A program made the translations under genes and the position numbers. From NCBI GenBank assembly GCA_963377175.1, contig CAUJNA010003816.1, positions 587,501 to 651,500 of the forward strand: DNA of 64,000 nt. Reading direction: 5' to 3'. Position 1 is the first letter of the stretch; each line of letters opens with the position of its first letter. Below are positions 1 through 64,000 of this stretch, piece by piece. Under the pieces are notes generated by a model that was given only the letters and a program-made list of their open reading frames with translations, did not search any database and had not been told where the DNA came from. This DNA is from Effrenium voratum (Eukaryota > Sar > Dinophyceae > Suessiales > Symbiodiniaceae).

Positions 1-1270
1 AAAAAACAAGCAAGCAAACAAACACACACAACATACAAACGATCGAGCGCACAAACAACCAAAAAAACAAACACAAACCAAACAACAAACAAAGAAACAA
101 TCAAGCAAGCAAGCAAGCAAGCAAGCCCCAGCCAGCAAGCCAACAACCACACAAAAAACAATGAAACGAAACAAAGAAACAAACAAACAAACAGAGAACC
201 AACCAAACAAACACAAACAAACAAACAAAGAAACAAACAACAGCAAATCGAAACTACCAAACACACAAACTAACAATCAAGCAAACAAACAAACAAACAA
301 ACTAAGTAACTAACTCTCGAACAAACGAACAAACACACACACAAGTAAAAGAAAGAAAGAAAGAAAGAAAGAAAGAACAGAAACAAACAACAACAATAAA
401 ATCAAACCACCAAGCACAAACAAACAAACACATACAAACACACAAAACAAAACAATCAAACAAACAATCAAACAAACAAACAAAAAACAAACAAAGAAAC
501 AACCAACAAACAATCAAACAAACGAACAAAGAATCAAACGAAACAAACAAACAAACAAAGCAACGACCAAAAAACAAACAAGCAATCAAACAAACAAACA
601 AACGAGGAAAAAAACAAAGAAACAATCAAACAATTAAACAACAAAATACTCAAACGAAAGAAGCAAACAAACAAACAAACAGACAAACAAACGAACAAAC
701 GAAACGAAACGAAACAAACAAACAAACAAAAAACAAACAAAGCAAACACATAAACAATAAATTCAAACAAACAAACAAACAAACAAACAAACAAACAACG
801 CGGCAACCAAAAAACAAACAAACAAGCAAAAAACAACCAAACAAACGAAACAAACAAACAAACAAACAAACAACGCGACAACCAAAAAACAAACAAACAA
901 GCAAAAAACAACCAAACAAACGAAACAAACAAACAAGCAAGCAAACAAACAAAGAAAGAAACAAAGAAAGAAACACAAAGAAAAAGACAACAAAAAACAC
1001 GATCAAACGAAACAAACAAACAATCAAACAAAGCAACAACAAAAAACACACAAACAAAAAACAAACAAGCAAACAAACGAAACAAGCAAACAAACGAAAC
1101 AAACAAACAAACAAACAAACAAATGAAACGAAACAAACAAACAAACAAAGCAACAACCAAAAAAACAATCAAACAAACAAAAAAACAAACAAACAAACAA
1201 ACAAACAACGCGACAACCAAAAAACAAGCAAACAAGCAAACAAACGAAACAAACAACCAAGCAAGCAAAC

Positions 1271-1305
<35 letters not shown>

Positions 1306-1330
1306 AACCGAAAAAACAATCAAACGAAAT
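1..1330. repeat. AAAC/CAAG-type simple-sequence tract
   Basis: Almost pure A and C with scattered G on the plus strand, built from AAAC, AAAG and CAAG tetranucleotides, with blocks repeated at larger scale (for example the CAACGCGRCAACC-containing blocks near 797, 870 and 1,206). The long open frames here (Phe/Cys/Leu or Lys/Asn/Gln only) are low-complexity by-products and I do not call them genes. Confidence 0.95.
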
Positions 1331-2439
1331 AAACACACCGGGAAAACAGATCTGCCTCTGGGCATCTGGCGGCGTCTGGCCTTTGCCACTGGGCATCGCA
1401 AGGCTCTCCCTCGCAAAGGCGTCCGCCACTGGCGCCGGGGTGGCGGCCACCTGAAAGCGCCAAGCGCCAAACGCCAAACGCATGGCAAGCCATCTGCATG
1501 CCATATGCCTGATGCTTGCATACGTATATATATATACATTGGTATATATGAATATCATGTATATATATAATGACGTTATGTATGTTTGTATTTTAATGTA
1601 ATGAAATGTAATGTAATGCAAGGTAATGCAATATGATGTAATGTAATGCATGCAAACATACATGAATATTATATAAATATATGTAATGCGTACGCATATT
1701 TTGGAATATACGCCCCCTAAGTTGGTTCTGTCAGGTAGATCCCAAGATACGTTATGAACTGGGAATATGTGCTGCACCACGTTCCGTGGATGGACAAAGT
1801 TCACACATCACGGCAGCTGGGCGCGACTTCACATCAGGTTTCATCCATCCCATATGCATTTCTGGCTTATCGACAAGAACCATTGTTTGCCAAATTGCAA
1901 GCTGAACAGGTCAGCCTGTGAAGCAAAGGACCGGGAAACGACTGGTTCACCTCTTGGGACCTGGACAAAGCGTGCCTTGTGATCATCATGAAAGCCAGCA
2001 AAACCGCCGGAGGTTCAATACTAAATTTGCAGGGGGATGTGCATCCTCGACTAAAATTACTTCACGCAGCCGTACCACCAAAATACAAAAATACAAAACA
2101 ACAACCCCTGGGCCGTCCAAACCGATCCCCTGCTAACAGCTGTTAACTTATGGCTCAAGAAACAACAACAACCACTAATCAGCCATCCGTTTTTTTTAGC
2201 TTTGGAGGTTGCTTAGTGGGTCCCACTAAACCCGCCAAAGAAGCTAGGGGTAGCTTCCGCATTCTTTCCAGGGATCCGGATCTTTCTAGAAAGGCGCCAA
2301 AAACCCTGGAGAAAAAAAAGTTTTTGAAGAGAACAATGGTTGAAAGGAATGGAACAGGAATCAGAGCCTAGAATCTTGTTTGTCCCCCCCAAAAAAACGA
2401 CAACACCCAACCCAAAATGTATAAAAACCGCCTAAGGAC
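1331..2439. other. Non-coding sequence, no gene seen
   Basis: A GC-rich block (1,340-1,500) with internally repeated GGCG/GCGCC segments is followed by AT-rich sequence with TAATG-type repeats (1,560-1,690) and then unique sequence. Nothing here supports a gene. It lies beyond the last exon I can recognise of the minus-strand EH gene, so it may contain that gene's 3' end. Confidence 0.6.
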
Positions 2440-2559
2440 CCGGACGGCTGGTTCGAGCCACGCCTGGGCGAAGGTGGCCCGAAGATCCGCCAGGGTCCGG
2501 GTGTCGCGCTGGCACAGGTCCTCCGGGTCTTTGGCCGAAAACCGATCCGAGGTCGCCAT
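2440..2559 (-). CDS. EH gene exon 21 (last recognised)
   Basis: Reads MATSDRFSAKDPEDLCQRDT, then RTLADLRATFAQAWLEP. GC-rich island on the minus strand. The Met could be internal or could be the start of a separate small gene; no stop codon within the GC-rich part, so the terminal exon is probably further left or this is not terminal. Confidence 0.45.
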
Positions 2560-5500
2560 GTGAATTGGTGGGGGGGTCTTGGTTTACGTTGGAAGGGGAG
2601 AAAAACAGATGATTTATATGTTTAAGCAGTTAAGTGCCTGGATTTCCCAGTGGCAGTGGGTCAAAACCCCCTGGTAGCCCTGGTGAACATCCACATGGAG
2701 TTCATATGCCCCATGGCCATGTGAATTGGTGGGAGGGCAACCCGTTAGTTGGTGGTGAAGCTGGGGCATGTAGATATTACTAGCTGGTGGAGCCATGGAA
2801 ACAAACTGCTTGCTATCAACGGGCTGAGCTGGTCGTTACATCTACTAACCCCTTTGTTGGTGGCTTGGATCGGTGGTTGGGGAGTTGAATCCCCGGCTTT
2901 TGTAGATGGTGAATGGGGGGAAACCCCTCCTTAAACACCATAACCACATTGCTTTCCGTGTGGTTGGCTTCCCTTTACCCCTCGATAGTAAACCGATATT
3001 GCTTAAACGTCCCCGGAGTCTCTTTCAACGTAGTTGTTTTTAGAATTGGCCAGGAGAAGCCTTCCCAGCAGGGATGCTTAGGGCAGTAGTAGTGATAGGG
3101 AAAATCCCAAAATACCCTTAAGCAAACGCTGGGTCCTCCGGTAGAGAGGTTAGGCTAAGGGTACCAACTTTTTTATGTTGTCTATTTTCAGTAGGGGAAC
3201 CCTCCCAACCAAAAACGGGGTGAGAAAGGGCACCTAGCTGGGGGACCTAGAATGGAAGCGGCACGTGGGTTCGCCGGTTCCGACTCCTCCTCCGTCTTCA
3301 AGGTCGCCTGCAGCTCCGCACCCCGCCGCGTCAGCGCCTCTCAGAAACGGCACCAGTGGCCAGAGTAAAAAGTGCCGAGAGAGGAACACCTTGTCAGGAT
3401 TTTGTTTTACTCTTTATATATATATGTATATATGTCTATATATATATATATGTTGAGGAAACTTCGGGATATCCCCACACAGAAGTCGGAGGAACCAAAA
3501 CGACATGAGCCCCGTGGTCCTTTCCCATGTGAGACATGTGGAGCTCGTGCCCATGTCCCGCACTCCAAATGAGCCATAGGACGAATCCGGAAAGCTTGAG
3601 CGAACCTCGCATATCCTGCAAAGCTTCGATTTGGTTTCTCGACCCCTGGAAAAAAATAAGAATATTTGCAGTAGTGATAGATTACCTTTAGAACCAACAG
3701 GGGGAAAAAAACATATTCTTAAGCAAACGGAAGTAAAAGGCCAGCTGTGCCCGGCCACAGCTGGCGGCCCCTTTCCGCCGGTGCCGAGTTTCTCGATGGA
3801 TCAGCTTCTTGGTTGGTCTCGAGGTTTGCGGGGGGGAGGGCTCCCCAATTCCATTTATCTCGTCTTCCCGAAAGAAAACATGGAATCATCCATGGAAATT
3901 CCCCCATCCTCCCCTATGCGGATATTTGATAATTTCAGAAACTGTCCAAGCCATGCCCGAACACCTGGCTTGGTTGGCGTTGGAAGGGGAGCAACACAAA
4001 TAGATTCTTTAGCCGGAGTTCAACCACTAAACCGCAATAAGCAAAAATTTGTCAAATGCCTCCCAACCCCCGGAAACCAACCACCACGTCATGCCCGACC
4101 CCAAATCCTCGCCTCAGCGCCCTGCTCCAGGTCCTGACAGGACGCCTCCAGGTATTGGTTCGAGTGCCTGGCTCCGAACGGGTTCCCGGCCATCTCGAGG
4201 CGAAGGCTCGGGGGAAATGAACAGGAAGCCAACCAATCGAATTTGATACCGGGAGTTTGGTGGACATGGGTTGGGCTTGTTCAGCGACTTTTCAGGTGGT
4301 TCTCTATTAAAGTTCGTGCCCATCTTGCCATAAGGGAGCCAAGGGAAGCTTGAGTTGTGGCCCTGAATGGTTCTTCATGGCCCCCAACAGTCACTTTTAA
4401 CTTGCCATGGCGCAAGGAATCAGCATGTGGTGCACGCTCATGAGCCAGTCACTGGGAGGAGTGGGAAATGCCTGCTTTGTCTCTAGAGAAGCCCAACAAA
4501 TGACTTGACCAGAATTAGACTGAGTTTCAGTTTTCATTTACACATCTGTAGTCTCTCTCTCTCTCTCTCTCTAACTTTGCATGTACATGTACATGCATAT
4601 ATATATATTAATTATACTGTCCCACCCTTGGTATGGTAGCAAGAAAACGTGTTCCTTTAGCAAAAACACCGCAACAACTTAGACACATGCGAACAACCGT
4701 GAAGTATATATATATATATGAATATATTCCCCTGGTATGAACCTTAGGTTGATTGATCAACCGCTTCTTAGAATTCGCCTTTGGAAGCTTTAAGTTCGGG
4801 GCTTGGGCCCAGATTCCGAAGAGATGCCCAGATCAGCGCCAGGCCTTGGGCTAGGGGGCGAGGGAGGGGATGGGGGAGGGGGCAATAAGCCGCAAATGAG
4901 GCTGGATTGAGCTAACCCCTCCGATATATGACCCCTCCCTCCCTCCCCTGCCTCTCCCCCCCCGGCCCCAAACCAACTCTCTACCGACCCTTGACCAAAT
5001 CTCAAGCATGGCAACCCTTGGGATACGGATCTCTGCTTTTTGATGGCACCCTTAGAGGGAAAGCACCCATTTTGGGAATGCTTCAGAAACCAACCCATGG
5101 CACAAACGTGTCTCTTGCTTGCAACTACACATTAAAGATGAACAAATGACCGAAGACACAAAACACATGCTAAGGGCAGTGAAGGACAAGGCTGGCCCTC
5201 ACAACTGTTTGCTTCCCTCAAATTGGTGGTTTGAATCTTGGACTTCCAAAAATTTGGGGTCTGCGGTTTCCCATCAATCCTACTCAAGCACCGGATGGCG
5301 AATCGCTGGCCAACGACACCACCCCGAGAAAAAAAAAGGGAAAAAAAACACACACAAAAACAACAAGGGCCAACTCGCCTCAGCACGGAGATCAGCTCCT
5401 CCTCCCCTTCCGCCATGGTTCGCAGGAAGCCTAGCTCCTGGCGGAGAATCTGCGACCGTAGAGCCAAAAAGGCCATTACGGCTGTTACGCCCCCTCCCCC

Positions 5501-8500
5501 CCTCAAAAAAACAACTAGAAGAACGAAACAGAACGAACGAAACAGAACAACACAAAACAACAACAAGACAAAAACCGTTTAGTAGGAAAATAGCAATTCT
5601 CCAATAAGTTGAAAGTTCAAGATGCATTCAGGACATGAACCTAAGCCCAAGGTTATTAGTTGACCCGCTTCCAGGCGGCTCGATCTTGGGAAATCCCGAG
5701 CATGTGTCAAAAAGCCGCGAGCTACTATGGCAGGGTCACACGGGTCCACAAAAAGGCATCCCCTCTTGGGCGTTAAATGGGGATCTGGAAAAAAAGAACA
5801 TAAATGCATCCCCTTGGTGCGTCCTATAGTAAACTAGGTCCTCCAATAAAAAGGTTAGAATAAGGGCACCCTTTTTTCTGTAGTCTATTTTAGTAGGGGA
5901 ACCCTCTCCCAAAAAAGGGTAAAAGGGCACCACTGGAGGACCTAGTAAATCAATACGCTTTGTTCTATTCGATTTAGCGCTCAGCACTCAGCAACCGTAG
6001 CCAAGAAGGACGAAAACCTGAGAGAAGCCATCTACCGACTGGTGTGAAGTAGACTTTGTCCATCCACCCAATTTATTTGCCGAGGCGTGGCCAACTCACA
6101 GCGCATGTTTTTTGGAAGATGAGAGCCTCTTGGCCCATTGAATGGTGCCGGGGAACCACAACGAAGAAACCTGCCAACCAGCTTCGAGGCTGCCAACTCA
6201 AGAGGTAAGAAAAGCAAGTGCATTGTGACAAAACCGCGTGGCGTGTATACGATGCGCTCAAAGGGTTTCACACAAAAACAAAGGAAAACCAAACAAACAA
6301 ACAAAACACAGGTACGTGTCAAAACAACATGTGTTGGACACCCGACTTAAACAAATTGGAACGAATGAGGGCAATGTGTTGGTTGGTTGTGACCCAAACC
6401 CGGTGACCGAGATCAAAAACATTGATCCCCGAACAGGGGCCAGAACAATTGGCAAATCGCCTCAAAGTGGTCACGGGTGATCTGTTTGCCGCCAACACAC
6501 AGCTTCATTTACGGTCACACCCGTTGTCGAGCTGGAAAAAGAGTGGAATCCACTGAACAACTGGACATAGGCACCCGTGTCAAATGATCTACTTGAGCCT
6601 TTCCCTTTTGGCTTCCCTTTGAAACCCTACGAGTGTTTCCAAACAAACTAGAGGTTTGCATATATGTCCATGTTTTAACCAAGGAGGGCTTCCCCATGTC
6701 AAGCCCTATTTCAAGGCGTAAACACTCCTTGAAAAGAGGTCCCCCTACCACAACCCATTTCGCACCAGTTGGGATGGATGCAACCTGTGAAAGCTGTGAA
6801 CCTTGGTCCAACTGGTGCGAACTTTTGTCCATGAACGGTATGATCTCAAGGATTGTTTTTGAGTTCAATCAGTATATCAACAAGGGACGTCACATGCAAT
6901 CTACAAACGAGAAAGAACAACTTACTCCTAACACCGCAGGCCCACCCCTAAACTTCCCCCATACAGACCCATTTGGCCTTTGGCACAGGTCGGTGAATGG
7001 CCTCACAACAAAAATCAGCAGCTAAACCCAAACAAAACAAACACACGTATAGCAACCAAACAACCAGCACAACATCACCCGCCTACCAAAACAACCAAAA
7101 ACAAACCCAACAAAATAAGCCAAACCACTCCAACAACACCGCAAAACAAAGAAGCAAACTCAACCAACCGGGAAAAACAAAAAAACACCAACCGCAAAAA
7201 GCCCCCCCAAAAAAAACCACCCCCACCCACCGCAACAAAATAAAAGTCCGTTTCTTGTTTTCCTCCGCTTCCGACGCCAGCGTCGCCCGCCTGGGTCAGG
7301 TGGCTGCGGTCCCGTCGGAGCGCCAGGCTCTCGAGGTGCGCCTGGCCCCGGGAATCCCGGAGCTGCGAGAGGCGCTGCTTCTCCTCCAGGAGGCCCTTCT
7401 CCATGGCCTCGTTTTGGGCCTTTGGGGGTGAAATTTTCTCCGGGTGATTGATAGGTCCTTAGAATAAGGGCACCCGATCTTTTCCCTCCCTCAAAACGGG
7501 CAAAAGGGCACTGGGGGGCCTAAAACAGAAGAAACACAGGGGCTGAGATTCTTTTCTATGTGTTGTTTAAACAAAAGCAACACAACTGGGGGGGGTTCTT
7601 GGTTTTGTTTGCTCTTCCTTGGGGCTAAGATTCGTTCTCCGTCCTTTTCGTTTGAAAAAAAGAAGAAAAGGAAGGCTGCGGGTTTGGGATTGGGTCTTGT
7701 TGGTCTTGGGGTGATTTGTTTTGGACCCTCCGCAAAATGGTGCTCCTCCATGGACTGTTGCGGGTCTTTGGGGGTCTCTCTCTTCTCAGCTTCCGTTGGA
7801 GCCTGATGGTTTGGTGGTTGAAGGAGGGCTTTCCCAGGTACCTTCCCAACAGCCCCCAGACCCCTCCAGGGACCCTGCTGAAAGCGACCCCAAACAACCC
7901 CCCCGATAGCTTTCAGCGGTTGGACAAAAAAACAAATGGATTTTACCCAGTGGGGAAATTGTCGTTTCCCAGGGGCTAAACGTCTGTCATGGACCCGACA
8001 ACCCAAAGAAGCACCATTCTGGGGAGGTCAACAAACAAAAAAGAAAAACAAGGCCCCCAAAGCCCCTGTTTGACTTGATTGTGGTTTGCTTTTTGGCGTT
8101 TGCTAGAAGAGACATCAGCTTCCCTCTGATTGGTGGCTTGGATTGGTGGTTTGGGACTTGAACCCCTGGTTCTTGTAGACATATTTGAGGGTGTCATGAA
8201 TTCCCCGAAAAAATGTGGACAGGCGCCTGGAATTGGACCTCCCAAACATAAGTGGACAATCGGGGGCTTCAATAGGACAGTAGTCTTTGGTGGGTCAAAA
8301 ATAGGTACCCAAAATGGAGCCCTGGAGTCTGGAACCTTGGTGTCCTTTTTTGGGGACCCCTTAAAAACTGTGGCTTCCTGTTGGTTCCCTGGAAAGCCTC
8401 CAAAAATGACAAAACGGATACCCTCAACAAAAAGACACCCCATTTCATGGGGGGTGTTGGGGGTTGAGATTGAAGGGGTCCGACAAAACAACAAGTTGAA

Positions 8501-11500
8501 CGGGGATAACCCGGAGCCGCTGACAATTTTGGGATTCTGAAAATTTTGGTATGGTGCAAAATCCTCAAATCGCAGATCGCAGAAAGGGAAACACACACCC
8601 AGCTCACACAGCTCACCTTGACCAACCCCCAAAGAAAACGGGGGTCCCCCACGTTTGGAAAAATAACCTCACCAACCCCTCCTTGTCAACTTCGATCTCC
8701 CTCTCTCCGCTCCACGTTCGACGTCTCCGGCTGAAACCCCCGGCGCCTTCTTCTGGCGCGCGAGCTGCTCCAAGTCGACTGCCTCCTGCGAAAGCTTCTG
8801 CTCCAGCGAGGCCCCGAGCTCCTGGAGCCGCCGCAGCTCCCCGTCCAGCTGGTCCACCTAGCGAGAGCTCCGTAAGAGGAGGTGGGGGAGCTCCAGCCCT
8901 TTCAAGGGGGTTCAGGGGGGTGTTCGGTGGGGGAGATTTAGTCTCTCTTTGGGTTGCGTTGACACACCATAGCTAATATCAAATATCCAACCAAAAGTAA
9001 GGGGGCCCAACCAGGAACCTCAAGCCATGTGGGGGATGCTGGCCTCAATGCGGCCTCAATAGGGATGGAAATCAATCACATGGTGTTGCAACGGGCCCAA
9101 ACCAGCTCGAGCTCTGTTTGAAGGGCAGGTTGGTGGGGAAGTTCCAGCCTGTTCAAAGGGTTCTTGGTGGGGGGGGGGGGGAGGTCTTCATGGGGATTTA
9201 GTTGTGGGGGGAGGTTTAGCCCGGACTTGGGTTTAGAGATTGGGCATTGAACAGGTTGTAAGAGGTTGTTTGAAATGGAAGTTAAGGGGCTGTCGAAAGG
9301 CTTCAGTGTTTCGAAGGTAAGGTATTCAAGCCGACTAGAAATCACATGAAATCACACCTTGTGTTATGAGGCTGGGAGCTGTTTAGCCCAAAATGAGCTC
9401 CATGGACTTCTTGTGCACTTAGATTCGTTGGGCTTTGTGAACGGGATTTGCAGATATAGAGTGCTATTATGTTTGAAGGGGCACAGGCTTTTATTAGTAT
9501 ATGTCAGCCTCAACTCCAACACCCGCACCTTCTTTTTCCAGGACAAATTCGACAACTTCCTTGAGATTGGCCTGTACCCCCAACCCTTGGCAACATGTTG
9601 TTCATTGCATACATGACTCATGACACTTGAACATTAGGTGAGCTGCTCAAGATCGCTCGATATTCGTAGCTCGTCCTTTTTTGGAGGGTACCTGCGTGTT
9701 TGGTGATTTTGAAGGAAACCACAAGTTGGGGCGGGGGTCCCCTAACAAGGACACACCCATATTCAGGTTTATGAACCCCTAACCCTTGAGGGGTCATTGG
9801 AAGGGTAGGGTTCTTCAAACGAGCACTACTTTCAGAGCTGAAATTAACCCCCTGCACCTTCACTTGGGTTTGGATTGGTCTGGATTGATCTCGCCAATGC
9901 ACAAAGCGATGCGTTCGTGCCTCGTCCCGGAGCATCTTCGCCAGCGAGCGGTCGCACTTGGCCACCGAGTTCAGGTGCTTGACGTTCTCCTCGGCAACGG
10001 CTTGACGTTAGGCTTCGGCTCAAACGAGAAATCAAAAACGACGAATGGGTGACTCGTCCTTTCTAAGAGCGCCCTGTTGTCGGGTTGTTTCAGGTTCCGG
10101 TTTTGAGACACACCGGTTCCCCTTTGACACGTTGCACGCTCTGGGTTCTGGAAATAGAAGCACCCCGCTTCACAGAGACAAGAAACAAGAGACTAGTTCC
10201 CTGCAGCTTGAGATGAGAAGACTTCCAAGTGGTTGTGCCCTGCGGTTTTACAAGCCTTCGAGAAAGGAAGTACCCTCTAGCTGGGTGGTTTCCAGCTGAA
10301 TTTGCCTTTGATCACAATCTGACTCACAGCCAACTCGAAAGAAAAAAACCCACACGTTCAGCCCAGAAGGGCGCCTGTTTGGTCCTTCCCTTGGTATGAA
10401 TATCTAAATCAATACGGGTGTGTCTTTGTTAAGGTTGCGGCGTGCCTTCCCGCGTCCTTCCGGTGTCCCTTTGAACCAACCCCTTGCGACTTGGCTCCGA
10501 GTTGGGCTCAACCCTTGGTATGGCAGCAAACATTTTTTGTGCAGCCCCCTACAAAGGAACCGCCCCAGCCCTGCCAAAGCCCGAAAGCTCGCTTCCCAAG
10601 TGGATGCCCAAAACCGCCTCCGCACCTTCTTCACAACGAAATCGGTCCGACCCCAAGGCGTGTGATGTCCAACTCACCGGACGAGCCGCCGGCTGCATGT
10701 CCTGGCTTTCCAAGCCTTCGAAGCCCATCTCGGCCATCTCCCCGAAGCCGAAGTCACCGCCACCGAGGCCTAAGTGAAAAGCTGAATGTACGTCCAGACT
10801 CTCTGCCCGGATTTCCACGGGGAAAAAGGGGCGTCGATTTTGTTGGTTGAGTTTAAAGGGGAACCCTTCCAAAAGAAAGGAACAAAAAGGGGCGCCACTG
10901 GGCAACTGGGTACTGTTTGTCAACCTTTTACCTGGAGACTCTTTGGTGGACAGCATTAGGCGAGGATTCATGTCATTCATATCGATATGAAACCCGGAGA
11001 TGAACTCCCAGGTGGTGAATGAATTGCTAAGTTGGGCTATGGAAATTCAGCCCCCACAGCGTCCAACGGACAGAGGAAAGCTGAACCACTTCCAAGCGGG
11101 CGTTCGAAGCTCTCCCGTTTTTCCTGCAGTCAGCTTCCGTTTTGAAGCAGTAAGTTGGCCATTGAGGCGTATCAACTCCCAATCCTTCCGCACATGTAGC
11201 TATAGCCTTAGCACAAGGTCTAGCCTTTCGCAGGTTCACTGATAAACATGAAAATCCATGTGTGTCCAAAAGGTCTAAGGAGCTAGCTCACACCAAGGAC
11301 CAGCCATGTTGAAATCGATGCACTCTGTTCTCACTCGGAGCAATACAAAGGTGGATCCGGCAGCAAACGCAATCCCTAGACCAAAAAGTGCACTGTGTTC
11401 TTCTTGCAGGCAATGTCAATTCCACATGAACAAAATCTAAATCCCTCTCTTTAGATCAGTCTCAAACTTGTTCGTTTCTTCTCTTTGGCTTCCATGCCAC

Positions 11501-14500
11501 TCAAGTCAACCGCACTTCACTTAAGTGAAGGACCTCAAAACAGAAAGACAACCCTCATTTTCGGCCCTGTCCCAGACCTCCAGTAGCCATAGGTGATGGA
11601 TACAGTAGCAGCCCTGGTTTTGGTCAAGTTGTTGGTACCTGGCTACAGGAGTACCCAAAGTGAGACAAATGGGCACTGGCTCCAGCACTTCCTCTGAGGG
11701 GGCACCGGAGAAGTAGGCCCCCCCCCCGCCAACACGGCACCTGAGAAGGGGACCGGTCCCTTCGACATTTCCCTTGGTACCCTACAGGCGCCTGCTGGAA
11801 TCAGTCCAGGAACTTGGGAAGCGAGCCGGGCGCAACCCAACCCCACCCACCCCCACCCACCCCACCCAAAACAGACCGCTCACCGCGCCTCCAAAGTCCA
11901 TGCCGCCGAAGTCGCCGAAGTCCGCCTTCCAAGAGTGCGCGACCCAGCTCTGAGCCTATCACCTATGTCCAACCCAACGAGGAGAAAGTAAAAACAAAAA
12001 CGTGTGGCTTCCTCTTAGGACGGTTGGCCAAAACACATCCAAACTTGTACCCCTAGTTTGGTCCCAAAACGTCGCCTCCCCTTTGTTGAGGGTATCCTCT
12101 TTGACGTTGTTTGAAAGGGAGGCCAAAGGCAAGCCAACATATGTTTGGCAGTGGTCACGGTGTTCCAAAAGCTTGAGACAAATGAGCAGCCAAATTCTGA
12201 TGTTTAGCCCGCCAAAGAGAAACATATCTTATCAGGAGCTTTTTTGGATGGACCACACTCCTCTCGATTACCTTTCATCTTTTACTCTTTGCAACAATCA
12301 TCGAATTGGACAGAACACAAATGAACGCAACGGTACTGTATGAAAACCTCCCTCTGCATTCCTATGACTATTGGAGAAGGGTAACCCACCGCAAGGCCTG
12401 AAGACCCCTGTCGCATGCCCGTAAAATACGATGTTTGCAGAAGATATGGCAGTGGTTCAAAGCCAACCTTAGACGCAGTACCCTCACAAAAGGCGTACCC
12501 ATACCAAATCGGCGTCTCTCCCCCTCAAATTTGCTGGATTTCCTCCAAAGCCACTTGAAAGTCAAAGACCATTTCTGGGAGGGGACCCGCGGGTATTGAG
12601 CCGCACAAGGGGACGACTGGCAGCCATGATCATAGGACTTGAGAGGTCTGTGTGTGTGTGTGTTTGACTTTTGAGGGTTTTTCTTTCAGGTAAGTTTGAA
12701 GGGAAACCAACAGGAAAACCAACCTTTGCTTGCCCTTATTGCCCACTGTACCTGGCGCCAAAGTCGGCAGTGCTTCGATCAGTTTTGCGGAACGGCTAGC
12801 CGGTTCCGCAAGATTGCCCGAGGCGGGTTGGATTTCGCTAAAAGGAGGGATGGTTGCCCAACTAGCCAAAAGGCCCTAAGCCCCCGTTTCAGACCACTTC
12901 TTAGGGCCGGCATCTCATTTTCCATTTTGTCTGAACAAGTGGGTACGATGCTCCTTTGGACCATTGTCCAAAGAGGACCTCCTGCCAGCTTCTGCTGGAG
13001 TATCCGTTCTTTATGATGGTGCGAAGGGGATAGGGAAGGCTTAAAAGACACTAGAAGATAGGTGGCCCGAACGCATTTTTCACTGCGTATGCACAAATGT
13101 AGTACCAGTGCAAACTGTGAAAGGCCTCGCGCTACTTGCTCTGCCTGCTCTCTTCCTCAATTGGAACACCAAACAACAAAGAATATGCAAAATTATGCCT
13201 GGATCGGATTTTTGTTGCACTCGTTCGGGTTTCCAACGACCCAATTGTCACAACAGGAAAGTACTGCACGGTTCCAAACACTCCAGAACGACTTGCGAAC
13301 CCTTTTTGAACGCCTTTGGAACGCCTTTTGAACCTTTTTTGGGCTGAAAGGGTTTGTAAGAGAACCATGACCGGGGCCCATTTGCAGTCAACGCCTGGGC
13401 ATTTCCAGGTTTTGTGGCGTTTCTCCTGCCAAGCCAAGGGGGTTGCCCCAAGAAAAGACATACACACACACATATGCAGCTGCATGATTTCGGCAAGGCC
13501 CCCATATTCTCCCACAAACGAAACCGGAGCAGATACTAAACATGCCCATCACAGCGAACGCTGAGCAAGATGCACAACCTGCTACCCCCTTGTTTGTACA
13601 ATTGTAACGCCAAACGGGAAACTTGCAAAACATGATCACGTGCTAGCTTGCCCGTTCGGGACCGATCCAAACCATTCGGCAAAAATACTGTCAACTGTCT
13701 CGGCAGAACCCTTTGCAATCTTTAAGCGGAAAGTCGAGCCAAAGCTCCGAACCTTTGCTGCGCGCACTGATTTCCTTCGCACTGAACATTCGCGATGCTC
13801 AAGCCGGAGCTTCGAAAGTGTGCTTTGCGCGCCGCGTTTGTGCTTGATTTGTTTTCGGGACGGAGCTGCGTCAGCGCATCGCCTAGCACGTTCGTGCTTC
13901 ATACTTGCGATTTCAAGCTGGAGCTGCGCCGCGGTACTTCGCGTGTGGTACTTTCGCGCGCCCCGACCAAGGGGATTTGAGCCCGAGGCCGCTGGCCTGA
14001 ATCTGAAAGATGGGTTGTGTTTTGTTTGTTTGTTTTTTCATTGACCATGCCGATCTCCGCATCGCGCGGGCAACTCCAAAAGTAGCATTTGCCCCCCAGC
14101 TTTTGAACATCGACCACGCCAACCCGGCAGAGGGTCGCGTGGACAAAGAAAACAACAGTAAGAGTCCTCAGTGTCTGAACCTCGACACTGCACAAAACCC
14201 GTGCAACTTGCTCTAGCATCCTCTGACGACTCCGATGTAACGCTTGCGTAGCCTGGGCAATCTCTCGTGCAACTTGCTCGCGCAACTTGACTTTGCAATG
14301 CTTTCGGGACAATAGAAAACATTATAGAGGCAGTTGGTTATTAGAACATCTTGAATGGACGCCGTTAACCTTGGGCAAGGGAAGTCGAGTTCCATCTGAG
14401 GAGACAAACACGCTGTTATATAAACCCTAGCCTAGCTTGCCCCAAATCCGGGCTACACAAAAAAGAACATGCTCAGATTCTGGTCCCTATTTTATCCTAC

Positions 14501-17500
14501 GCTGAAATGTTCACGAAGGGATTTGGATGAGACACCGATGTCAGCTTTGCGCGCAAACCAACCAAGCCCTCTGTTTGATGCTGGGCATGTGTGCTGATTC
14601 TTAAGTTTGTTCCCCTAAAGAAAACCAAAGACACATGTGGCACGATTCATGTTTTGAACCAAGGGAAAACAACAAGCAGGAGATCAAAGGCCTAAAGAGG
14701 GACCTGCATATATGTGGTTTTAGGCTACCCTGCTTGGGCTCTCTTGAACCAAAGGGAAACTGGGTCAGTTTTGGAAAGACATCCGCAAAATCACCAACAA
14801 ATGGTGGCTTACACGGGAACCACCGGATCTTAAAATAGTGTTTCGAGAACGGGTCCCTCAATGTTCAGGCTTGACATGCGACGGACTTCAATGGCCACGC
14901 CAATCTAAGTGGTGCAAACCTCCATTTAACATATGGGGATTTGTTCGCCCCAAAGACGCGAACAGCACAGATTGCGCAAAGAGACGCCTGTTATCCAAGG
15001 GAGGGAGTCTCTGGGGCCACAGATTTGACTGTAAGAAACCAGGCTGGGCTGTCCGTTTTCAGATTCCCGTTTTCTAAAAGTGAATGACTTTTAGTGGGTT
15101 AAATACGGACACCCAACCACTAAGCCAATAAGCCCAGCTGGTCTGGAACCCGCTGGAACCCTCCCGAACCCTCCCTCAAAACTGCCCCAAACCACCCATC
15201 GCCGCCTATCGACCCCAAATCGCTTTCTTGCCGGGGAAAAACCTTAGGAACCGGATGGCTGGTACTGAACCCCCAAGCCCTGGAGCAGACCCAGCGCGAC
15301 AGCGCGGCGCCTTCGCCGTCGCAGGGAAGTCTGCGGCGGTGCTGAAGGGGTCCAAATCCTTCTCCGCGCTCGGCTCGCGCCAGTCGCCGCCCGGGAAATC
15401 CGCCCTCGGCGAAGGTCAGTGCATCGGCGTGCGGCATCCGAGCCGCGTGGACGCGTGGATTTCCATGAACGACATGTTGGTCGAAAGAGCATCGCAACAA
15501 ATACCTGTCCCTGCCCTTCCAATCAAAAACGGGGGAAACAATAAAAAACAACAAAAATACACCAGCATACACCCCAGATAGCGAAAAACTGCACCTGCGC
15601 CAGCACCCCAAACTGATGCCTCGTAGCACCCTGCCGTCAATCTCGCAAAAATGCGCCCGCACCGTCACCAGCACCTCAAACAACACCCCAAGCAGCACCC
15701 CAAACTGCATGCCACCTAGCACCGGCCGTCAATCTCGCAAAACGCCCGCACCGCCACCAGCACCCGGAAACAACACACGCACCAGCACCCCAAACACCCC
15801 AAACTGCATGCCCCCCAGCACCTAGCCATCAATCTCGCAAATCACTTTCCCCTCTTTATTAGAAGTTAGAACCCAAGTAGCTTCCAGCTATCTGGGGGAA
15901 AAAGAAAAAAACATGCGGGTGTCTCCGGCCGGGTCCCTGGAACTTCGTGGATCGGCCTTTGCAACAGCATGTTCTCCTGCTGAAGGGGAGGTTCCCTGAT
16001 TTTGCATACCCTCGCACCAAACAAACAGGAAGTGCACAGGCTGCTTTCGGAAAAGGGCTTGCCTCTTGGAAAAGGGTTCTGCCCGCTCCCACGTTTGCTG
16101 GTGGAAGGGTGGATCTGGGCATTTGACCAGAAACCGGAAACAAGGGACCCCAAATAAAGGAGTGGGTTGCTCTGCCCCCACGAAGCAAGGTCTATCCTTT
16201 CGTAGGTTTAACGGAAAAGAATATGGTTCCAAAAAGGACTGGAGGGCGAAGGTCGCACTAAAGTCCAACCATGATAGATAAGCTCGCTTAACCTCTAAGC
16301 AATTGGTTTAAACAATCCAACCGAACTAACTCCGACAGCCGCAGTTTGTTTGGCACTGCAAAGGGAATCAAAGGCTCTGCACATCTGTGTCGAAGTCCAG
16401 CTTGTCCTTGGCCTTGTCCTTCTTCTTCCTTAGCTGACCAAACTTCTTAGTCAGGTCAAAGCCCAACCCCGAAGCCAGGACACCGGGACCCCCTGCAAAA
16501 ATCAACTTTTCGCTTGGAAGACTATTCCTCAGAAACTGCGCATAGCTTCGCGCAAGCTGCGTACGAGCTTGCGGGGCGCGGGCGACAAAGGGCCGTCTCG
16601 GCTGAGGACATCGTGGGCTGCAAGTGGTGGTGGAACTCTTGGCAAGTGAAGGAAGTGGACAAGGGCCTTTGCACAAGTGAGGCTATCTGCGAGGAGGGAT
16701 AGAACCTCTCTTCACAAGAATCTGGGTGTCCTTTGAACCCGAAGCTCACGCCAAAACCGTACAAGTGTTTGCCTTTTTTGTACCATGGCAGAGAGCTGCA
16801 GTTGCTAAAAGAGTGCGAAGGCTGTTCAGGCTGCTCATATTTCTTTTTCAGTCGGGGTATGTATATAGTGGATCCGTGGCCCCTTCGCACACGTTACGCG
16901 GAACGACATAACGACATGAGCCTCCCCGCGTTGAGCCCAGTGAAGCCCAGAGTGACGCCATACGCGTCACGAACTCCCAATGGGAAGCCAGTCAAAAGGC
17001 AAGGGCTCGGGATTTTGGGGTGCATCTGGTTGGTTCCGACATTTGGGGAGCTGTGTGGAAGAAAGCACCTATAGTCGCAATGGCCAAATACAGGGGGCAA
17101 CAAAAATGAAGGGCATCCTGTTTTCCTTTGATCTTGCTTTTAAACAGCCCTCGACTGCACTGTCCTGTTCCACCGCTCCCTTAGCGGCTAGATCCGGTCA
17201 CAATTCTTCCCAAATAGCTCTTGTGCCGCCAGAGCGAAGGAGCATTGATGGGACGTCGATCCTGGGACATTTACTCTCCGATCCGTGGGTTGAGGAGAGG
17301 GCCTGAAAAGTGGCGGCAAGTAGTTCTCACATCCCTAGGGAGAGGTATCAGAGATATCGCGGAGATTTTCTCCCCATATTGCAACTGTCTCCTGTTTGAG
17401 CGAGACGCAAGTAAGGACACGGTGAGTGATGGTTTCACTTTCGTGGCAGCAGGGGCAGATGGCATCCCCATCCGACCAAGTACTAGCTAGAGCGCGGGTC

Positions 17501-20500
17501 GTGATGCCTATCAATTGGATCAGGACCAACCCGAAGAACTTACAAACGAGTTGCATGGCTGGGAGAGTAAGGGCGGCAAGTCCTGAGCGTCTGCAATGAA
17601 GATGCCAGACCGTGTCCAGGCATTAAGACCTTCTTGCTCTCCAATATTTTGGGACACACATCTACGAATGGGCACACACACACACATGCCCACAAAGAGC
17701 AAAAGTCATTTCCAGCAAATCCATGCATCTTTTTCTGGTTCAACCACAAAACATGCTACGGAAACAAACACCACAACATCATAACAAACAACTGAAGAAA
17801 AAACAGAACATATTGCCCTGCGTCTTCTTCTTCTCCTTCTTCTCCTTCTCCGGAAATTCCCCAAAGCCTTCCGTCTCGAACTGCCCAAAGTCTTCGAACT
17901 TCGAGGCCGCGGCATCATTCCCGAGGTCCGCGAGGCCTCTCGAGACGATGGGCCGCGGGCCGCCCGATGGTAGCAAGCGGTGACCCAGTTGGCTCACTTG
18001 ACCAAAGGACCGCAAGGATATAAAAGGTCGACCTTTTGTGACCTTGACTGTGGACCAAAGCACGAAGAATATCAAAAGGCCGGCTTTGGGCAACTGAGTC
18101 GGTAGAAAACCATGAGCAACCCGTTCTGTTCATAGAGGTGTTCCCTCCAGTGGTCTGAGCCCTCACGAGACACCTGCAAAATCGCTCTCATTCGACCCGC
18201 CACGAGGGTAGAAAACGGTCAGCTGGTCAAGGAAAACCGCTGGAAAGCATTTGCCAACTTTCTGCCGGGGTTTGACAGGTGCCATACTTAATGAAAACCC
18301 AACAAATTTGCTGGCCGTTGTTTGTGTGTCTGTGTGTGGGAGTGTGGGCATGCGTGCTCTTGTCTCTCTTGCTACGTGTGGGCTCTCGTTCTTCTTGCTC
18401 TGCATGTGTGCTCGACATGGGCTCTCGAGTCTCTTACAAAGCACGGGCTCTAGTGCATCATGTGCGCGCGTGCTCTCGAGTCTCTCGCTATGGATGGGCT
18501 CTCGGCATCGTGCAGTGCATGTACTCTGTCGTATCTTCCTGCGCGATAAAGCTAATGATTTTACTGGAAGAATCCTTCGCAATGCCTTCGGGAAAAACAG
18601 GATTCGGACAGGATACACTGAACAACCTCCCTGTTCTCAAAGTAAGACCCCAGGGCAAACAGGAAAAGCTTGGAAGCCCGAAGATGTGCCTTTCAGAAAC
18701 AAAGGCCTGGCGGCAATGGCACTGCTAGATGATTAGAACCAAAATGCAACCAGGGCCATCTATTCTCAACCAAAAACCCAAGCTCACTTGCCTAAAGGAC
18801 CTGGCAAAAACAAAGGTTCATCTGTTGAGACCTTGACTAAAAATGGACCCAGAAGTGGAAACCAAAAGGTCAAAGGGTGGATTCGCCTTGTGCGACTGAG
18901 TAAAAGGGCTGGTCCCCTCAGATCCTGCTAAAAGCTTAACTTTTAGCTCGTTGAATGGACACCCAACCACTGAAAACCAACTAAGCAACTTAACAAGATC
19001 AGGAACTGGACGGCGGGGAAGCGACACCTATGCCTCCGTTTGCTCAAGTCCCCTGGAAAAATAGAACATATTTCCAGTAGTGGTAGATTCTCTTTAAAAC
19101 CAACAGGGGGAAATCAAAAAATACTCTTCACCAGATGGGTGTGGCTCCAAATTAAATAGGAGGGGTTACGCAGGTTTTGGTCCATGTTTCCACTTACCAG
19201 GGTTCCATTGTGGTACCGGTTTTTTGAGCCACAGCCAGCTGGAAGTATGAAGCCACTTCGTTTCGCCCGCGGCTCCCCGGCTCCCTCCGCGCCTCCGAAG
19301 CCGCCGTCGTCCAAGTTTCGGGGCTCCGGCTCCGGCGTGAGGCTCACCTACAGCGGCTGCGGGTGAGCGGCGGACGTGCGCCGGTTGTGGTGACTAGGGG
19401 GGGTTTTGTAAGGCTCCCCCAGGAACCCACAAATTTCTCGTACCTAATACTTTTAGAGACTCCAGAACTCCAGTTCTGGGGGTTGCGAACTCCAGTTCCT
19501 TTGCAGCATTTTGGAGAGAGGAAACCGCTGTCTCAGGGCACAATGTGGCTGAAAAGCATGGGGAAAGCCACCCGTGGAGTTTTTGCACCATCTCGCAGAT
19601 GCGCATGGCACCCCGATCTGGAAAACAAGCAACACATCACTAAGGGTGCGCCGTCTGCCTTGGTTTGCTTTGTAGCAGAAAGGCGAGCGGCTCCCCGCCG
19701 AACCCTCCCCCCACGTCTCTCCACGTCGCCTGGGGCAAGCTGCGACCGTGGCCGCCATCCGCGCCCAAAGCATCCAAACCTTTGGCTCCACCGGGCGTCC
19801 CGAAACTCGCGAGCGGGGTATGTGCCAAAAAACAAATCGGGGGAGCCCAAACTGCTGCGGTACCTTAAAAAAAAAAAAGAAGAAAGTCCTAGCGATTCTT
19901 GCCCCGAAAATCCATTCCCAAAGGGTTCGGGGGTCCCTTGATTCTCTAGGGCGCCCGAGCGTCCCTGACGTTTTGCCTGAGGCGGTCCGTACTTTATGAT
20001 GAGAGTTGGGCTAGCGCCACTCCCCACACCCCTGCCGGTTTCGGGTTGCGAAAGCATTCTGTGCGGTCAAAACTCCTCGCGCGGACCATGGTCATTCCTT
20101 TAGAGAAATCCTTGCCACGGCCGTCCATCTCCTGCGCAAGGGGTCCTTTGACCATGGAAAGTATCTACTGAGTGAATACCAAAACACACTGCGCCAACCT
20201 GAAATGCCTCATGCGTAGGGAATTTGTTCATCAGCCAGGTTCCATCACATTGGAACGGCTACCCCATTTTCCCTCGGGGCGGGCAAGCGCCGCTCCTGCG
20301 GCCAACGTTTGCCACAAGGCTCAAGCGACGTTTGTCCCAGTTCTGAAGGACTGGAGGCGGTCGCTAGGAGAAAACCCTGCTTCTGGCAAAACCACCAGTG
20401 GATCAGAAAAGAGAAATATATATATATATATATAAAGAGTAAGCAGCACTTTTTCTGCGCACAGCAAGTCCAACTTTGTCATAAATAAAAAGTTACGTCC

Positions 20501-23500
20501 TCTTAGTGGTGGCTAACTAGCCCAGGGCCCCTTGCCCGTTTCTTGACAAACTGGGGGCCTCAGGATTTCCCTTTCCCGCCAAGCCGAAGAAAGAGGAAAT
20601 CCCCCCCCGCACCCCCCCTAGCTCTTCCGCCAAGCCGGAAGAAACTAGGGCGCTCAGGTGCCATTTCGAGGCCGTTTGAAAAAGAAACTCCAGAACAGCC
20701 TAGCCACCACCCCTTTTTCCCTCTTTTCGACCTCTTTCCACGTCCCCCTGTACTGCGTCTAGACGCTCGCTCGAGCCTCGGCAGCGCACTTCTAAGTGCG
20801 TTTTGGTACAATCGAACCCAAGCACTCAGTTGGGATTGAGAGAACCTCATCTCGGCTAACATTGCCAGCCCTTCGTTTCGGTAAATGCGGGCAGTCTTCG
20901 CTGCCTGCCACCTACCTTGGACCAACAACCTGTCAAATTGGCCATGACGTTGGAACCAAAAGGTTGCACCACCCCTGCGCAGGCTGTACGGCCGAAACTC
21001 AACCTCAGTCACTCGAATATCAGCCAGGAGCTGATTAAAAGTTTTTCGCCAGGTAGACGGGGAGGCGCACATATAGGAGCCACCGGGCACTGAAAGTACC
21101 CACTGTTCAAGACGCCGCACCACATCCCATACGGTGATTGTGCAGCTTTCGGCAGCTCCCTGACGTTTGCCTCCCTTGGTCCAACCTAGCGAAATAACCG
21201 CGGTTTTGTGATCCGCACTCACTGAAACGTGACGAGCTTGAATGCTAAGCAACTCTCCAGTGCGTAGCAAGCCATAAAATCCCACAAGCAGAGAAAGGGC
21301 CATGCTGTGGTGTTCCTTGAACAGACATCGGCCCACCATGGCCTTTAAAAAGCTCTCTGGGAACGGAGGAGCTCTGTTTGGTATCTCATTGCTGTTCCAC
21401 GCCTTCATGAGGCGCCATGCTTGGGGCATTTGGTGGCAGAGGCTGGGGTCCAAATCTTGCAGTCCGGCTAGGGTATCCGAAGCCAAAGCCCTGCCTTCTC
21501 CTTGGGACCACAGAGTCTCGATATAATCGGAGACCAACTCATCCATTAAAAGTTTCTGCTTTGGAATTGCGATCCCTGCATCTCGCAAATGTTTTAAAAA
21601 ACGCGTCCGGGCTTTCTCATATCTGGTACGCGTAGCTGGCTGCACAGTCAAACTTTTGAGTGAACCCAAATCTTTCCGAATCTTTGCTCGCTCCCGTTGC
21701 GACCTCCCTTCAACGTGCTTCATTGCTTTAACCATTTGCGGCGGACACCCCTCCTGCTTGGCCTATCGGCCGGATTTTGGTGCGTGTGCACATACCCCCA
21801 TAGGGGCTGGGAGCGTGTCGCGAGGAGTAAGCAATTGATTCGGGTTAGGGTTCTACGAAGTTTGCGGCTCGACGTGCGGCCACGACAAAGGCTGTGCAGG
21901 CAAACCAGAGAGTCAGTGAGATGGATCCACCTCTTGTGCATCTGTCCACGCTGCTCGAGGCGCCACTTGACCGAGCTCAGGATGGCGCGCAATTCCAAAA
22001 CGTTGATGTGGTCCGTATGTGATTTCCAAGTCCATCCCGCCACAGTTTTCCACCGCCACAATCTGCTGGGGATAGATGCTCGCAACCTGTGGAACCGGAC
22101 ATGGACATCGGTAGAAGCCTGAAGCAGCAGATCTTCCCCTTTTATAGAAATGACCCCAAGGAACTTCTTTACGAGTTGCAACGATGCATCAACTTTGGTG
22201 CCCCTGACAGCCCTCAAAGGGGGCCGCAGTAGTACTCCCTGGAAAGTAGGAGACCATCCGGGCGTGAGGCTCTTCACGATGTCCTGCAAAGACCGCGGCG
22301 CACACAGTCCCAACGGGAAGAACAGCCAGTATACCAACCAGGCGGTCTCGGCTTTGAAACTCCTTCGCCACCACCCAGCTCCCAATCGACCCAGTACAGC
22401 CTAGGACGCCGGCAAGGACTGACCTGACCACTATCAACATGCCAGCCCAAATCCTATGGCCTCACTCATGTGATGCCGGTCACAGTCGTCCATGGATGCA
22501 ACACTTTCCATGAGGAACTTCACCTGGCACCAGGGGAAACATCGGCGGATCAGCGCGGTAATCCGGGGCACCTCTGCAAAGAGGCAGCTTCGTGCATCTT
22601 TCAAAGCACCCTTCTTGTCCGCGTTCAGCTTGGAGACCCCCTGGCAAGGGGGTCCGGCTCCTATGAGCACTACTCCTGCCGAGGAGAACTGGGTTGACCA
22701 CTGCAGAACGACTTCTTCAGTTACAGTGCGGACATCATCCCACATCACGGTACCCGGGAAGAAACTTTCGACAACCCTGCGGGCCGGGGCGTGTGATTCA
22801 ACGGAAATGTGCCCACACATAGGCAAGCCAAGCGCATCACAAGCCAAGCGAAGAGCTCCAAGGCCATCAAAAAGGCCTACAGTCAACACCTGACACATAT
22901 CATGGGGTTCAGGCCATTCCCCCCGGATACTGGCCTGGGAGGCATGAACCCCATAACTCGTGAGGCCTTCCGTGACGCAGATACCCCCACCAGTGGTGGA
23001 CGCATCACTTGCAGTGACATCTCCCACCAACTCCCCTCGGAAGTCCAGTTGGGCCAGAGGGACCAAACACAAGAAACGCACCAGCTCGGCCACCACGGCA
23101 GGAGGTAGAAGCTGAGGCTTGCCACCTCCCTGCTTCAGAACCTCAATGTGACGCCACACGCAATTGAGGGCACAAAACAGCGGGCGCCTGAACATAGCAA
23201 TGTACACCAGCCCTCCTGCGACCACTTGCAGATGCTTGAGGCCAGCTCGGCCCCACACAATCAGCTCCACCGCTAGACCCATGTACTTAAGTACTTTCTC
23301 CGGGCGGAGATAAGCCACTCCTTCTTTGCCTCTGACGACAGCGCCCTGCACCTCTGCCCTTTCAGCACTAACCACACTTTTCTTGGGATGCCGAGGCAGA
23401 CAGGCCGACTCGTAGGCCTTCCTGACAGCCTCCTGTTCCGGGCTCTCCCTCCCCTCCAGCCTGAAGGCCAACTGGGAGTCCACTTTCTGGATGAAATCGA

Positions 23501-26500
23501 AGTTGTCGAGGTAGATCCTAAAAAGGCGGGAGCTCGCAGGGAAACTCTTGTCTTTGCGGATCTCTTGATCTCCCGTCAAAAGGAGGGGGTCCACGCTCCT
23601 AATCACGTTACGGTGCACATGCTGGGCGATGCTAACACTGTTAAGGAACCCCATAGGGAGGACCTTGGCGGCAAGAACGCACTTCCTCCCAGTAAGGGAG
23701 GAGGGAACGAGGTCCTCTGGGACAGCCTTGTTGAACCCCAGGAATCTTTTCCACGCGGGGGGAACCTGGAAAAGATAGAAAAAGCATCTGATGTCCTCAG
23801 ACGACAGGAGGGCCACTTCGGACCCCTCCAACACGAAGGCGGACATCCCCGAAATTTGGGGCAACGTACCCACGTCACCGGAAACACTTCGGCAGATTCT
23901 ATTCAAAGGGATCAAGTTCATGATCAACCGGAGTGTCTCCTTCCCGTTCACAAACTCGCCTTTTCCAACTCCGAACATGCCATTCAGGAGGGGTTGACCT
24001 TGAATGTGAAACAGCTCATCCACAGGCACCACCTCGCAGATCCCTTTATCCATCAAGCCTTGGCAAATAGCAGGCCACTCTTCGGCATCGGCAAAAACTC
24101 GGGGAGGCTTGCCTAGACTCATCTCATTTGAAGGAACCAAGAAGTCCTCGAAATGGTCCACGTAAAAGCGGGTTCCAAGGGTGCAAAGCTCTGCCAGGTT
24201 GAGTTTCCCTACTTCATCCGGGAGAGCAGGGGCAAGGCGCTCCCAACTAAGGTTGACAGCCAGTTTCACCTCATCCCCCTTGTAGTCAATGCCTTTGACC
24301 CTCAGGAAGTCCGAAAAGTTCACATCTTGAAAAACCTCAACCCAACTCTCACAAACCTCAACGGCCGCCGCGAGTTGTTTCACGGCCATGCGTCCAGCGT
24401 GCGATGACCGGCCTTGCGGGTCTGTGCATCCCGCAAGGGAGTTGAGACTCCGGCACACTGCGGACAGCAGCGCATGTTTGGCGGGTGAAAGCTCGGAAGG
24501 GATTGCTAGGGGAAGAGGAAATATGGATTTCCCTTCCATGGGCTGGGACTTGCAGTGCAACATTCCAACATGGAAAAGATCTAGCAAATCCACCAAGCAT
24601 CCACCAGCCTCGCCTAAGGTTAACCCCGGGAGCCTCAGCTTGATAGCGTTCAGCCGCTCTTGCACGGCCAGAGGGCGCCCAGGAGGGGGACCTTCACGGT
24701 CGACCGCCTCCCCGGCTCCCCCAGGAGAGATCTCCAACGCGGAGCCCTCTCCCGAATGCCTCCTCTTCATCACTTCTTCTCCTCCTTCTTCCTGGGCCAA
24801 TCTTTTGCACGACCCTTATCCTTCCCCTTCTCACCTTTTCCTTTTCCACCACCTTTCTCATCTCTGCCTCGCGGCCCATACGGCACCCAACCGGAATCTG
24901 AACCTCCTCTTCCTTGTGCCCGGGAGCCAGCAGACAAAGCTCGGGCCTCATCACGTGCTACCCTAGCCGCATCATGCACCTCGGTATAGCGCGCCACACG
25001 GGATGCATCCATGGGCAGGAGCTCCATCTTCTGCATCACCGAATAGTGAAGACCAGCAGCAACGCCTTCCAGGCTCTTGATCCTTTGCACCAAAAGGTCG
25101 CCTAGCTCTGCAGCCCGGCCTTGCAACAGGAGATCCAACCCGTAGCACAGGGTGTGGGTCTCCCGAGCCATCGGAGGTGCCATCTTCGACATTAAGGTCT
25201 GCCTGAAGTACATGGTGCTCAGAGGAGGAAGTGGGCCATCCTCCAAATCCCACAACTGCCCCGTGTTCTTCAGGAGGCTGGCTCGCATCTCCCTGATTCC
25301 TTCAGCCGCCAACACGCCTGGGAAGCGGCGGCCCACCTCTTCGGGCCTCGTGCTGCATCCGAACAGCTCCTCAGGCTCCTCTTCAGACTTCGAGGACGAT
25401 GAGGCCCTCCCCGAGCTATCATCTGACCTCTTCCTCTTCTTCCTTACTGCCCGGGATGCTCGCTTCAACAAGATTTTCCTCACCTCAGGGTCCGGGTCCA
25501 ATCCCGTGGACCCCACCACATCTTTCAACGCCTTCTTACCTTCAAGCACAACCCTCTTCTTCTTTTTCTTTCCTCTCTTCTCCTTCGCCTCCTTCCTTTT
25601 CTTCCGATCCGCCTCCAAGTCCCCCGCCTCGGGCTCATAGGAGTTCTCATCAGGAGCATGAGCTCCCGCCGCTCCTGCATTTCTTAGCTTCTCTGCTTCT
25701 TCACGAAGAGCACGATTCTCGTCGGGCTCCACCCTGCACGCATTCGACATCCACGCCTCAGTGGGCACAACTTCGCGAAACACACGACCATGTACCAGGC
25801 CATCCTCGCAAAGCTCTTGCTCGCACTCCGGCGGACACACATGCAGCCTAATGCGCCCCTCGGGAGTGCCTGAGACATACTCCAGGAGTCTTCCGGATCG
25901 GGTCCCCTCCACCAAGAGGTCCAAATAAGCACTGGACCCCTCAATGCGGGCACCCTTGACTACTCCCACAACAGAAGTTTCTTCCATCCAGTATCCCCAG
26001 CCCGACCATATCGAGCTCGGCCAGCACCAGTTCTCCTCCTCCCACACGGCGACGGCGCCTAGGAGGGTTCTCCCCATTCTCTATCACAGCAGCCCTCTGA
26101 CTCAGTGAGGGATACCTCGTTCGCCTCCCTCCTCCTGGCACCCAACTCCGGAACCTCCTCAGGCAATTCCGCAGGGGAACGGGGCCTAGGAGCAGGGGGA
26201 GGGGGATCCCTGAGCTGCGGCTCCTCTTGCTCTCTTTTCTCCTCCGCCTTTCTGGCGTGCGGGAAACTCTTCGCACCTCCGGAGCGGCCTTGGAGGTGGT
26301 AGCAGGAGAGGACGCCGAGTGCGTCCCCTCCAGATCCCCTCCTGCCGGAGGGGGGCCAGCGGGCTCAGCCGGCCTAAGAGTCCCTAGCCCAGCGGGCACA
26401 GAAGGTCCAGCACCACCGGCTTTGACCTGATCGAAAGTGCGACCCTCCCGCTGCCTCTGGAGCCGAGCGCCCCAAGACAGGAGGGTCGAGGAGAAATCCC

Positions 26501-29500
26501 TGATTCTCCTCCCAAGCTCCTCGCTGTCCTCCCGCTCAAACCCACGGAGGACAGCGAAACGGAGCTGTTCCAGGGAGCTACACACCGTGCACCACCGGAA
26601 GGTCCCGTACCGACCTTCACACAGTGGGCACGGCTGCTCCCCCATCCAACTACGCCACACCTTAAACTGACGTGGCTGCGGCAGACAATTGCTTTACTCT
26701 TTATACCCGCTACGTGAGTCCATATAACCAATTCAGCTGAGTTCAGAGGAATTGAGGGGGTTCGGCTTGATCCCATTCAACATCCACCCGCAATTCCATT
26801 GAAGCCTTCCCAAAGGAGAGTTTAGTAACACCTCTTCGTTCAACATGGGGGTCTGGTGCCGGAATCTTCTCTTGGGCTTTGGCTTGAAGCAAAAGGCCAC
26901 CCTAAACCAACCAACCCCAAAAAAACGCACCCATGCCAAGCGTTACCCATGCCACCAAAATGTACCTATCTTATGTACTGTTGAGGTATACCAATTCTGC
27001 AAATGACAATGGAAGAATACCCCCCCCCACCCGAAAATCGCTTTTTCTCCAACAGCTGACAAGCTAAAGGGTCTCAGCCCAGATAAGGTTTGGGGGTGGC
27101 TCGGGGATGTTTGGAGTCAGGTTCGAGCAAGGTTTTTGGTGCAGGCCAGGTGTGTCAGGTTTGAGCAGCTACCGGACACTCCTGTTTGGTTTGGGATTCT
27201 GGTGTGAGGCCCGAGCCAGGTTCTGGAGTAGCAGGCTTTGGAGGTTTGGGAGGTGTCGGGGTAGTCCGGGGCGGCTCTGAGGTAAGGCTCCGCAGAAAGG
27301 ATTCTGCAGGGTTTTGCGGGGGTTCCGAGGCAAGGTTTCGCAAGGTTCTGCGATCGAAAAGAGCGCCGCATGTTGGGGATGTCACCTGAGCCTATTTTTG
27401 GTTGCCAAGACCTTGACCCCTCAAAACCCCCCCAAAACGTTGCCCCCAACCCCCGCGTTTTCGCCGCGGCGCCGATGGCCGTGGGCGCCGGGGAAGCGCT
27501 GCGGGAGCGGCTCTCCTCGCGCTCCCGCGCCAGCTGCTCCAAGGGCTCCAGCCGCGCGAGCGCCGCCTGCAGCGGCGCCGGGAGGCCCCCAGGTCGCTCC
27601 AGCTCCGCCACCGGCGCCCCGCGCAACAGGCAGGTGACCAGGTGGACGAGGCACAGGAACCTCGGGAATGCAGGTGGGAAAGATGCAAGTGAGTCTCAAT
27701 TTGCTTGCACTAGTTGAGTTGGATGAAGAAAGGAGATGGTTTTCTTCTTGTCTTGTTAAACATAAAGGATCTGGGAGTTCCAACAAGTAAGTAGACGTCC
27801 CTCAAATATGCTCCCTTTGCTGCTTTAAACAGACATAGTTGCAAGTTAGACCAAGCCACCTCAGAAAGATTTCTTATGGATCATGCCATTGTGGTGTGTC
27901 ATCTGGTTGTGGCTGATCTTATCCTTTCTTGGCTGTTTGTGGTGTAGGGGATTGCAAGGGGCATTGAACCCTTTGTGCTTGTTAACGGAAAATGAGAAAC
28001 CACCCTACCAAGTCAGGGAAACTGTTTGTTGATTCCTTGCCTGAATGGACACATCTGAGAGCTCCAACACGTCGCTGAAAGTTTCCACCAAGGGCCTTCG
28101 GTCAAACATAATCTCGTCTGTCTTGACTTCATCTATGGATTTGGAGAAACATTGGACATGTTGTCACTTCTTGAGTGACCTGGCAAACAAGTTAGAACTT
28201 GCTAATTGCCACTAAGCCAAGCACCTTAGAATCTCGGCAAGTGAGTAAAGGGACTGGGTTTCCATTCAAGGACATCTCACCAACACGTTGTTCTCGTCCC
28301 CAAGTAATCAATGAACAGAACCCAAACGCAAGGAAAAACACACATGACAAGAAGGCAGGGTCAGACATAGCGCAACCCATTCCTGGACCTTCCGGGGGGC
28401 AAAAAGTTTTAGGCGTTGGCCAAAGAAAAACACCTTTTTTGTTGCCGGTGGCGCGAAAAACAAAGTGCTTCTAGGGCGAAAAGGCGGAAACTTTGACATG
28501 CAGGAAGGCCAGGTTTGCAATTCTTCTCCCGAAGGGCTCAAGACAACAGCGAAGCGCTGAACTTGGGCTCCGGCTCGGAGAAGGTCAATCGGCCGTCCCG
28601 GTCCTGCGAAAAGAGTGCCAGCGCATCGAACAGCGAAACGGGAGCTGAGTCAGCAAACGGGAAGGCCCCAAGGAAATTGGCTTGACCTCAATGAACACCA
28701 AGGAAAAAACAGAGATACATCAGAGCATCTAATGTCTGGTGTTCCCCTGTAGCAAAAGACAAAAGCAGGATTCCAATCATCAATCTGGGTTGCTGTTGAC
28801 CCCCCTGCAAAAAGTTAACTTTTTGGGAGTTTAGTGGAAAACACCTTTATTTCCCAAAAAGTTAAAGTCTAAAGATCCAACCCAATAGCAGTCAAGCAAT
28901 GTGTCCCGGGTTAAGCAATGAGGCTCCCCATGGAAGAAGATGTTTCCCCGCCACACCGGCTGTGATCTTCAGGGGCAAGGCTTCGATTCGGTGCTCCCTT
29001 TGGATGTCTGGTAACCCCAGCCCTCAAGGAACCTTGCCACATGGGAAGATGGTGAGGGTTCATGCTCAAATGGCAATTCGGTGTGTGAAATGTTCGCCAA
29101 GACCACGGCACAAGGGGAAATGGACATCAGAACCTGGGCGGTCCGTGTTCATCCTCTGCAAAAAGTATAACTTTTCGCGGGTTAACTGGAAATCGTGGGT
29201 TAACTGGAAACCCAACCACGAACCCAACCAAAAAGCTAAAACCTAAAGAACCGAATGGGAACCACCAAGGAAAGGGGCCTTAACCGTGGATTTGGATCAG
29301 GGCTAAGGTGAAAAATCTGGCAACACACCCCTGTTCAAAACCCGATAAGAACAAAACCGTACATACGGACTATACAAGTATGCTTAAGGGTAAAGGAGAA
29401 CAACAAAGTACCATCTGTCCTACTATGGAAGCTGACAGGAGGGTATTGGACTTTGCTGGAAGCGCCGTGTCTACTTCCACTATTGTTTGAAGTGAGAACC

Positions 29501-29767
29501 CAACAAAGGAAAACGCATGTTCTAAACATCTGCGCTCCCGCAATTTGTGCAATGAATCTGGCACCAAAAACAGAGTGCCTAAAAATAACACACATGTTTG
29601 GAGAGACCCTAGAAAAACGAGGAGAACCCCCCCCTTTCTGGATCAGCGTATGTTATATTGTCCTATTTAGTGATAATAACTAATGCGTGTTATTGTCACT
29701 CAAGCGACACACAGTATCAGAATACATTTCAAGATAGTTGTCAATGGTGATTTCCATGTGATTCGGG

Positions 29768-29803
<36 letters not shown>

Positions 29804-32298
29804 CCTCCCTTTTTTCGGGGTCCTTCTTTTTGACGTATCTTAGACTTTCCAGCCCTTGGCATGCTAGGAAAAACTAGTGTTCTGCGGCCACTGAACATGC
29901 ACAAACCAACAAACAACTATGGCAACAGTTCAGTTTTGGTAAGGTCCGCTAGCGCCCAGCACTTGATATGGCAGCAAAAGACTTGTTTTTGCCCCCGCCA
30001 CGAATGAACCGAACCAAAAGACCCAAAAACACCACCAAAACTGTCACCCAACAAAAAGCCACAGTTCAGCTTTGGTTTTAGGACAGGTAGTGGAAAGAAG
30101 CCCCGCGGAGCTTCTTCCGAGTTCTTTGGGGCGGTTCCGGGTCCCGGCGCCGCCTGGTCCGCCAGCTCCCAGCACTTCGCCAAGGCCTGAGGCGGCAGCC
30201 GGGACCTCTCCAGCAGCGTCTGGGCCTCGGCGCCCTGCACGAAGCCGTCCTGCGTGGGACTGACGCGTGGGACCGACGCGCCTTTTTTGGGGGGTGTTTT
30301 GGGGGAGTTTTGAGGGTTTCCCAGGGGAAAACCTGCGGTTTTGTGGGGGAAGGGGGGGGGGTTATTGAGGTTTCCTTTGGGTTTTGCAGGGGGTTCTCTG
30401 AGGCTTCTCAGGGGTTTCCTTGGGGTTCTGTGGGTTTCTCTGAGGTGTCTTTGGGGTTTCTGAAGGTTTCTTTGCGGGGTTCTGTGGGGCTTCATTGAGG
30501 TTTCCTTTGGGCTTCTCTGGGGGTTTTTCTGGGGTCTGGGCTATCCCTGGAGTTTCCCACATTGCCTTGGGCTTTGTTTCGGGTTTCCTCGGGTTGCTGT
30601 TGGGCTTCAACCTAGGGGGACCAGAGCTGGGGACTCCAAAGGGTACCTCAAAAACACACAGCCAGTGGGGCGGGTCTCTTTGTTTGTACCTTCCCTTCCC
30701 AGTTGCCTAAGTTTCCTGGAGAAACAAATACACATCTTTCCAGTAGTGACACCTTCCCTGCAAAAACCAAGAAGGAAACAAAAGATCTGAAGAAAATGAC
30801 ACCAGAGTAGGTAGGTTCCATGCACCCGTCCAACATATGAAAACTGATGTTTCGGGGGTTGGTTTGGACTATTTCCTTTCAAAGGGACCAGAGCTGGTGA
30901 GTTCAATGACAGGAGGGTACCCTCAAAACACCTAGCAATTAATGTGGCGGATGTCAGCTTTCGAAGGTGCCCTTTTTATGAGTAGGTGTTCAATGGAAGC
31001 CCAAAGGAAAGCAAGCACTTTGTTTCTTCAGATGTTTGTTTTTGGGCAGGGTCCCCCCTTTTGTGGGTTGGTTTCGGGGGAAACCGAAGGAACACCAACC
31101 ACCTTTTTTTGATAGTTGGGTCGGTTTTTCTTTGAGGGTACCCCCCTTGTTTTGGATCTGTTGTTCTTTGAGGGTACCCCCCCTGTTGTGGTTACAAAGG
31201 AACACCAAAAGGAACACCAAATGTTTTTCTTGTGCAGGGGTCTTCTAAAGCAAAGCCAGACCCACTTTATCTTAAAGGGAATCTCCGAAAGTCCGAGCTC
31301 CGCCCGTCCTGGTCCCAGTCGGTCCGCTTGAAGAGGGACGCGTACTTCCGCTTCCTTATGTAAATGACCTACACTCCCGATCCCAATATGTCCCTTGTCA
31401 ATGACCGCAATACAGCTTTACTTTTATGAAGATATACCTTTCTCGACCAAGTAGTTAATGATGTTGTCCGCCTACCATTAACCACATGCAACCGTGGCCG
31501 CAAAGTACTTTGAACAGGGGTTCCACTTTTTGATTACCCCAAACTTGACTTGAAACCACTTTTACTCCTCCTTTTGGGGGAAATGAACCACCCCTGGGTT
31601 TAAACCTTGAGGTAATCAAAAAGTGGAGCCCTGACATCAAGGTTCAAACCTCAGGTCAAAATTGCTCTGTTGCAAGCACTGAGCATGGGCGTTTTTATCT
31701 CTTTTCAAGCTTAGCCAAAAGGCACAATTGAAACAAAAGGGACCACCATTAGGGTGAAATCGCCATTTGTGGGTGAACAACTTTTTTGCTGAGGGAAAAC
31801 CACCATTTTTGGGACATGTTGTGTGGAGGAAACCGCAATTTGTTGGGATCATGTTTCTTTTTTCGGGGGGGGGGGACTTCTTCTTTTCTTTTTGGTGAAC
31901 TACCATGTTTTAGGTGACACCCGCCATCTTTTTGGGGAGAGAAACCGCTATTCCTTTTGGGGGACCCCAGCAAAAAATATGTTTTTGCCTGGGTAGCAGA
32001 AAACAATGAGAACCCCCCCCCACAAAAAAAGGGGGAACTAATTCTGGGGAAGTTTGAAGACAAATTTGGCTTGGAGCAAAAGGCTACAACCCAACCAACC
32101 CAAGGAAAACGCTAAAGTCTCTTCATCTAACCCAACCAACCCCTTGATTTCAACCAAAAAGCTAAAGTCTAAAGATCCCACCTTCCACTCGGAGCTTCTC
32201 CCGGGCCGAGGGCGCCCAGCGCTCCGCCGTGAAGTGCCGCGGCGAGGCCGAGCGGGACGGTGCGCCGGGTGCGCCGTCGCCTGGGCCTCGCGATGGGG
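2440..32298 (-). CDS. EH-domain (Eps15/Ede1-like) endocytic scaffold gene, about 21 small exons
   Basis: This entry is the whole gene as I infer it; exons are listed separately. Along 30 kb of the minus strand, short GC-rich coding islands of 29-200 nt sit in AT-richer sequence full of dispersed repeats. The first five read through into a complete EH domain with paired EF-hand-like loops, the ASN-Pro-Phe-peptide-binding module of endocytic adaptors. Later islands encode DFG/GF-rich acidic segments, a DPF tripeptide, several coiled-coil segments and finally an NPF tripeptide, which matches the order seen in Eps15/Ede1-type scaffolds acting at clathrin-coated pits. That the downstream islands belong to the same gene is inference from strand, base composition and theme. 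A DIRS-like retroelement on the same strand lies in the intron between exons 5 and 6. Transcript evidence is needed to confirm connectivity. Confidence 0.6.
3129..3250. mobile_element. Diverged copy of the CTAGGTCCTCC MITE
   Basis: Ends CTGGGTCCTCC and GGGGGACCTAG, matching the intact copy's termini with few changes; the interior shares AGGTTAG..TAAGGG, TGTCTATTTTCAGTAGGGGAACCC and AAAGGGCACC-like blocks (compare 5,862-5,932). Confidence 0.65.
3262..3345 (-). CDS. EH gene exon 20 (possible)
   Basis: Reads EALTRRGAELQATLKTEEES then EPANPR. Short helical acidic segment in a GC-rich island. Borders and frame tentative. Confidence 0.35.
3645..3730. repeat. CAGTAGTG dispersed intronic repeat, second copy
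   Basis: Shares CAGTAGTGATAGATTAC, CTTTA(A/G)AACCAACAGGGGG and a following A-rich end with 19,055-19,135. Confidence 0.6.
4112..4222 (-). CDS. EH gene exon 19 with NPF motif
   Basis: Reads SLRLEMAGNPFGARHSNQYL, then EASCQDLEQGAEARIW. Asn-Pro-Phe is the peptide that EH domains bind, so the protein could bind itself or another copy. The other two frames close sooner or are Arg/Pro-rich. Confidence 0.45.
4549..4573. repeat. CT microsatellite
   Basis: Uninterrupted (TC)n in an EH-gene intron. Confidence 0.9.
5378..5478 (-). CDS. EH gene exon 18, coiled coil
   Basis: Reads MAFLALRSQILRQELGFLRT, then MAEGEEELISVLR. Amphipathic helix, GC-rich island in A-rich surroundings. Borders approximate. 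Confidence 0.5.
5834..5945. mobile_element. 112-bp MITE with perfect 12-bp terminal inverted repeats
   Basis: Starts CTAGGTCCTCCA and ends TGGAGGACCTAG, a perfect inverted pair, flanked by TAAA on both sides (possible target duplication). No coding capacity. It lies in an intron of the EH gene. Related copies are at 3,129-3,250 and 7,452-7,522. Confidence 0.8.
7262..7411 (-). CDS. EH gene exon 17, coiled coil
   Basis: From AACGAG|GCC the frame reads AMEKGLLEEKQRLSQLRDSR, then GQAHLESLALRRDRSHLTQA. Charged helical segment with leucine spacing; second coiled-coil exon in a row. Confidence 0.6.
7452..7522. mobile_element. Internally deleted copy of the same MITE
   Basis: Begins TAGGTCCTTAGAATAAGGGC and ends AAAAGGGCACTGGGGGGCCT; the middle third of the intact copy is missing. 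Confidence 0.5.
8125..8205. repeat. TTGGTGGCTTGGATTGGTGG dispersed repeat
   Basis: TTGGTGGCTTGGATTGGTGG followed by GGGACTTGAACCCCTGGTTC and TTGTAGA. Related copies at 2,858-2,935 and 32,510-32,585. All in introns or flanks of the minus-strand gene. Confidence 0.6.
8745..8857 (-). CDS. EH gene exon 16, coiled coil
   Basis: From GCTAG|GTGGAC the frame reads VDQLDGELRRLQELGASLEQ, then KLSQEAVDLEQLARQKK. Clear leucine heptads, typical of the central dimerising coiled coil of Eps15-like proteins. A GC donor (AAG|GCGCC) is likely at the end. Confidence 0.65.
9890..9995 (-). CDS. EH gene exon 15, coiled coil
   Basis: Reads EENVKHLNSVAKCDRSLAKM, then LRDEARTHR. Heptad-like spacing of L/V/A residues. 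The acceptor may be TTGCCGAG|GAG; donor not fixed. Confidence 0.5.
10678..10769 (-). CDS. EH gene exon 14
   Basis: 92 nt between ACTTAG|GCCTCG and CGTCCG|GTGAGT, a textbook GT donor. Reads LGGGDFGFGEMAEMGFEGLE then SQDMQPAARP. Again Asp-Phe-Gly with acidic/Met context, like exons 8 and 13. Confidence 0.6.
11884..11925 (-). CDS. EH gene exon 13: 14-codon DFG repeat
   Basis: 42 nt between GGAAG|GCGGAC and GGCGCG|GTGAGC. Reads ADFGDFGGMDFGGA: three Asp-Phe-Gly units in 14 codons. Both splice sites are visible and the exon is a whole number of codons. Confidence 0.6.
12752..12837 (-). CDS. EH gene exon 12
   Basis: 86 nt between CTTTTAG|CGAAAT and CGCCAG|GTACAG, an ordinary GT donor. Reads EIQPASGNLAEPASRSAKLI, then EALPTLAP. 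Ser/Ala-rich with helix propensity. Confidence 0.5.
14160..14305 (-). CDS. EH gene exon 11 (possible), helical
   Basis: Reads KVKLREQVAREIAQATQALH, then RSRQRMLEQVARVLCSVEVQ. Strong amphipathic-helix pattern, likely coiled coil. Base composition is less distinct from the surroundings than in other exons and the 13,640-14,000 interval nearby is also open in several frames, so this call is weaker. Confidence 0.35.
15072..15125. repeat. Dispersed intronic palindromic repeat, copy D
   Basis: Near-palindrome CTAAAAGTGAATGACTTTTA followed by GGACACCCAACCACTAAGCC. Lies in the intron between EH exons 10 and 9. Confidence 0.55.
15290..15414 (-). CDS. EH gene exon 10 with DPF motif
   Basis: From a GCCGAG|GGCG acceptor the frame reads ADFPGGDWREPSAEKDLDPF, then STAADFPATAKAP. 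DPF and DFP-type tripeptides are the classic AP-2 appendage ligands in Eps15-type proteins; their presence here fits the EH domain upstream. Donor not fixed. Confidence 0.5.
16371..16492 (-). CDS. EH gene exon 9
   Basis: Acceptor TTTGCAG|GGGG. Reads GGPGVLASGLGFDLTKKFGQ, then LRKKKDKAKDKLDFDTDVQ, a basic helical segment. An in-frame TGA follows at 16,368-16,370, so either the exon ends at DVQ with a donor or this is an alternative 3' end. Confidence 0.55.
17820..17975 (-). CDS. EH gene exon 8: acidic DFG/GF segment then Lys-rich helix
   Basis: Reads SGGPRPIVSRGLADLGNDAA, then SKFEDFGQFETEGFGEFPEK, then a KEKKEKKKTQGN tail. Four Phe residues spaced in acidic Gly context resemble short linear motifs for clathrin/adaptor appendages. 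Exact borders not fixed. Confidence 0.6.
18925..18990. repeat. Dispersed intronic palindromic repeat, copy C
   Basis: CTAAAAGCTTAACTTTTAGC followed by GAATGGACACCCAACCACTG. Matches 15,072-15,125 (CTAAAAGTGAATGACTTTTA then GACACCCAACCACTAAG). Confidence 0.55.
19055..19135. repeat. CAGTAGTG dispersed intronic repeat
   Basis: TTTCCAGTAGTGGTAGATTC then AACCAACAGGGGGAAA. Related to 3,645-3,730 (TTGCAGTAGTGATAGATTAC, AACCAACAGGGGGAAA) and more loosely to 30,715-30,790. Not coding. Confidence 0.6.
19255..19345 (-). CDS. EH gene exon 7
   Basis: After a TGTAG|GTGAGCC acceptor the frame reads VSLTPEPEPRNLDDGGFGGA and then EGAGEPRAKRSG. Acidic, Gly/Phe-containing, no fold expected; of the type seen in the disordered middle of endocytic scaffolds. 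Donor not fixed. Confidence 0.5.
19690..19822 (-). CDS. EH gene exon 6 (approximate)
   Basis: GC-rich island read as PLASFGTPGGAKGLDALGAD, then HGRSLPQATWRDVGGGFGGE. The Phe-Gly/Gly-Phe flavour matches the following exons. First recognisable exon after the retroelement. The alternative frames are Arg/Trp-rich and less protein-like. Borders not fixed. Confidence 0.4.
20560..21735 (-). CDS. Retroelement tyrosine recombinase
   Basis: 391 codons. N-terminal helical core-binding part (ARTRYEKARTRFLKHLRD), then the catalytic domain: box I GLLRTGELL with the first Arg, box II PYSLRRGGATFW, GRWQAAKTARIYRNE with the Trp and the Tyr nucleophile. Box II has Tyr in place of the usual His of H-x-x-R. The recombinase would integrate a circular DNA intermediate, the hallmark of DIRS-type elements. 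The last 80 residues (Gly/Arg/Lys-rich) are probably read-through beyond the real domain. It overlaps the RNase H frame by 16 nt. Confidence 0.85.
   Translation of the reverse strand: MVKAMKHVEGRSQRERAKIRKDLGSLKSLTVQPATRTRYEKARTRFLKHLRDAGIAIPKQKLLMDELVSDYIETLWSQGEGRALASDTLAGLQDLDPSLCHQMPQAWRLMKAWNSNEIPNRAPPFPESFLKAMVGRCLFKEHHSMALSLLVGFYGLLRTGELLSIQARHVSVSADHKTAVISLGWTKGGKRQGAAESCTITVWDVVRRLEQWVLSVPGGSYMCASPSTWRKTFNQLLADIRVTEVEFRPYSLRRGGATFWFQRHGQFDRLLVQGRWQAAKTARIYRNEGLAMLAEMRFSQSQLSAWVRLYQNALRSALPRLERASRRSTGGRGKRSKRGKKGWWLGCSGVSFSNGLEMAPERPSFFRLGGRARGGAGGDFLFLRLGGKGKS
21720..22385 (-). CDS. Retroelement RNase H domain (remainder)
   Basis: 221 codons from a non-ATG beginning, so this is a continuation and not a separate gene. 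HINVLELRAILSSVKWRLE carries the conserved RNase H Glu helix, RWIHLTDSLVCLHSL the third-strand Asp, and HTHQNPADRPSRR the C-terminal Asp with the usual NxADxxSR context. The first RNase H strand (TASDAS) lies in the previous frame ahead of the methyltransferase, so the methyltransferase is nested inside RNase H. The domain would degrade the RNA strand during reverse transcription. Confidence 0.75.
   Translation of the reverse strand: MGAGWWRRSFKAETAWLVYWLFFPLGLCAPRSLQDIVKSLTPGWSPTFQGVLLRPPLRAVRGTKVDASLQLVKKFLGVISIKGEDLLLQASTDVHVRFHRLRASIPSRLWRWKTVAGWTWKSHTDHINVLELRAILSSVKWRLEQRGQMHKRWIHLTDSLVCLHSLCRGRTSSRKLRRTLTRINCLLLATRSQPLWGYVHTHQNPADRPSRRGVRRKWLKQ
22320..22440 (-). pseudogene. Methyltransferase motif VIII segment in shifted frame
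   Basis: Directly after the pol stop, a different frame reads SPCRRPRLYWVDW, the typical motif VIII of C5-methyltransferases (RPR-x-YW). A one- or two-base shift near 22,434 would join it to the methyltransferase upstream. Downstream this frame closes within about 100 nt, so the target-recognition part is disrupted further. I read this as damage in the present copy; programmed frameshifting cannot be excluded. Confidence 0.7.
22434..24800 (-). CDS. Retroelement pol: reverse transcriptase plus C5-cytosine DNA methyltransferase
   Basis: 788 codons. Residues about 230-520 form the reverse transcriptase: RLIMNLIPLN (fingers), SEDIRCFFYLFQVP (motif A Asp), LPMGFLNSV (motif B) and RIYLDNFDF (motif C, with Asn where most RTs have the second Asp). 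After the thumb comes TASDASTTGGG, which looks like the first RNase H strand with its catalytic Asp. A C5-methyltransferase then follows: motif I GLFDGLGALRLA, motif IV GAGPPCQGVS with the nucleophilic Cys, and a motif VI-like MESV in place of ENV. The frame stops at 22,434 just before motif VIII, which is present in another frame immediately downstream. The protein therefore copies RNA and may have methylated DNA. Confidence 0.8.
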   Translation of the reverse strand: MAQEEGGEEVMKRRHSGEGSALEISPGGAGEAVDREGPPPGRPLAVQERLNAIKLRLPGLTLGEAGGCLVDLLDLFHVGMLHCKSQPMEGKSIFPLPLAIPSELSPAKHALLSAVCRSLNSLAGCTDPQGRSSHAGRMAVKQLAAAVEVCESWVEVFQDVNFSDFLRVKGIDYKGDEVKLAVNLSWERLAPALPDEVGKLNLAELCTLGTRFYVDHFEDFLVPSNEMSLGKPPRVFADAEEWPAICQGLMDKGICEVVPVDELFHIQGQPLLNGMFGVGKGEFVNGKETLRLIMNLIPLNRICRSVSGDVGTLPQISGMSAFVLEGSEVALLSSEDIRCFFYLFQVPPAWKRFLGFNKAVPEDLVPSSLTGRKCVLAAKVLPMGFLNSVSIAQHVHRNVIRSVDPLLLTGDQEIRKDKSFPASSRLFRIYLDNFDFIQKVDSQLAFRLEGRESPEQEAVRKAYESACLPRHPKKSVVSAERAEVQGAVVRGKEGVAYLRPEKVLKYMGLAVELIVWGRAGLKHLQVVAGGLVYIAMFRRPLFCALNCVWRHIEVLKQGGGKPQLLPPAVVAELVRFLCLVPLAQLDFRGELVGDVTASDASTTGGGICVTEGLTSYGVHASQASIRGEWPEPHDMCQVLTVGLFDGLGALRLACDALGLPMCGHISVESHAPARRVVESFFPGTVMWDDVRTVTEEVVLQWSTQFSSAGVVLIGAGPPCQGVSKLNADKKGALKDARSCLFAEVPRITALIRRCFPWCQVKFLMESVASMDDCDRHHMSEAIGFGLAC
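24770..26077 (-). CDS. Retroelement gag-like ORF
   Basis: 435 codons: an N-terminal globular part, a Lys-rich basic segment (residues about 155-235), an acidic serine tract, a conserved-looking helical part (GQLWDLEDGPLPPLSTMYFR onward), and a Gly/Lys-rich tail (KGGGKGKGEKGKDKG). Dinoflagellate retroelement gag proteins commonly have this shape, with basic tails that could bind RNA. Its end overlaps the start of the pol frame by 31 nt, a compact arrangement typical of retroelements. No Cys-His knuckle is seen in this frame. Confidence 0.6.
   Translation of the reverse strand: MGRTLLGAVAVWEEENWCWPSSIWSGWGYWMEETSVVGVVKGARIEGSSAYLDLLVEGTRSGRLLEYVSGTPEGRIRLHVCPPECEQELCEDGLVHGRVFREVVPTEAWMSNACRVEPDENRALREEAEKLRNAGAAGAHAPDENSYEPEAGDLEADRKKRKEAKEKRGKKKKKRVVLEGKKALKDVVGSTGLDPDPEVRKILLKRASRAVRKKRKRSDDSSGRASSSSKSEEEPEELFGCSTRPEEVGRRFPGVLAAEGIREMRASLLKNTGQLWDLEDGPLPPLSTMYFRQTLMSKMAPPMARETHTLCYGLDLLLQGRAAELGDLLVQRIKSLEGVAAGLHYSVMQKMELLPMDASRVARYTEVHDAARVARDEARALSAGSRAQGRGGSDSGWVPYGPRGRDEKGGGKGKGEKGKDKGRAKDWPRKKEEKK
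25941..26660 (-). CDS. Retroelement N-terminal gag-like ORF with zinc-knuckle-like cluster
   Basis: 239 codons. The N terminus carries a C-x2-C...C-x2-C cluster (PCPLCEGRYGTFRWCTVC at residues about 10-28), then a helical segment and a long Pro/Ser/Arg-rich tail with PRRRRRVGGGE near the end. It overlaps the next frame by about 136 nt in a different phase, so either a frameshift or separate initiation is needed to express both. It is the first coding frame after the right terminus. I recognise no named family; position and composition suggest a nucleic-acid-binding gag-like protein. Confidence 0.55.
   Translation of the reverse strand: MWRSWMGEQPCPLCEGRYGTFRWCTVCSSLEQLRFAVLRGFEREDSEELGRRIRDFSSTLLSWGARLQRQREGRTFDQVKAGGAGPSVPAGLGTLRPAEPAGPPPAGGDLEGTHSASSPATTSKAAPEVRRVSRTPERRRRKESKRSRSSGIPLPLLLGPVPLRNCLRRFRSWVPGGGRRTRYPSLSQRAAVIENGENPPRRRRRVGGGELVLAELDMVGLGILDGRNFCCGSSQGCPH
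27450..27660 (-). CDS. EH gene exon 5: end of EH domain and linker
   Basis: The junction completes SEF and continues LCLVHLVTCLLRG, then APVAELERPGGLPAPLQAAL, matching the last EH helix and the G.pLP..LP closing motif. A short EQLAREREESRSRSASP tail follows. Acceptor CCCGAG|GTTCC at 27,660 is clear; the donor near 27,450 is not, because the frame stays open into the intron. Confidence 0.75.
28575..28603 (-). CDS. EH gene exon 4: 29-nt microexon with second EF-hand-like loop
   Basis: Reads DRDGRLTFS plus two bases. It joins exon 3 as ADQ|DRDGRLTFSE, the usual second EH calcium-loop sequence. Acceptor TTCGCAG|GAC; donor TCCGA|GCCGG (GC). Only 29 nt long, yet it restores perfect frame and domain continuity on both sides. 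Confidence 0.75.
28803..28890. repeat. Dispersed intronic palindromic repeat, copy A
   Basis: AAAAGTTAACTTTT palindrome followed by a GGGTTTA-type segment, then AAGTCTAAAGATCCAACCCAA. Related copies at 29,155-29,265, 18,925-18,990, 15,072-15,125 and 32,445-32,500 share the palindrome or its flank (GG-A-ACCCAACCAC). Confidence 0.6.
29155..29265. repeat. Dispersed intronic palindromic repeat, copy B
   Basis: CTGCAAAAAGTATAACTTTT then a GGGTTAACTGGAA unit twice and CCCAACCACGAACCCAACC. Same family as 28,803-28,890. Confidence 0.55.
29765..29808. repeat. CT microsatellite
   Basis: (TC)n with one G interruption, in an EH-gene intron. Confidence 0.9.
30154..30249 (-). CDS. EH gene exon 3: core of EH domain
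   Basis: Exactly 32 codons beginning DGFVQGAEAQTLLERSRL and ending WELADQ. DGfvsGxEA, the xSxLPxxxLxxxW segment and W-x-L-A-D are the diagnostic EH core; the tryptophan belongs to the NPF-binding pocket. An AG acceptor (CACGCAG|GAC) precedes it and a GC donor (GACCAG|GCGGCG) follows it. This is the strongest single piece of family evidence in the gene. Confidence 0.85.
31309..31354 (-). CDS. EH gene exon 2: first helix and start of EF-hand-like loop
   Basis: Reads RKRKYASLFKRTDWDQ. KYxxLFxxxDxD is the typical opening of an EH domain. The exon ends at GGGACCAG, and the intron would begin GACGGG, a GA donor. The frame continues exactly into exon 3 (DWDQ|DGFVQG). Confidence 0.7.
32182..32298 (-). 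CDS. EH gene exon 1 (approximate)
   Basis: GC-rich island read on the minus strand as a Gly/Pro/Ser-rich stretch followed by SASPRHFTAERWAPSAREK. A GT donor (GAAG|GTGGG) closes it at 32,182 and an AG precedes it at 32,299. The W...E..K pattern resembles the residues just before an EH domain, but the phase of the join to the next exon could not be settled, so the frame is uncertain. No start codon was fixed; the true start may lie further upstream. Confidence 0.4.
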
Positions 32299-32333
32299 CT
32301 GGGCAGCGATAGATTCTCAGGAGTCCCTTAACT

Positions 32334-32422
32334 GGTGGCTTGGATTGGTGGTTTGGATTGGTGGTTTGGATTGGTGGTTTGGATTGGTGGTTTGGAATTG
32401 TGGTTTGGAATGGTGGTATGGA
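32334..32422. repeat. 14-bp tandem repeat GGATTGGTGGTTT(G)
   Basis: About six head-to-tail copies of TTGGATTGGTGGTT with minor drift. It looks like a local amplification of the dispersed repeat at 8,125 and 32,510. Confidence 0.8.
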
Positions 32423-32825
32423 TTGTCGCTTTCTGCTCCCTGGCTAAAAGTGAATGAGATTTAGTGGTTTGATGGAAAACCCATTAGTTACCAAAAAGTT
32501 CAAGTCCGGTTTGGATTGGTGGTTTGGGACTGAACCTCTGACTCTTGTCAGGGTAAATGAGAAACCTCCCTAACCACCAAACCACCAATCCACACCACCA
32601 ATTGGAGGGAAGCTGAGGTTCCCTTAAAAACAAACAGAGGAAAATAACAGAGACTTTGAAGCAAATGTAAGATGAAAGCCACAAAGTAATGCACTCACTT
32701 GTTGGGAGTGGTCAAGAAAAAGTCCCCGCACTTCTTGTTTACCATTGAAAAGTTGGTCTGTCCAAAGGGTACGTCCATGAACTCAGGGAGAGAGTTTTGA
32801 GGCGCCCTTTCTTGCACTGGAGAAA

Positions 32826-34245
<1,420 letters not shown>

Positions 34246-34699
34246 TCTTCTTGTCTCAACAGGATCTGTGGGACTCGCGGGCAACCTATTTGTGCGACTG
34301 TCTAGGCATGCTAAAACAAGAACACATAAAACAAGTTATTGAATTTGATGGCTTGGGGGCCACTTGCAAAATTCAATTTCTTGGGGCGAAGGATTTGGCC
34401 TTTGAGTTGCAAAGAGACAGGCAAAGTCTTTTTGGTATGGCATTTGTTCATTTGATTTGCCTAGATGTTCTGTCGGGAAAGACTTTCCGCCTTTGAGCAC
34501 CCTTAAACAGTCGCAGAACCTTGAATTCGGAACAACACATTCCTACATTTTCCAAAAAACCACTCAAGAACGGGCAGCCTCAAAAAAAACTCTCACCCAC
34601 AGACTTGTTGTTCACTCGGACGACCTGCGCCATGGGCCCATTTTATTATTTGGGTGCGGATTTATTTTGGGATTTTTTTTCGTTTTGTTTTGGGATTTT

Positions 34700-37325
34700 T
34701 TTTCGTTTTTCGTCCGGGCCAGCAAAATGTCGTATTTTACAGCATTTTCTCGCGAAATTGACGCATTTTACACTAGCTCGTCAACATCCCCAGCATCGTT
34801 TTCAACATCCCCCGCATGTCCGACCAACATCCCTAGCATCACCAACAAATCGTGGGTAACAAAATCCAAAAATGCAGCTGGCGGGTTGACGGGGTCAAAA
34901 CAATGATGCTTCAAACAGGAGGGCATTTCAATCCCAGCAAAAAAAATACAAAAAAACAATTAAGAAAAACAGAGCGGGGTAGTGATGATTCGAACAGGGG
35001 TGCAATTAAATCTCTGCAAGAAAGGGTGTGATAGCATTTAAAAGGCAGCGGGAGGGTTGGCGGGGGTGGCTTCCCCTATGATGTTCGAAGAAATGCATAC
35101 GTAGAGACATACACGGACTACACAGATTACCTAAAATGTCGTATTTTGCAGCATTTTCTCGCGAAATTGGATGCTCGAAAAAGTGATGATTCAAACAGGG
35201 GTGCAATTCAATCTCTGCCGGGCCAGTAAAGTGTCGTATTTTACAGCATGTTCTCGCGAAATATACCCCGCATGTCCCACCAACATCCCTAGCATCACCC
35301 ACAAATCGTGTGACGGGGTCAAAGAAATGATGATTCAAGCAGGAGGGCATGTCAATCCCTGTAAAAAAATATAAAAGTAGCGGGGGGGTTGGCGGGGGCG
35401 GCAGCCCCCCCACGATGTTGTTTGCAGAAGTGATGATTTGAATAGGGGTGCAATAAATCTCTGCAAAAAGTCTAAAAAGTAGCGGGGGGGTTGGGGGGGG
35501 CGGCAGCCCCCCCCCATGATGTTCGAAGAATTGATGATTCAACTAGGGGTGCAATTAATTAAATCTCTGTCGAAAATCTAAACGTAGCGGGGGGGGTTGG
35601 GGGGGGGCGGCAGCCCCCCCATGAGGTCGGAAGAAGTGGTGATTCAAGTAGGGGTGCAATGATTCAAGAAAGGGTGTGATAGAATTTACAAGGCAGCGGG
35701 AGGGTTGGCGGGGGTGGCTTCCCCTATGATGTTCGAAGAAATGCATACATACAGACATACACGGACTACACAGATTACCTAAAATGTCGTATTTTGCAGC
35801 ATTTTCTCGCGAAATTGGATGCTCGAAAAAGTGATGATTCAAACAGGATTGCAATTCAATCTCTGCCGGGCCAGTAAAGTGTCGTATTTTACAGCATGTT
35901 CTCGCGAAATATACCCCGCATGTCCCACCAACATCCCTAGCATCACCCACAAATCGTGTGACGGGGTCAAAGAAATGATGATTCAAGTAGGAGGGCATGT
36001 CAATGCCTGTAAAAAAATATACAAGTAGCGGGGGGGTTGGGGGGGGCGGCAGCCCCCCCCACGATGTTGTTTGCAGAAGTGATGATTTGAATAAGTGATG
36101 ATTTGAATATACATGGACTACACAGATTACCTAAAATGTCGTATTTTGCAGCATTTTCTCGCGAAATTGGATGCTCGAAAAAGTGATGATTCAAACAGGG
36201 GTGCAATTCAATCTCTGCCGGGCCAGTAAAGTGTCGTATTTTACAGCATGTTCTCGCGAAATATACCCCGCATGTCCCACCAACATCCCTAGCATCACCC
36301 ACAAATCGTGTGACGGGGTCAAAGAAATGATGATTCAAGTAGGAGGGCATGTCAATCCCTGTAAACAAATATAAAAGTAGCGGGGGGGTTGGCGGGGGCG
36401 GCAGCCCCCCCCACGATGTTGTTTGCAGAAGTGATGATTTGAATAGGGGTGCAATTAAATCTCTGCAAAAAGTCTAAAAAGTAGCGGGGGGGTTGGGGGG
36501 GGCGGCAGCCCCCCCCATGATGTTCGAAGAGATGATGATTCAACTAGGGGTGCAATTAATTAAATCTCTGTAGAAAATCTAAAACGTAGCGGGGGGGGTT
36601 GGGGGGGGGCGGCAGCCCCCCCATGATGTCGGAAGAAGTGGTGATTCAAGTAGGGGTGCAATGATTCAAGAAAGGGTGTGATAGAATTTAACAGGCAGCG
36701 GGAGGGTTGGCGGGGGTGGCTTCCCCTATGGTGTTCGAAGAAATGCATACATACAGACATACACGGACTACACAGATTACCTAAAATGTCGTATTTTGCA
36801 GCATTTTCTCGCGAAATTGGATGCTCGAAAAAGTGATGATTCAAACAGGGGTGCAATTCAATCTCTGCCGGGACAGTAAAGTGTCGTATTTTACAGCATG
36901 TTCTCGCGAAATATACCCCGCATGTCCCACCAACATCCCTAGCATCACCCACAAATCGTGTGACGGGGTCAAAGAAATGATGATTCAAGTAGGAGGGCAT
37001 GTCAATCCCTGTAAACAAATATAAAAGTAGCGGGGGGGTTGGCGGGGGCGGCAGCCCCCCCCACGATGTTGTTTGCAGAAGTGATGATTTGAATAGGGGT
37101 GCAATTAAATCTCTGCAAAAAGTCTAAAAAGTAGCGGGGGGGTTGGGGGGGGCGGCAGCCCCCCCCCATGATGGTTGAAGAATTGATGATTCAACTAGGG
37201 GTGCAACCCCCCCATGATGTTCGAAGAATTGATGATTCAACTAGGGGTGCAACTAATTAAATCTCTGCAGAAAATCTAAAACGTAGCGGGGGGGTTGGGG
37301 GGGCGGCAGCCCCCCCCATGATGTC
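34700..37325. repeat. Higher-order tandem array with G-run/C-run hairpins
   Basis: A unit of about 650 bp recurs: the marker GCGAAATTGGATGCTCGAAA starts at about 35,162, 35,810, 36,163 and 36,813 (spacings about 648, 353, 650). Inside, a ~103-bp subunit carries a GGGGGGG-TTGG-GGGGG-GGCAGCCCCCCC hairpin, seen ten times (near 35,379, 35,478, 35,588, 36,028, 36,380, 36,483, 36,590, 37,030, 37,133, 37,285). TGTCGTATTTTRCAGCAT and a CTCGCGAAAT block also repeat. No coding potential beyond frames forced by the repetition. Confidence 0.9.
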
Positions 37326-37329
37326 GGAA

Positions 37330-38010
37330 AAACGCAACCTGCCGAAGAGGAACTGGGAATGCAAAGGATGCGAAAAGCCAAAAAGCCACCAAAAGCCGCA
37401 TAAACCAGCAAAAAGCCGAAAAGCCTAGAAGCCCAGAAGCCGAGAAGCCAAGAAGCCGAAAAGCCAAGAAGCCAAGAAGCCAGGAAGCCAAGAAGCCAAG
37501 AAGCCAAGAAGCCAAGAAGCCAGAGAATGAATCTGGACGAAGCAAAGGAGAAGCCAAGAAGCCAAGAAGGCCAGAAAGCCAATAAAGCCAAGAAAGCCAA
37601 GAAGCCAGTAAGCCGAGAAGCCAAGAAGCCAAGAAGCCCAGAATCCGAAAGCCAAGAACCAAGAAGCCAAAAGCCGAAAAGCCAAGAACCAAAAAGGGCC
37701 AAGAAGCCAGGAAAGCCGAGAAAGCCCAGGAAGCCAAGAAGCCAAGGAACCAAGAAGCCAAGAAGCCAAGAAGCCCAGAAGCCGAGAAGCCGAGAAGCCA
37801 AGAAGCCAAGAAGCCGAAAAGCCAAGAAGCCAAGAAGCCAAGAAGCCATGAAGCCGAGAAGCCAAGAAGCCAAGAAGCCCAGAAGCCGAGAAGCCGAGAA
37901 GCCAAGAAGCCAAGAAGCCGAAAAGCCAAGAAGCCAAGAAGCCAAGAAGCCAGGAAGCCGAGAAGCCAAGAAGCCAAGAAGCCAAGAAGCCAAGAAGCCA
38001 AAAGCGAAAA
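37330..38010. repeat. 9-bp minisatellite AAGAAGCCA
   Basis: About 70 units of AAGAAGCCA/AAGAAGCCG with CCC variants. All three frames stay open because the period is a multiple of three (Lys-Pro-Arg/Ser-Gln-Glu one way, Leu-Gly-Phe-Ala-Ser-Trp the other). No start context, splice site or neighbouring exon supports a protein. Confidence 0.9.
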
Positions 38011-38109
38011 AAATTCCAAAAAAAAAACGAAAAAAATTCCTAAAATAAATACCCCTCCATTTCATTCCCGGAAGCATTGCGAAGGGTTCTTCTTCTAAAA
38101 GCGGCTGCC

Positions 38110-38310
38110 AACTTCACCTGCCAACTTCTCATGCCAACTTGTCGAGAGTTACTTCACCTGTCAACTTCTCATGCCAACTTGTCGAGAGTTACTTCACCTG
38201 CCAACTTCTCATGCCAACTTGTCGAGAGTTACTTCACCTGCCTACTTCTCATGCCAACTTGTCGAGAGTTACTTCACCTGCCTACTTCTCATGTCAACTT
38301 TTCGGCTGTT
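38110..38310. repeat. 40-bp tandem repeat, five copies
   Basis: Unit contains CTTCTCATGCCAACTTGTCG and AGAGTTACTTCACCTG. Forms the outer part of the left arm of the foldback at 38,080-39,665. Confidence 0.85.
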
Positions 38311-38462
38311 ATCTCATTCTACTAAAAGCACAAGCTAATTTGTCGGGTGTTACTTCACTATCCTAAAAAACACAAGCTAACTTTTCTGTTCTACCTTCAC
38401 TTCTCGACTCTTAATTCTTCTTCTTTTTATGGCGGGGGTAGGCCCGACGGGAGCTTACGAAA

Positions 38463-39330
38463 CGCACCCCTCTGCGGAGATCGTGCGTGTCGAAGCGCTC
38501 TCGCTGTGGCGCCGTGCGAATTTGTCTTGACCTTGGCGAACCCTCTGCGGTGATCGTGCGTGTCGAAGCGCTCTCGCTGTGGCGCCGTGCGAATTTGTCT
38601 TGACCTTGGCGAACCCTCTGCGGAGATCCTGCGTGTTGAAGCGCTCTCGCTGTGGCGCCGTGCGAATTTGTCTTGACCTTGGCGAACCCTCTGCGGAGAT
38701 CCTGCGTGTCGAAGCGCTCTCGCTGTGGAGCCGTGCGAATTTGTCTTGACCTTGGCGAACCCTCTGCGGAGATCGTGCGTGTCGAAGCGCTCTCGCTGTG
38801 GCGCCGTGCGAATTTGTCTTGACCTTGGCAAACCCTCTGCGGAGATCGTGCGTGTCGAAGCGCTCTCGCTGTGGCGCCGTGCGAATTTGTCTTGACCTTG
38901 GCGAACCCTCTGCGAGATCCTGCGTGTCGAAGCGCTCTCGCTGTGGCGCCGTGCGAATTTGTCTTGACCTTGGCGAACCCTCTGCGGAGATCGTGCGTGT
39001 CGAAGCGCTCTCGCTGTGGCGCCGCGCGAATCTGTCTTGGTCGCGGCGAACCCTCTGCGGAGATCCTGCGTGTCGAAGCGCTCTCGCTGTGGCGCCGTGC
39101 GAATTTGTCTAGACCTTGGCGAACCCTCTGCGGAGATCCTGCGCGTCGAAGCGCTCTCGCTGTGGCGCCGTGCGAATTTGTCTTGGTCGCGGCGAGCCCT
39201 CTGCGGGGCTCCTGCGTGTCGGATCGCTCTCGCTGTGGTCCCGTGCGAATCTGTCTTGACCTTGGCGCACCCTCAGCGGGGATCGCGCGTGTCGGATTGC
39301 CCTCGCCGTGGTTCCGTGCGAAGCTGTCGT
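38463..39330. repeat. 73-bp tandem repeat, about twelve copies
   Basis: Unit contains GCGAACCCTCTGCGG, GTGTCGAAGCGCTCTCGC and GCGAATTTGTCTTG; the start of the unit recurs at 38,536 and 38,609. Drift increases to the right (TTGGTCGCGGCG variants after 39,030). Since 73 is not a multiple of three, each frame cycles through the unit in all phases, giving long but meaningless open frames. Confidence 0.95.
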
Positions 39331-39727
39331 GAAAATCGTAAGTTTGAAGTACAAAAGTATTGCGCGGAGAGCGTCTCCCCAGCTCCGCCGGAAAAAGAAG
39401 AAAGAACTCAGAATCGAGAAGAGAAGGTAGAAAATGAAAAGTCGGCTTGCAATGCATTGCATAGTGAAGTAACGCGTGAAAAAAAAACTTGCGCTTTCCG
39501 AAGTTAGCTTGCGCTTTAGGATAGTGAAGTAACACTCGAAAATTTGGCTTGTGTTTTGGGAGAGTGCATTTGGCTTGTGAAGTGAGATTGGGCAGTTGGC
39601 AGTTGTCATTGGCTTGTGAAGTAAGATTGGGCAGTTGGCTTTTGTAATTGGCTTGTCCAATAAACATGCGCAGTTGGAGTTTGGAGTGATAGGCAGCTGA
39701 CAAGAGCAATAGTAGCCGAAGCTTGGA

Positions 39728-39802
39728 TGTCATGAGTGTCTCAGTAGCGGAGCTTGCCCAGAGAATGTTTGCGTCGACAGTTGATTAGGGCGACACGGCT
39801 TC
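39728..39802. repeat. 75-bp direct repeat upstream of the J-domain gene
   Basis: ATGAGTGTCTCAGTAGCGGA, GCTTGCCCAGAG, GACAGTTGATTAGGGCGACA and CGGCTTC recur at 40,690-40,763, after the gene. This looks like the 5' flank of a tandem gene copy, with the second gene body lost or degenerate. Confidence 0.8.
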
Positions 39803-39855
39803 CCGACCTGATTTATCGAGTTGTAGAAAAAAGATACATCGCATCATTTGCAGCC

Positions 39856-40500
39856 ATGGCTCCTTTCGGTTCTTTGTTGTCAGAGCTGGGTTTTGAGAAC
39901 GTGGATGCTTTCACGGTGCCTTTCGCAGACGTGAAGAAGAAGTACTTCCAGTGGCTTCGCCAGAACCATCCTGACAAGCAGGCCAACAGCTGCGCGCCGC
40001 AGGTGGATCCGGAGCGAGTGAGAGCTGTCCTGGCAGCCTGGGACGACTTCCGTGATTTTCGTCAAGGAGACCAGTCGTCTGCTGCCTCTTCCCGCCGTGA
40101 AGAGCCGCGTGCTGCTGGCGAAGAGGATCCATGGGGATACCGGCAAACTGGTCGCTTTCCATCGGCAAAGCCTGCTTCCAAGTCGGCATCCTCTACTTCT
40201 GCGCCCAAGGCTGCGCCGCATCCTCCGGTGGATGTGGGACCTTGCTTTCACGCTCCACACTGCAAGAAGTTCTTCAAGAAGCACGGCCAAAAGACGGCCA
40301 AGAAGATGAGGGAGGACTTGTTCTTGTACGCAGCGGAGGATCGCTGCCTGACATGCTTGCGCTTCTTTGCTGACTCGCCGGACTTCGATGTTGGCTGCAC
40401 CTCTTGCGGCAAGGGCGCAGAAGAATGGGCGCTAGATGGAGCTAATGGCTTCCCGCTTGACGATGACTTGGTGGACTTCTTTGGAAAGCTGAAGCTGTGA
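39856..40500 (+). CDS. J-domain-like protein with Cys-rich C-terminal domain
   Basis: 214 codons starting MAPFGSLLSELGFENVDAF. I chose this ATG over the upstream non-homologous extension because TTTGCAG|CCATGG precedes it, a possible spliced-leader acceptor. Residues about 5-65 resemble a J domain: VKKKYFQWLRQNHPDKQ contains the HPD tripeptide needed to stimulate Hsp70. A Ser/Ala/Pro linker follows. Residues about 135-214 form a Cys/His-rich domain (PCFHAPHCKKF, LFLYAAEDRCLTCLRF, FDVGCTSCGKGAEEWA) also present in the protein at 59,415-60,326. Together they suggest a co-chaperone-like protein with an unknown binding domain; the J domain is short and atypical. A conserved hairpin begins 20 nt after the stop. 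Confidence 0.75.
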   Translation: MAPFGSLLSELGFENVDAFTVPFADVKKKYFQWLRQNHPDKQANSCAPQVDPERVRAVLAAWDDFRDFRQGDQSSAASSRREEPRAAGEEDPWGYRQTGRFPSAKPASKSASSTSAPKAAPHPPVDVGPCFHAPHCKKFFKKHGQKTAKKMREDLFLYAAEDRCLTCLRFFADSPDFDVGCTSCGKGAEEWALDGANGFPLDDDLVDFFGKLKL

Positions 40501-40519
40501 TGGACGGCGGGCGGTCTGT

Positions 40520-40550
40520 GCGGCGCAGGCGGATCTTTCCGAAACGTCGC
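40520..40550 (+). promoter_or_regulatory. Conserved 3' stem-loop H1
   Basis: Outer stem GCGGCG/CGTCGC (one G-T pair) around AGGCGGATCTTTCCGAA, which has an inner CGGA/TCCG stem. Starts 20 nt after the J-domain stop. A partial second copy (GCGGCGCAGGCGGATTTTTT) follows at about 40,593. Confidence 0.65.
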
Positions 40551-40689
40551 CGACTGGCTCTGCATTCCACAGCTCCTGGACCTTCCGGTCTGTGCGGCGC
40601 AGGCGGATTTTTTTCCCTGGCGTCCTTGAAGTTGCTGGCGCTGCCAGGGCTTTCTGCCGCACACGATTGCTGCCGACAAAAAATGTGCA

Positions 40690-40763
40690 TTATGAGTGTC
40701 TCAGTAGCGGAGCTTGCCCAGAGCAAGTTTGCGGCGACAGTTGATTAGGGCGACACGGCTTCT
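40690..40763. repeat. 75-bp direct repeat, downstream copy
   Basis: Near-identical to 39,728-39,802, spaced about 961 bp away, so the J-domain gene is bracketed by this repeat. Confidence 0.8.
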
Positions 40764-40989
40764 TTGTGTTGGTGCTATGCTTCATTTTTTGGAGGGGTGC
40801 TCCATGAGGTTGCTGTCGCTTGTCACTGCTGCTTGCACGTGCATTCATGCTCAAGGCAGTCCTCCGTGTTAGTGCTGTAGAAGGTGTCATCGCTCAGATC
40901 GCATCTTCCGAAGTGCGGATTCGTTTCCTTGGCGCACCAATCTTGTCAAAGCAGTTACACACAGCGGGTGGCCAGAAGATATCAGAGTC

Positions 40990-41024
40990 GCGCGGCGCTG
41001 GCGGGTATTTCCGACGTGTCGTGT
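40990..41024 (+). promoter_or_regulatory. Conserved stem-loop H2
   Basis: Loop segment TGGCGGGTATTTCCGAC within arms GCGGCGC/GTGTCGT that pair with three G-T wobbles, extendable by two pairs. No intact gene immediately upstream. Its right half (TTCCGACGTGTCG) is copied at 41,441, 41,866 and 42,300 without the left arm. Confidence 0.5.
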
Positions 41025-41162
41025 TGCCATGTCGCATTCTGGTCGCCAGCGACGTGCGCAGGCTGGACGTTGGCATGCGAGAGCGCACGATTGTTTCGCA
41101 TACCCCTCTTGGTTTTTGGAATTACCACTTTTGGCTTGCGCTGTTGGTTTCCACCGTGCGTC

Positions 41163-41430
41163 TTTCAGCGCGCGCAGCAGGCTGCGAATCCATTGGATGC
41201 TCTTCCTGATGCTGAGCATTTACGGGCTGAAGCAGCAGTACATGGTCAAGACTGGCTCCATGCTGAGCTGGATGGCTCGATGAAGCTGGACAAGCTTCGT
41301 TCCTTCGCAGCTGGCCTCGGCGTGCAGCAAAAGGATCCCGCATCTGGTAGTCGGCTTTCCAAGAGCCAGCTGCTTGAAGCCGTGGTTTGCAGCATACTAC
41401 GTTCGCACAGACCTGACACAGAGCATGGGT
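41163..41430 (+). pseudogene. SAP-like module 1
   Basis: Encodes LPDAEHLRAEAAVHGQDWLH, then DGSMKLDKLRSFAAGLGVQQ, then a SKSQLLEAVV end. The helix-(LGV)-Gly-K-xx-LL-helix pattern resembles SAP-type DNA-binding modules. End is altered (VCSILRSHRPDTEHGF) relative to other copies by small indels. Confidence 0.55.
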
Positions 41431-41594
41431 TTTTCGCAGTTTCCGACGTGTCGTGTTGCCATGTCGCATTCTGGTCGCCAGCGACGTGCGCAGGCTGGAC
41501 GTTGGCATGCGAGAGCGCACGATTGTTTCGCATACCCCTCTTGGTTTCTTGGAATTACCACTTTTGGCTTGCGCTGTTGGTTTCCACCGTGCGT

Positions 41595-41860
41595 CTTTCT
41601 GCGCGCGCAGCAGGCTGCGAATCCTTTGGATGCTCTTCCTGATGCTGAGCATTTACGGGCTGAAGCAGCAGTACATGGTCAAGACTGGCTCCATGCTGAG
41701 CTGTATGGCTCGATGAAGCTGGACAAGCTTCGTGCCTTCGCCGCTGGCCTCGGCGTGCAGCAAAAGGATCCCGCATCTGGTAGTCGGCTTTCCAAGAGCC
41801 AGCTGCTTGAAGCCGTGGTTGCAGCTCTACGTTCGCGACCTGACACAGAGGCATGGTTTC
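41595..41860 (+). pseudogene. SAP-like module 2
   Basis: Same module as at 41,163 with one change (ELYGSMKLDKLRAF), open to ALRSRPDTEAWFRS. The coding end runs directly into the right half of hairpin H2, so it lacks the normal SYK-stop terminus. Confidence 0.55.
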
Positions 41861-42029
41861 GCAGTTTCCGACGTGTCGTGTTGCCATGTCGCATTCTGGC
41901 CGCCAAGCGACGTGCTCTTCCAGACTGGACTTGGCATGCGAGAGCGCACGGATTGTTTTCGCATACCCCTCTGGTTTCTTGGAATAACCACTTTTGGCTT
42001 GCGCGTTGGTTTCCCACCGTGCGTTCTTT

Positions 42030-42295
42030 CAGCGCGCGCACAGGCTGCGAATCTGTGGATGCACTTCCTGATGCGGGAGCATTTGTACGGTCTGAAGCAG
42101 CAAGTAACATGGTCAAGACTGGCTCCATGCTGAGCTGGATGGCTCGATGAAGCTGGACAAGCTTCGTGCCTTCGCCGCTGGCCTCGGCGTGCAGCAAATG
42201 GATCCCGCATCTGGTAGTCGGCTTTCCAAGAGCCAGCTGCTTGAAGCCGTGGTTGCAGCTCTACGTTCGCGACCTGACACAGAGGCATGGTTTCG
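42030..42295 (+). pseudogene. SAP-like module 3, frame-broken
   Basis: Several single-base insertions in the first half (near 41,900-42,120) break the frame; the second half MKLDKLRAFAAGLGVQQMDP to TEAWFRS is intact. Confidence 0.55.
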
Positions 42296-42454
42296 CAGTT
42301 TCCGACGTGTCGTGTTGCCATGTCGCATTCTGGTCGCCAGCGACGTGCGCAGGCTGGACGTTGGCATGCGAGAGCGCACGATTGTTTCTCATACCCCTCT
42401 TGGTTTCTTGGAATTACCACTTTTGGCTTGCGCTGTTGGTTTCCACCGTGCGTC

Positions 42455-42734
42455 TTTCAGCGCGCGCAGCAGGCTGCGAATCCTTTGGATGCTCTTCCTG
42501 ATGCTGAGCATTTACGGGCTGAAGCAGCAGTACATGGTCAAGACTGCTCCATGCTGCAAGTCAAGGACCCCAAGGGAAGCTGGACAAGCTCGGCCATCGC
42601 AGCCTGGCCTCGGCGTGCAGCAAAAGGATCCCGCATCTGGTAGTCGGCTTTCCAAGAGCCAGCTGCTTGAAGCCGTGGTTGCAGCTCTACGTTCGCGACA
42701 TGACACAGAGGCATGGTTTCGCAGTTACAAGTAG
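42455..42734 (+). pseudogene. SAP-like module 4, frame-broken, with normal stop
   Basis: First half diverges after HGQDCSMLQVKDPKGSWT; second half LGVQQKDPASGSRLSKSQ to AWFRSYK and TAG at 42,732-42,734 is normal. Followed by a 3' flank (ACCCCACAAGTTTATTTTTA) also found after modules 6 and at 44,720. Confidence 0.55.
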
Positions 42735-42945
42735 ACCCCACAAGTTTATTTTTATTGCTTAGCTCTTTTTGGCACCCTCAATGCTCAACTCGTTCACGAC
42801 CAGCCTTTAGATACCGCAGCGTGTCTTTCAGCGCGCGTAGCGGACAGAGGAGGGCTTGCTCGAAAGATTGCTTTGGTCATCAGTGTTTCCCTGAATGTAA
42901 GAAGCTGGTCGCCTTACTCTTTTGTGCGTGTTCAAGAACTATGTG

Positions 42946-43692
42946 ATAAGAGCGCAGGCAACTTCGTCTTCCACAGCTGCTGCGAGTTCTGGGCATGGTC
43001 TTCCCGATGCGCAGCACTTGCGAGCCGAAGCAGAAGCACGAGGTTCTGACTGGCTCCGGGCCGAGCTGGATGGCTCCATGACGGCGTCAAGGCTTCGCTC
43101 CTTTGGAGCCGGCCTAGGCGTTTCGCAGAGGGACCCCACGTCTGGCCAGCAGCGCACCAAGGGCCAGCTGCTTGCTGTCTTGGTCGAATCTCTGTGTCCT
43201 CCTTCCAGCGCAGAGGCATGGTTGTCCAAAGCGCTTGTTTCTTGTCAACAGTGTTCGCACGAACAGAGGATTGCTCGAAAGAATGTTTTTGTCAACAGTG
43301 TTTCCCTGAATGTAAGAAGCTGGTCGCCTTGCTCTTTGTGCGTGTGTAAGAACTATGTTGTAAGAGCGCAGGCAACTTCGTCTTCCACAGCTGCTGCGAG
43401 TTCTGGGGATGGCTTTCAGCGCGCGCAGCAGGCTGCGAATCCTTTGGATGCTCTTCCTGATGCTGAGCATTTACGGGCTGAAGCAGCAGTACATGGTCAA
43501 GACTGGCTCCATGCTGAGCTGGATGGCTCGATGAAGCTGGACAAGCTTCGTGCCTTCGCAGCTGGCCTCGGCGTGCAGCAAAAGGATCCCGCATCTGGTA
43601 GTCGGCTTTCCAAGAGCCAGCTGCTTGAAGCCGTGGTTGCAGCTCTACGTTCGCGACCTGACACAGAGGCATGGTTTCGCAGTTACAAGTAG
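42946..43692 (+). CDS. Two-module SAP-like protein, tandem copy 1 (modules 5 and 6)
   Basis: Module 5 (LPDAQHLRAEAEARGSDWLR, DGSMTASRLRSFGAGLGVSQ, TKGQLLAVLVESL) and module 6 (LDALPDAEHLRAEAAVHGQD to AWFRSYK, TAG at 43,690-43,692) each span about 80 residues: three or four helices with a Gly turn and a conserved K-x-QLL helix, like SAP modules that bind DNA. The interval 43,236-43,385 between them stays open but looks intronic (ends GTAAGAGCGCAG|GCAACT, the same sequence that precedes module 5). The real start is upstream and not fixed. The whole unit of 958 bp is repeated in the next copy. Confidence 0.6.
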   Translation: MRAQATSSSTAAASSGHGLPDAQHLRAEAEARGSDWLRAELDGSMTASRLRSFGAGLGVSQRDPTSGQQRTKGQLLAVLVESLCPPSSAEAWLSKALVSCQQCSHEQRIARKNVFVNSVSLNVRSWSPCSLCVCKNYVVRAQATSSSTAAASSGDGFQRAQQAANPLDALPDAEHLRAEAAVHGQDWLHAELDGSMKLDKLRAFAAGLGVQQKDPASGSRLSKSQLLEAVVAALRSRPDTEAWFRSYK

Positions 43693-43903
43693 ACCCCACA
43701 AGTTTATTTTTATTGCTTAGCTCTTTTTGGCACCCTCAATGCTCAACTCGTTCACGACCAGCCTTTAGATACCGCAGCGTGTCTTTCAGCGCGCGTAGCG
43801 GACAGAGGAGGGCTTGCTCGAAAGATTGCTTTGGTCAACAGTGTTTCCCTGAATGTAAGAAGCTGGTCGCCTTACTCTTTTGTGCGTGTTCAAGAACTAT
43901 GTG

Positions 43904-44647
43904 ATAAGAGCGCAGGCAACTTCGTCTTCCACAGCTGCTGCGAGTTCTGGGCATGGTCTTCCCGATGCACAGCACTTGCGAGCCGAAGCAGAAGCACGAG
44001 GTTCTGACTGGCTCCGGGCCGAGCTGGATGGCTCCATGACGTCGTCAAGGCTTCGCTCCTTTGGAGCCGTCCTAGGCGTTTCGCAGAGGGACCCCACGTC
44101 TGGCCAGCAGCGCACCAAGGGCCAGCTGCTTGCTGTCTTGGTCGAATCTCTGTGTCCTCCTTCCCGCGCAGAGGCATGGTTTTCCAAAGCGCTTGTTTCT
44201 TGTCAACAGTGTTCGCACGAACAGAGGATTGCTCGAAAGAATGTTTTTGTCAACAGTGTTTCCCTGAATGTAAGAAGCTGGTCGCCTTGCTCTTTGTGCG
44301 TGTGTAAGAACTATGTTGTAAGAGCGCAGGCAACTTCGTCTTCCACAGCTGCTGCAAGTTCTGGGGATGGCCTTCCTGACGCAGAGCATTTACGGGCTGA
44401 AGCAGTTGCGCGTGGCGAGGAATGGCTGCGGTCCGAGCTGGAAAGCTCAATGCCGCGGGGCCAGCTTCGCTCCTTTGCAGCTGGCTTGGATGTTCCCCAG
44501 AGGGATCCCACCACTGGACAGCAGCTCGCCAAGGGTCAGCTGCTTGATGCTTTGGTGGCAGCTTTGCGCCCTTCCGCCATCTCAGAGGCATGGTGTCGCT
44601 TTTGGAAATATACCGCCGAATTGTGGGGATGTTTGAACTGTGTGTAG
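43904..44647 (+). CDS. Two-module SAP-like protein, tandem copy 2 (modules 7 and 8)
   Basis: Near-identical to copy 1 through module 7 (DGSMTSSRLRSFGAVLGVSQ), but module 8 is a different version (LPDAEHLRAEAVARGEEWLR, SSMPRGQLRSFAAGLDVPQR, AKGQLLDALVAAL) ending in AWCRFWKYTAELWGCLNCV and TAG. The usual AWFRSYK-TAG end is found separately at 44,700-44,721, so the end of this copy has been displaced by an insertion of about 100 nt. Function as for copy 1 is inferred only from the module's resemblance to SAP. Confidence 0.6.
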   Translation: MRAQATSSSTAAASSGHGLPDAQHLRAEAEARGSDWLRAELDGSMTSSRLRSFGAVLGVSQRDPTSGQQRTKGQLLAVLVESLCPPSRAEAWFSKALVSCQQCSHEQRIARKNVFVNSVSLNVRSWSPCSLCVCKNYVVRAQATSSSTAAASSGDGLPDAEHLRAEAVARGEEWLRSELESSMPRGQLRSFAAGLDVPQRDPTTGQQLAKGQLLDALVAALRPSAISEAWCRFWKYTAELWGCLNCV

Positions 44648-44649
44648 AT

Positions 44650-45094
44650 GGCTTGTTTATTTCCATGGTGCTGCGTACCTTCCCGACCTGACGCAGAGGC
44701 CTGGTTTCGCAGCTACAAGTAGACCCCACAAGTTTGGTTTTATTGCTTAGCTCTTTTGGCACCCTCAATGCGCAACTTGTTCACGACAAGCCTTGAGATA
44801 CCGGAGCGTGTCTTTCAGCGCGCGTAGCGGACAGAGGAGGGCTTGCTCGAAAGAATGTTTTTGTCAACAGTGTTTCCCTGAATGTAAGAGGCTGGTCGCC
44901 TTACTCTGGGATTGCGCACAGACATCTTTTACAGGGCTAGCAGCTGCAGCTCATCTTAGAAGTCCTAGAACATCATCAAATTTCACAGGCCTAGCATCAT
45001 GTTGGCTAATCTCAGCCTGAGGCAAGGTTTTCTTTAGTTTCGGTCTATCAGTTGTGGTAGGCTGCGTCAGCGGCTGGCCGTGATGTTCTTGCAG
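44650..45094. other. No gene seen
   Basis: Holds the displaced SYK-stop terminus of the module gene (44,700-44,721), its repeated 3' flank to about 44,905, and unique sequence to the start of the helicase-type gene. No further exon recognised. Confidence 0.6.
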
Positions 45095-45500
45095 ACGACG
45101 CTTTCCCTGAGCGCGGCTGGCGTTGGATCTGGTCATGCGTGCGGTCCGACCGCGCTGGTCTGCCAGTTGATGCTGCGCTGCTCGAGACTGAGCTGCCCTC
45201 CAAGCAGCGTCGCGCCAGTCTTTTGGCTTGGCTCTTAGGGATGGCAGAAGATCGCTTGGCGGGTCGCCACTGCAGCGAGGCACAGATCAAGCAGCAGATC
45301 ATCGCATGGACGACGCCGTGTTTATCGGCCTTTGGTGAGTTTGATGCATCGTTGCCTCGCGCTGGCAAAGATGTAACTGCAGTTCCTGGCAGTGTGGATT
45401 TGCAGCCAGTTGAGGCTCTGGCAAGGCACTTGCAGGTTGCACTCATTGCGTGTGCCCTGGAGCGTGATCCAAGCACGGGTCGAGGCGTCTGCTCGATGTC
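45095..45500 (+). CDS. Helicase-type gene, N-terminal exon
   Basis: After TTCTTGCAG|ACGACG the frame reads DDAFPERGWRWIWSCVRSDR, then GLPVDAALLETELPSKQRRA and on to RHLQVALIACALERDPSTGR. Helical, no recognised domain. An intron of about 115 nt with a T-rich tract follows, ending GTTGCAG|GGTGGCG at 45,621. Confidence 0.5.
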
Positions 45501-45621
45501 TAACATTTTTGTGCATTCCTTGTCTTTGTTTTTGTGTTTTTTTTTTGGTGTTTCTTTTCTTTCTTCCGTGGCTATTGCTGCGATATACATGCGGAAGTGT
45601 TGCGTTGCCCACAGTTGCAGG

Positions 45622-46096
45622 GTGGCGAAAACTCCTGGACTTTAGCGAGAACGCGGGAGTCTACGACGTGGCTCAAAGGCTGCTGGATTTGTTGACTCTG
45701 CGGGTGGCCTGCTCGTGGATGGAGCCCTGCGGCTTTGAAGATCAAGCTGACATGATTGAGGCAGTGCTTGTGATCTTGTGGGGCAGGAAGGCATTGGTGC
45801 TGCATGAGCATGAGCTTCGTCAGCGCAGGGGCGCTTTGGATCCAGGCGACATGGTATACTTGCGTTGCTTGATGAGGAAGTACGGCTGGGAGCGCCGCAG
45901 CAATGCCGACAGTCCGTGCTTGTGGCAAGAAGTGTTTCCCAAAGCGGACTATGTCGCTTTTGCATGGTTCTTGTTGCAAGAGTTGCTGCATCCACGCAGC
46001 GCGACTGAGCTCACCACTTTGCGTGTGCTTCACCAGCCTGCAGCGGTTGCCGCGGAGCGTGCGAGCAGGAGAACCGTTTTGCGCACAGTCTCTAGT
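45622..46096 (+). CDS. Helicase-type gene, second exon
   Basis: Reads WRKLLDFSENAGVYDVAQRL through YLRCLMRKYGWERRSNADSP to AERASRRTVLRTVSS. Ends at TCTAGT|GTAGTA; a 60-nt intron (46,097-46,156) closes with GTTGCAG|GAGGGG. Function of this part unknown. Confidence 0.55.
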
Positions 46097-46156
46097 GTAG
46101 TATGCATTTGCACGCTTTCTTTGTTACTTGCCTAAGCTCAGCGCGCTGCGTTGCAG

Positions 46157-46857
46157 GAGGGGCATCCATCCCGATGTTCTTCGCGTGCATGAAGAACTAC
46201 GGCAATGGCAGGATGAAAACGACGCAGTCACCATTCCTTCAGAGGGCGATTCCAGGGAGCTCGCTTACGAGTGCAAGCGTATCTGCGACAAGCTAGCAAG
46301 CAGCGCGTTCGTGCACTGAGGAAAGCGTATCCTCCTGACGTGGAGTTTATTTCTGCTTTGCATATTGACTGTCTGCAGTCTGGCGACGACTTTCAAGATG
46401 GTGTTCTTTGGAGATCTCACGCAGAAAGAAATCTGTTTTTGGATGTTCGCGGCTGGCCTGAAGCTAGCAGTAAGACACGGCTATTCCATCCGCTGACTGA
46501 TATCTTAAAGTTTGAAGACGACAGCTGCGTCAGGGATTGCCTCTCCTTGTTGCAGACCACCGGCGCGGGCCTGGACGCCAAATTACGCCGCGCGGCTCAT
46601 TTACTGGACTGCACTCCTACTATATCAGGAGTGGGTGAGTCGCTGTCGCGACGTCTGCTTTCTTCTTTTCCTGATGATGCAGAAGAATGCCGCCTTCGCT
46701 ATGCTTGCAGACTCTGTGGCCAGCAGTTCTCCTCCTGGACTTCTTTCAAAGACCACATAGTGTCTGACCATTCTGCTGGCGTGGACTCCTCCATTTCTTT
46801 CATTGAGTATCGAAAGAAGGTCATTGGTTTGTTGGACCATGCAGGACCCGAGGCGCG
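46157..46857 (+). pseudogene. Helicase-type gene, C2H2 zinc-finger exon with frame break
   Basis: Begins RGIHPDVLRVHEELRQWQDE, shifts frame between about 46,265 and 46,318 (SRELAYECKR to QASKQRVRALRKAYPPDVEF), then continues to the finger CRLCGQQFSSWTSFKDHIVS plus DH, a C-x2-C-x12-H-x4-H pattern. Such a finger near the N terminus of Helitron-like proteins is plausible for DNA recognition. The coding part ends near HAGPEAR before a T-rich intron. Confidence 0.6.
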
Positions 46858-46964
46858 CGCATGTGCTTTTTTCCTATAGTTGTCACAGCTGGCTTCGCGT
46901 TTGTTGTATGTGTTTTGATGACGTGTTCTTCGTTAGTGCATACTGCGCTGGTACCTCAGGCCCC

Positions 46965-47730
46965 TTCGATGAGCACGCAGCGCGGGATCATCGCCAACGC
47001 GGACAGCAGACTTCGCGAGCCTGGCGGTCCAGAGCAAGATCGTCATGAGTCTGCCTGTGCTGTCTGCGCCAGGCGTCATTGGGAGGAGGACCTGAAGCCA
47101 TTGCTTCTTTTTCGGGACCCATGCGCCGACGAGCGACAAGGTTCACATTTCGCAGCAGTCACGCCTATGTCGGCTGCTTGGAGTGCAGCGGTACGCGCAT
47201 CGCTGGCCCCACATTGATGTGGATGAGCTGAAGGCTTCTGCTGTGGAGCACCCCTTCCTCAAGGACGAGTTTCTGCTCCTGCACAAGCGACGCATGCCGG
47301 TCGATGTGACGCAGCCCTGCGACGTATGTCGGGACTGCCGTGCTGCGCTGCTGAGCTCCGTGCTTACCCTGCCTCGCTTCAGCCTGGCCAATGATCTATG
47401 GATGGGTAGGCAGATGCAGCCGCTACGGAACTTGGCCGCGGGCACACGCAGGCTGCTGCCCATGATCCGGGCTTGCTTGCAAGTGACAGTTCTGCAGCCG
47501 GCGAACCTGCAGAAGGAGGAGCGACAGCGGGGCTTCGTCGGCAACAGCATCTTCTTGCCACAAGCGCAGCCCAGCGCCATACGGACTACGCTGCCGCCCC
47601 CTGAGTCGGACATGCAGGAGTCCATCCTGTTCGTTCTCGTGGGCCAGAAGAAGGACACACTTGCTAGCTCGGCTTTGCTGTCATGTCCCCGAGACGAGTA
47701 TGACGCTGCCGTGTCCTGTCTACAGCCTGG
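46965..47730 (+). pseudogene. Helicase-type gene, DUF6570-like domain
   Basis: After ACCTCAG|GCCCC: APSMSTQRGIIANADSRLRE then ACAVCARRHWEEDLKPL; a one-base slip in the T run near 47,108 moves to the frame reading GTHAPTSDKVHISQQSRLCR, then LLHKRRMPVDVTQPCDVCRD and LPRFSLANDLWMGR. The paired C-x2-C motifs and ALANDLWxG segment are typical of DUF6570 in large helicase-bearing transposon proteins. The frame ends after DEYDAAVSCL; the next part is in another frame. Confidence 0.65.
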
Positions 47731-48785
47731 GCCGCTGCTTTGCCGATGAGGATTTGGCACGGTTTTGCCAGGGCAAGGTGGATGCTCCGGAAGCTACAGT
47801 GCACGACGGCGACGCCCGTAGCGCGGCAGATGTTTCTGAACGCGCGGGCGTCGCAGTTGTTGCTGCAGCTTCCGGAGCTCAGTCAGCAGCAGCGTCTTCG
47901 TCTGCCACACAGGCGGCGGAGCTGGAGCAATCTGTGGCCAAGAAGCATCGCCATGGCACTGCTGCCTTGAAGCCAAAGACCCGGGGCGACGGCAGCATGC
48001 GTGGCGCACTGGAGCGCATGCTGATTGACATGTTTCGCGACATGCAGGACGTTGGCTTCTACGTCGGCGAGTACGCAGCCAAGAAGTTTGAGATTTCCAG
48101 GAGCTTGCTGCCGGAGCTGTTTGCTGGCGTTCAGCGCTTAGAGGAGTAAGAGCGCGAGAGGCGCAGGGAACATGCCTCAACACTGCTTGCTGAAGACTCT
48201 GCAGATGTTCCCGAAGAGCGCGGCCGCGCATCTACTGTGCAAGAACAAAGGCAGCGCTGCTTGTCGATAATTCGTCGCCTGGCTTTCGGCATGAACAGAT
48301 GCATTTGCAAGTCCAATGGAGAAATGGCGTACCAGCTTCTCTACCAACAGGAGCAGTACGTTAGCTTTGCTGGATACAACATGTTTTTCCGATTCGTGCC
48401 GTATGCCATCATGCGCTGCCGCGAGGTTGCTTTAAAGGCGGCATCGCTGCGAGCTCCGCACATGCAGGTGGATCCACTGGACGCACCTGAGGAGCCGGAC
48501 TCTGGACCAATGCCCGTGCGGGAGCTGGCTGAACTGAGTGAGTCGGACGAAGAAGGGGGACAGTCTAAGGCATCTGCAAGGCTTCGAGTCGTGCAGTTCA
48601 ACCAGAAAGACGACTACCTACATCGCGGCCGGAACCCTTTACTGCGATGCATGTCCATGGTGATGTATTCTCGCTTTGTGCGCCGCGTTGATCGATCCAA
48701 AGCTGGCAAGCCGGATGGCGTTCGATTTTTCGAGTTTGAGAAGCATTATCCTCACTTCGAGAGTTCCTTGCAGGACCCACGGAGG
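47730..48785 (+). pseudogene. Helicase-type gene, central segment with in-frame TAA
   Basis: Reads GRCFADEDLARFCQGKVDAP, an Ala/Ser linker, then GALERMLIDMFRDMQDVGFY and VGEYAAKKFEISRSLLPELF. TAA at 48,147-48,149 interrupts RLEE-stop-ERERRREHA; the same frame carries on with MNRCICKSNGEMAYQLLYQQ and NMFFRFVPYAIMRCREVALK to HYPHFESSLQDPRR. The GEMxYQLL segment is characteristic of Helitron-like proteins. A 94-nt GT-AG intron (48,786-48,879) follows. Confidence 0.65.
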
Positions 48786-48879
48786 GTTTTTTCTCTTACA
48801 GTTCTTAGTTCTTGCTTTTCTTTATTTTACAGTTCTTCCTTGTTGCTTTTGCTTCGTTGTCGTTTGCATGCGCGGCCAG

Positions 48880-49911
48880 GAGGTCAGAAGCGCGGACAAC
48901 ACCGTAGTGGTGCCTCTGGATCTTCGCTTGCCGCAGGAGTCCGAATCAGAGAAGTACGCAGCTTACATGCTGGGCCTGTCATTTCCTTTCCCTTTATGTT
49001 CGCAAGAGTGCGCAAGCTCGGAGTCGTGCTTCTCGTGCCACAGCTTGCGCATCGATGAAGACGGGGGTAAGATTTCGGCACGATTTTCCCCGTCCTGGCG
49101 GCACTGGAGGGCTTGCATGCAGACGCGCACCGCTTCAGCGCAAGAGCGGATCTTGGGGGGCTTGAGCTCGCCCGTCATCCGAGACGTGGTTGGAGTTCGA
49201 TCTTGGTATCCACTTCAAGACGGCGATGAGATTGATCCGGAGCAGCAATCACAGAGCTTGGTGCTGCGGTGGGCTCTGCACCACATGCTCCGACCCCGAT
49301 CCTGCATCTATGTCGATGTGCCTCGCATACACGAGCTGGTGGCTGCCTTTCTTGGCCTTTTTGTTGGATTTCACTACACTCAGCTATCGCCGCTGGAGCA
49401 CTTGAGCTTCACCCAGTTGACGTGGCTGCGCCGCTTCGAGCAGCATCACGCTGCAAGAAGGCTAAGCAGCAGCCAGCGTCGCGCGGAGCGCTTTGCTTAC
49501 ATTTCCAAGCGGGAAGAGCATGGCGATCTCGAAGAGGACGACGGCTCAGTGGACATCGAAGGCCACGATGTGCAAGATGGCTTGGGAGAGCAAGATGCTC
49601 TCGAGCGTCAGGAGCGGGCTGCACGCTGTGGCGCTGGATTCACTGCAGGATGTTCTCTTTCGCGAAGCAGAGTGGGCTCGAGTGCTAGCTGGGCGGCAAA
49701 GCCGCACCAAGGAGACGCTGACCAATCTCACGGATTTCTGCTTGTCATTAGGAGGAGTCCCTCAAGTGCAGCAGGGATTGAGCATTCGTGCCCAAGGAGC
49801 TGTGGGTCTGCGGCGCAACTGGACTCATGCGGATGCAGAGCGGGCTCTTGGCGCTCAAAAGCGCTACCTGGAGTTTCTTTCTGGAGGCGCGGCGTATCCC
49901 ATGCAAGCTCA
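48880..49911 (+). pseudogene. Helicase-type gene, pre-helicase segment with frame break
   Basis: Reads EVRSADNTVVVPLDLRLPQE, SESEKYAAYMLGLSFPFPLC, a CFSCHSLR cluster, then LHHMLRPRSCIYVDVPRIHE. The frame shifts near 49,620 and continues LDSLQDVLFREAEWARVLAG, KETLTNLTDFCLSLGGVPQV and so on to YPMQAQ. An intron of about 81 nt (49,912-49,992) follows. Confidence 0.6.
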
Positions 49912-49992
49912 GTTTTCGGTCGCTGTTGCTTTCATGTGCTTTTCTGGCTCGCTGTCTCTTGGTTTCGTGGAACTGCCCCGTTGTGGCCACAG

Positions 49993-50817
49993 GTGACGCA
50001 GAGATGGGCAAGGATGACGCGGACGAGGAGGAGTTTGCGCCGGTGCCGGAAACGCTGGACCCCTTCCTGGTGGACTTGAACGCCCGCGGCCTTGGCCCGG
50101 CCGAGTACGCGCTGGAGCTGGTGCGGAAGCACACCCTGAACAAGCAGCAAGTTCTGGCAGTGGCCCCGGTCGTGAACGCCATGCAGGAGATGTATGACAA
50201 GCGCACTGATTTCTCCAGCTGCCTGGCGGATGGAGCCAGCAGCGAGAAGTGCAACTGCTTGTGGCTTGGCGCAGGGGGCTCCGGCAAAACTTGGGCCTAT
50301 ACGAAGGTGCTTCGTCCTCTTTTCCAGCGATTCTTTGGACGCGCTGGCTACATCGTGGGAGCTCCCACCCACGCAGCCGTCAGACTCCTTGGCCCCGAGG
50401 CGAAGACGCTGCACAAGTGGGCCAACGTGAGCCCAAACACTGGCTTGGACCGCCGAAACCTTCGCGGTGCCAAGGCCAAGGGCAGCGCCGTGGAGGCGCA
50501 GATTGCCCAGGCGTCTGCCACGGTGATGGACGAGCTGTCCATGAATCCTCCAGATGTGTATCACGCGGCCGGCTATAGGTTTTCTCTGCTGCGACAAGAG
50601 CCTTTGGGCCTGGACATGAGCAAGTACATGGAGGAGTGGTTTGGCAAGATGCCCATCGGCATCCAGCTGGCGGACTTCTTGCAGCTGCGCCCAGCCACGC
50701 AGAAGTCGCTCTGTGAGTGGGTGTCGGCCAAGGCAGCGACAGAGTCTTCGGCCGACCCCGACGCGGACGCGGAGCACGACGACTCGGAGGAGGCTCCAAG
50801 GGCTTGGCGGCGTTTGT
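49993..50817 (+). CDS. Helicase-type gene, PIF1-like helicase N-terminal half
   Basis: After GGCCACAG|GTGACG: an acidic lead, then LNKQQVLAVAPVVNAMQEMY, Walker A LGAGGSGKTWAYTKVL with the GxxGxGKT lysine, motif Ia GAPTHAAVRLLGPEAKTLHK, and Walker B-like ATVMDELSMNPPDVY. These are the first motifs of SF1B PIF1/Helitron helicases, which unwind DNA 5'-3'. The exon ends in an acidic EDDSEEAPRAWRR tail at a GTTTGT donor. Confidence 0.8.
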
Positions 50818-50871
50818 GAGCTTTGAGTGTTGTGTTTTTGTCTGACGCATTTCCACGGTTGGATGTAGGCC

Positions 50872-52019
50872 ATGCCTCACTCTGAGTCTTCCGTGAGGTC
50901 AGCAACGCGTCCGAGCTGGGGCGCCTGCTATTCAAGCAGTCGCTGCAGCGGGTCGTCCACTTCACCGGCACAGGTCGCTTCTTGGATTGCGTTTCTGGGC
51001 GACAGCTCGTGCAGCTTTTGCAGCACATGCAAGCCGTCAAAGCGAGGAGCTACACCTCGGCCTCCGCGACTTCAGCGTCCACTCGCGAGCAGCTCCTCCA
51101 AGCTCACTGGGGCGGCTTTGCCTGGGAGCAGGTGGCCCGCTTGCAGCAGCTCAGGGCCGCGCTGGAGGCCCGAGCTGCCGGTCAGACTTTGTACTTCGCG
51201 CAGGCGATTGACCGCCCCACGGGTCCTACGCAGCTCAGCAGAGACCACGTCTTCGCAGCCTTGCAGGTCGTGAACATGACAAAGACGTCATATCTGCTTG
51301 GCATGTGTCCTCTCTACGTGGGCATGCCTGCCCGCGTGTCTTGCATATTGCCCATGCCCTTGCTGACACGCGAGCTGCCCGTGATCGTTCGAAGGATAGA
51401 GCTGCACCCGAAGGAGCCGCCAGTCCCGGAGGGTCAGGGGTGTGTTGTTCTCGCATATCAGCCTCTGGCAGTGCTGGTAGAAGTAGATGACGAGGAGTAC
51501 AAGAACTACTGCCTACCTGGGCATGAGGGCGTTCCGCCCGGGCACTTTTTCATCCGCGCCATATCTTCAGAAAACGCTTGGTCTTTTCATACTGCTGGCA
51601 AGGAGAAGATCAGCGTGGTGCGCAAGCAGGTGCCGCTGGCTCCTCGCTGTGTTTTGACTCACTACGGGCTACAGGGCGTGACTGCCCGGCGGGGTCTCGT
51701 GGCCTTCCTTTCCAGGCCCAGCTGGATGAGAGACGCAGACTACGCCCTGGCGATGTACGTCATGCTATCTCGCCCGCGCAAGTTGGACGACTTGTGGATC
51801 ATCGACTTGCCTGAGAGGGACGTGTTTGAGGGGCACTTGCACGCCCACAACACCACGCTGGTGGAGAGGATGCAGCAGTTCGAAGCGCAAGCGCTTCGGG
51901 ACGAGAGCAGGGCATTGTCCTACGTTAGAAAGCTTGGCTGGCACAGCTCCGAGTTCGTGTCCGATCTCTTCCCCTCTGGCGCTTTTGAGCGGCGAGTCCG
52001 GCAAAAGCTTCGTGCGTGA
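50872..52019 (+). CDS. Helicase-type gene, PIF1-like helicase C-terminal half
   Basis: From GATGTAG|GCC the frame reaches EVSNASELGRLLFKQSLQRV and VHFTGTGRFLDCVSGRQLVQ, then LRAALEARAAGQTLYFAQAI, TSYLLGMCPLYVGMPARVSC, LTHYGLQGVTARRGLVAF (motif V, with LQG for SQG) and YALAMYVMLSRPRKLDDLWI (motif VI, usual Tyr-x-x-x-SRx). Ends PSGAFERRVRQKLRA and TGA at 52,017-52,019. With the preceding exon it gives a nearly complete helicase fold. The last 70 nt are part of a 314-bp tandem duplication. Confidence 0.75.
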
Positions 52020-52093
52020 CACGCAGCCTGGGCTACCACACCGTTCGTCATCAAGATGGCTCAGCACTGCAGACAGCTATAGTCGTGTCATCT

Positions 52094-52138
52094 GGGTTGG
52101 CTCGCGCTGGAGGATGTTTCCGACGCGCGAGCGATCCC
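52094..52138 (+). promoter_or_regulatory. Conserved 3' stem-loop H3
   Basis: Arms GGGTTGGCTCGCGC/GCGCGAGCGATCCC (12 of 14 positions pair, 8 in a row) around TGGAGGATGTTTCCGAC. Starts 75 nt after the helicase stop. Confidence 0.75.
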
Positions 52139-52407
52139 AGTCTGGCGCGACATAGACGTGGGAGGACGAGCATCTTGGTGGTCGGATTCCGGCGACTTCA
52201 AGGACGACCATGGCACTTCCAGTCTCCGCGGCGGCACGCGTGATTCTTTGTGAGTCCTCCGGGCGAGTTCGTGTCCGATCTCTTCCCCTCTGGCGCTTTT
52301 GAGCGGCGAGTCCGGCAAAAGCTTCGTGCGTGACACGCTGCCTGGGCTGCCACACCGTTCGTCATCAAGATGGCTCAGCACTGCAGACAGCTATAGTCGT
52401 GTCATCT

Positions 52408-52452
52408 GGGTTGGCTCGCGCTGGCGGATGTTTCCGACGCGCGAGCGATCCC
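52408..52452 (+). promoter_or_regulatory. Conserved 3' stem-loop H4
   Basis: Same arms as H3 around TGGCGGATGTTTCCGAC; the H3 copy has A where H4 has C in the inner stem. Copied with the 314-bp duplication. Confidence 0.75.
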
Positions 52453-52599
52453 AGTCTGGCGCGACATAGACGTGGGAGGACGAGCATCTTGGCGGTCGGA
52501 TTCCGGCGGCTTCAAGGACGACCTTGGCACTTCCAGACTCCGCGGCGGCACGCGTGATTCTTTGTGAGTCCTCCGGGTAGCATAGCTCATGAGTAGCTC

Positions 52600-52890
52600 A
52601 GGTAGTGATGCCCGGCTTGTTGCTGAGCGCAACGAGCGGGCGCATGCGACGAGCAAGAACAATGCGAGTGAGTCGCGAGCGGTCTGGGCTTTTGCTTGTA
52701 TGCGGGCGCACAACTCCGGCAGAGCCAGCAGCCAGCGCCACAAACGCACACGAACGACACCGCCAGCACTGGCGAACACCACGCGCAGTCTCACGCGCAG
52801 CAGCACGTGGCGCATCATGCGCAGCATCGCGCGCAGCGTCACGCACCGCGCCACGCACAGCTTCGCGCGCAGCACGCAGCCGCCACATCT
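52600..52890. other. CGCAGCRYGC-rich low-complexity stretch, no gene seen
   Basis: Degenerate CACGC/GCGCAGCA repeats that leave frames open on both strands (Gln/His/Ala or Arg/Ala). I see no exon signal. Confidence 0.6.
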
Positions 52891-52987
52891 TGCAACACGC
52901 GTTTCGCGATCTGCCTCGCTGCTGCCAGACGACATCAGCAGATTGAGCGCTTGCGCTGTCTCCAGGTTTTGCTCTTCGAGGGAAGCC

Positions 52988-53460
52988 GAGTGAAGCCGGA
53001 CAACATCAGCAGACTGAACAACTCGCATCAGCAGCTTGAGCAGTTGTGTTGCCTGCACGCTGTTGCACTTGAGTGAAGCCAAGGGAAGCCAAGGGAAGCC
53101 GAGTAAAGCCGGACAACGTCAGCAGATTGAACAACCTACATGACATGCTTGAGCTTTTGTGCTCATTGCACGCTGTTGCACTTGAGTGAAGCCGAGGGAA
53201 GCCGAGTGAAGCCGGACAACATCAGCAGATTGAACAACCTACATGACACGCGTGAGCATTTGTGCTGCCTGCGCGCTGTTGCACTCGAGTGAAGCCAAGG
53301 GAAGCCGAGTGAAGCCGGACAACACCAGCAGATTGAACAACCTACGTGACATGCTTGAGCATGTGTGCTCATTGAGCGCTGTTGCACTTGAGTGAAGCCG
53401 AGGGAAGCCAAGGGAAGCCGAGTGAAGCCGGACAACATCAGCAGATTGAACAACCTCCGT
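52988..53460. repeat. 103/113-bp minisatellite, five copies
   Basis: GTGAAGCCGGACAACATCAG (with variants) starts at 52,990, 53,103, 53,206, 53,309 and 53,422. Spacings are 113, 103, 103, 113; the 10-nt difference is an extra AAGGGAAGCC unit before the marker. Non-coding. Confidence 0.85.
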
Positions 53461-53639
53461 GCCACACTTCTGCATTTGCGTTGAGACCTCGCTATGTAAG
53501 TTGCCTGCATGTCCAGGAGCTTCGCTCCAGTTTCGCTTCGCCCAGGTGGTGGTGGTGTCTCCACGGTGCCTCAGGTGTTGGTTCTCCCCCGCCTCGCCTT
53601 CCGCGCCACGCGCCGGGTGGTTGGCTCAAGCTAGCGCGG

Positions 53640-55215
53640 AGCAATCCGAAGCACAGTTGATGCACTCATCTCGCTGCTATTCTCGCCCTTTGCCGAGTAG
53701 AGCTACCTGCAGAGCAGTACCTATTTTCCGGCTTGACGCGCGGCGGGGCTCTCAAGCACCTGGACATGTGGCACATGTTATTTATGGCTGTTTTATGTTT
53801 TCGTCTTGCTTTGTCGCAATGCTGCTACAAACGCTTTGCGCCCGGGCATGCTTTGCGCCGGGGCTCTGACCTGCTGGCGCGCGAGCCTTGGGCGCTTGCT
53901 CAGAGGGCGCCTTTTCCCTTGGGCATATGCAGTTAGTTACCTGTCACTTGCGCCATGCTGCTCAAGACGCGCTGCTGTCAGAAATTTCAGGACCTTGGGC
54001 ACTCACCTATCCAAGCGCGGAGCTTAGACAGTTTTCGCCTTCAGGTCTTTTCCGCATCGAGTTAAGTGCAGAGCATTTCCTATGCTCTGGTTCTCTGTGT
54101 GGGACACGCGTGCTCGCAGACTCGAAAAGCAGGGGTCTCGGCGCCGTTTGTTTCTTGACTTGCTGGGCGTGCGTGGCTGGGTATGCGCACGCACGTCATT
54201 TGGAAGCGCTTCGAACCTCTTGGCTCGAAAGCCCGAGTTTTTCCCAGCTTGCTCAAGGCACGTCGGACACCTCAGAGGGCGCCTTGCAGTTTTTTCCTTG
54301 GGCATATAAAGTAAGTTACTTGTTATCCGCGCCGTGCTGGCGAAGACACGCTGCTGTCACAAATGTCAGGACCTTGGGCTCTCACGTATCCACGCGCGGG
54401 CCTTAGACAGTTGCTGAGAGTGCACCATTCAGCTTTGTGTGTCTTTCACGCATGTAGTTAGCTGCAGAACATTTCCCGTGCTCTGGTTCTGCGCGTGGGG
54501 CGCTCAGCCATGTCGGACACCTCAGAGGGCACCTTGCAGCTTTTCCTTGGGCATATAGAGTAAGTTACTTGTTGCTTGCGCCATGCTGGCGAAGACACGC
54601 TGTTGTCACAAATATCAGGACCTAGCTGCAGAGCATTTCCTGCGCTCTGGTCTCTGCATGGGACCCTTGAGGTCGCAGACTCGAAAAGCAGGGATCTCGG
54701 TGCCATGTGTTTCTTGACTTGCTGGGCGTGCGTGGTGGGGTATGCGCATGTGCGTCATTTGAAAGCGCTTCGAAGCGCTTGGGTCGAAAGCGCGAGTCTT
54801 TTCCAGCTCGCTCAGCCACGTCGGACGCCTCAGAGGGCACCTCGCAGTTTTTGTTTTATAGAGTAAGTTACCTGTTGCTTGCGCCATGCTGGCCAAGACA
54901 CGCTGTTGTCACAAAGGTCAGGACATGTCAGGACCTTGGGCTCTCACGTATCCACGCGGGGGCCTTAGGCGGCTGCTGAGAGTGGACCATTCAGCTTTGA
55001 GTCTCTTAGACATGTAGTTACCTGCAGAGCATTTCCCGTGCTCTGGGTTCTGTGCATTGGTCCCGTGAGGTCGTGGACTCGAAAGGCGGGGGGTCTGGGC
55101 GGCATTTGTTTCTTGACGTGCTGGGCGTGCATGGTTGGGCATGCGCACGTCAGTTGGACATGCTTCGAAGCTTCTGAGTGGAAAGCACGAGTTTTTTTGC
55201 CCAGCTTGCTCAGCC
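53640..55215. repeat. Four diverged copies of a gene 5' region
   Basis: Blocks TTTCTTGACTTGCTGGGCGT, GCAGAGCATTTCC, GTAAGTTACTTGTTG and CAGGACCTTGGGCTCTCACG recur. Each copy ends in GCTCA..CAYGTCGGACRCCTC: at about 54,260, 54,510, 54,818 and, as the true start codon, 55,216. The first and third have ACG where the others have ATG. No other gene recognised in the interval. Confidence 0.8.
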
Positions 55216-55766
55216 ATGTCGGACGCCTCGAAGCAGCCCGCGTACTCCGGCCTCACTCTGGGGGTTGGGCTTACTCCGGAGGATGCCGACAAGATCTTCG
55301 TGAGCGGGGAGAAGGTGATGCCTCACTGGGGCGGCAGATGGGGGCTCAAGCCGACGCCCGTGGAGGCCACGCGGCGCGCGCGCGGCACATTGTTCTTTTG
55401 CGCGTGCCCACTTCTCGCCTAGCTAATTCGTAACCTTGCGCAATGAGGCTTTGCTGCGGTGCCAGCAGAGCGACTTGGAGCCGGACGCTGACCCGAAGCA
55501 GGCGCGCATCCACGAGATCTCCTTCACGAGTCTTGGCGTGTGCCATTACTTCGCGTCTGGACTGCATAGCTTTTTTTTAGGGTAGAAGGTCTCGAGCATG
55601 GCGCGCGATCGTTGTTTCGAGCGAGCAAGCGCGCAAGGTCAAGGACCAGCTGCAGAACATTGGCGAGGGCTATTTCCGCTTCTACTCCCACTTGGAAAGA
55701 GAAGCTTTCGACTCCACCGGCGAGCTCCTATATGCACTGGCCGCTGACTGCCAGCAAGCCATGTAG
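55216..55766 (+). CDS. Small three-exon protein, function unknown
   Basis: Starts MSDASKQPAYSGLTLGVGLT; exon 1 ends at GTGGAG (55,365). An 82-nt intron 55,366-55,447 begins GC and ends AG; the join gives PVEALLRCQQSDLEPDADPK, then ARIHEISFTSLGVCHYFASG. A second short intron (limits unclear, near 55,530-55,620) leads to SEQARKVKDQLQNIGEGYFR, FYSHLEREAFDSTGELLYAL and AADCQQAM with TAG at 55,764-55,766. Soluble, mostly helical, no signal peptide or membrane segment; no family recognised. Hairpin H5 begins 22 nt after the stop. Four copies of its 5' region lie upstream. Confidence 0.6.
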
Positions 55767-55787
55767 CTCGCAGGCGCGTTTGCTCTC

Positions 55788-55836
55788 CCACCGGCTTGGT
55801 CGCCAGCGGATGTTTCCGGAGCGACCAAGTCGGCGG
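55788..55836 (+). promoter_or_regulatory. Conserved 3' stem-loop H5 (longest stem)
   Basis: Arms CCACCGGCTTGGTCGC and GCGACCAAGTCGGCGG pair at 15 of 16 positions (one G-T, one A-C mismatch) around CAGCGGATGTTTCCGGA. 22 nt after the stop of the three-exon gene. Confidence 0.8.
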
Positions 55837-55839
55837 TGC

Positions 55840-56285
55840 ATTTTTGAAGCGCATCGCGTAGCGCGCGAGCTGAAAAGTGCCGGTGATCAGCAGAAGTCAG
55901 GCAAGCCGCAGTGGTTACCTTGTGCCGCATGTCCGCTGCAGAGCGTGTCAGGAGCTGCGGCCTCTGCCCTGTCCACGCGTTGGCCTCAGACACTCCGGTC
56001 CTGGGCCACGCGTCGCCAGCCACCTTATGCCGCACGCTCGCTGAGTCGTGTCAGGAGCCGCGGCCTCTGCTATGTCCACGCGCGGGCCTTAGATGCTCCG
56101 GCCCTGCATTCTGCGATGGTCGCAAGCACGGGAGGTGTCTCGCGTTGACTCAAGTGTGGCATCCCTGTCACATATTGCGTGCTAGGCTTGGAGGGGTAGA
56201 GATGGCCGCATGAAGCTGGGGAAGTGCGTCTATGACCAGGTTGTTTTTTGTGGATCTGCTTCCTCCTCCTTTTCAGCTTCACAAA
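55840..56285. other. No gene seen; short internal repeat
   Basis: A segment with CCGCA..TCCGCTGCAGAGCGTGTC (55,924) is repeated as CCGCACGCTCGCTGAGTCGT (56,030), each followed by GTCAGGAGC-GCGGCCTCTGC and GTCCACGCG, spacing about 108 bp. No exon recognised before the kinase-like gene. Confidence 0.6.
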
Positions 56286-57241
56286 ATGGAGGTGCTCTCC
56301 CGTTTGATCTCTAAGAAACTCGAGAGCTTCGAGATGGAGGTGCGGGAGAAGGAGTCCACCCAGAACCGCATGCCCCTGTCTGGCGTAGTCAAGATGACTT
56401 TTGCCTCGAGCACTGGCCGCATTGCTCTGGAGGATGAGGTCTGCTTTGTTGGCGAGGGCGCCTTCAAGAGGGTTATGGTGTGCAAGAAGTATCCCCTGGC
56501 TCTCAAGTTCACCTTCAAGGTTGGCGCGGCCAAGCAAAGCTGGCCGCATCATTGCTTGAAGGAGCCAGAGGTGTTCGACCAAGCCTCTACCTGCCATGAC
56601 CTCATGGTCGCCTACTTTGGGGGAGTTTTCTTGGACGGCGACTGGTCGCGTACTCTTCGAGGCTCCGCACGCACGCCGGCAACAGACGTTGGTTCTGTCA
56701 CCATCGCCGAGCGCGCGTGCGAGGTCAGTGAGACCGTGGCCCGCCAGCAGTGGATGCAAGCCTGCACTTCCACGCTGCTTCGACTTCACTTGAAGATGCA
56801 GCTGGGATTGGCTCGTACTGTTTTGGAGTCGTTTCTGCGGGGCTTCACGCCGTGGGACGCGAAGCTGGACAACTTTGGCACTCGACTGTCGGAGGCATGG
56901 GCTATCGGCGCTCAAGCGGAGAGGCGAGCGGACTTTTCCGAAGCTTCCTCGCTTGGGACCGTGTGCCCGGATGACCGCTGGGTCCTCATCGACATTGACC
57001 CTTTTCAGAAGTCGTCGATTCACCACGCCAACCAGCCGGAGGGCTCAAACTTGTGCAAGGTCATGCTCCGGTCCGTGACCCACTTGTCAGCGCTGCTGGA
57101 TCCGCGCAGTGGCTACGCGGCTCACGTGGACCAAAGCTGGAGGATGCCACTGCAAGAAGTCGTTCAGATCTTCAGCGCGGTGTTTTCCAACGAGTCTGAG
57201 CTGAAGTGGACGACCAAGTTCCTTGTCTATAATTTGAAGCT
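56286..57241 (+). CDS. Protein-kinase-like protein, catalytic exon
   Basis: About 318 codons starting MEVLSRLISKKLESFEMEVR. FVGEGAFKRVMVCKKYPLAL resembles a glycine loop followed by the VAIK-type lysine (ALKFTFK). FTPWDAKLDNFGT resembles the HRDxKxxN catalytic loop with the His-Arg replaced by Trp and Ala before the Lys, and WVLIDIDPF sits where DFG would be (DID). So the fold is kinase-like but the signature residues are altered; it may be an atypical or inactive kinase. The exon ends AAGCT|GTCGTG; a 52-nt GT-AG intron (57,242-57,293) follows. Start chosen as the first ATG after a gap with no repeats. Confidence 0.65.
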
Positions 57242-57293
57242 GTCGTGTCGCGCACCAGGTTGCTCATTTGAACTGTTGAGACCATGTCCCCAG

Positions 57294-57650
57294 GCTCAGT
57301 CAGCAGCAAGCTCTTGCCGTGATGCGGGAGCTGCAGACCCGCTTCGACGCCCTTGTGGCAGCCTACCGACCTAGTCCATCTTCGGCACCTTCGCGACCAC
57401 CCGCGACAGTTGAAGCTCCCACAGCGCCCCGTCCCCCTCGCCGCATGACTACATGGGGCGAGACCTTCTGCCAAAAACTCTTGGCACGAAGCCCACTACT
57501 GGCTGTCAAGCTTCGAGTCAAGGAGACAGTGATGAGGGGCCTGGCGCAAGTTGAGCAGTGCCCAAAGCCAAACCGACTTCGTGTCAAGTGGCTCGCTGCG
57601 CCGTTGGAGTTCTTGTCGTTCTGCAGCGAGGTGCAGGACTCCAATGATTT
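57294..57650 (+). CDS. Kinase-like gene, second exon
   Basis: From CCCCAG|GCTCAG: LSQQQALAVMRELQTRFDAL, a Pro/Ser linker, then RRMTTWGETFCQKLLARSPL and WLAAPLEFLSFCSEVQDSND. The coding sense then continues in another frame. Confidence 0.5.
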
Positions 57651-58085
57651 GTCAGGACCACGCCCAGGAAGACGCAGCGCCAACTGCAGCGGCGATTCAT
57701 GCGCGGGAGGTGTGCCACGTGGAAGGCAAGCTCGCTGTGTCAGTCTGGGTGTCACTGGCTGACGCTGCTTGGCCGGCGACTTGCCAGCACTACGTGCAGT
57801 CCTACTGCGCCCGCACTTGCTTGGCGACTTGGTCCACGAAGGAGATGGACGAGTCCCTGGGGCGCCTCCAGGAAGAGTTTACTGTTCGTCCAGATCAAGC
57901 GGGATTTTTTCAGTCCCCGAGCGAGCGGCTGCAGCCCGAAGCGGCCACCAGAGAGCAAAGAGAAATAGATGGCGCGCTGCCATACCAGGCGCGCAAGTCG
58001 GAAGCGCAAGGGTCGACGTGGATACGAAGATGCCCCACCATTCGTGCTCAAGGTGGTTCAGGACTGCGCATGCAGCTTGGTGTGT
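57651..58085 (+). pseudogene. Kinase-like gene, middle segment with frame changes
   Basis: CQDHAQEDAAPTAAAIHARE, then EGKLAVSVWVSLADAAWPAT and STKEMDESLGRLQEEFTVRP in one frame; later SRKRKGRRGYEDAPPFVLKV and VQDCACSLV in a different frame. Either an unrecognised mini-intron or indels lie between about 57,890 and 57,990. Role unknown. Confidence 0.45.
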
Positions 58086-58137
58086 AGGGGATTCTTCGGC
58101 GTTCATGGTTGTTTCGCATAGATTGCTCCGTCGCAGG

Positions 58138-58618
58138 ACATGCTGCGGACGCTGCACAACCTCTTGCCACTGGATCGCCTTTGCTGGAGTGCGCAGGAGA
58201 ACGAGCTCGCGTCGACCCAAGCAGGCGCGAATCCTATGTGGCAGAAAGGCTACGATGGCGCCTTCAAGTTTGCAGGGGGGCGCCGCGGCATGAAACTTTG
58301 CGAGCTCATGCGCGCGGACTGGTTCCGTTCAGAGCCGGACTGCTACGGCCTTCGCTCGGAGTTCATCATAGACGTGTTCCTGGCAATGTTGGCGTGGATG
58401 CGTCCGCATTTTTGTCAGCTTGGCCAACACTCCACCACTGAGGAGCGGCAGAACCACTTTTCGCACCAGCTTCGGTTCTATGGCGTGCAGCTCTCTGACG
58501 CAGAGATGGAGTCTTTGGCGGGCGCTGTGGTGGCTGCGACCTCCGTGAGAGATGTGGGTCTCCAGCTACATTGCCTTGAGAAGACTTGCCGACCCTGCCT
58601 CTGCGGCTTCGCGATGAC
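58138..58618 (+). CDS. Kinase-like gene, last exon
   Basis: After CCGTCGCAG|GACATG: DMLRTLHNLLPLDRLCWSAQ, NPMWQKGYDGAFKFAGGRRG, LCELMRADWFRSEPDCYGLR and a helical end FSHQLRFYGVQLSDAEMESL. A TGA in an alternative frame at 58,616-58,618 (DPASAASR-stop) may be the real end; the main frame stays open into hairpin H6. No family recognised for this part. Confidence 0.5.
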
Positions 58619-58639
58619 TCGCGATGGCAGCACGGAGTT

Positions 58640-58694
58640 GGGATGGACTGGCTTGTGCTGGCGGGCGTTTCCGACGCGCGAGCCAGTCCGCCCC
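58640..58694 (+). promoter_or_regulatory. Conserved 3' stem-loop H6
   Basis: Arms GGACTGGCTTGTGC and GCGCGAGCCAGTCC pair at all 14 positions using two G-T wobbles, with a further GGG/CCC outside, around TGGCGGGCGTTTCCGAC. Lies 27 nt after the probable end of the kinase-like gene. Confidence 0.8.
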
Positions 58695-59414
58695 TGCGCG
58701 GCACAGACATAGGCAGCGCTCTCGCGAAAGCAGTTGCGCACGCGCTGCTTGCGCGCCTCAGGCTGTCAGCGCGAGCGCGATTTGCTGTGCGACTTAGGCC
58801 CGGCGACCCAGGAGAGCCAGGCCTGATCGCTTGCTACAGCTTTGTCACGCTGTGCTTTCATGCTGTCATGGCCCCCCCGATTGCACTTGACTGCTTGCGC
58901 CCATGTCTGCTCGCGCACGAACGGCAGGAGCCACGCAGACTGGATAGCGAGACCTAGGCCGCATCACAGCTTTGTCATACTGCGCCAAGCCTTAGTCAAG
59001 CCAGAGAGCGCCGAGCCACACATACACACAAACACCCACGCACACACATCTAAATAGCTTTGGCTTTGGCTTCCTTTCAGGCTGGTCTCACTTAGGGCTT
59101 CGTGGCAAGGGCTGCGGAGGCGAATGGTCGACCTGCGTTTGCACCTCAGATTTGTGTCAACTCGAGGGCGCTAGCGCTCAGCATGGCCCAGAAGCAGATG
59201 TCGCTGTGCGACTGAGGCTCAACCCATTCTAGGAGACCCAGAAGGCTGAGGCTTGGTTGCTTGCTAGAGCTCAGTAATGCTGTGCACTCATGCTGTCACT
59301 GCCCCCTCGATGTCACTTTACTTCTTTGCCGGGCCTTCACTTGTCTGAGCTGCGCTCGCCAGAGAGCCGCTGGGGCTGACAGTGGTGCGTAAGGAGGCAC
59401 TTGCCATTGCGCTC
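58695..59414. repeat. Intergenic sequence with a diverged repeat pair
   Basis: 58,778-58,890 and 59,190-59,340 are related: GCTGTGCGACT, CTAGGAGA/CCAGGAGA, GCTTGCTA, CTGTG..CTCATGCTGTCA and GGCCCCCCCGAT/TGCCCCCTCGAT occur in the same order. No gene recognised. Confidence 0.65.
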
Positions 59415-60326
59415 ATGGCGCAACCGCTGCTGGACTTCATAGCCTTCAAGTACTTTCGGGACTTCCTGACTCGGCTGGATATGCACTTTGATGATCCTTT
59501 GAGCGTAGATACCGAGTCTGTCAGACAGGCGGTGCGTGAGCGCGTCGCGCGGGCTACAGGGGGCCCTGACGGTGACGATCTTCGACGCCGCTGTGGCATG
59601 TTCCTCAAGTGGCGCGGCTTTCCTGCAGCTAGCCGCCCCCGCGCTCGGTCGCGATCACCCACGGACTCAGCGCCGCCACGACAAGACTTGGCGGAGGAGC
59701 TCGCGGTTGCTCGCGAGCACTTCGTGGACTACATGGAGGACCTCGAACTAACGCAGCACTCCCCTCGCAGCGTGCGTCTGCGCACGGTGGCTGCCGTTTG
59801 CGAGGACCGTCTGAGCTGCATGCACGAGCTCTGCTCCGCGCCCGAGACGAGCGTGTGGCAGACGCCAAGTAGAGAGGCCGTGGCTGGGTGGGGTGCTTTG
59901 CTGGAAAGACATCGCCTCTTCCTTGCCTGGCGCGACATGCTAGGGGCCGCCGAGGATCTTGACGCTGCTGACGGGCCCAGCCAATGGTCTGGAGATGCTG
60001 TGGCCGGCGCGTACGCGTCGGATAGCCGGAGCTCCTGCCGGCCGTCACGGAAGCGGGCCACGTCTCCGTGTCCTGAGAACGCGCACTGCCCGAAGTTCTC
60101 TAAGAGGCACGCAGGCGTCAGCGAGGCGAGAAAGCGGGAGTACCTGTTCCTCTACGCGGCGCACGCTCGATGTCTTACGTGCCTAGAATTTGTGGCCAGC
60201 CAGTCTGACTTCAATGTTGCTTGCAAGTCCGCGGGCAAAAGTGCCCGAGAATGGGCTGTAAGTAAGCCGAACAGTGCAGTCCTCGACGACGAGCTGGATG
60301 CTTTTCTCTGTAGGCACGGCCTGTGA
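59415..60326 (+). CDS. Protein with Cys-rich C-terminal domain shared with the J-domain gene
   Basis: 303 codons from MAQPLLDFIAFKYFRDFLTR; this first ATG is preferred over an upstream GTG. The N-terminal 200 residues are helical with an Arg/Ser-rich stretch (SRPRARSRSPTD). Residues about 220-303 (PCPENAHCPKFSKRH, LFLYAAHARCLTCLEFVASQ, FNVACKSAGKSAREWA, LDDELDAFL) align throughout with the C terminus of the protein at 39,856-40,500: PC-x4-HC-x-KF, LFLYAA-x2-RCLTCL-x-F, C-x-S-x-GK-x-A-x-EWA, LDD-x-L. The J domain is absent here. The domain looks zinc-binding but I know no name for it. Hairpin H7 lies 111 nt after the stop. Confidence 0.75.
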   Translation: MAQPLLDFIAFKYFRDFLTRLDMHFDDPLSVDTESVRQAVRERVARATGGPDGDDLRRRCGMFLKWRGFPAASRPRARSRSPTDSAPPRQDLAEELAVAREHFVDYMEDLELTQHSPRSVRLRTVAAVCEDRLSCMHELCSAPETSVWQTPSREAVAGWGALLERHRLFLAWRDMLGAAEDLDAADGPSQWSGDAVAGAYASDSRSSCRPSRKRATSPCPENAHCPKFSKRHAGVSEARKREYLFLYAAHARCLTCLEFVASQSDFNVACKSAGKSAREWAVSKPNSAVLDDELDAFLCRHGL

Positions 60327-60436
60327 CCGCGCGGGAGGGGGCCAAGATGCAGGCCGAGGCCCTCGAGCAACACGCCCGAAAAGTGTCCAACATGATTGGG
60401 GCGCGGCCTTGGGAGTGAGACGTGTCTAGCACAGAA

Positions 60437-60473
60437 GCGACGGCGCGGGCGGATGTTTCCGAAGCGCTGTCGC
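60437..60473 (+). promoter_or_regulatory. Conserved 3' stem-loop H7
   Basis: Arms GCGACGGCGC/GCGCTGTCGC (ten pairs, one G-T) around GGGCGGATGTTTCCGAA. The 60 nt before it also match the sequence before H8. Confidence 0.8.
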
Positions 60474-60582
60474 ATGAGCAGAAGCTTTCGAAAAACAAAA
60501 GAAGCTCCTCTCGGGAGCCGGTCGTTGCAGCTTGATCTTTCTTAGTTGTTTCTGCAAGTGGGCCGGGTGACCGCTATCGCTG

Positions 60583-60935
60583 AGTCTTGCTAGGCAGTCA
60601 TGCGCGAAAGCTGTCAGGCGGATGAAGCGGCGGCACGCGCCTCAGAGTGTAGCGCATGTTGAGGGCGTGCGCCTTGGTTGTCTGCTCAGTAGACATGCCG
60701 AGAAGCAATCGAGTCAGCACGTGCCGCCACCCGCACGGACATGCATCTCAGTCAGTCATGCTACACCTGGGTCTTGCTAGGCAGTCTTGCGTGAAAAGTC
60801 TCAGGTGGATGGAGCGGCGGCGCGCATCTCAGAGTGCAGCGTTGCGCAGTGATTGAGAGCGTGCATGTTGGTCATGTCTGCTGCGTAGACATGCCGAGAA
60901 GCATTGAATTCCTGTAGCACGGAAAGGCGTCTCAA
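60583..60935. repeat. ~180-bp repeat, two tandem copies
   Basis: TCTTGCTAGGCAGTC, GTGAAA, GGCGGCR-CGCRYCTCAGAGT, GTAGACATGCCGAGAAGCA and CATGCATCTCAGTCAGTCAT recur; copies begin near 60,583 and 60,770. The same unit is found again at 61,660-61,975 on the other side of the next gene. Confidence 0.8.
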
Positions 60936-61015
60936 TGAGTCATGGTATCTGTGCTGCTTGCTACACTCTCAGCACAAAGTCAGTTTCCATTAGGCAACAG
61001 ACCCAGACTGCCCGG

Positions 61016-61405
61016 ATGCCCGCTTTCTGGCTGAAGCAGCCTCTGCTCGGCATGTACCAGGATAAGCTCAAGGACTGCCTCGGCACGGCGGAAGCTGTCC
61101 GGGAGAGACACTGCGCAGGCTGCGGCTCTACCGAGCGATTGTGGCAGACCGAGCCTGGAAGGATCAAATACGAAAAGCTCGGCCTCTGCGAGCCTTGCTG
61201 GGACTGCTTGATGTTGCCGGGAATGTCGGCCCAGAAGCAACTTCGTCAGTGCTCGCTTCTCACCGCAGATGGACTTGCAGTGGCGAAGCATGTGATCTCG
61301 GCATGCATGGGCATGGAGGCTGTTGGTATAGAGCAGGAGTCCGACTTCCGCCACGCCGTGAGCGTGGCTCTCGGCCAAAGGCCCTTAACGTGCCCTCGTC
61401 GCTGA
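61016..61405 (+). CDS. Small putative zinc-binding protein
   Basis: 129 codons from MPAFWLKQPLLGMYQDKLKD; an in-frame ATG at 60,935 would add 27 residues, but a TTAG|GCAACAG acceptor at about 60,993 makes the later start more likely. RHCAGCGSTERLWQTEPGRI then LGLCEPCWDCLM contains CxxC pairs spaced like a zinc finger (Cys at residues about 30, 33, 55, 58, 61). The rest is helical. No family recognised. Hairpin H8 begins 132 nt after the stop, and the flanking 180-bp repeats suggest the gene has been part of a tandem array. Confidence 0.55.
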   Translation: MPAFWLKQPLLGMYQDKLKDCLGTAEAVRERHCAGCGSTERLWQTEPGRIKYEKLGLCEPCWDCLMLPGMSAQKQLRQCSLLTADGLAVAKHVISACMGMEAVGIEQESDFRHAVSVALGQRPLTCPRR

Positions 61406-61536
61406 CCAGGGCTTGGGCGGCGGAAGCAAGCGGCAGCCGCGCTCAGCGGACCCTTGATGTGCTTCTTTTTTAAGGCATAGTTTAAGGCATAGCCTGTGAG
61501 CATGGCCTTGGGATTGAGACATGTTCGAGTGCAGCA

Positions 61537-61573
61537 GCGACGGCGCGGGCGGGCGTTTCCGAAGCGCTGTCGC
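61537..61573 (+). promoter_or_regulatory. Conserved 3' stem-loop H8
   Basis: Arms GCGACGGCGC/GCGCTGTCGC around GGGCGGGCGTTTCCGAA. The inner stem uses a G-T pair (CGGG/TCCG) where H7 has A-T. Confidence 0.8.
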
Positions 61574-61659
61574 ACGAGCAAAGCCCCGCGGGAGTGCGTC
61601 GTTGCCGCCACGTCCCTTGCCCCTTGTTGTTTCGGCGAGCGTGTCGGGCGAATGCCACA

Positions 61660-61975
61660 GCTGGGTCTTGCTAGGCGGTCGTGCGTGAAAGTTATCAGGC
61701 AGATGAAGCGGCGGCGCGCGCCTCAGAGCATAGCGCAGCATAGTGATTGAGGGCGTGTGTCCTGGCCATGTCTGCTTAGTGGGCATGCCAAGAAGCATTC
61801 AAGTCAGCCCGCGCTGCCGCCCGCGCGGACATGCATCTCAGTCAGTCATGCTACACCTGGGTCTTGGTAGGCAGTCATGCGTGAAAGCTGCCAGGCGGAT
61901 GGAGCGGCGGCACGTTCCTCAGAGTATAGCGCAGCGCAGTGGTTGAGGGCGTGCGTGTTGGTCATTGCGCCGACC
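61660..61975. repeat. ~180-bp repeat, copies three and four
   Basis: Same unit as 60,583-60,935: GGGTCTTGCTAGGCGGTCGT at 61,664 and GGGTCTTGGTAGGCAGTCAT at 61,858, each followed by GGCGGCRCG, AGCGCAG and TGCATCTCAGTCAGTCATGC-like blocks. Confidence 0.8.
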
Positions 61976-62086
61976 TGCGTGAATCGACTGCTTGCTTCAT
62001 CTGACCCTCGAGTAGACTTTCTGTTGCAGGCGTGGGGAGAGTTGAGCCAGGCTAAAAGCCACCATTTTTGAGGCGTGGTGCCAAAA

Positions 62087-62221
62087 ATGTTGCGCCTTGC
62101 TTGCACAAACGTGGAGCCATCGACGGAAGTTTGTGATGGCAATGCTCTCGCATGGGGGTTGCTTCTGGAACGTGCGTTGCGTGAACTGGGGCTCGTGCAG
62201 CGACTGGCTCTGGAGACGTAG
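62087..62221 (+). CDS. Small ORF or last exon ending in hairpin H9
   Basis: 44 codons MLRLACTNVEPSTEVCDGNA, LAWGLLLERALRELGLVQRL, ALET and TAG at 62,219-62,221. The helical, coding-like end and the hairpin directly at the stop suggest a real C terminus; whether the ATG is the start or internal to an exon beginning upstream is unclear. Confidence 0.4.
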   Translation: MLRLACTNVEPSTEVCDGNALAWGLLLERALRELGLVQRLALET

Positions 62222-62247
62222 GCGGTGTTTTTCCGAAGCGTCGCAGC
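62210..62247 (+). promoter_or_regulatory. Conserved 3' stem-loop H9, overlapping a stop codon
   Basis: AGGCGGTGTTTTTCCGAA between arms CTGGAGACGT and GCGTCGCAG (GACG/CGTC core, outer pairs interrupted). The stop codon TAG lies at the arm-loop boundary. Most diverged copy, one nt longer in the loop. Confidence 0.5.
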
Positions 62248-62466
62248 ATGTCGCTTGACAACTTTCAGGAGACCACGCTCGATCGAGTGAGCAAGGCCAA
62301 CCACAAGCAAATGAAGGTCTGCTTGAGGACGGTCTATCACGTAGTGAAGATGCTTTCCTTCCCAGGGAAAAAACCCTTCTGCAAGGCCATCCTGCGCATG
62401 GTAGACAAAAAGCAGAATGGCCTTTTCCTGGAAGTCACTGGCAACAACGAGCAAGAAGTTCAAAAC
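62248..62466 (+). CDS. Right-edge gene, first exon
   Basis: Starts MSLDNFQETTLDRVSKANHK, then QMKVCLRTVYHVVKMLSFPG and NGLFLEVTGNNEQEVQNKC. ATG lies 26 nt after H9's stop codon region, so two genes are packed closely. Not a family I recognise. The coding sense continues downstream in another frame. Confidence 0.5.
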
Positions 62467-62767
62467 AAATGCAGCCATACGTGGCGCACAGCTGCACGAT
62501 CGTGGCCGGCTTGCTGGTGGTTCAGAATTCCAAGTGGCTCGCTGGATACTCGGCGACTGTCGGCTCGGCAGCGCAGGCCAAGGTGTTCGTCATGCCGGTG
62601 GCTGCGGCCCATCCTACGGCCATGGCCCTGCAGTCCTTGTGCCCGGTGGCCAAGTCGAACATCGGGGAACTGACTTCGCACTGTCAGGGACCCGTGCGAG
62701 CCGATATCGTGGGACTTCTCACACACGTAGAGATAGCTCCTACTGCCAAGCCCAAGGCGACGCTCTC
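62467..62767 (+). pseudogene. Right-edge gene, second segment, frame shifted
   Basis: Reads YVAHSCTIVAGLLVVQNSKW or, in the alternative frame, IRGAQLHDRGRLAGGSEFQV at first, then clearly AAQAKVFVMPVAAAHPTAMA, LQSLCPVAKSNIGELTSHCQ and VGLLTHVEIAPTAKPKATLS. It runs into the A-rich tract. Indels near 62,466 and 62,580 are likely. Confidence 0.45.
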
Positions 62768-62929
62768 CAAAAAACAAAAAAAAAAAAAAAAAAAAAAAAC
62801 AATAAAACATTAAAAAAAAAAAAAAAAAAAAAAATAACAAAAAAACAGAAAAAAAACAAACAAAATAAAAAAAAAAACAAAAACAAATAAAAAAAAAAAA
62901 AAAAAAACACACAAAAAAAAAAAAAAAAA
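62768..62929. repeat. A-rich tract inside the right-edge gene
   Basis: About 160 nt, mostly A with single C, T and G. It falls between two coding-looking segments. Could be an intron with an expanded A tract, a poly(A)-tailed insertion, or a sequencing/assembly artefact. Confidence 0.85.
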
Positions 62930-63304
62930 GGAAACGAATCGAAGGAAGAGATTGCCATCAGCGCCTGGGGCTCGCGGATGGTGAGCGCGGCCAGAGACAT
63001 GAAGGTAGGCCAGCTGGATCGACAACTGCCTCTTGCACAAGAAGCTCGATGGGTCCGTGGAAGGCTCTTGCGAGGACTTCCTGGACTCCGACCGGCACAG
63101 CTTCAGCCACCTGACCACAGATGTTGCGGGGAAGCGCGCCGAGCGCTTGCGGCAGCTCGACTGCGACAGGGGCCACGCCATTTCCACGCCGTGGAGCCTG
63201 CAGGCCGGCGCGCTGCGAATGAAGACGGACGGCTCGGAGAAGTACGTGTCTTGCGCAGCGACCGTTGCTGCTTGCCCCTTGACTATGCAGGACCGAGCTC
63301 CTGA
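62930..63304 (+). CDS. Right-edge gene, third segment
   Basis: The best frame reads LHKKLDGSVEGSCEDFLDSD, then RHSFSHLTTDVAGKRAERLR, QLDCDRGHAISTPWSLQAGA and LRMKTDGSEKYVS. The first part (62,940-63,030) is better in another frame (EEIAISAWGSRMVSAARDMK). A donor probably lies near 63,250. Confidence 0.4.
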   Translation, partial: GNESKEEIAISAWGSRMVSAARDMKVGQLDRQLPLAQEARWVRGRLLRGLPGLRPAQLQPPDHRCCGEARRALAAARLRQGPRHFHAVEPAGRRAANEDGRLGEVRVLRSDRCCLPLDYAGPSS

Positions 63305-63364
63305 GCCCCTTGTCTGCAGTTGGGTGACAGCCCTGTAGTGCTAGACTAGAACTCATGCGCTGAC

Positions 63365-64000
63365 AAACCGAAACGAGGCCGCTGTGGAGGTTGTGCTGCA
63401 TGGCATCTGGGTGACGAACGTGCACGGCAGCCCCAGCTATACACCTTGTAAGCACTGCCGCACCAAAATTGATGCAAGCACACAGGCCTGCAAGAAGAAG
63501 GCTGAGGGCTGCGCTTCCACGCCGAATGACGAGGTGGCTGTCCTTGCAACTTTGGACATTGCTGACCACACGGGCTGCTTGGAGCGTGTTCTCGTTGGCG
63601 AAGCTGCGCTGTGTGACTTGTCGGCTGCTGAAGATAAGCAGGCACTGCTGCGTATCCTTGACAAAGAGGGGCCCGAGGGGCTGTGCTTTCGAACTCAGCT
63701 GGACATTCGCTTGGCCACCAGCTCCAGCATGAACAAGTATCGGCCTGCGACAGACTCTACTGCTGCTACGACCCAACAGGACTCTCAAGACTCCGATAGC
63801 AAGGCTTCGATCACGACAGAGTGTCAGTTCCAGGTCCTGGCGGCGCAGCCGTGCTTGGGAAAGGCCTACGATGCTCATAGCCGCCCCATGATCAAAAAGG
63901 TGCTGCGCCTTGCCGGGTCGAGGCCAGAAGGGGCCGTGTATCCGGTTAGCAGCGTGTACACTGACGTGTCCTACTCCGGCATGGGCATCAAGGTCAACGG
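63365..64000 (+). CDS. Right-edge gene, last visible exon (runs off the window)
   Basis: Open to the end of the window: TNRNEAAVEVVLHGIWVTNV, SPSYTPCKHCRTKIDASTQA and CKKKAEGC with a C-x2-C...C-x5-C cluster, then EVAVLATLDIADHTGCLERV, ALLRILDKEGPEGLCFRTQL, and after a Ser/Thr/Gln linker ECQFQVLAAQPCLGKAYDAH and SVYTDVSYSGMGIKVN. The Cys cluster followed by beta-rich sequence recalls a zinc ribbon next to an OB-like fold (as in single-strand DNA-binding proteins), but the match is by pattern only. Confidence 0.55.

Follow-up and report, generated by a model that had tools for sequence, protein, structure and literature searches.

Stem-loops that carry a constant apex on a freely varying stem occur in rolling-circle replicons, whose hairpins combine a conserved loop with a variable stem, and among mRNA stem-loops such as the histone stem-loop. 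Unlike these, the hairpins described here have no Rfam match: Rfam covariance models gave no hit at gathering score in the window (the whole 64,000-nt stretch of Effrenium voratum DNA that was analyzed) and none at E ≤ 1 in positions 40400 to 62400. The element that carries them resembles proto-Helentron-Pi of Phytophthora infestans in its 5′ TT and 3′ CTAG ends, its Rep/helicase gene and its several extra genes, but proto-Helentron-Pi is ~14 kb long, compared with 31.5 kb here, and the consulted part of its description mentions no internal hairpin family (PMC4067079). With Helentrons and DINE-1, as characterized in that source, it has in common subterminal inverted repeats and terminal T runs of varying length, whereas its 3′ CTAG end and the lack of a short 3′ stem-loop visible by eye set it apart (PMC4067079). 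The 3′ terminal hairpin of Helitrons, described there as a hairpin of the moved strand, occurs once per element, ~11 nt from the end; a full copy of the element here has about a dozen internal hairpins with a common apex, all on the gene-carrying strand (PMC4067079). Searches of the literature on dinoflagellate hairpins or stem-loops, Helitrons in dinoflagellates and Symbiodiniaceae, Helentrons and internal Helitron hairpins found no such family in the portions of text consulted, and the letters of the motif led to pneumococcus papers only.

Element structure and coding content

To judge from its sequence, the window from 38.1 to 64.0 kb is one copy of a large Helitron-like mobile element. The main blocks align at ~93 to 99% identity to five other loci, from which the ends were taken (TT...CTAG with an 11-bp inverted repeat). 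CTAG stands at the right end of five of five copies examined, in agreement with the 3′ CTRR of Helitrons and proto-Helentrons, and the 5′ TT appears as TTCCCGG in all three copies whose left end was examined and in the window, with T runs blurring the first base. The base preceding TTCCCGG is A in the window and A, C or G before the T runs of other copies, where the junction is blurred; T runs flank both sides of element copies. Subterminal inverted repeats (CCCGGAAGCAT and ATGCTTCCGGG) are present, as in Helentrons. A palindrome of 16 to 20 nt, located ~11 nt inside the 3′ end, was not obvious by eye.

Domain matches predict the Rep plus helicase gene typical of Helitrons and proto-Helentrons (DUF6570, 7.6e-14; Helitron_like_N, 1.9e-7 in copy C126; PIF1, 0.0012, under its curated cutoff). 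The window copy is without ~2.66 kb at 47726, the Helitron_like_N part included. Helicase homologues were found at about 62%; a search of PDB sequences with the helicase part gave no match, and no helicase relative was confirmed in viral contigs. Pfam scans covering part of the element ORFs reported no endonuclease. Codon-position counts gave a third-position excess for the Rep exons compared with C500 and none for the Cys-rich and kinase-like ORFs compared with C747. No spliced-leader-like string occurs in the window. The element, its ORFs and its hairpins are placed as follows.

38065..64000, + strand: copy of the proto-Helentron-like element of ~31.5 kb; the window includes its left end (TTCCCGGAAGCATTGCG, at 38065) but not its right end
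39856..40500, + strand: Cys-rich ORF (C-terminal domain); its paralogues include the 59415-60326 ORF and one ORF in relative C747
40508..40562, + strand: hairpin Ha; stem base ~16 nt past the ORF stop, single fold no better than shuffles
40980..41034, + strand: hairpin Hb; model hit
46217..52019, + strand: exons of the Helitron-type Rep/helicase gene (C2H2-like, DUF6570, PIF1-like)
47780..47885, + strand: hairpin Hc, ~95 nt, in the Rep-gene coding linker; -71.5 kcal/mol, z -8.65; missing from the first list
52089..52143, + strand: hairpin Hd, 3′ of the helicase stop codon
52403..52457, + strand: hairpin He, belonging to the second unit of a 314-bp tandem duplication
55785..55839, + strand: hairpin Hf, upstream of the kinase-like ORF
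56286..57374, + strand: kinase-like ORF, recognized by eye from its motifs and without a match in Pfam; 47% of the ORF length aligns at 99% identity to a partial Effrenium voratum protein
56907..56961, + strand: hairpin Hg, within the kinase-like ORF; missing from the first list
58640..58694, + strand: hairpin Hh; in copy C126, 31 nt past a 450-aa ORF
59415..60326, + strand: Cys-rich ORF, paralogue of the 39856-40500 ORF
60428..60482, + strand: hairpin Hi, 3′ of the Cys-rich ORF
61528..61582, + strand: hairpin Hj; single fold no better than shuffles
62201..62253, + strand: hairpin Hk, weak (E 0.41), adjoining the start of the next ORF (ATG at 62248)

Hairpin family and strand

With up to two mismatches allowed, the apex GGCGGRYGTTTCCGA has 10 matches in the window, at 40528 to 61562 and all on the + strand (0.43 expected; maximum of 3 in 100 shuffles). 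A covariance model trained on nine of these matches gave 11 window hits at E ≤ 1, again all on the + strand; nine are the training rows themselves, and the two beyond them lie at 47803-47860 (E 0.0027) and 62201-62253 (E 0.41). Positions 1 to 40000 contained no model hit on either strand. The nine hairpins of the sequence-only reading thus all exist near the places given for them and its claim of a single strand stands, whereas the copies at 47825 and 56927 had been overlooked and the ninth (62221) is the weakest. Copies are partly non-independent, 52109 and 52423 belonging to the 314-bp tandem duplication. Common flanks were also seen by eye for 60448 and 61548, and the flank of 58660 has sequence in common with 52109.

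The strand bias arises because the element lies in one orientation. The gene strand is also the DNA strand that is moved, so strand data cannot tell RNA from single-stranded DNA. In Helitrons the plus strand alone is transposed, according to the part of the source consulted (PMC6431247), and the main rival to a role in RNA is that the hairpins fold in the single strand peeled off by the rolling-circle transposase, where they would serve as second-strand start sites, or in loading proteins onto a 31-kb strand or protecting it along its length. Their restriction to the gene strand and their spread across the element, which takes in an intron, the coding linker and untranslated parts, suit this reading, as does the confinement of sampled stems to a rolling-circle element (see below). 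It does not predict an association with ORF ends, however, and no hairpin was found within ~1.8 kb of the right end; we regard it as a serious possibility, if a somewhat doubtful one.

Folding and covariation

The apex consists of an inner stem (CGGR/UCCG), a loop (NNUU) and an internal loop (NGG/AM), beyond which the outer stem varies freely. In a nine-row alignment 89.6% of cells pair (69.8% when shuffled; at most 50.7% when slid), and both sides have changed in 10 of 16 pairs. Extended to 24 rows with relatives, the alignment retains 85.4% pairing (shuffled, 68.9%; slid, at most 49.0%) and its covariation score is 0.495, compared with 0.205 for shuffles (reached by 0 of 500). The number of pairs changed on both sides (11) was matched by 49 of 500 shuffles, the only one of five measures not beyond them. 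Among 10 hairpins folded singly, five were clear (47825, z -8.65; 52109, 55805, 58660 and 60448), 56927 was intermediate (z -1.93; 5 of 200 shuffles), and 40528, 41000, 61548 and 62221 were indistinguishable from shuffles (20 to 42 of 200).

When arms were swapped between hairpins in 13 rows chosen from the 24-row family, they formed 6.72 of 12 pairs, compared with 9.77 for own arms; in the same rows G-U outnumbers A-C by 22 to 4, and it is therefore the sense strand that folds. Across 19 hairpins the mean folding energy was -36.3 kcal/mol with own arms and -27.9 kcal/mol in 342 swapped pairs, and Hc, which lies in coding sequence, and the corresponding hairpin of C500 weakened from -48.3 and -53.2 to -36.3 and -37.2 kcal/mol, respectively. 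Nevertheless, for 10 of the 19, one or more of the 18 swapped partners equaled the own arm in stability (Hj, C500mod and C22Hb, 6 each; Hmod, 9; X26, 10), and between Hmod and C500mod the swap costs almost nothing in energy. In an ungapped count of 12 pairs over nine close pairs, swapped arms (92 and 87) paired as well as own arms (97 and 86). The hairpins are real and look as though they have been kept by selection: as first proposed, a constant apex is joined to differing outer stems that pair, with strong covariation in both alignments.

Association with gene ends

A hairpin lies within 150 nt downstream of 9 of the 47 ORFs of at least 130 aa (2.8 at random) and downstream of 5 of the 22 ORFs of at least 240 aa (1.39 at random; P = 0.01), which upholds, within the element, the tie to gene ends that had been noticed. 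Three Cys-rich ORFs are paralogues, the other two being 40 and 24% identical to the first, and a hairpin lies past the stop of each. Conversely, 8 of 13 hairpins are found no more than 150 nt past an ORF of at least 130 aa, compared with 19% of random places, as expected of an mRNA 3′-end processing or cleavage signal limited to the genes of the element. Hairpins elsewhere occupy the Rep-gene coding linker, the kinase-like ORF and one probable intron, where such a signal would truncate the genes concerned, and two of these three recur in a relative 71 to 74% identical; the cleavage signal once suggested does not fit these copies and is highly unlikely.

In one frame the apex reads GCG-GRY-NTT-TCC-GAM, or A-(D/G)-x-S-(E/D), and might represent a peptide motif under protein selection. 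Three copies (Hb, Hc and Hg) fall within ORFs of more than 200 aa in that frame, and (A/P/T)(D/E)xSE was seen by eye in the variable linker of 7 of 9 long-linker Rep homologues (18 aligned rows), but 8 of 11 copies lie in ORFs of 125 aa or fewer in that frame, and the paired outer arms and the intronic copy are left unexplained, making this a most improbable account.

Distribution in the genome and among relatives

A degenerate apex had 124 exact matches in 1.16 Gb, compared with 28 for a reversed control; among the 100 of 124 matches listed, 88 are on contigs with two to five, mostly at the spacings of the window. In 20 sampled matches the outer stem was present in 6 of 6 inside the element and in 0 of 14 outside it. 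Among sampled matches, outer stems thus occur in the element only, and the hairpins are therefore neither a genome-wide 3′-end signal, as had been suggested for the mRNAs of the lineage, nor the tail of a SINE: they lie in the interior of an element that is 31.5 kb long and has ends of its own, and do not form the short retroposed unit that SINE membership implies. Exact apex matches in viral contigs (53 stretches) and prokaryote contigs (at least 120) are apparently chance 15-mers; the loose stem count used there (best of nine offsets, 12 pairs) separates poorly, four exact window copies giving 10 to 12 and six others 10.

In the diverged cargo block of C747, hairpins stand by eye at matching places (X21/Hf, X22/Hg, X24/Hh and X26/Hi), X21 and X26 being weak model hits (E 0.097 and 0.015, respectively). 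The 3′ half of Hb, from the loop onward, recurs in subsequent tandem units, and its 5′ half is deleted in C747. The cargo is modular, which could point to a small palindromic insertion, or to a recombination site marking the exchange of gene cassettes inside the element: an 877-bp ORF-plus-hairpin unit lies on one side of the element in C126 and on the other in C747, and tandem units and one deletion break within the Hb loop. Yet of six junctions examined only that at Hb falls at a hairpin, exchange between hairpins would mismatch their arms, and hairpins occupy matching places in C500, so that we consider this quite unlikely.

Proposed role and implications

The element with its ends, folding of the gene strand, covariation, the tie to ORF ends and the return of hairpins in relatives form the basis for the reading we tentatively favor, that the element may tag its transcripts with these stem-loops, to which a putative protein would bind. 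As cis-elements in the interior of a giant rolling-circle transposon of proto-Helentron-like type, they would present the constant apex as the recognition site of one RNA-binding protein, encoded by the element or by the host, and binding would mark transcripts of the element for stability, export or translation. Such a mark would work anywhere in a transcript, often in the 3′ UTR. The hairpin placed in a probable intron, and the two or more that fall within ORFs, speak against a role in RNA.

It is conceivable, though on the unlikely side, that a giant rolling-circle transposon gives most of its genes, cargo included, one structural label by which a single protein recognizes all transcripts (or the single-stranded DNA), whatever the position of the label. 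If true, this would be a eukaryotic DNA transposon labeling its own genes with a common structured element. The hairpin is also a marker with which giant Helitron-like elements in dinoflagellates can be found and classified, and it carries a caution: when a motif recurs at the ends of genes in raw dinoflagellate sequence, the source can be a single large transposon and not a signal of the host.

Structure and genomic context of the hairpins

Matches to the conserved hairpin apex (≤2 mismatches) numbered ten between positions 40528 and 61562, all on the plus strand, against 0.43 expected. An ungapped alignment of nine hairpins gave a consensus fold of a 12-pair outer stem, an internal loop (NGG/AM), an inner stem (CGGR/UCCG) and an NNUU loop, with 89.6% pairing cells, both-side changes in 10 of 16 pairs and a covariation score of 0.601 (0.213 when shuffled). 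These values support the stem-loop with compensatory stem change claimed by the sequence-only reading. Two-sided changes of the inner stem occurred in hairpins Hc (CAGA/TCTG) and Hl (CGAA/TTCG). A covariance model built from the nine rows (R1) returned 11 matches in the window (E ≤ 1), with none on the minus strand or before position 40000; the claimed restriction to one strand held. In C126, a fuller copy of the element that carries the hairpins, R1 gave 13 matches, 12 with E < 0.01 (one clipped at the locus end) and one with 0.35; two of the 13 lay outside the element part present in the window, and Hk, which spans a locus end there, would make a fourteenth hairpin. Rfam returned no family match for the hairpins (window; 40400-62400 at E ≤ 1). 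Searches of the open-licence literature, mostly at listing level, turned up no description of such hairpins, and the gene-linked family is new to us.

Five apex clusters elsewhere in the genome (1.156 Gb, 3699 contigs searched) were taken for alignment, and the window from 38.1 kb onward aligned to all five as one element (∼93 to 99% identity in main blocks). Copies diverged from each other at common ends, the left being TTCCCGGAAGCATTGCG (read in three copies), the right CCATGCTTCCGGGCCACTCGTCCTCTAG and then T (read in five). Pfam domains comprised Helitron_like_N, dual-specificity phosphatase and DUF6570, with a PIF1-like helicase match below the cutoff; several element ORFs had no Pfam match. 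Over 47% of its length, a protein of the region was 99% identical to one from Effrenium voratum. The window copy lacks ∼2.66 kb of the Rep gene. Ends and content are like those of the proto-Helentron and of Helentrons; the superfamily is a known one, of which the element is a large member. A ∼640-amino-acid helicase, about 62% identical to that of the element, was found on very many public-assembly contigs (P0012: 59; protein matches P0004 to P0069), and relatives are therefore widespread. Other features were as follows:

20560-26693, minus strand: ORFs of a DIRS-like retroelement, by eye resembling a tyrosine recombinase and a reverse transcriptase, together with a C-5 cytosine methyltransferase domain (PF00145 in Pfam, 5.7e-6), a known dinoflagellate combination.
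32739-34300: ∼1.5 kb of simple repeats, several frames open on both strands, near the switch from the minus-strand to the plus-strand half of the window.
41440-42740: ∼430-bp tandem units that start inside the Hb hairpin loop (TTTCCGAC...) and retain just the 3′ half of that hairpin.
62766-62934: ∼160-bp A-rich stretch in the window copy, absent from the five other copies.
Locus L185, near 3442: ∼1.7 kb inward of the right end, part of the 3′ terminal sequence of the element is repeated in inverted orientation; all five copies show the two orientations in their right-end locus.

Exact matches to the degenerate apex numbered 124 genome-wide, compared with 28 for a reversed control; among 100 matches listed, 88 were on contigs that hold between two and five such matches, and window spacings recurred in many cases. 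Twenty matches were read, a non-random sample from the first 100 of each of two listings, chosen mainly for standing outside obvious clusters. Six were in element sequence (one in the known relative C747), with 8 to 10 of 10 outer pairs and R1 scores of 33.5 to 60.9 bits; the 14 outside it had 1 to 6 of 10 outer pairs, the best scoring 18.1 bits.

Conservation in relatives and possible function

C747 shares element parts, mostly at 83 to 92% identity, followed by a diverged cargo block. By eye, its hairpin places match those of C126 (before and inside the kinase-like ORF, after the next gene and after a Cys-rich ORF), and two of these four hairpins were weak R1 matches. The Cys-rich ORFs, one in C747 and two in the window, match at their C-terminal ends and are paralogous, with 40% and 24% identity to the first. 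C747 is without Hb, having an apparent 26-nt deletion between TAT repeats (L202 to L204, reverse-complement ∼5060), one breakpoint of which falls in the hairpin loop. In the second relative, C500, the Rep gene is 71 to 74% identical, with a third-position excess; its hairpin with apex at 6010 sits between the same two exons as that of C126 at 13212, a site that is probably an intron, judging from ORF ends only. C500 also has a counterpart of Hc in its coding linker (18.0 bits). The own arms of Hc and this counterpart gave −48.3 and −53.2 kcal/mol, compared with −36.3 and −37.2 when swapped, and ten pairs with 32-nt arms averaged −36.8 own and −31.4 swapped (hand-averaged; pairs non-independent). 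On the opposing side, swapped arms paired as well as own in nine close pairs (ungapped 12-pair count), and one swapped pair (X22 of C747 with Hg) was more stable than both own pairs. Hc may be under further constraint from a peptide motif, seen by eye in seven of the nine long-linker homologues in an alignment of 18 rows.

G-U pairs exceeded A-C pairs (22 versus 4, P = 5 × 10−4; 13 chosen rows, base composition uncorrected), indicating that the plus strand is the one that folds, whether as RNA or as DNA. Placement at gene 3′ ends, as the sequence-only reading had it, stood in part. In C126, of the 47 ORFs with 130 or more amino acids, 9 had a hairpin within 150 nt downstream (random mean 2.8, 0/2000), as did 5 of the 22 with 240 or more (random mean 1.39, P = 0.01), in a rough test that counted overlapping frames as separate ORFs; however, Hc and Hg are within ORFs that extend to either side, and the 13212 hairpin lies between two Rep exons. 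Because copies occur inside genes, the 3′-end cleavage signal also proposed in that reading is unlikely. A fold of a single-stranded transposition intermediate would account for the restriction to a rolling-circle element and for the indifference to gene structure, and is the main rival, only somewhat less likely than the reading preferred here. We tentatively propose, as a reading with a reasonable though less than even chance, that the hairpins would act as a label on RNA to which a single protein binds; such a label would account for the sense strand, the association with ORFs and the tolerance of place.
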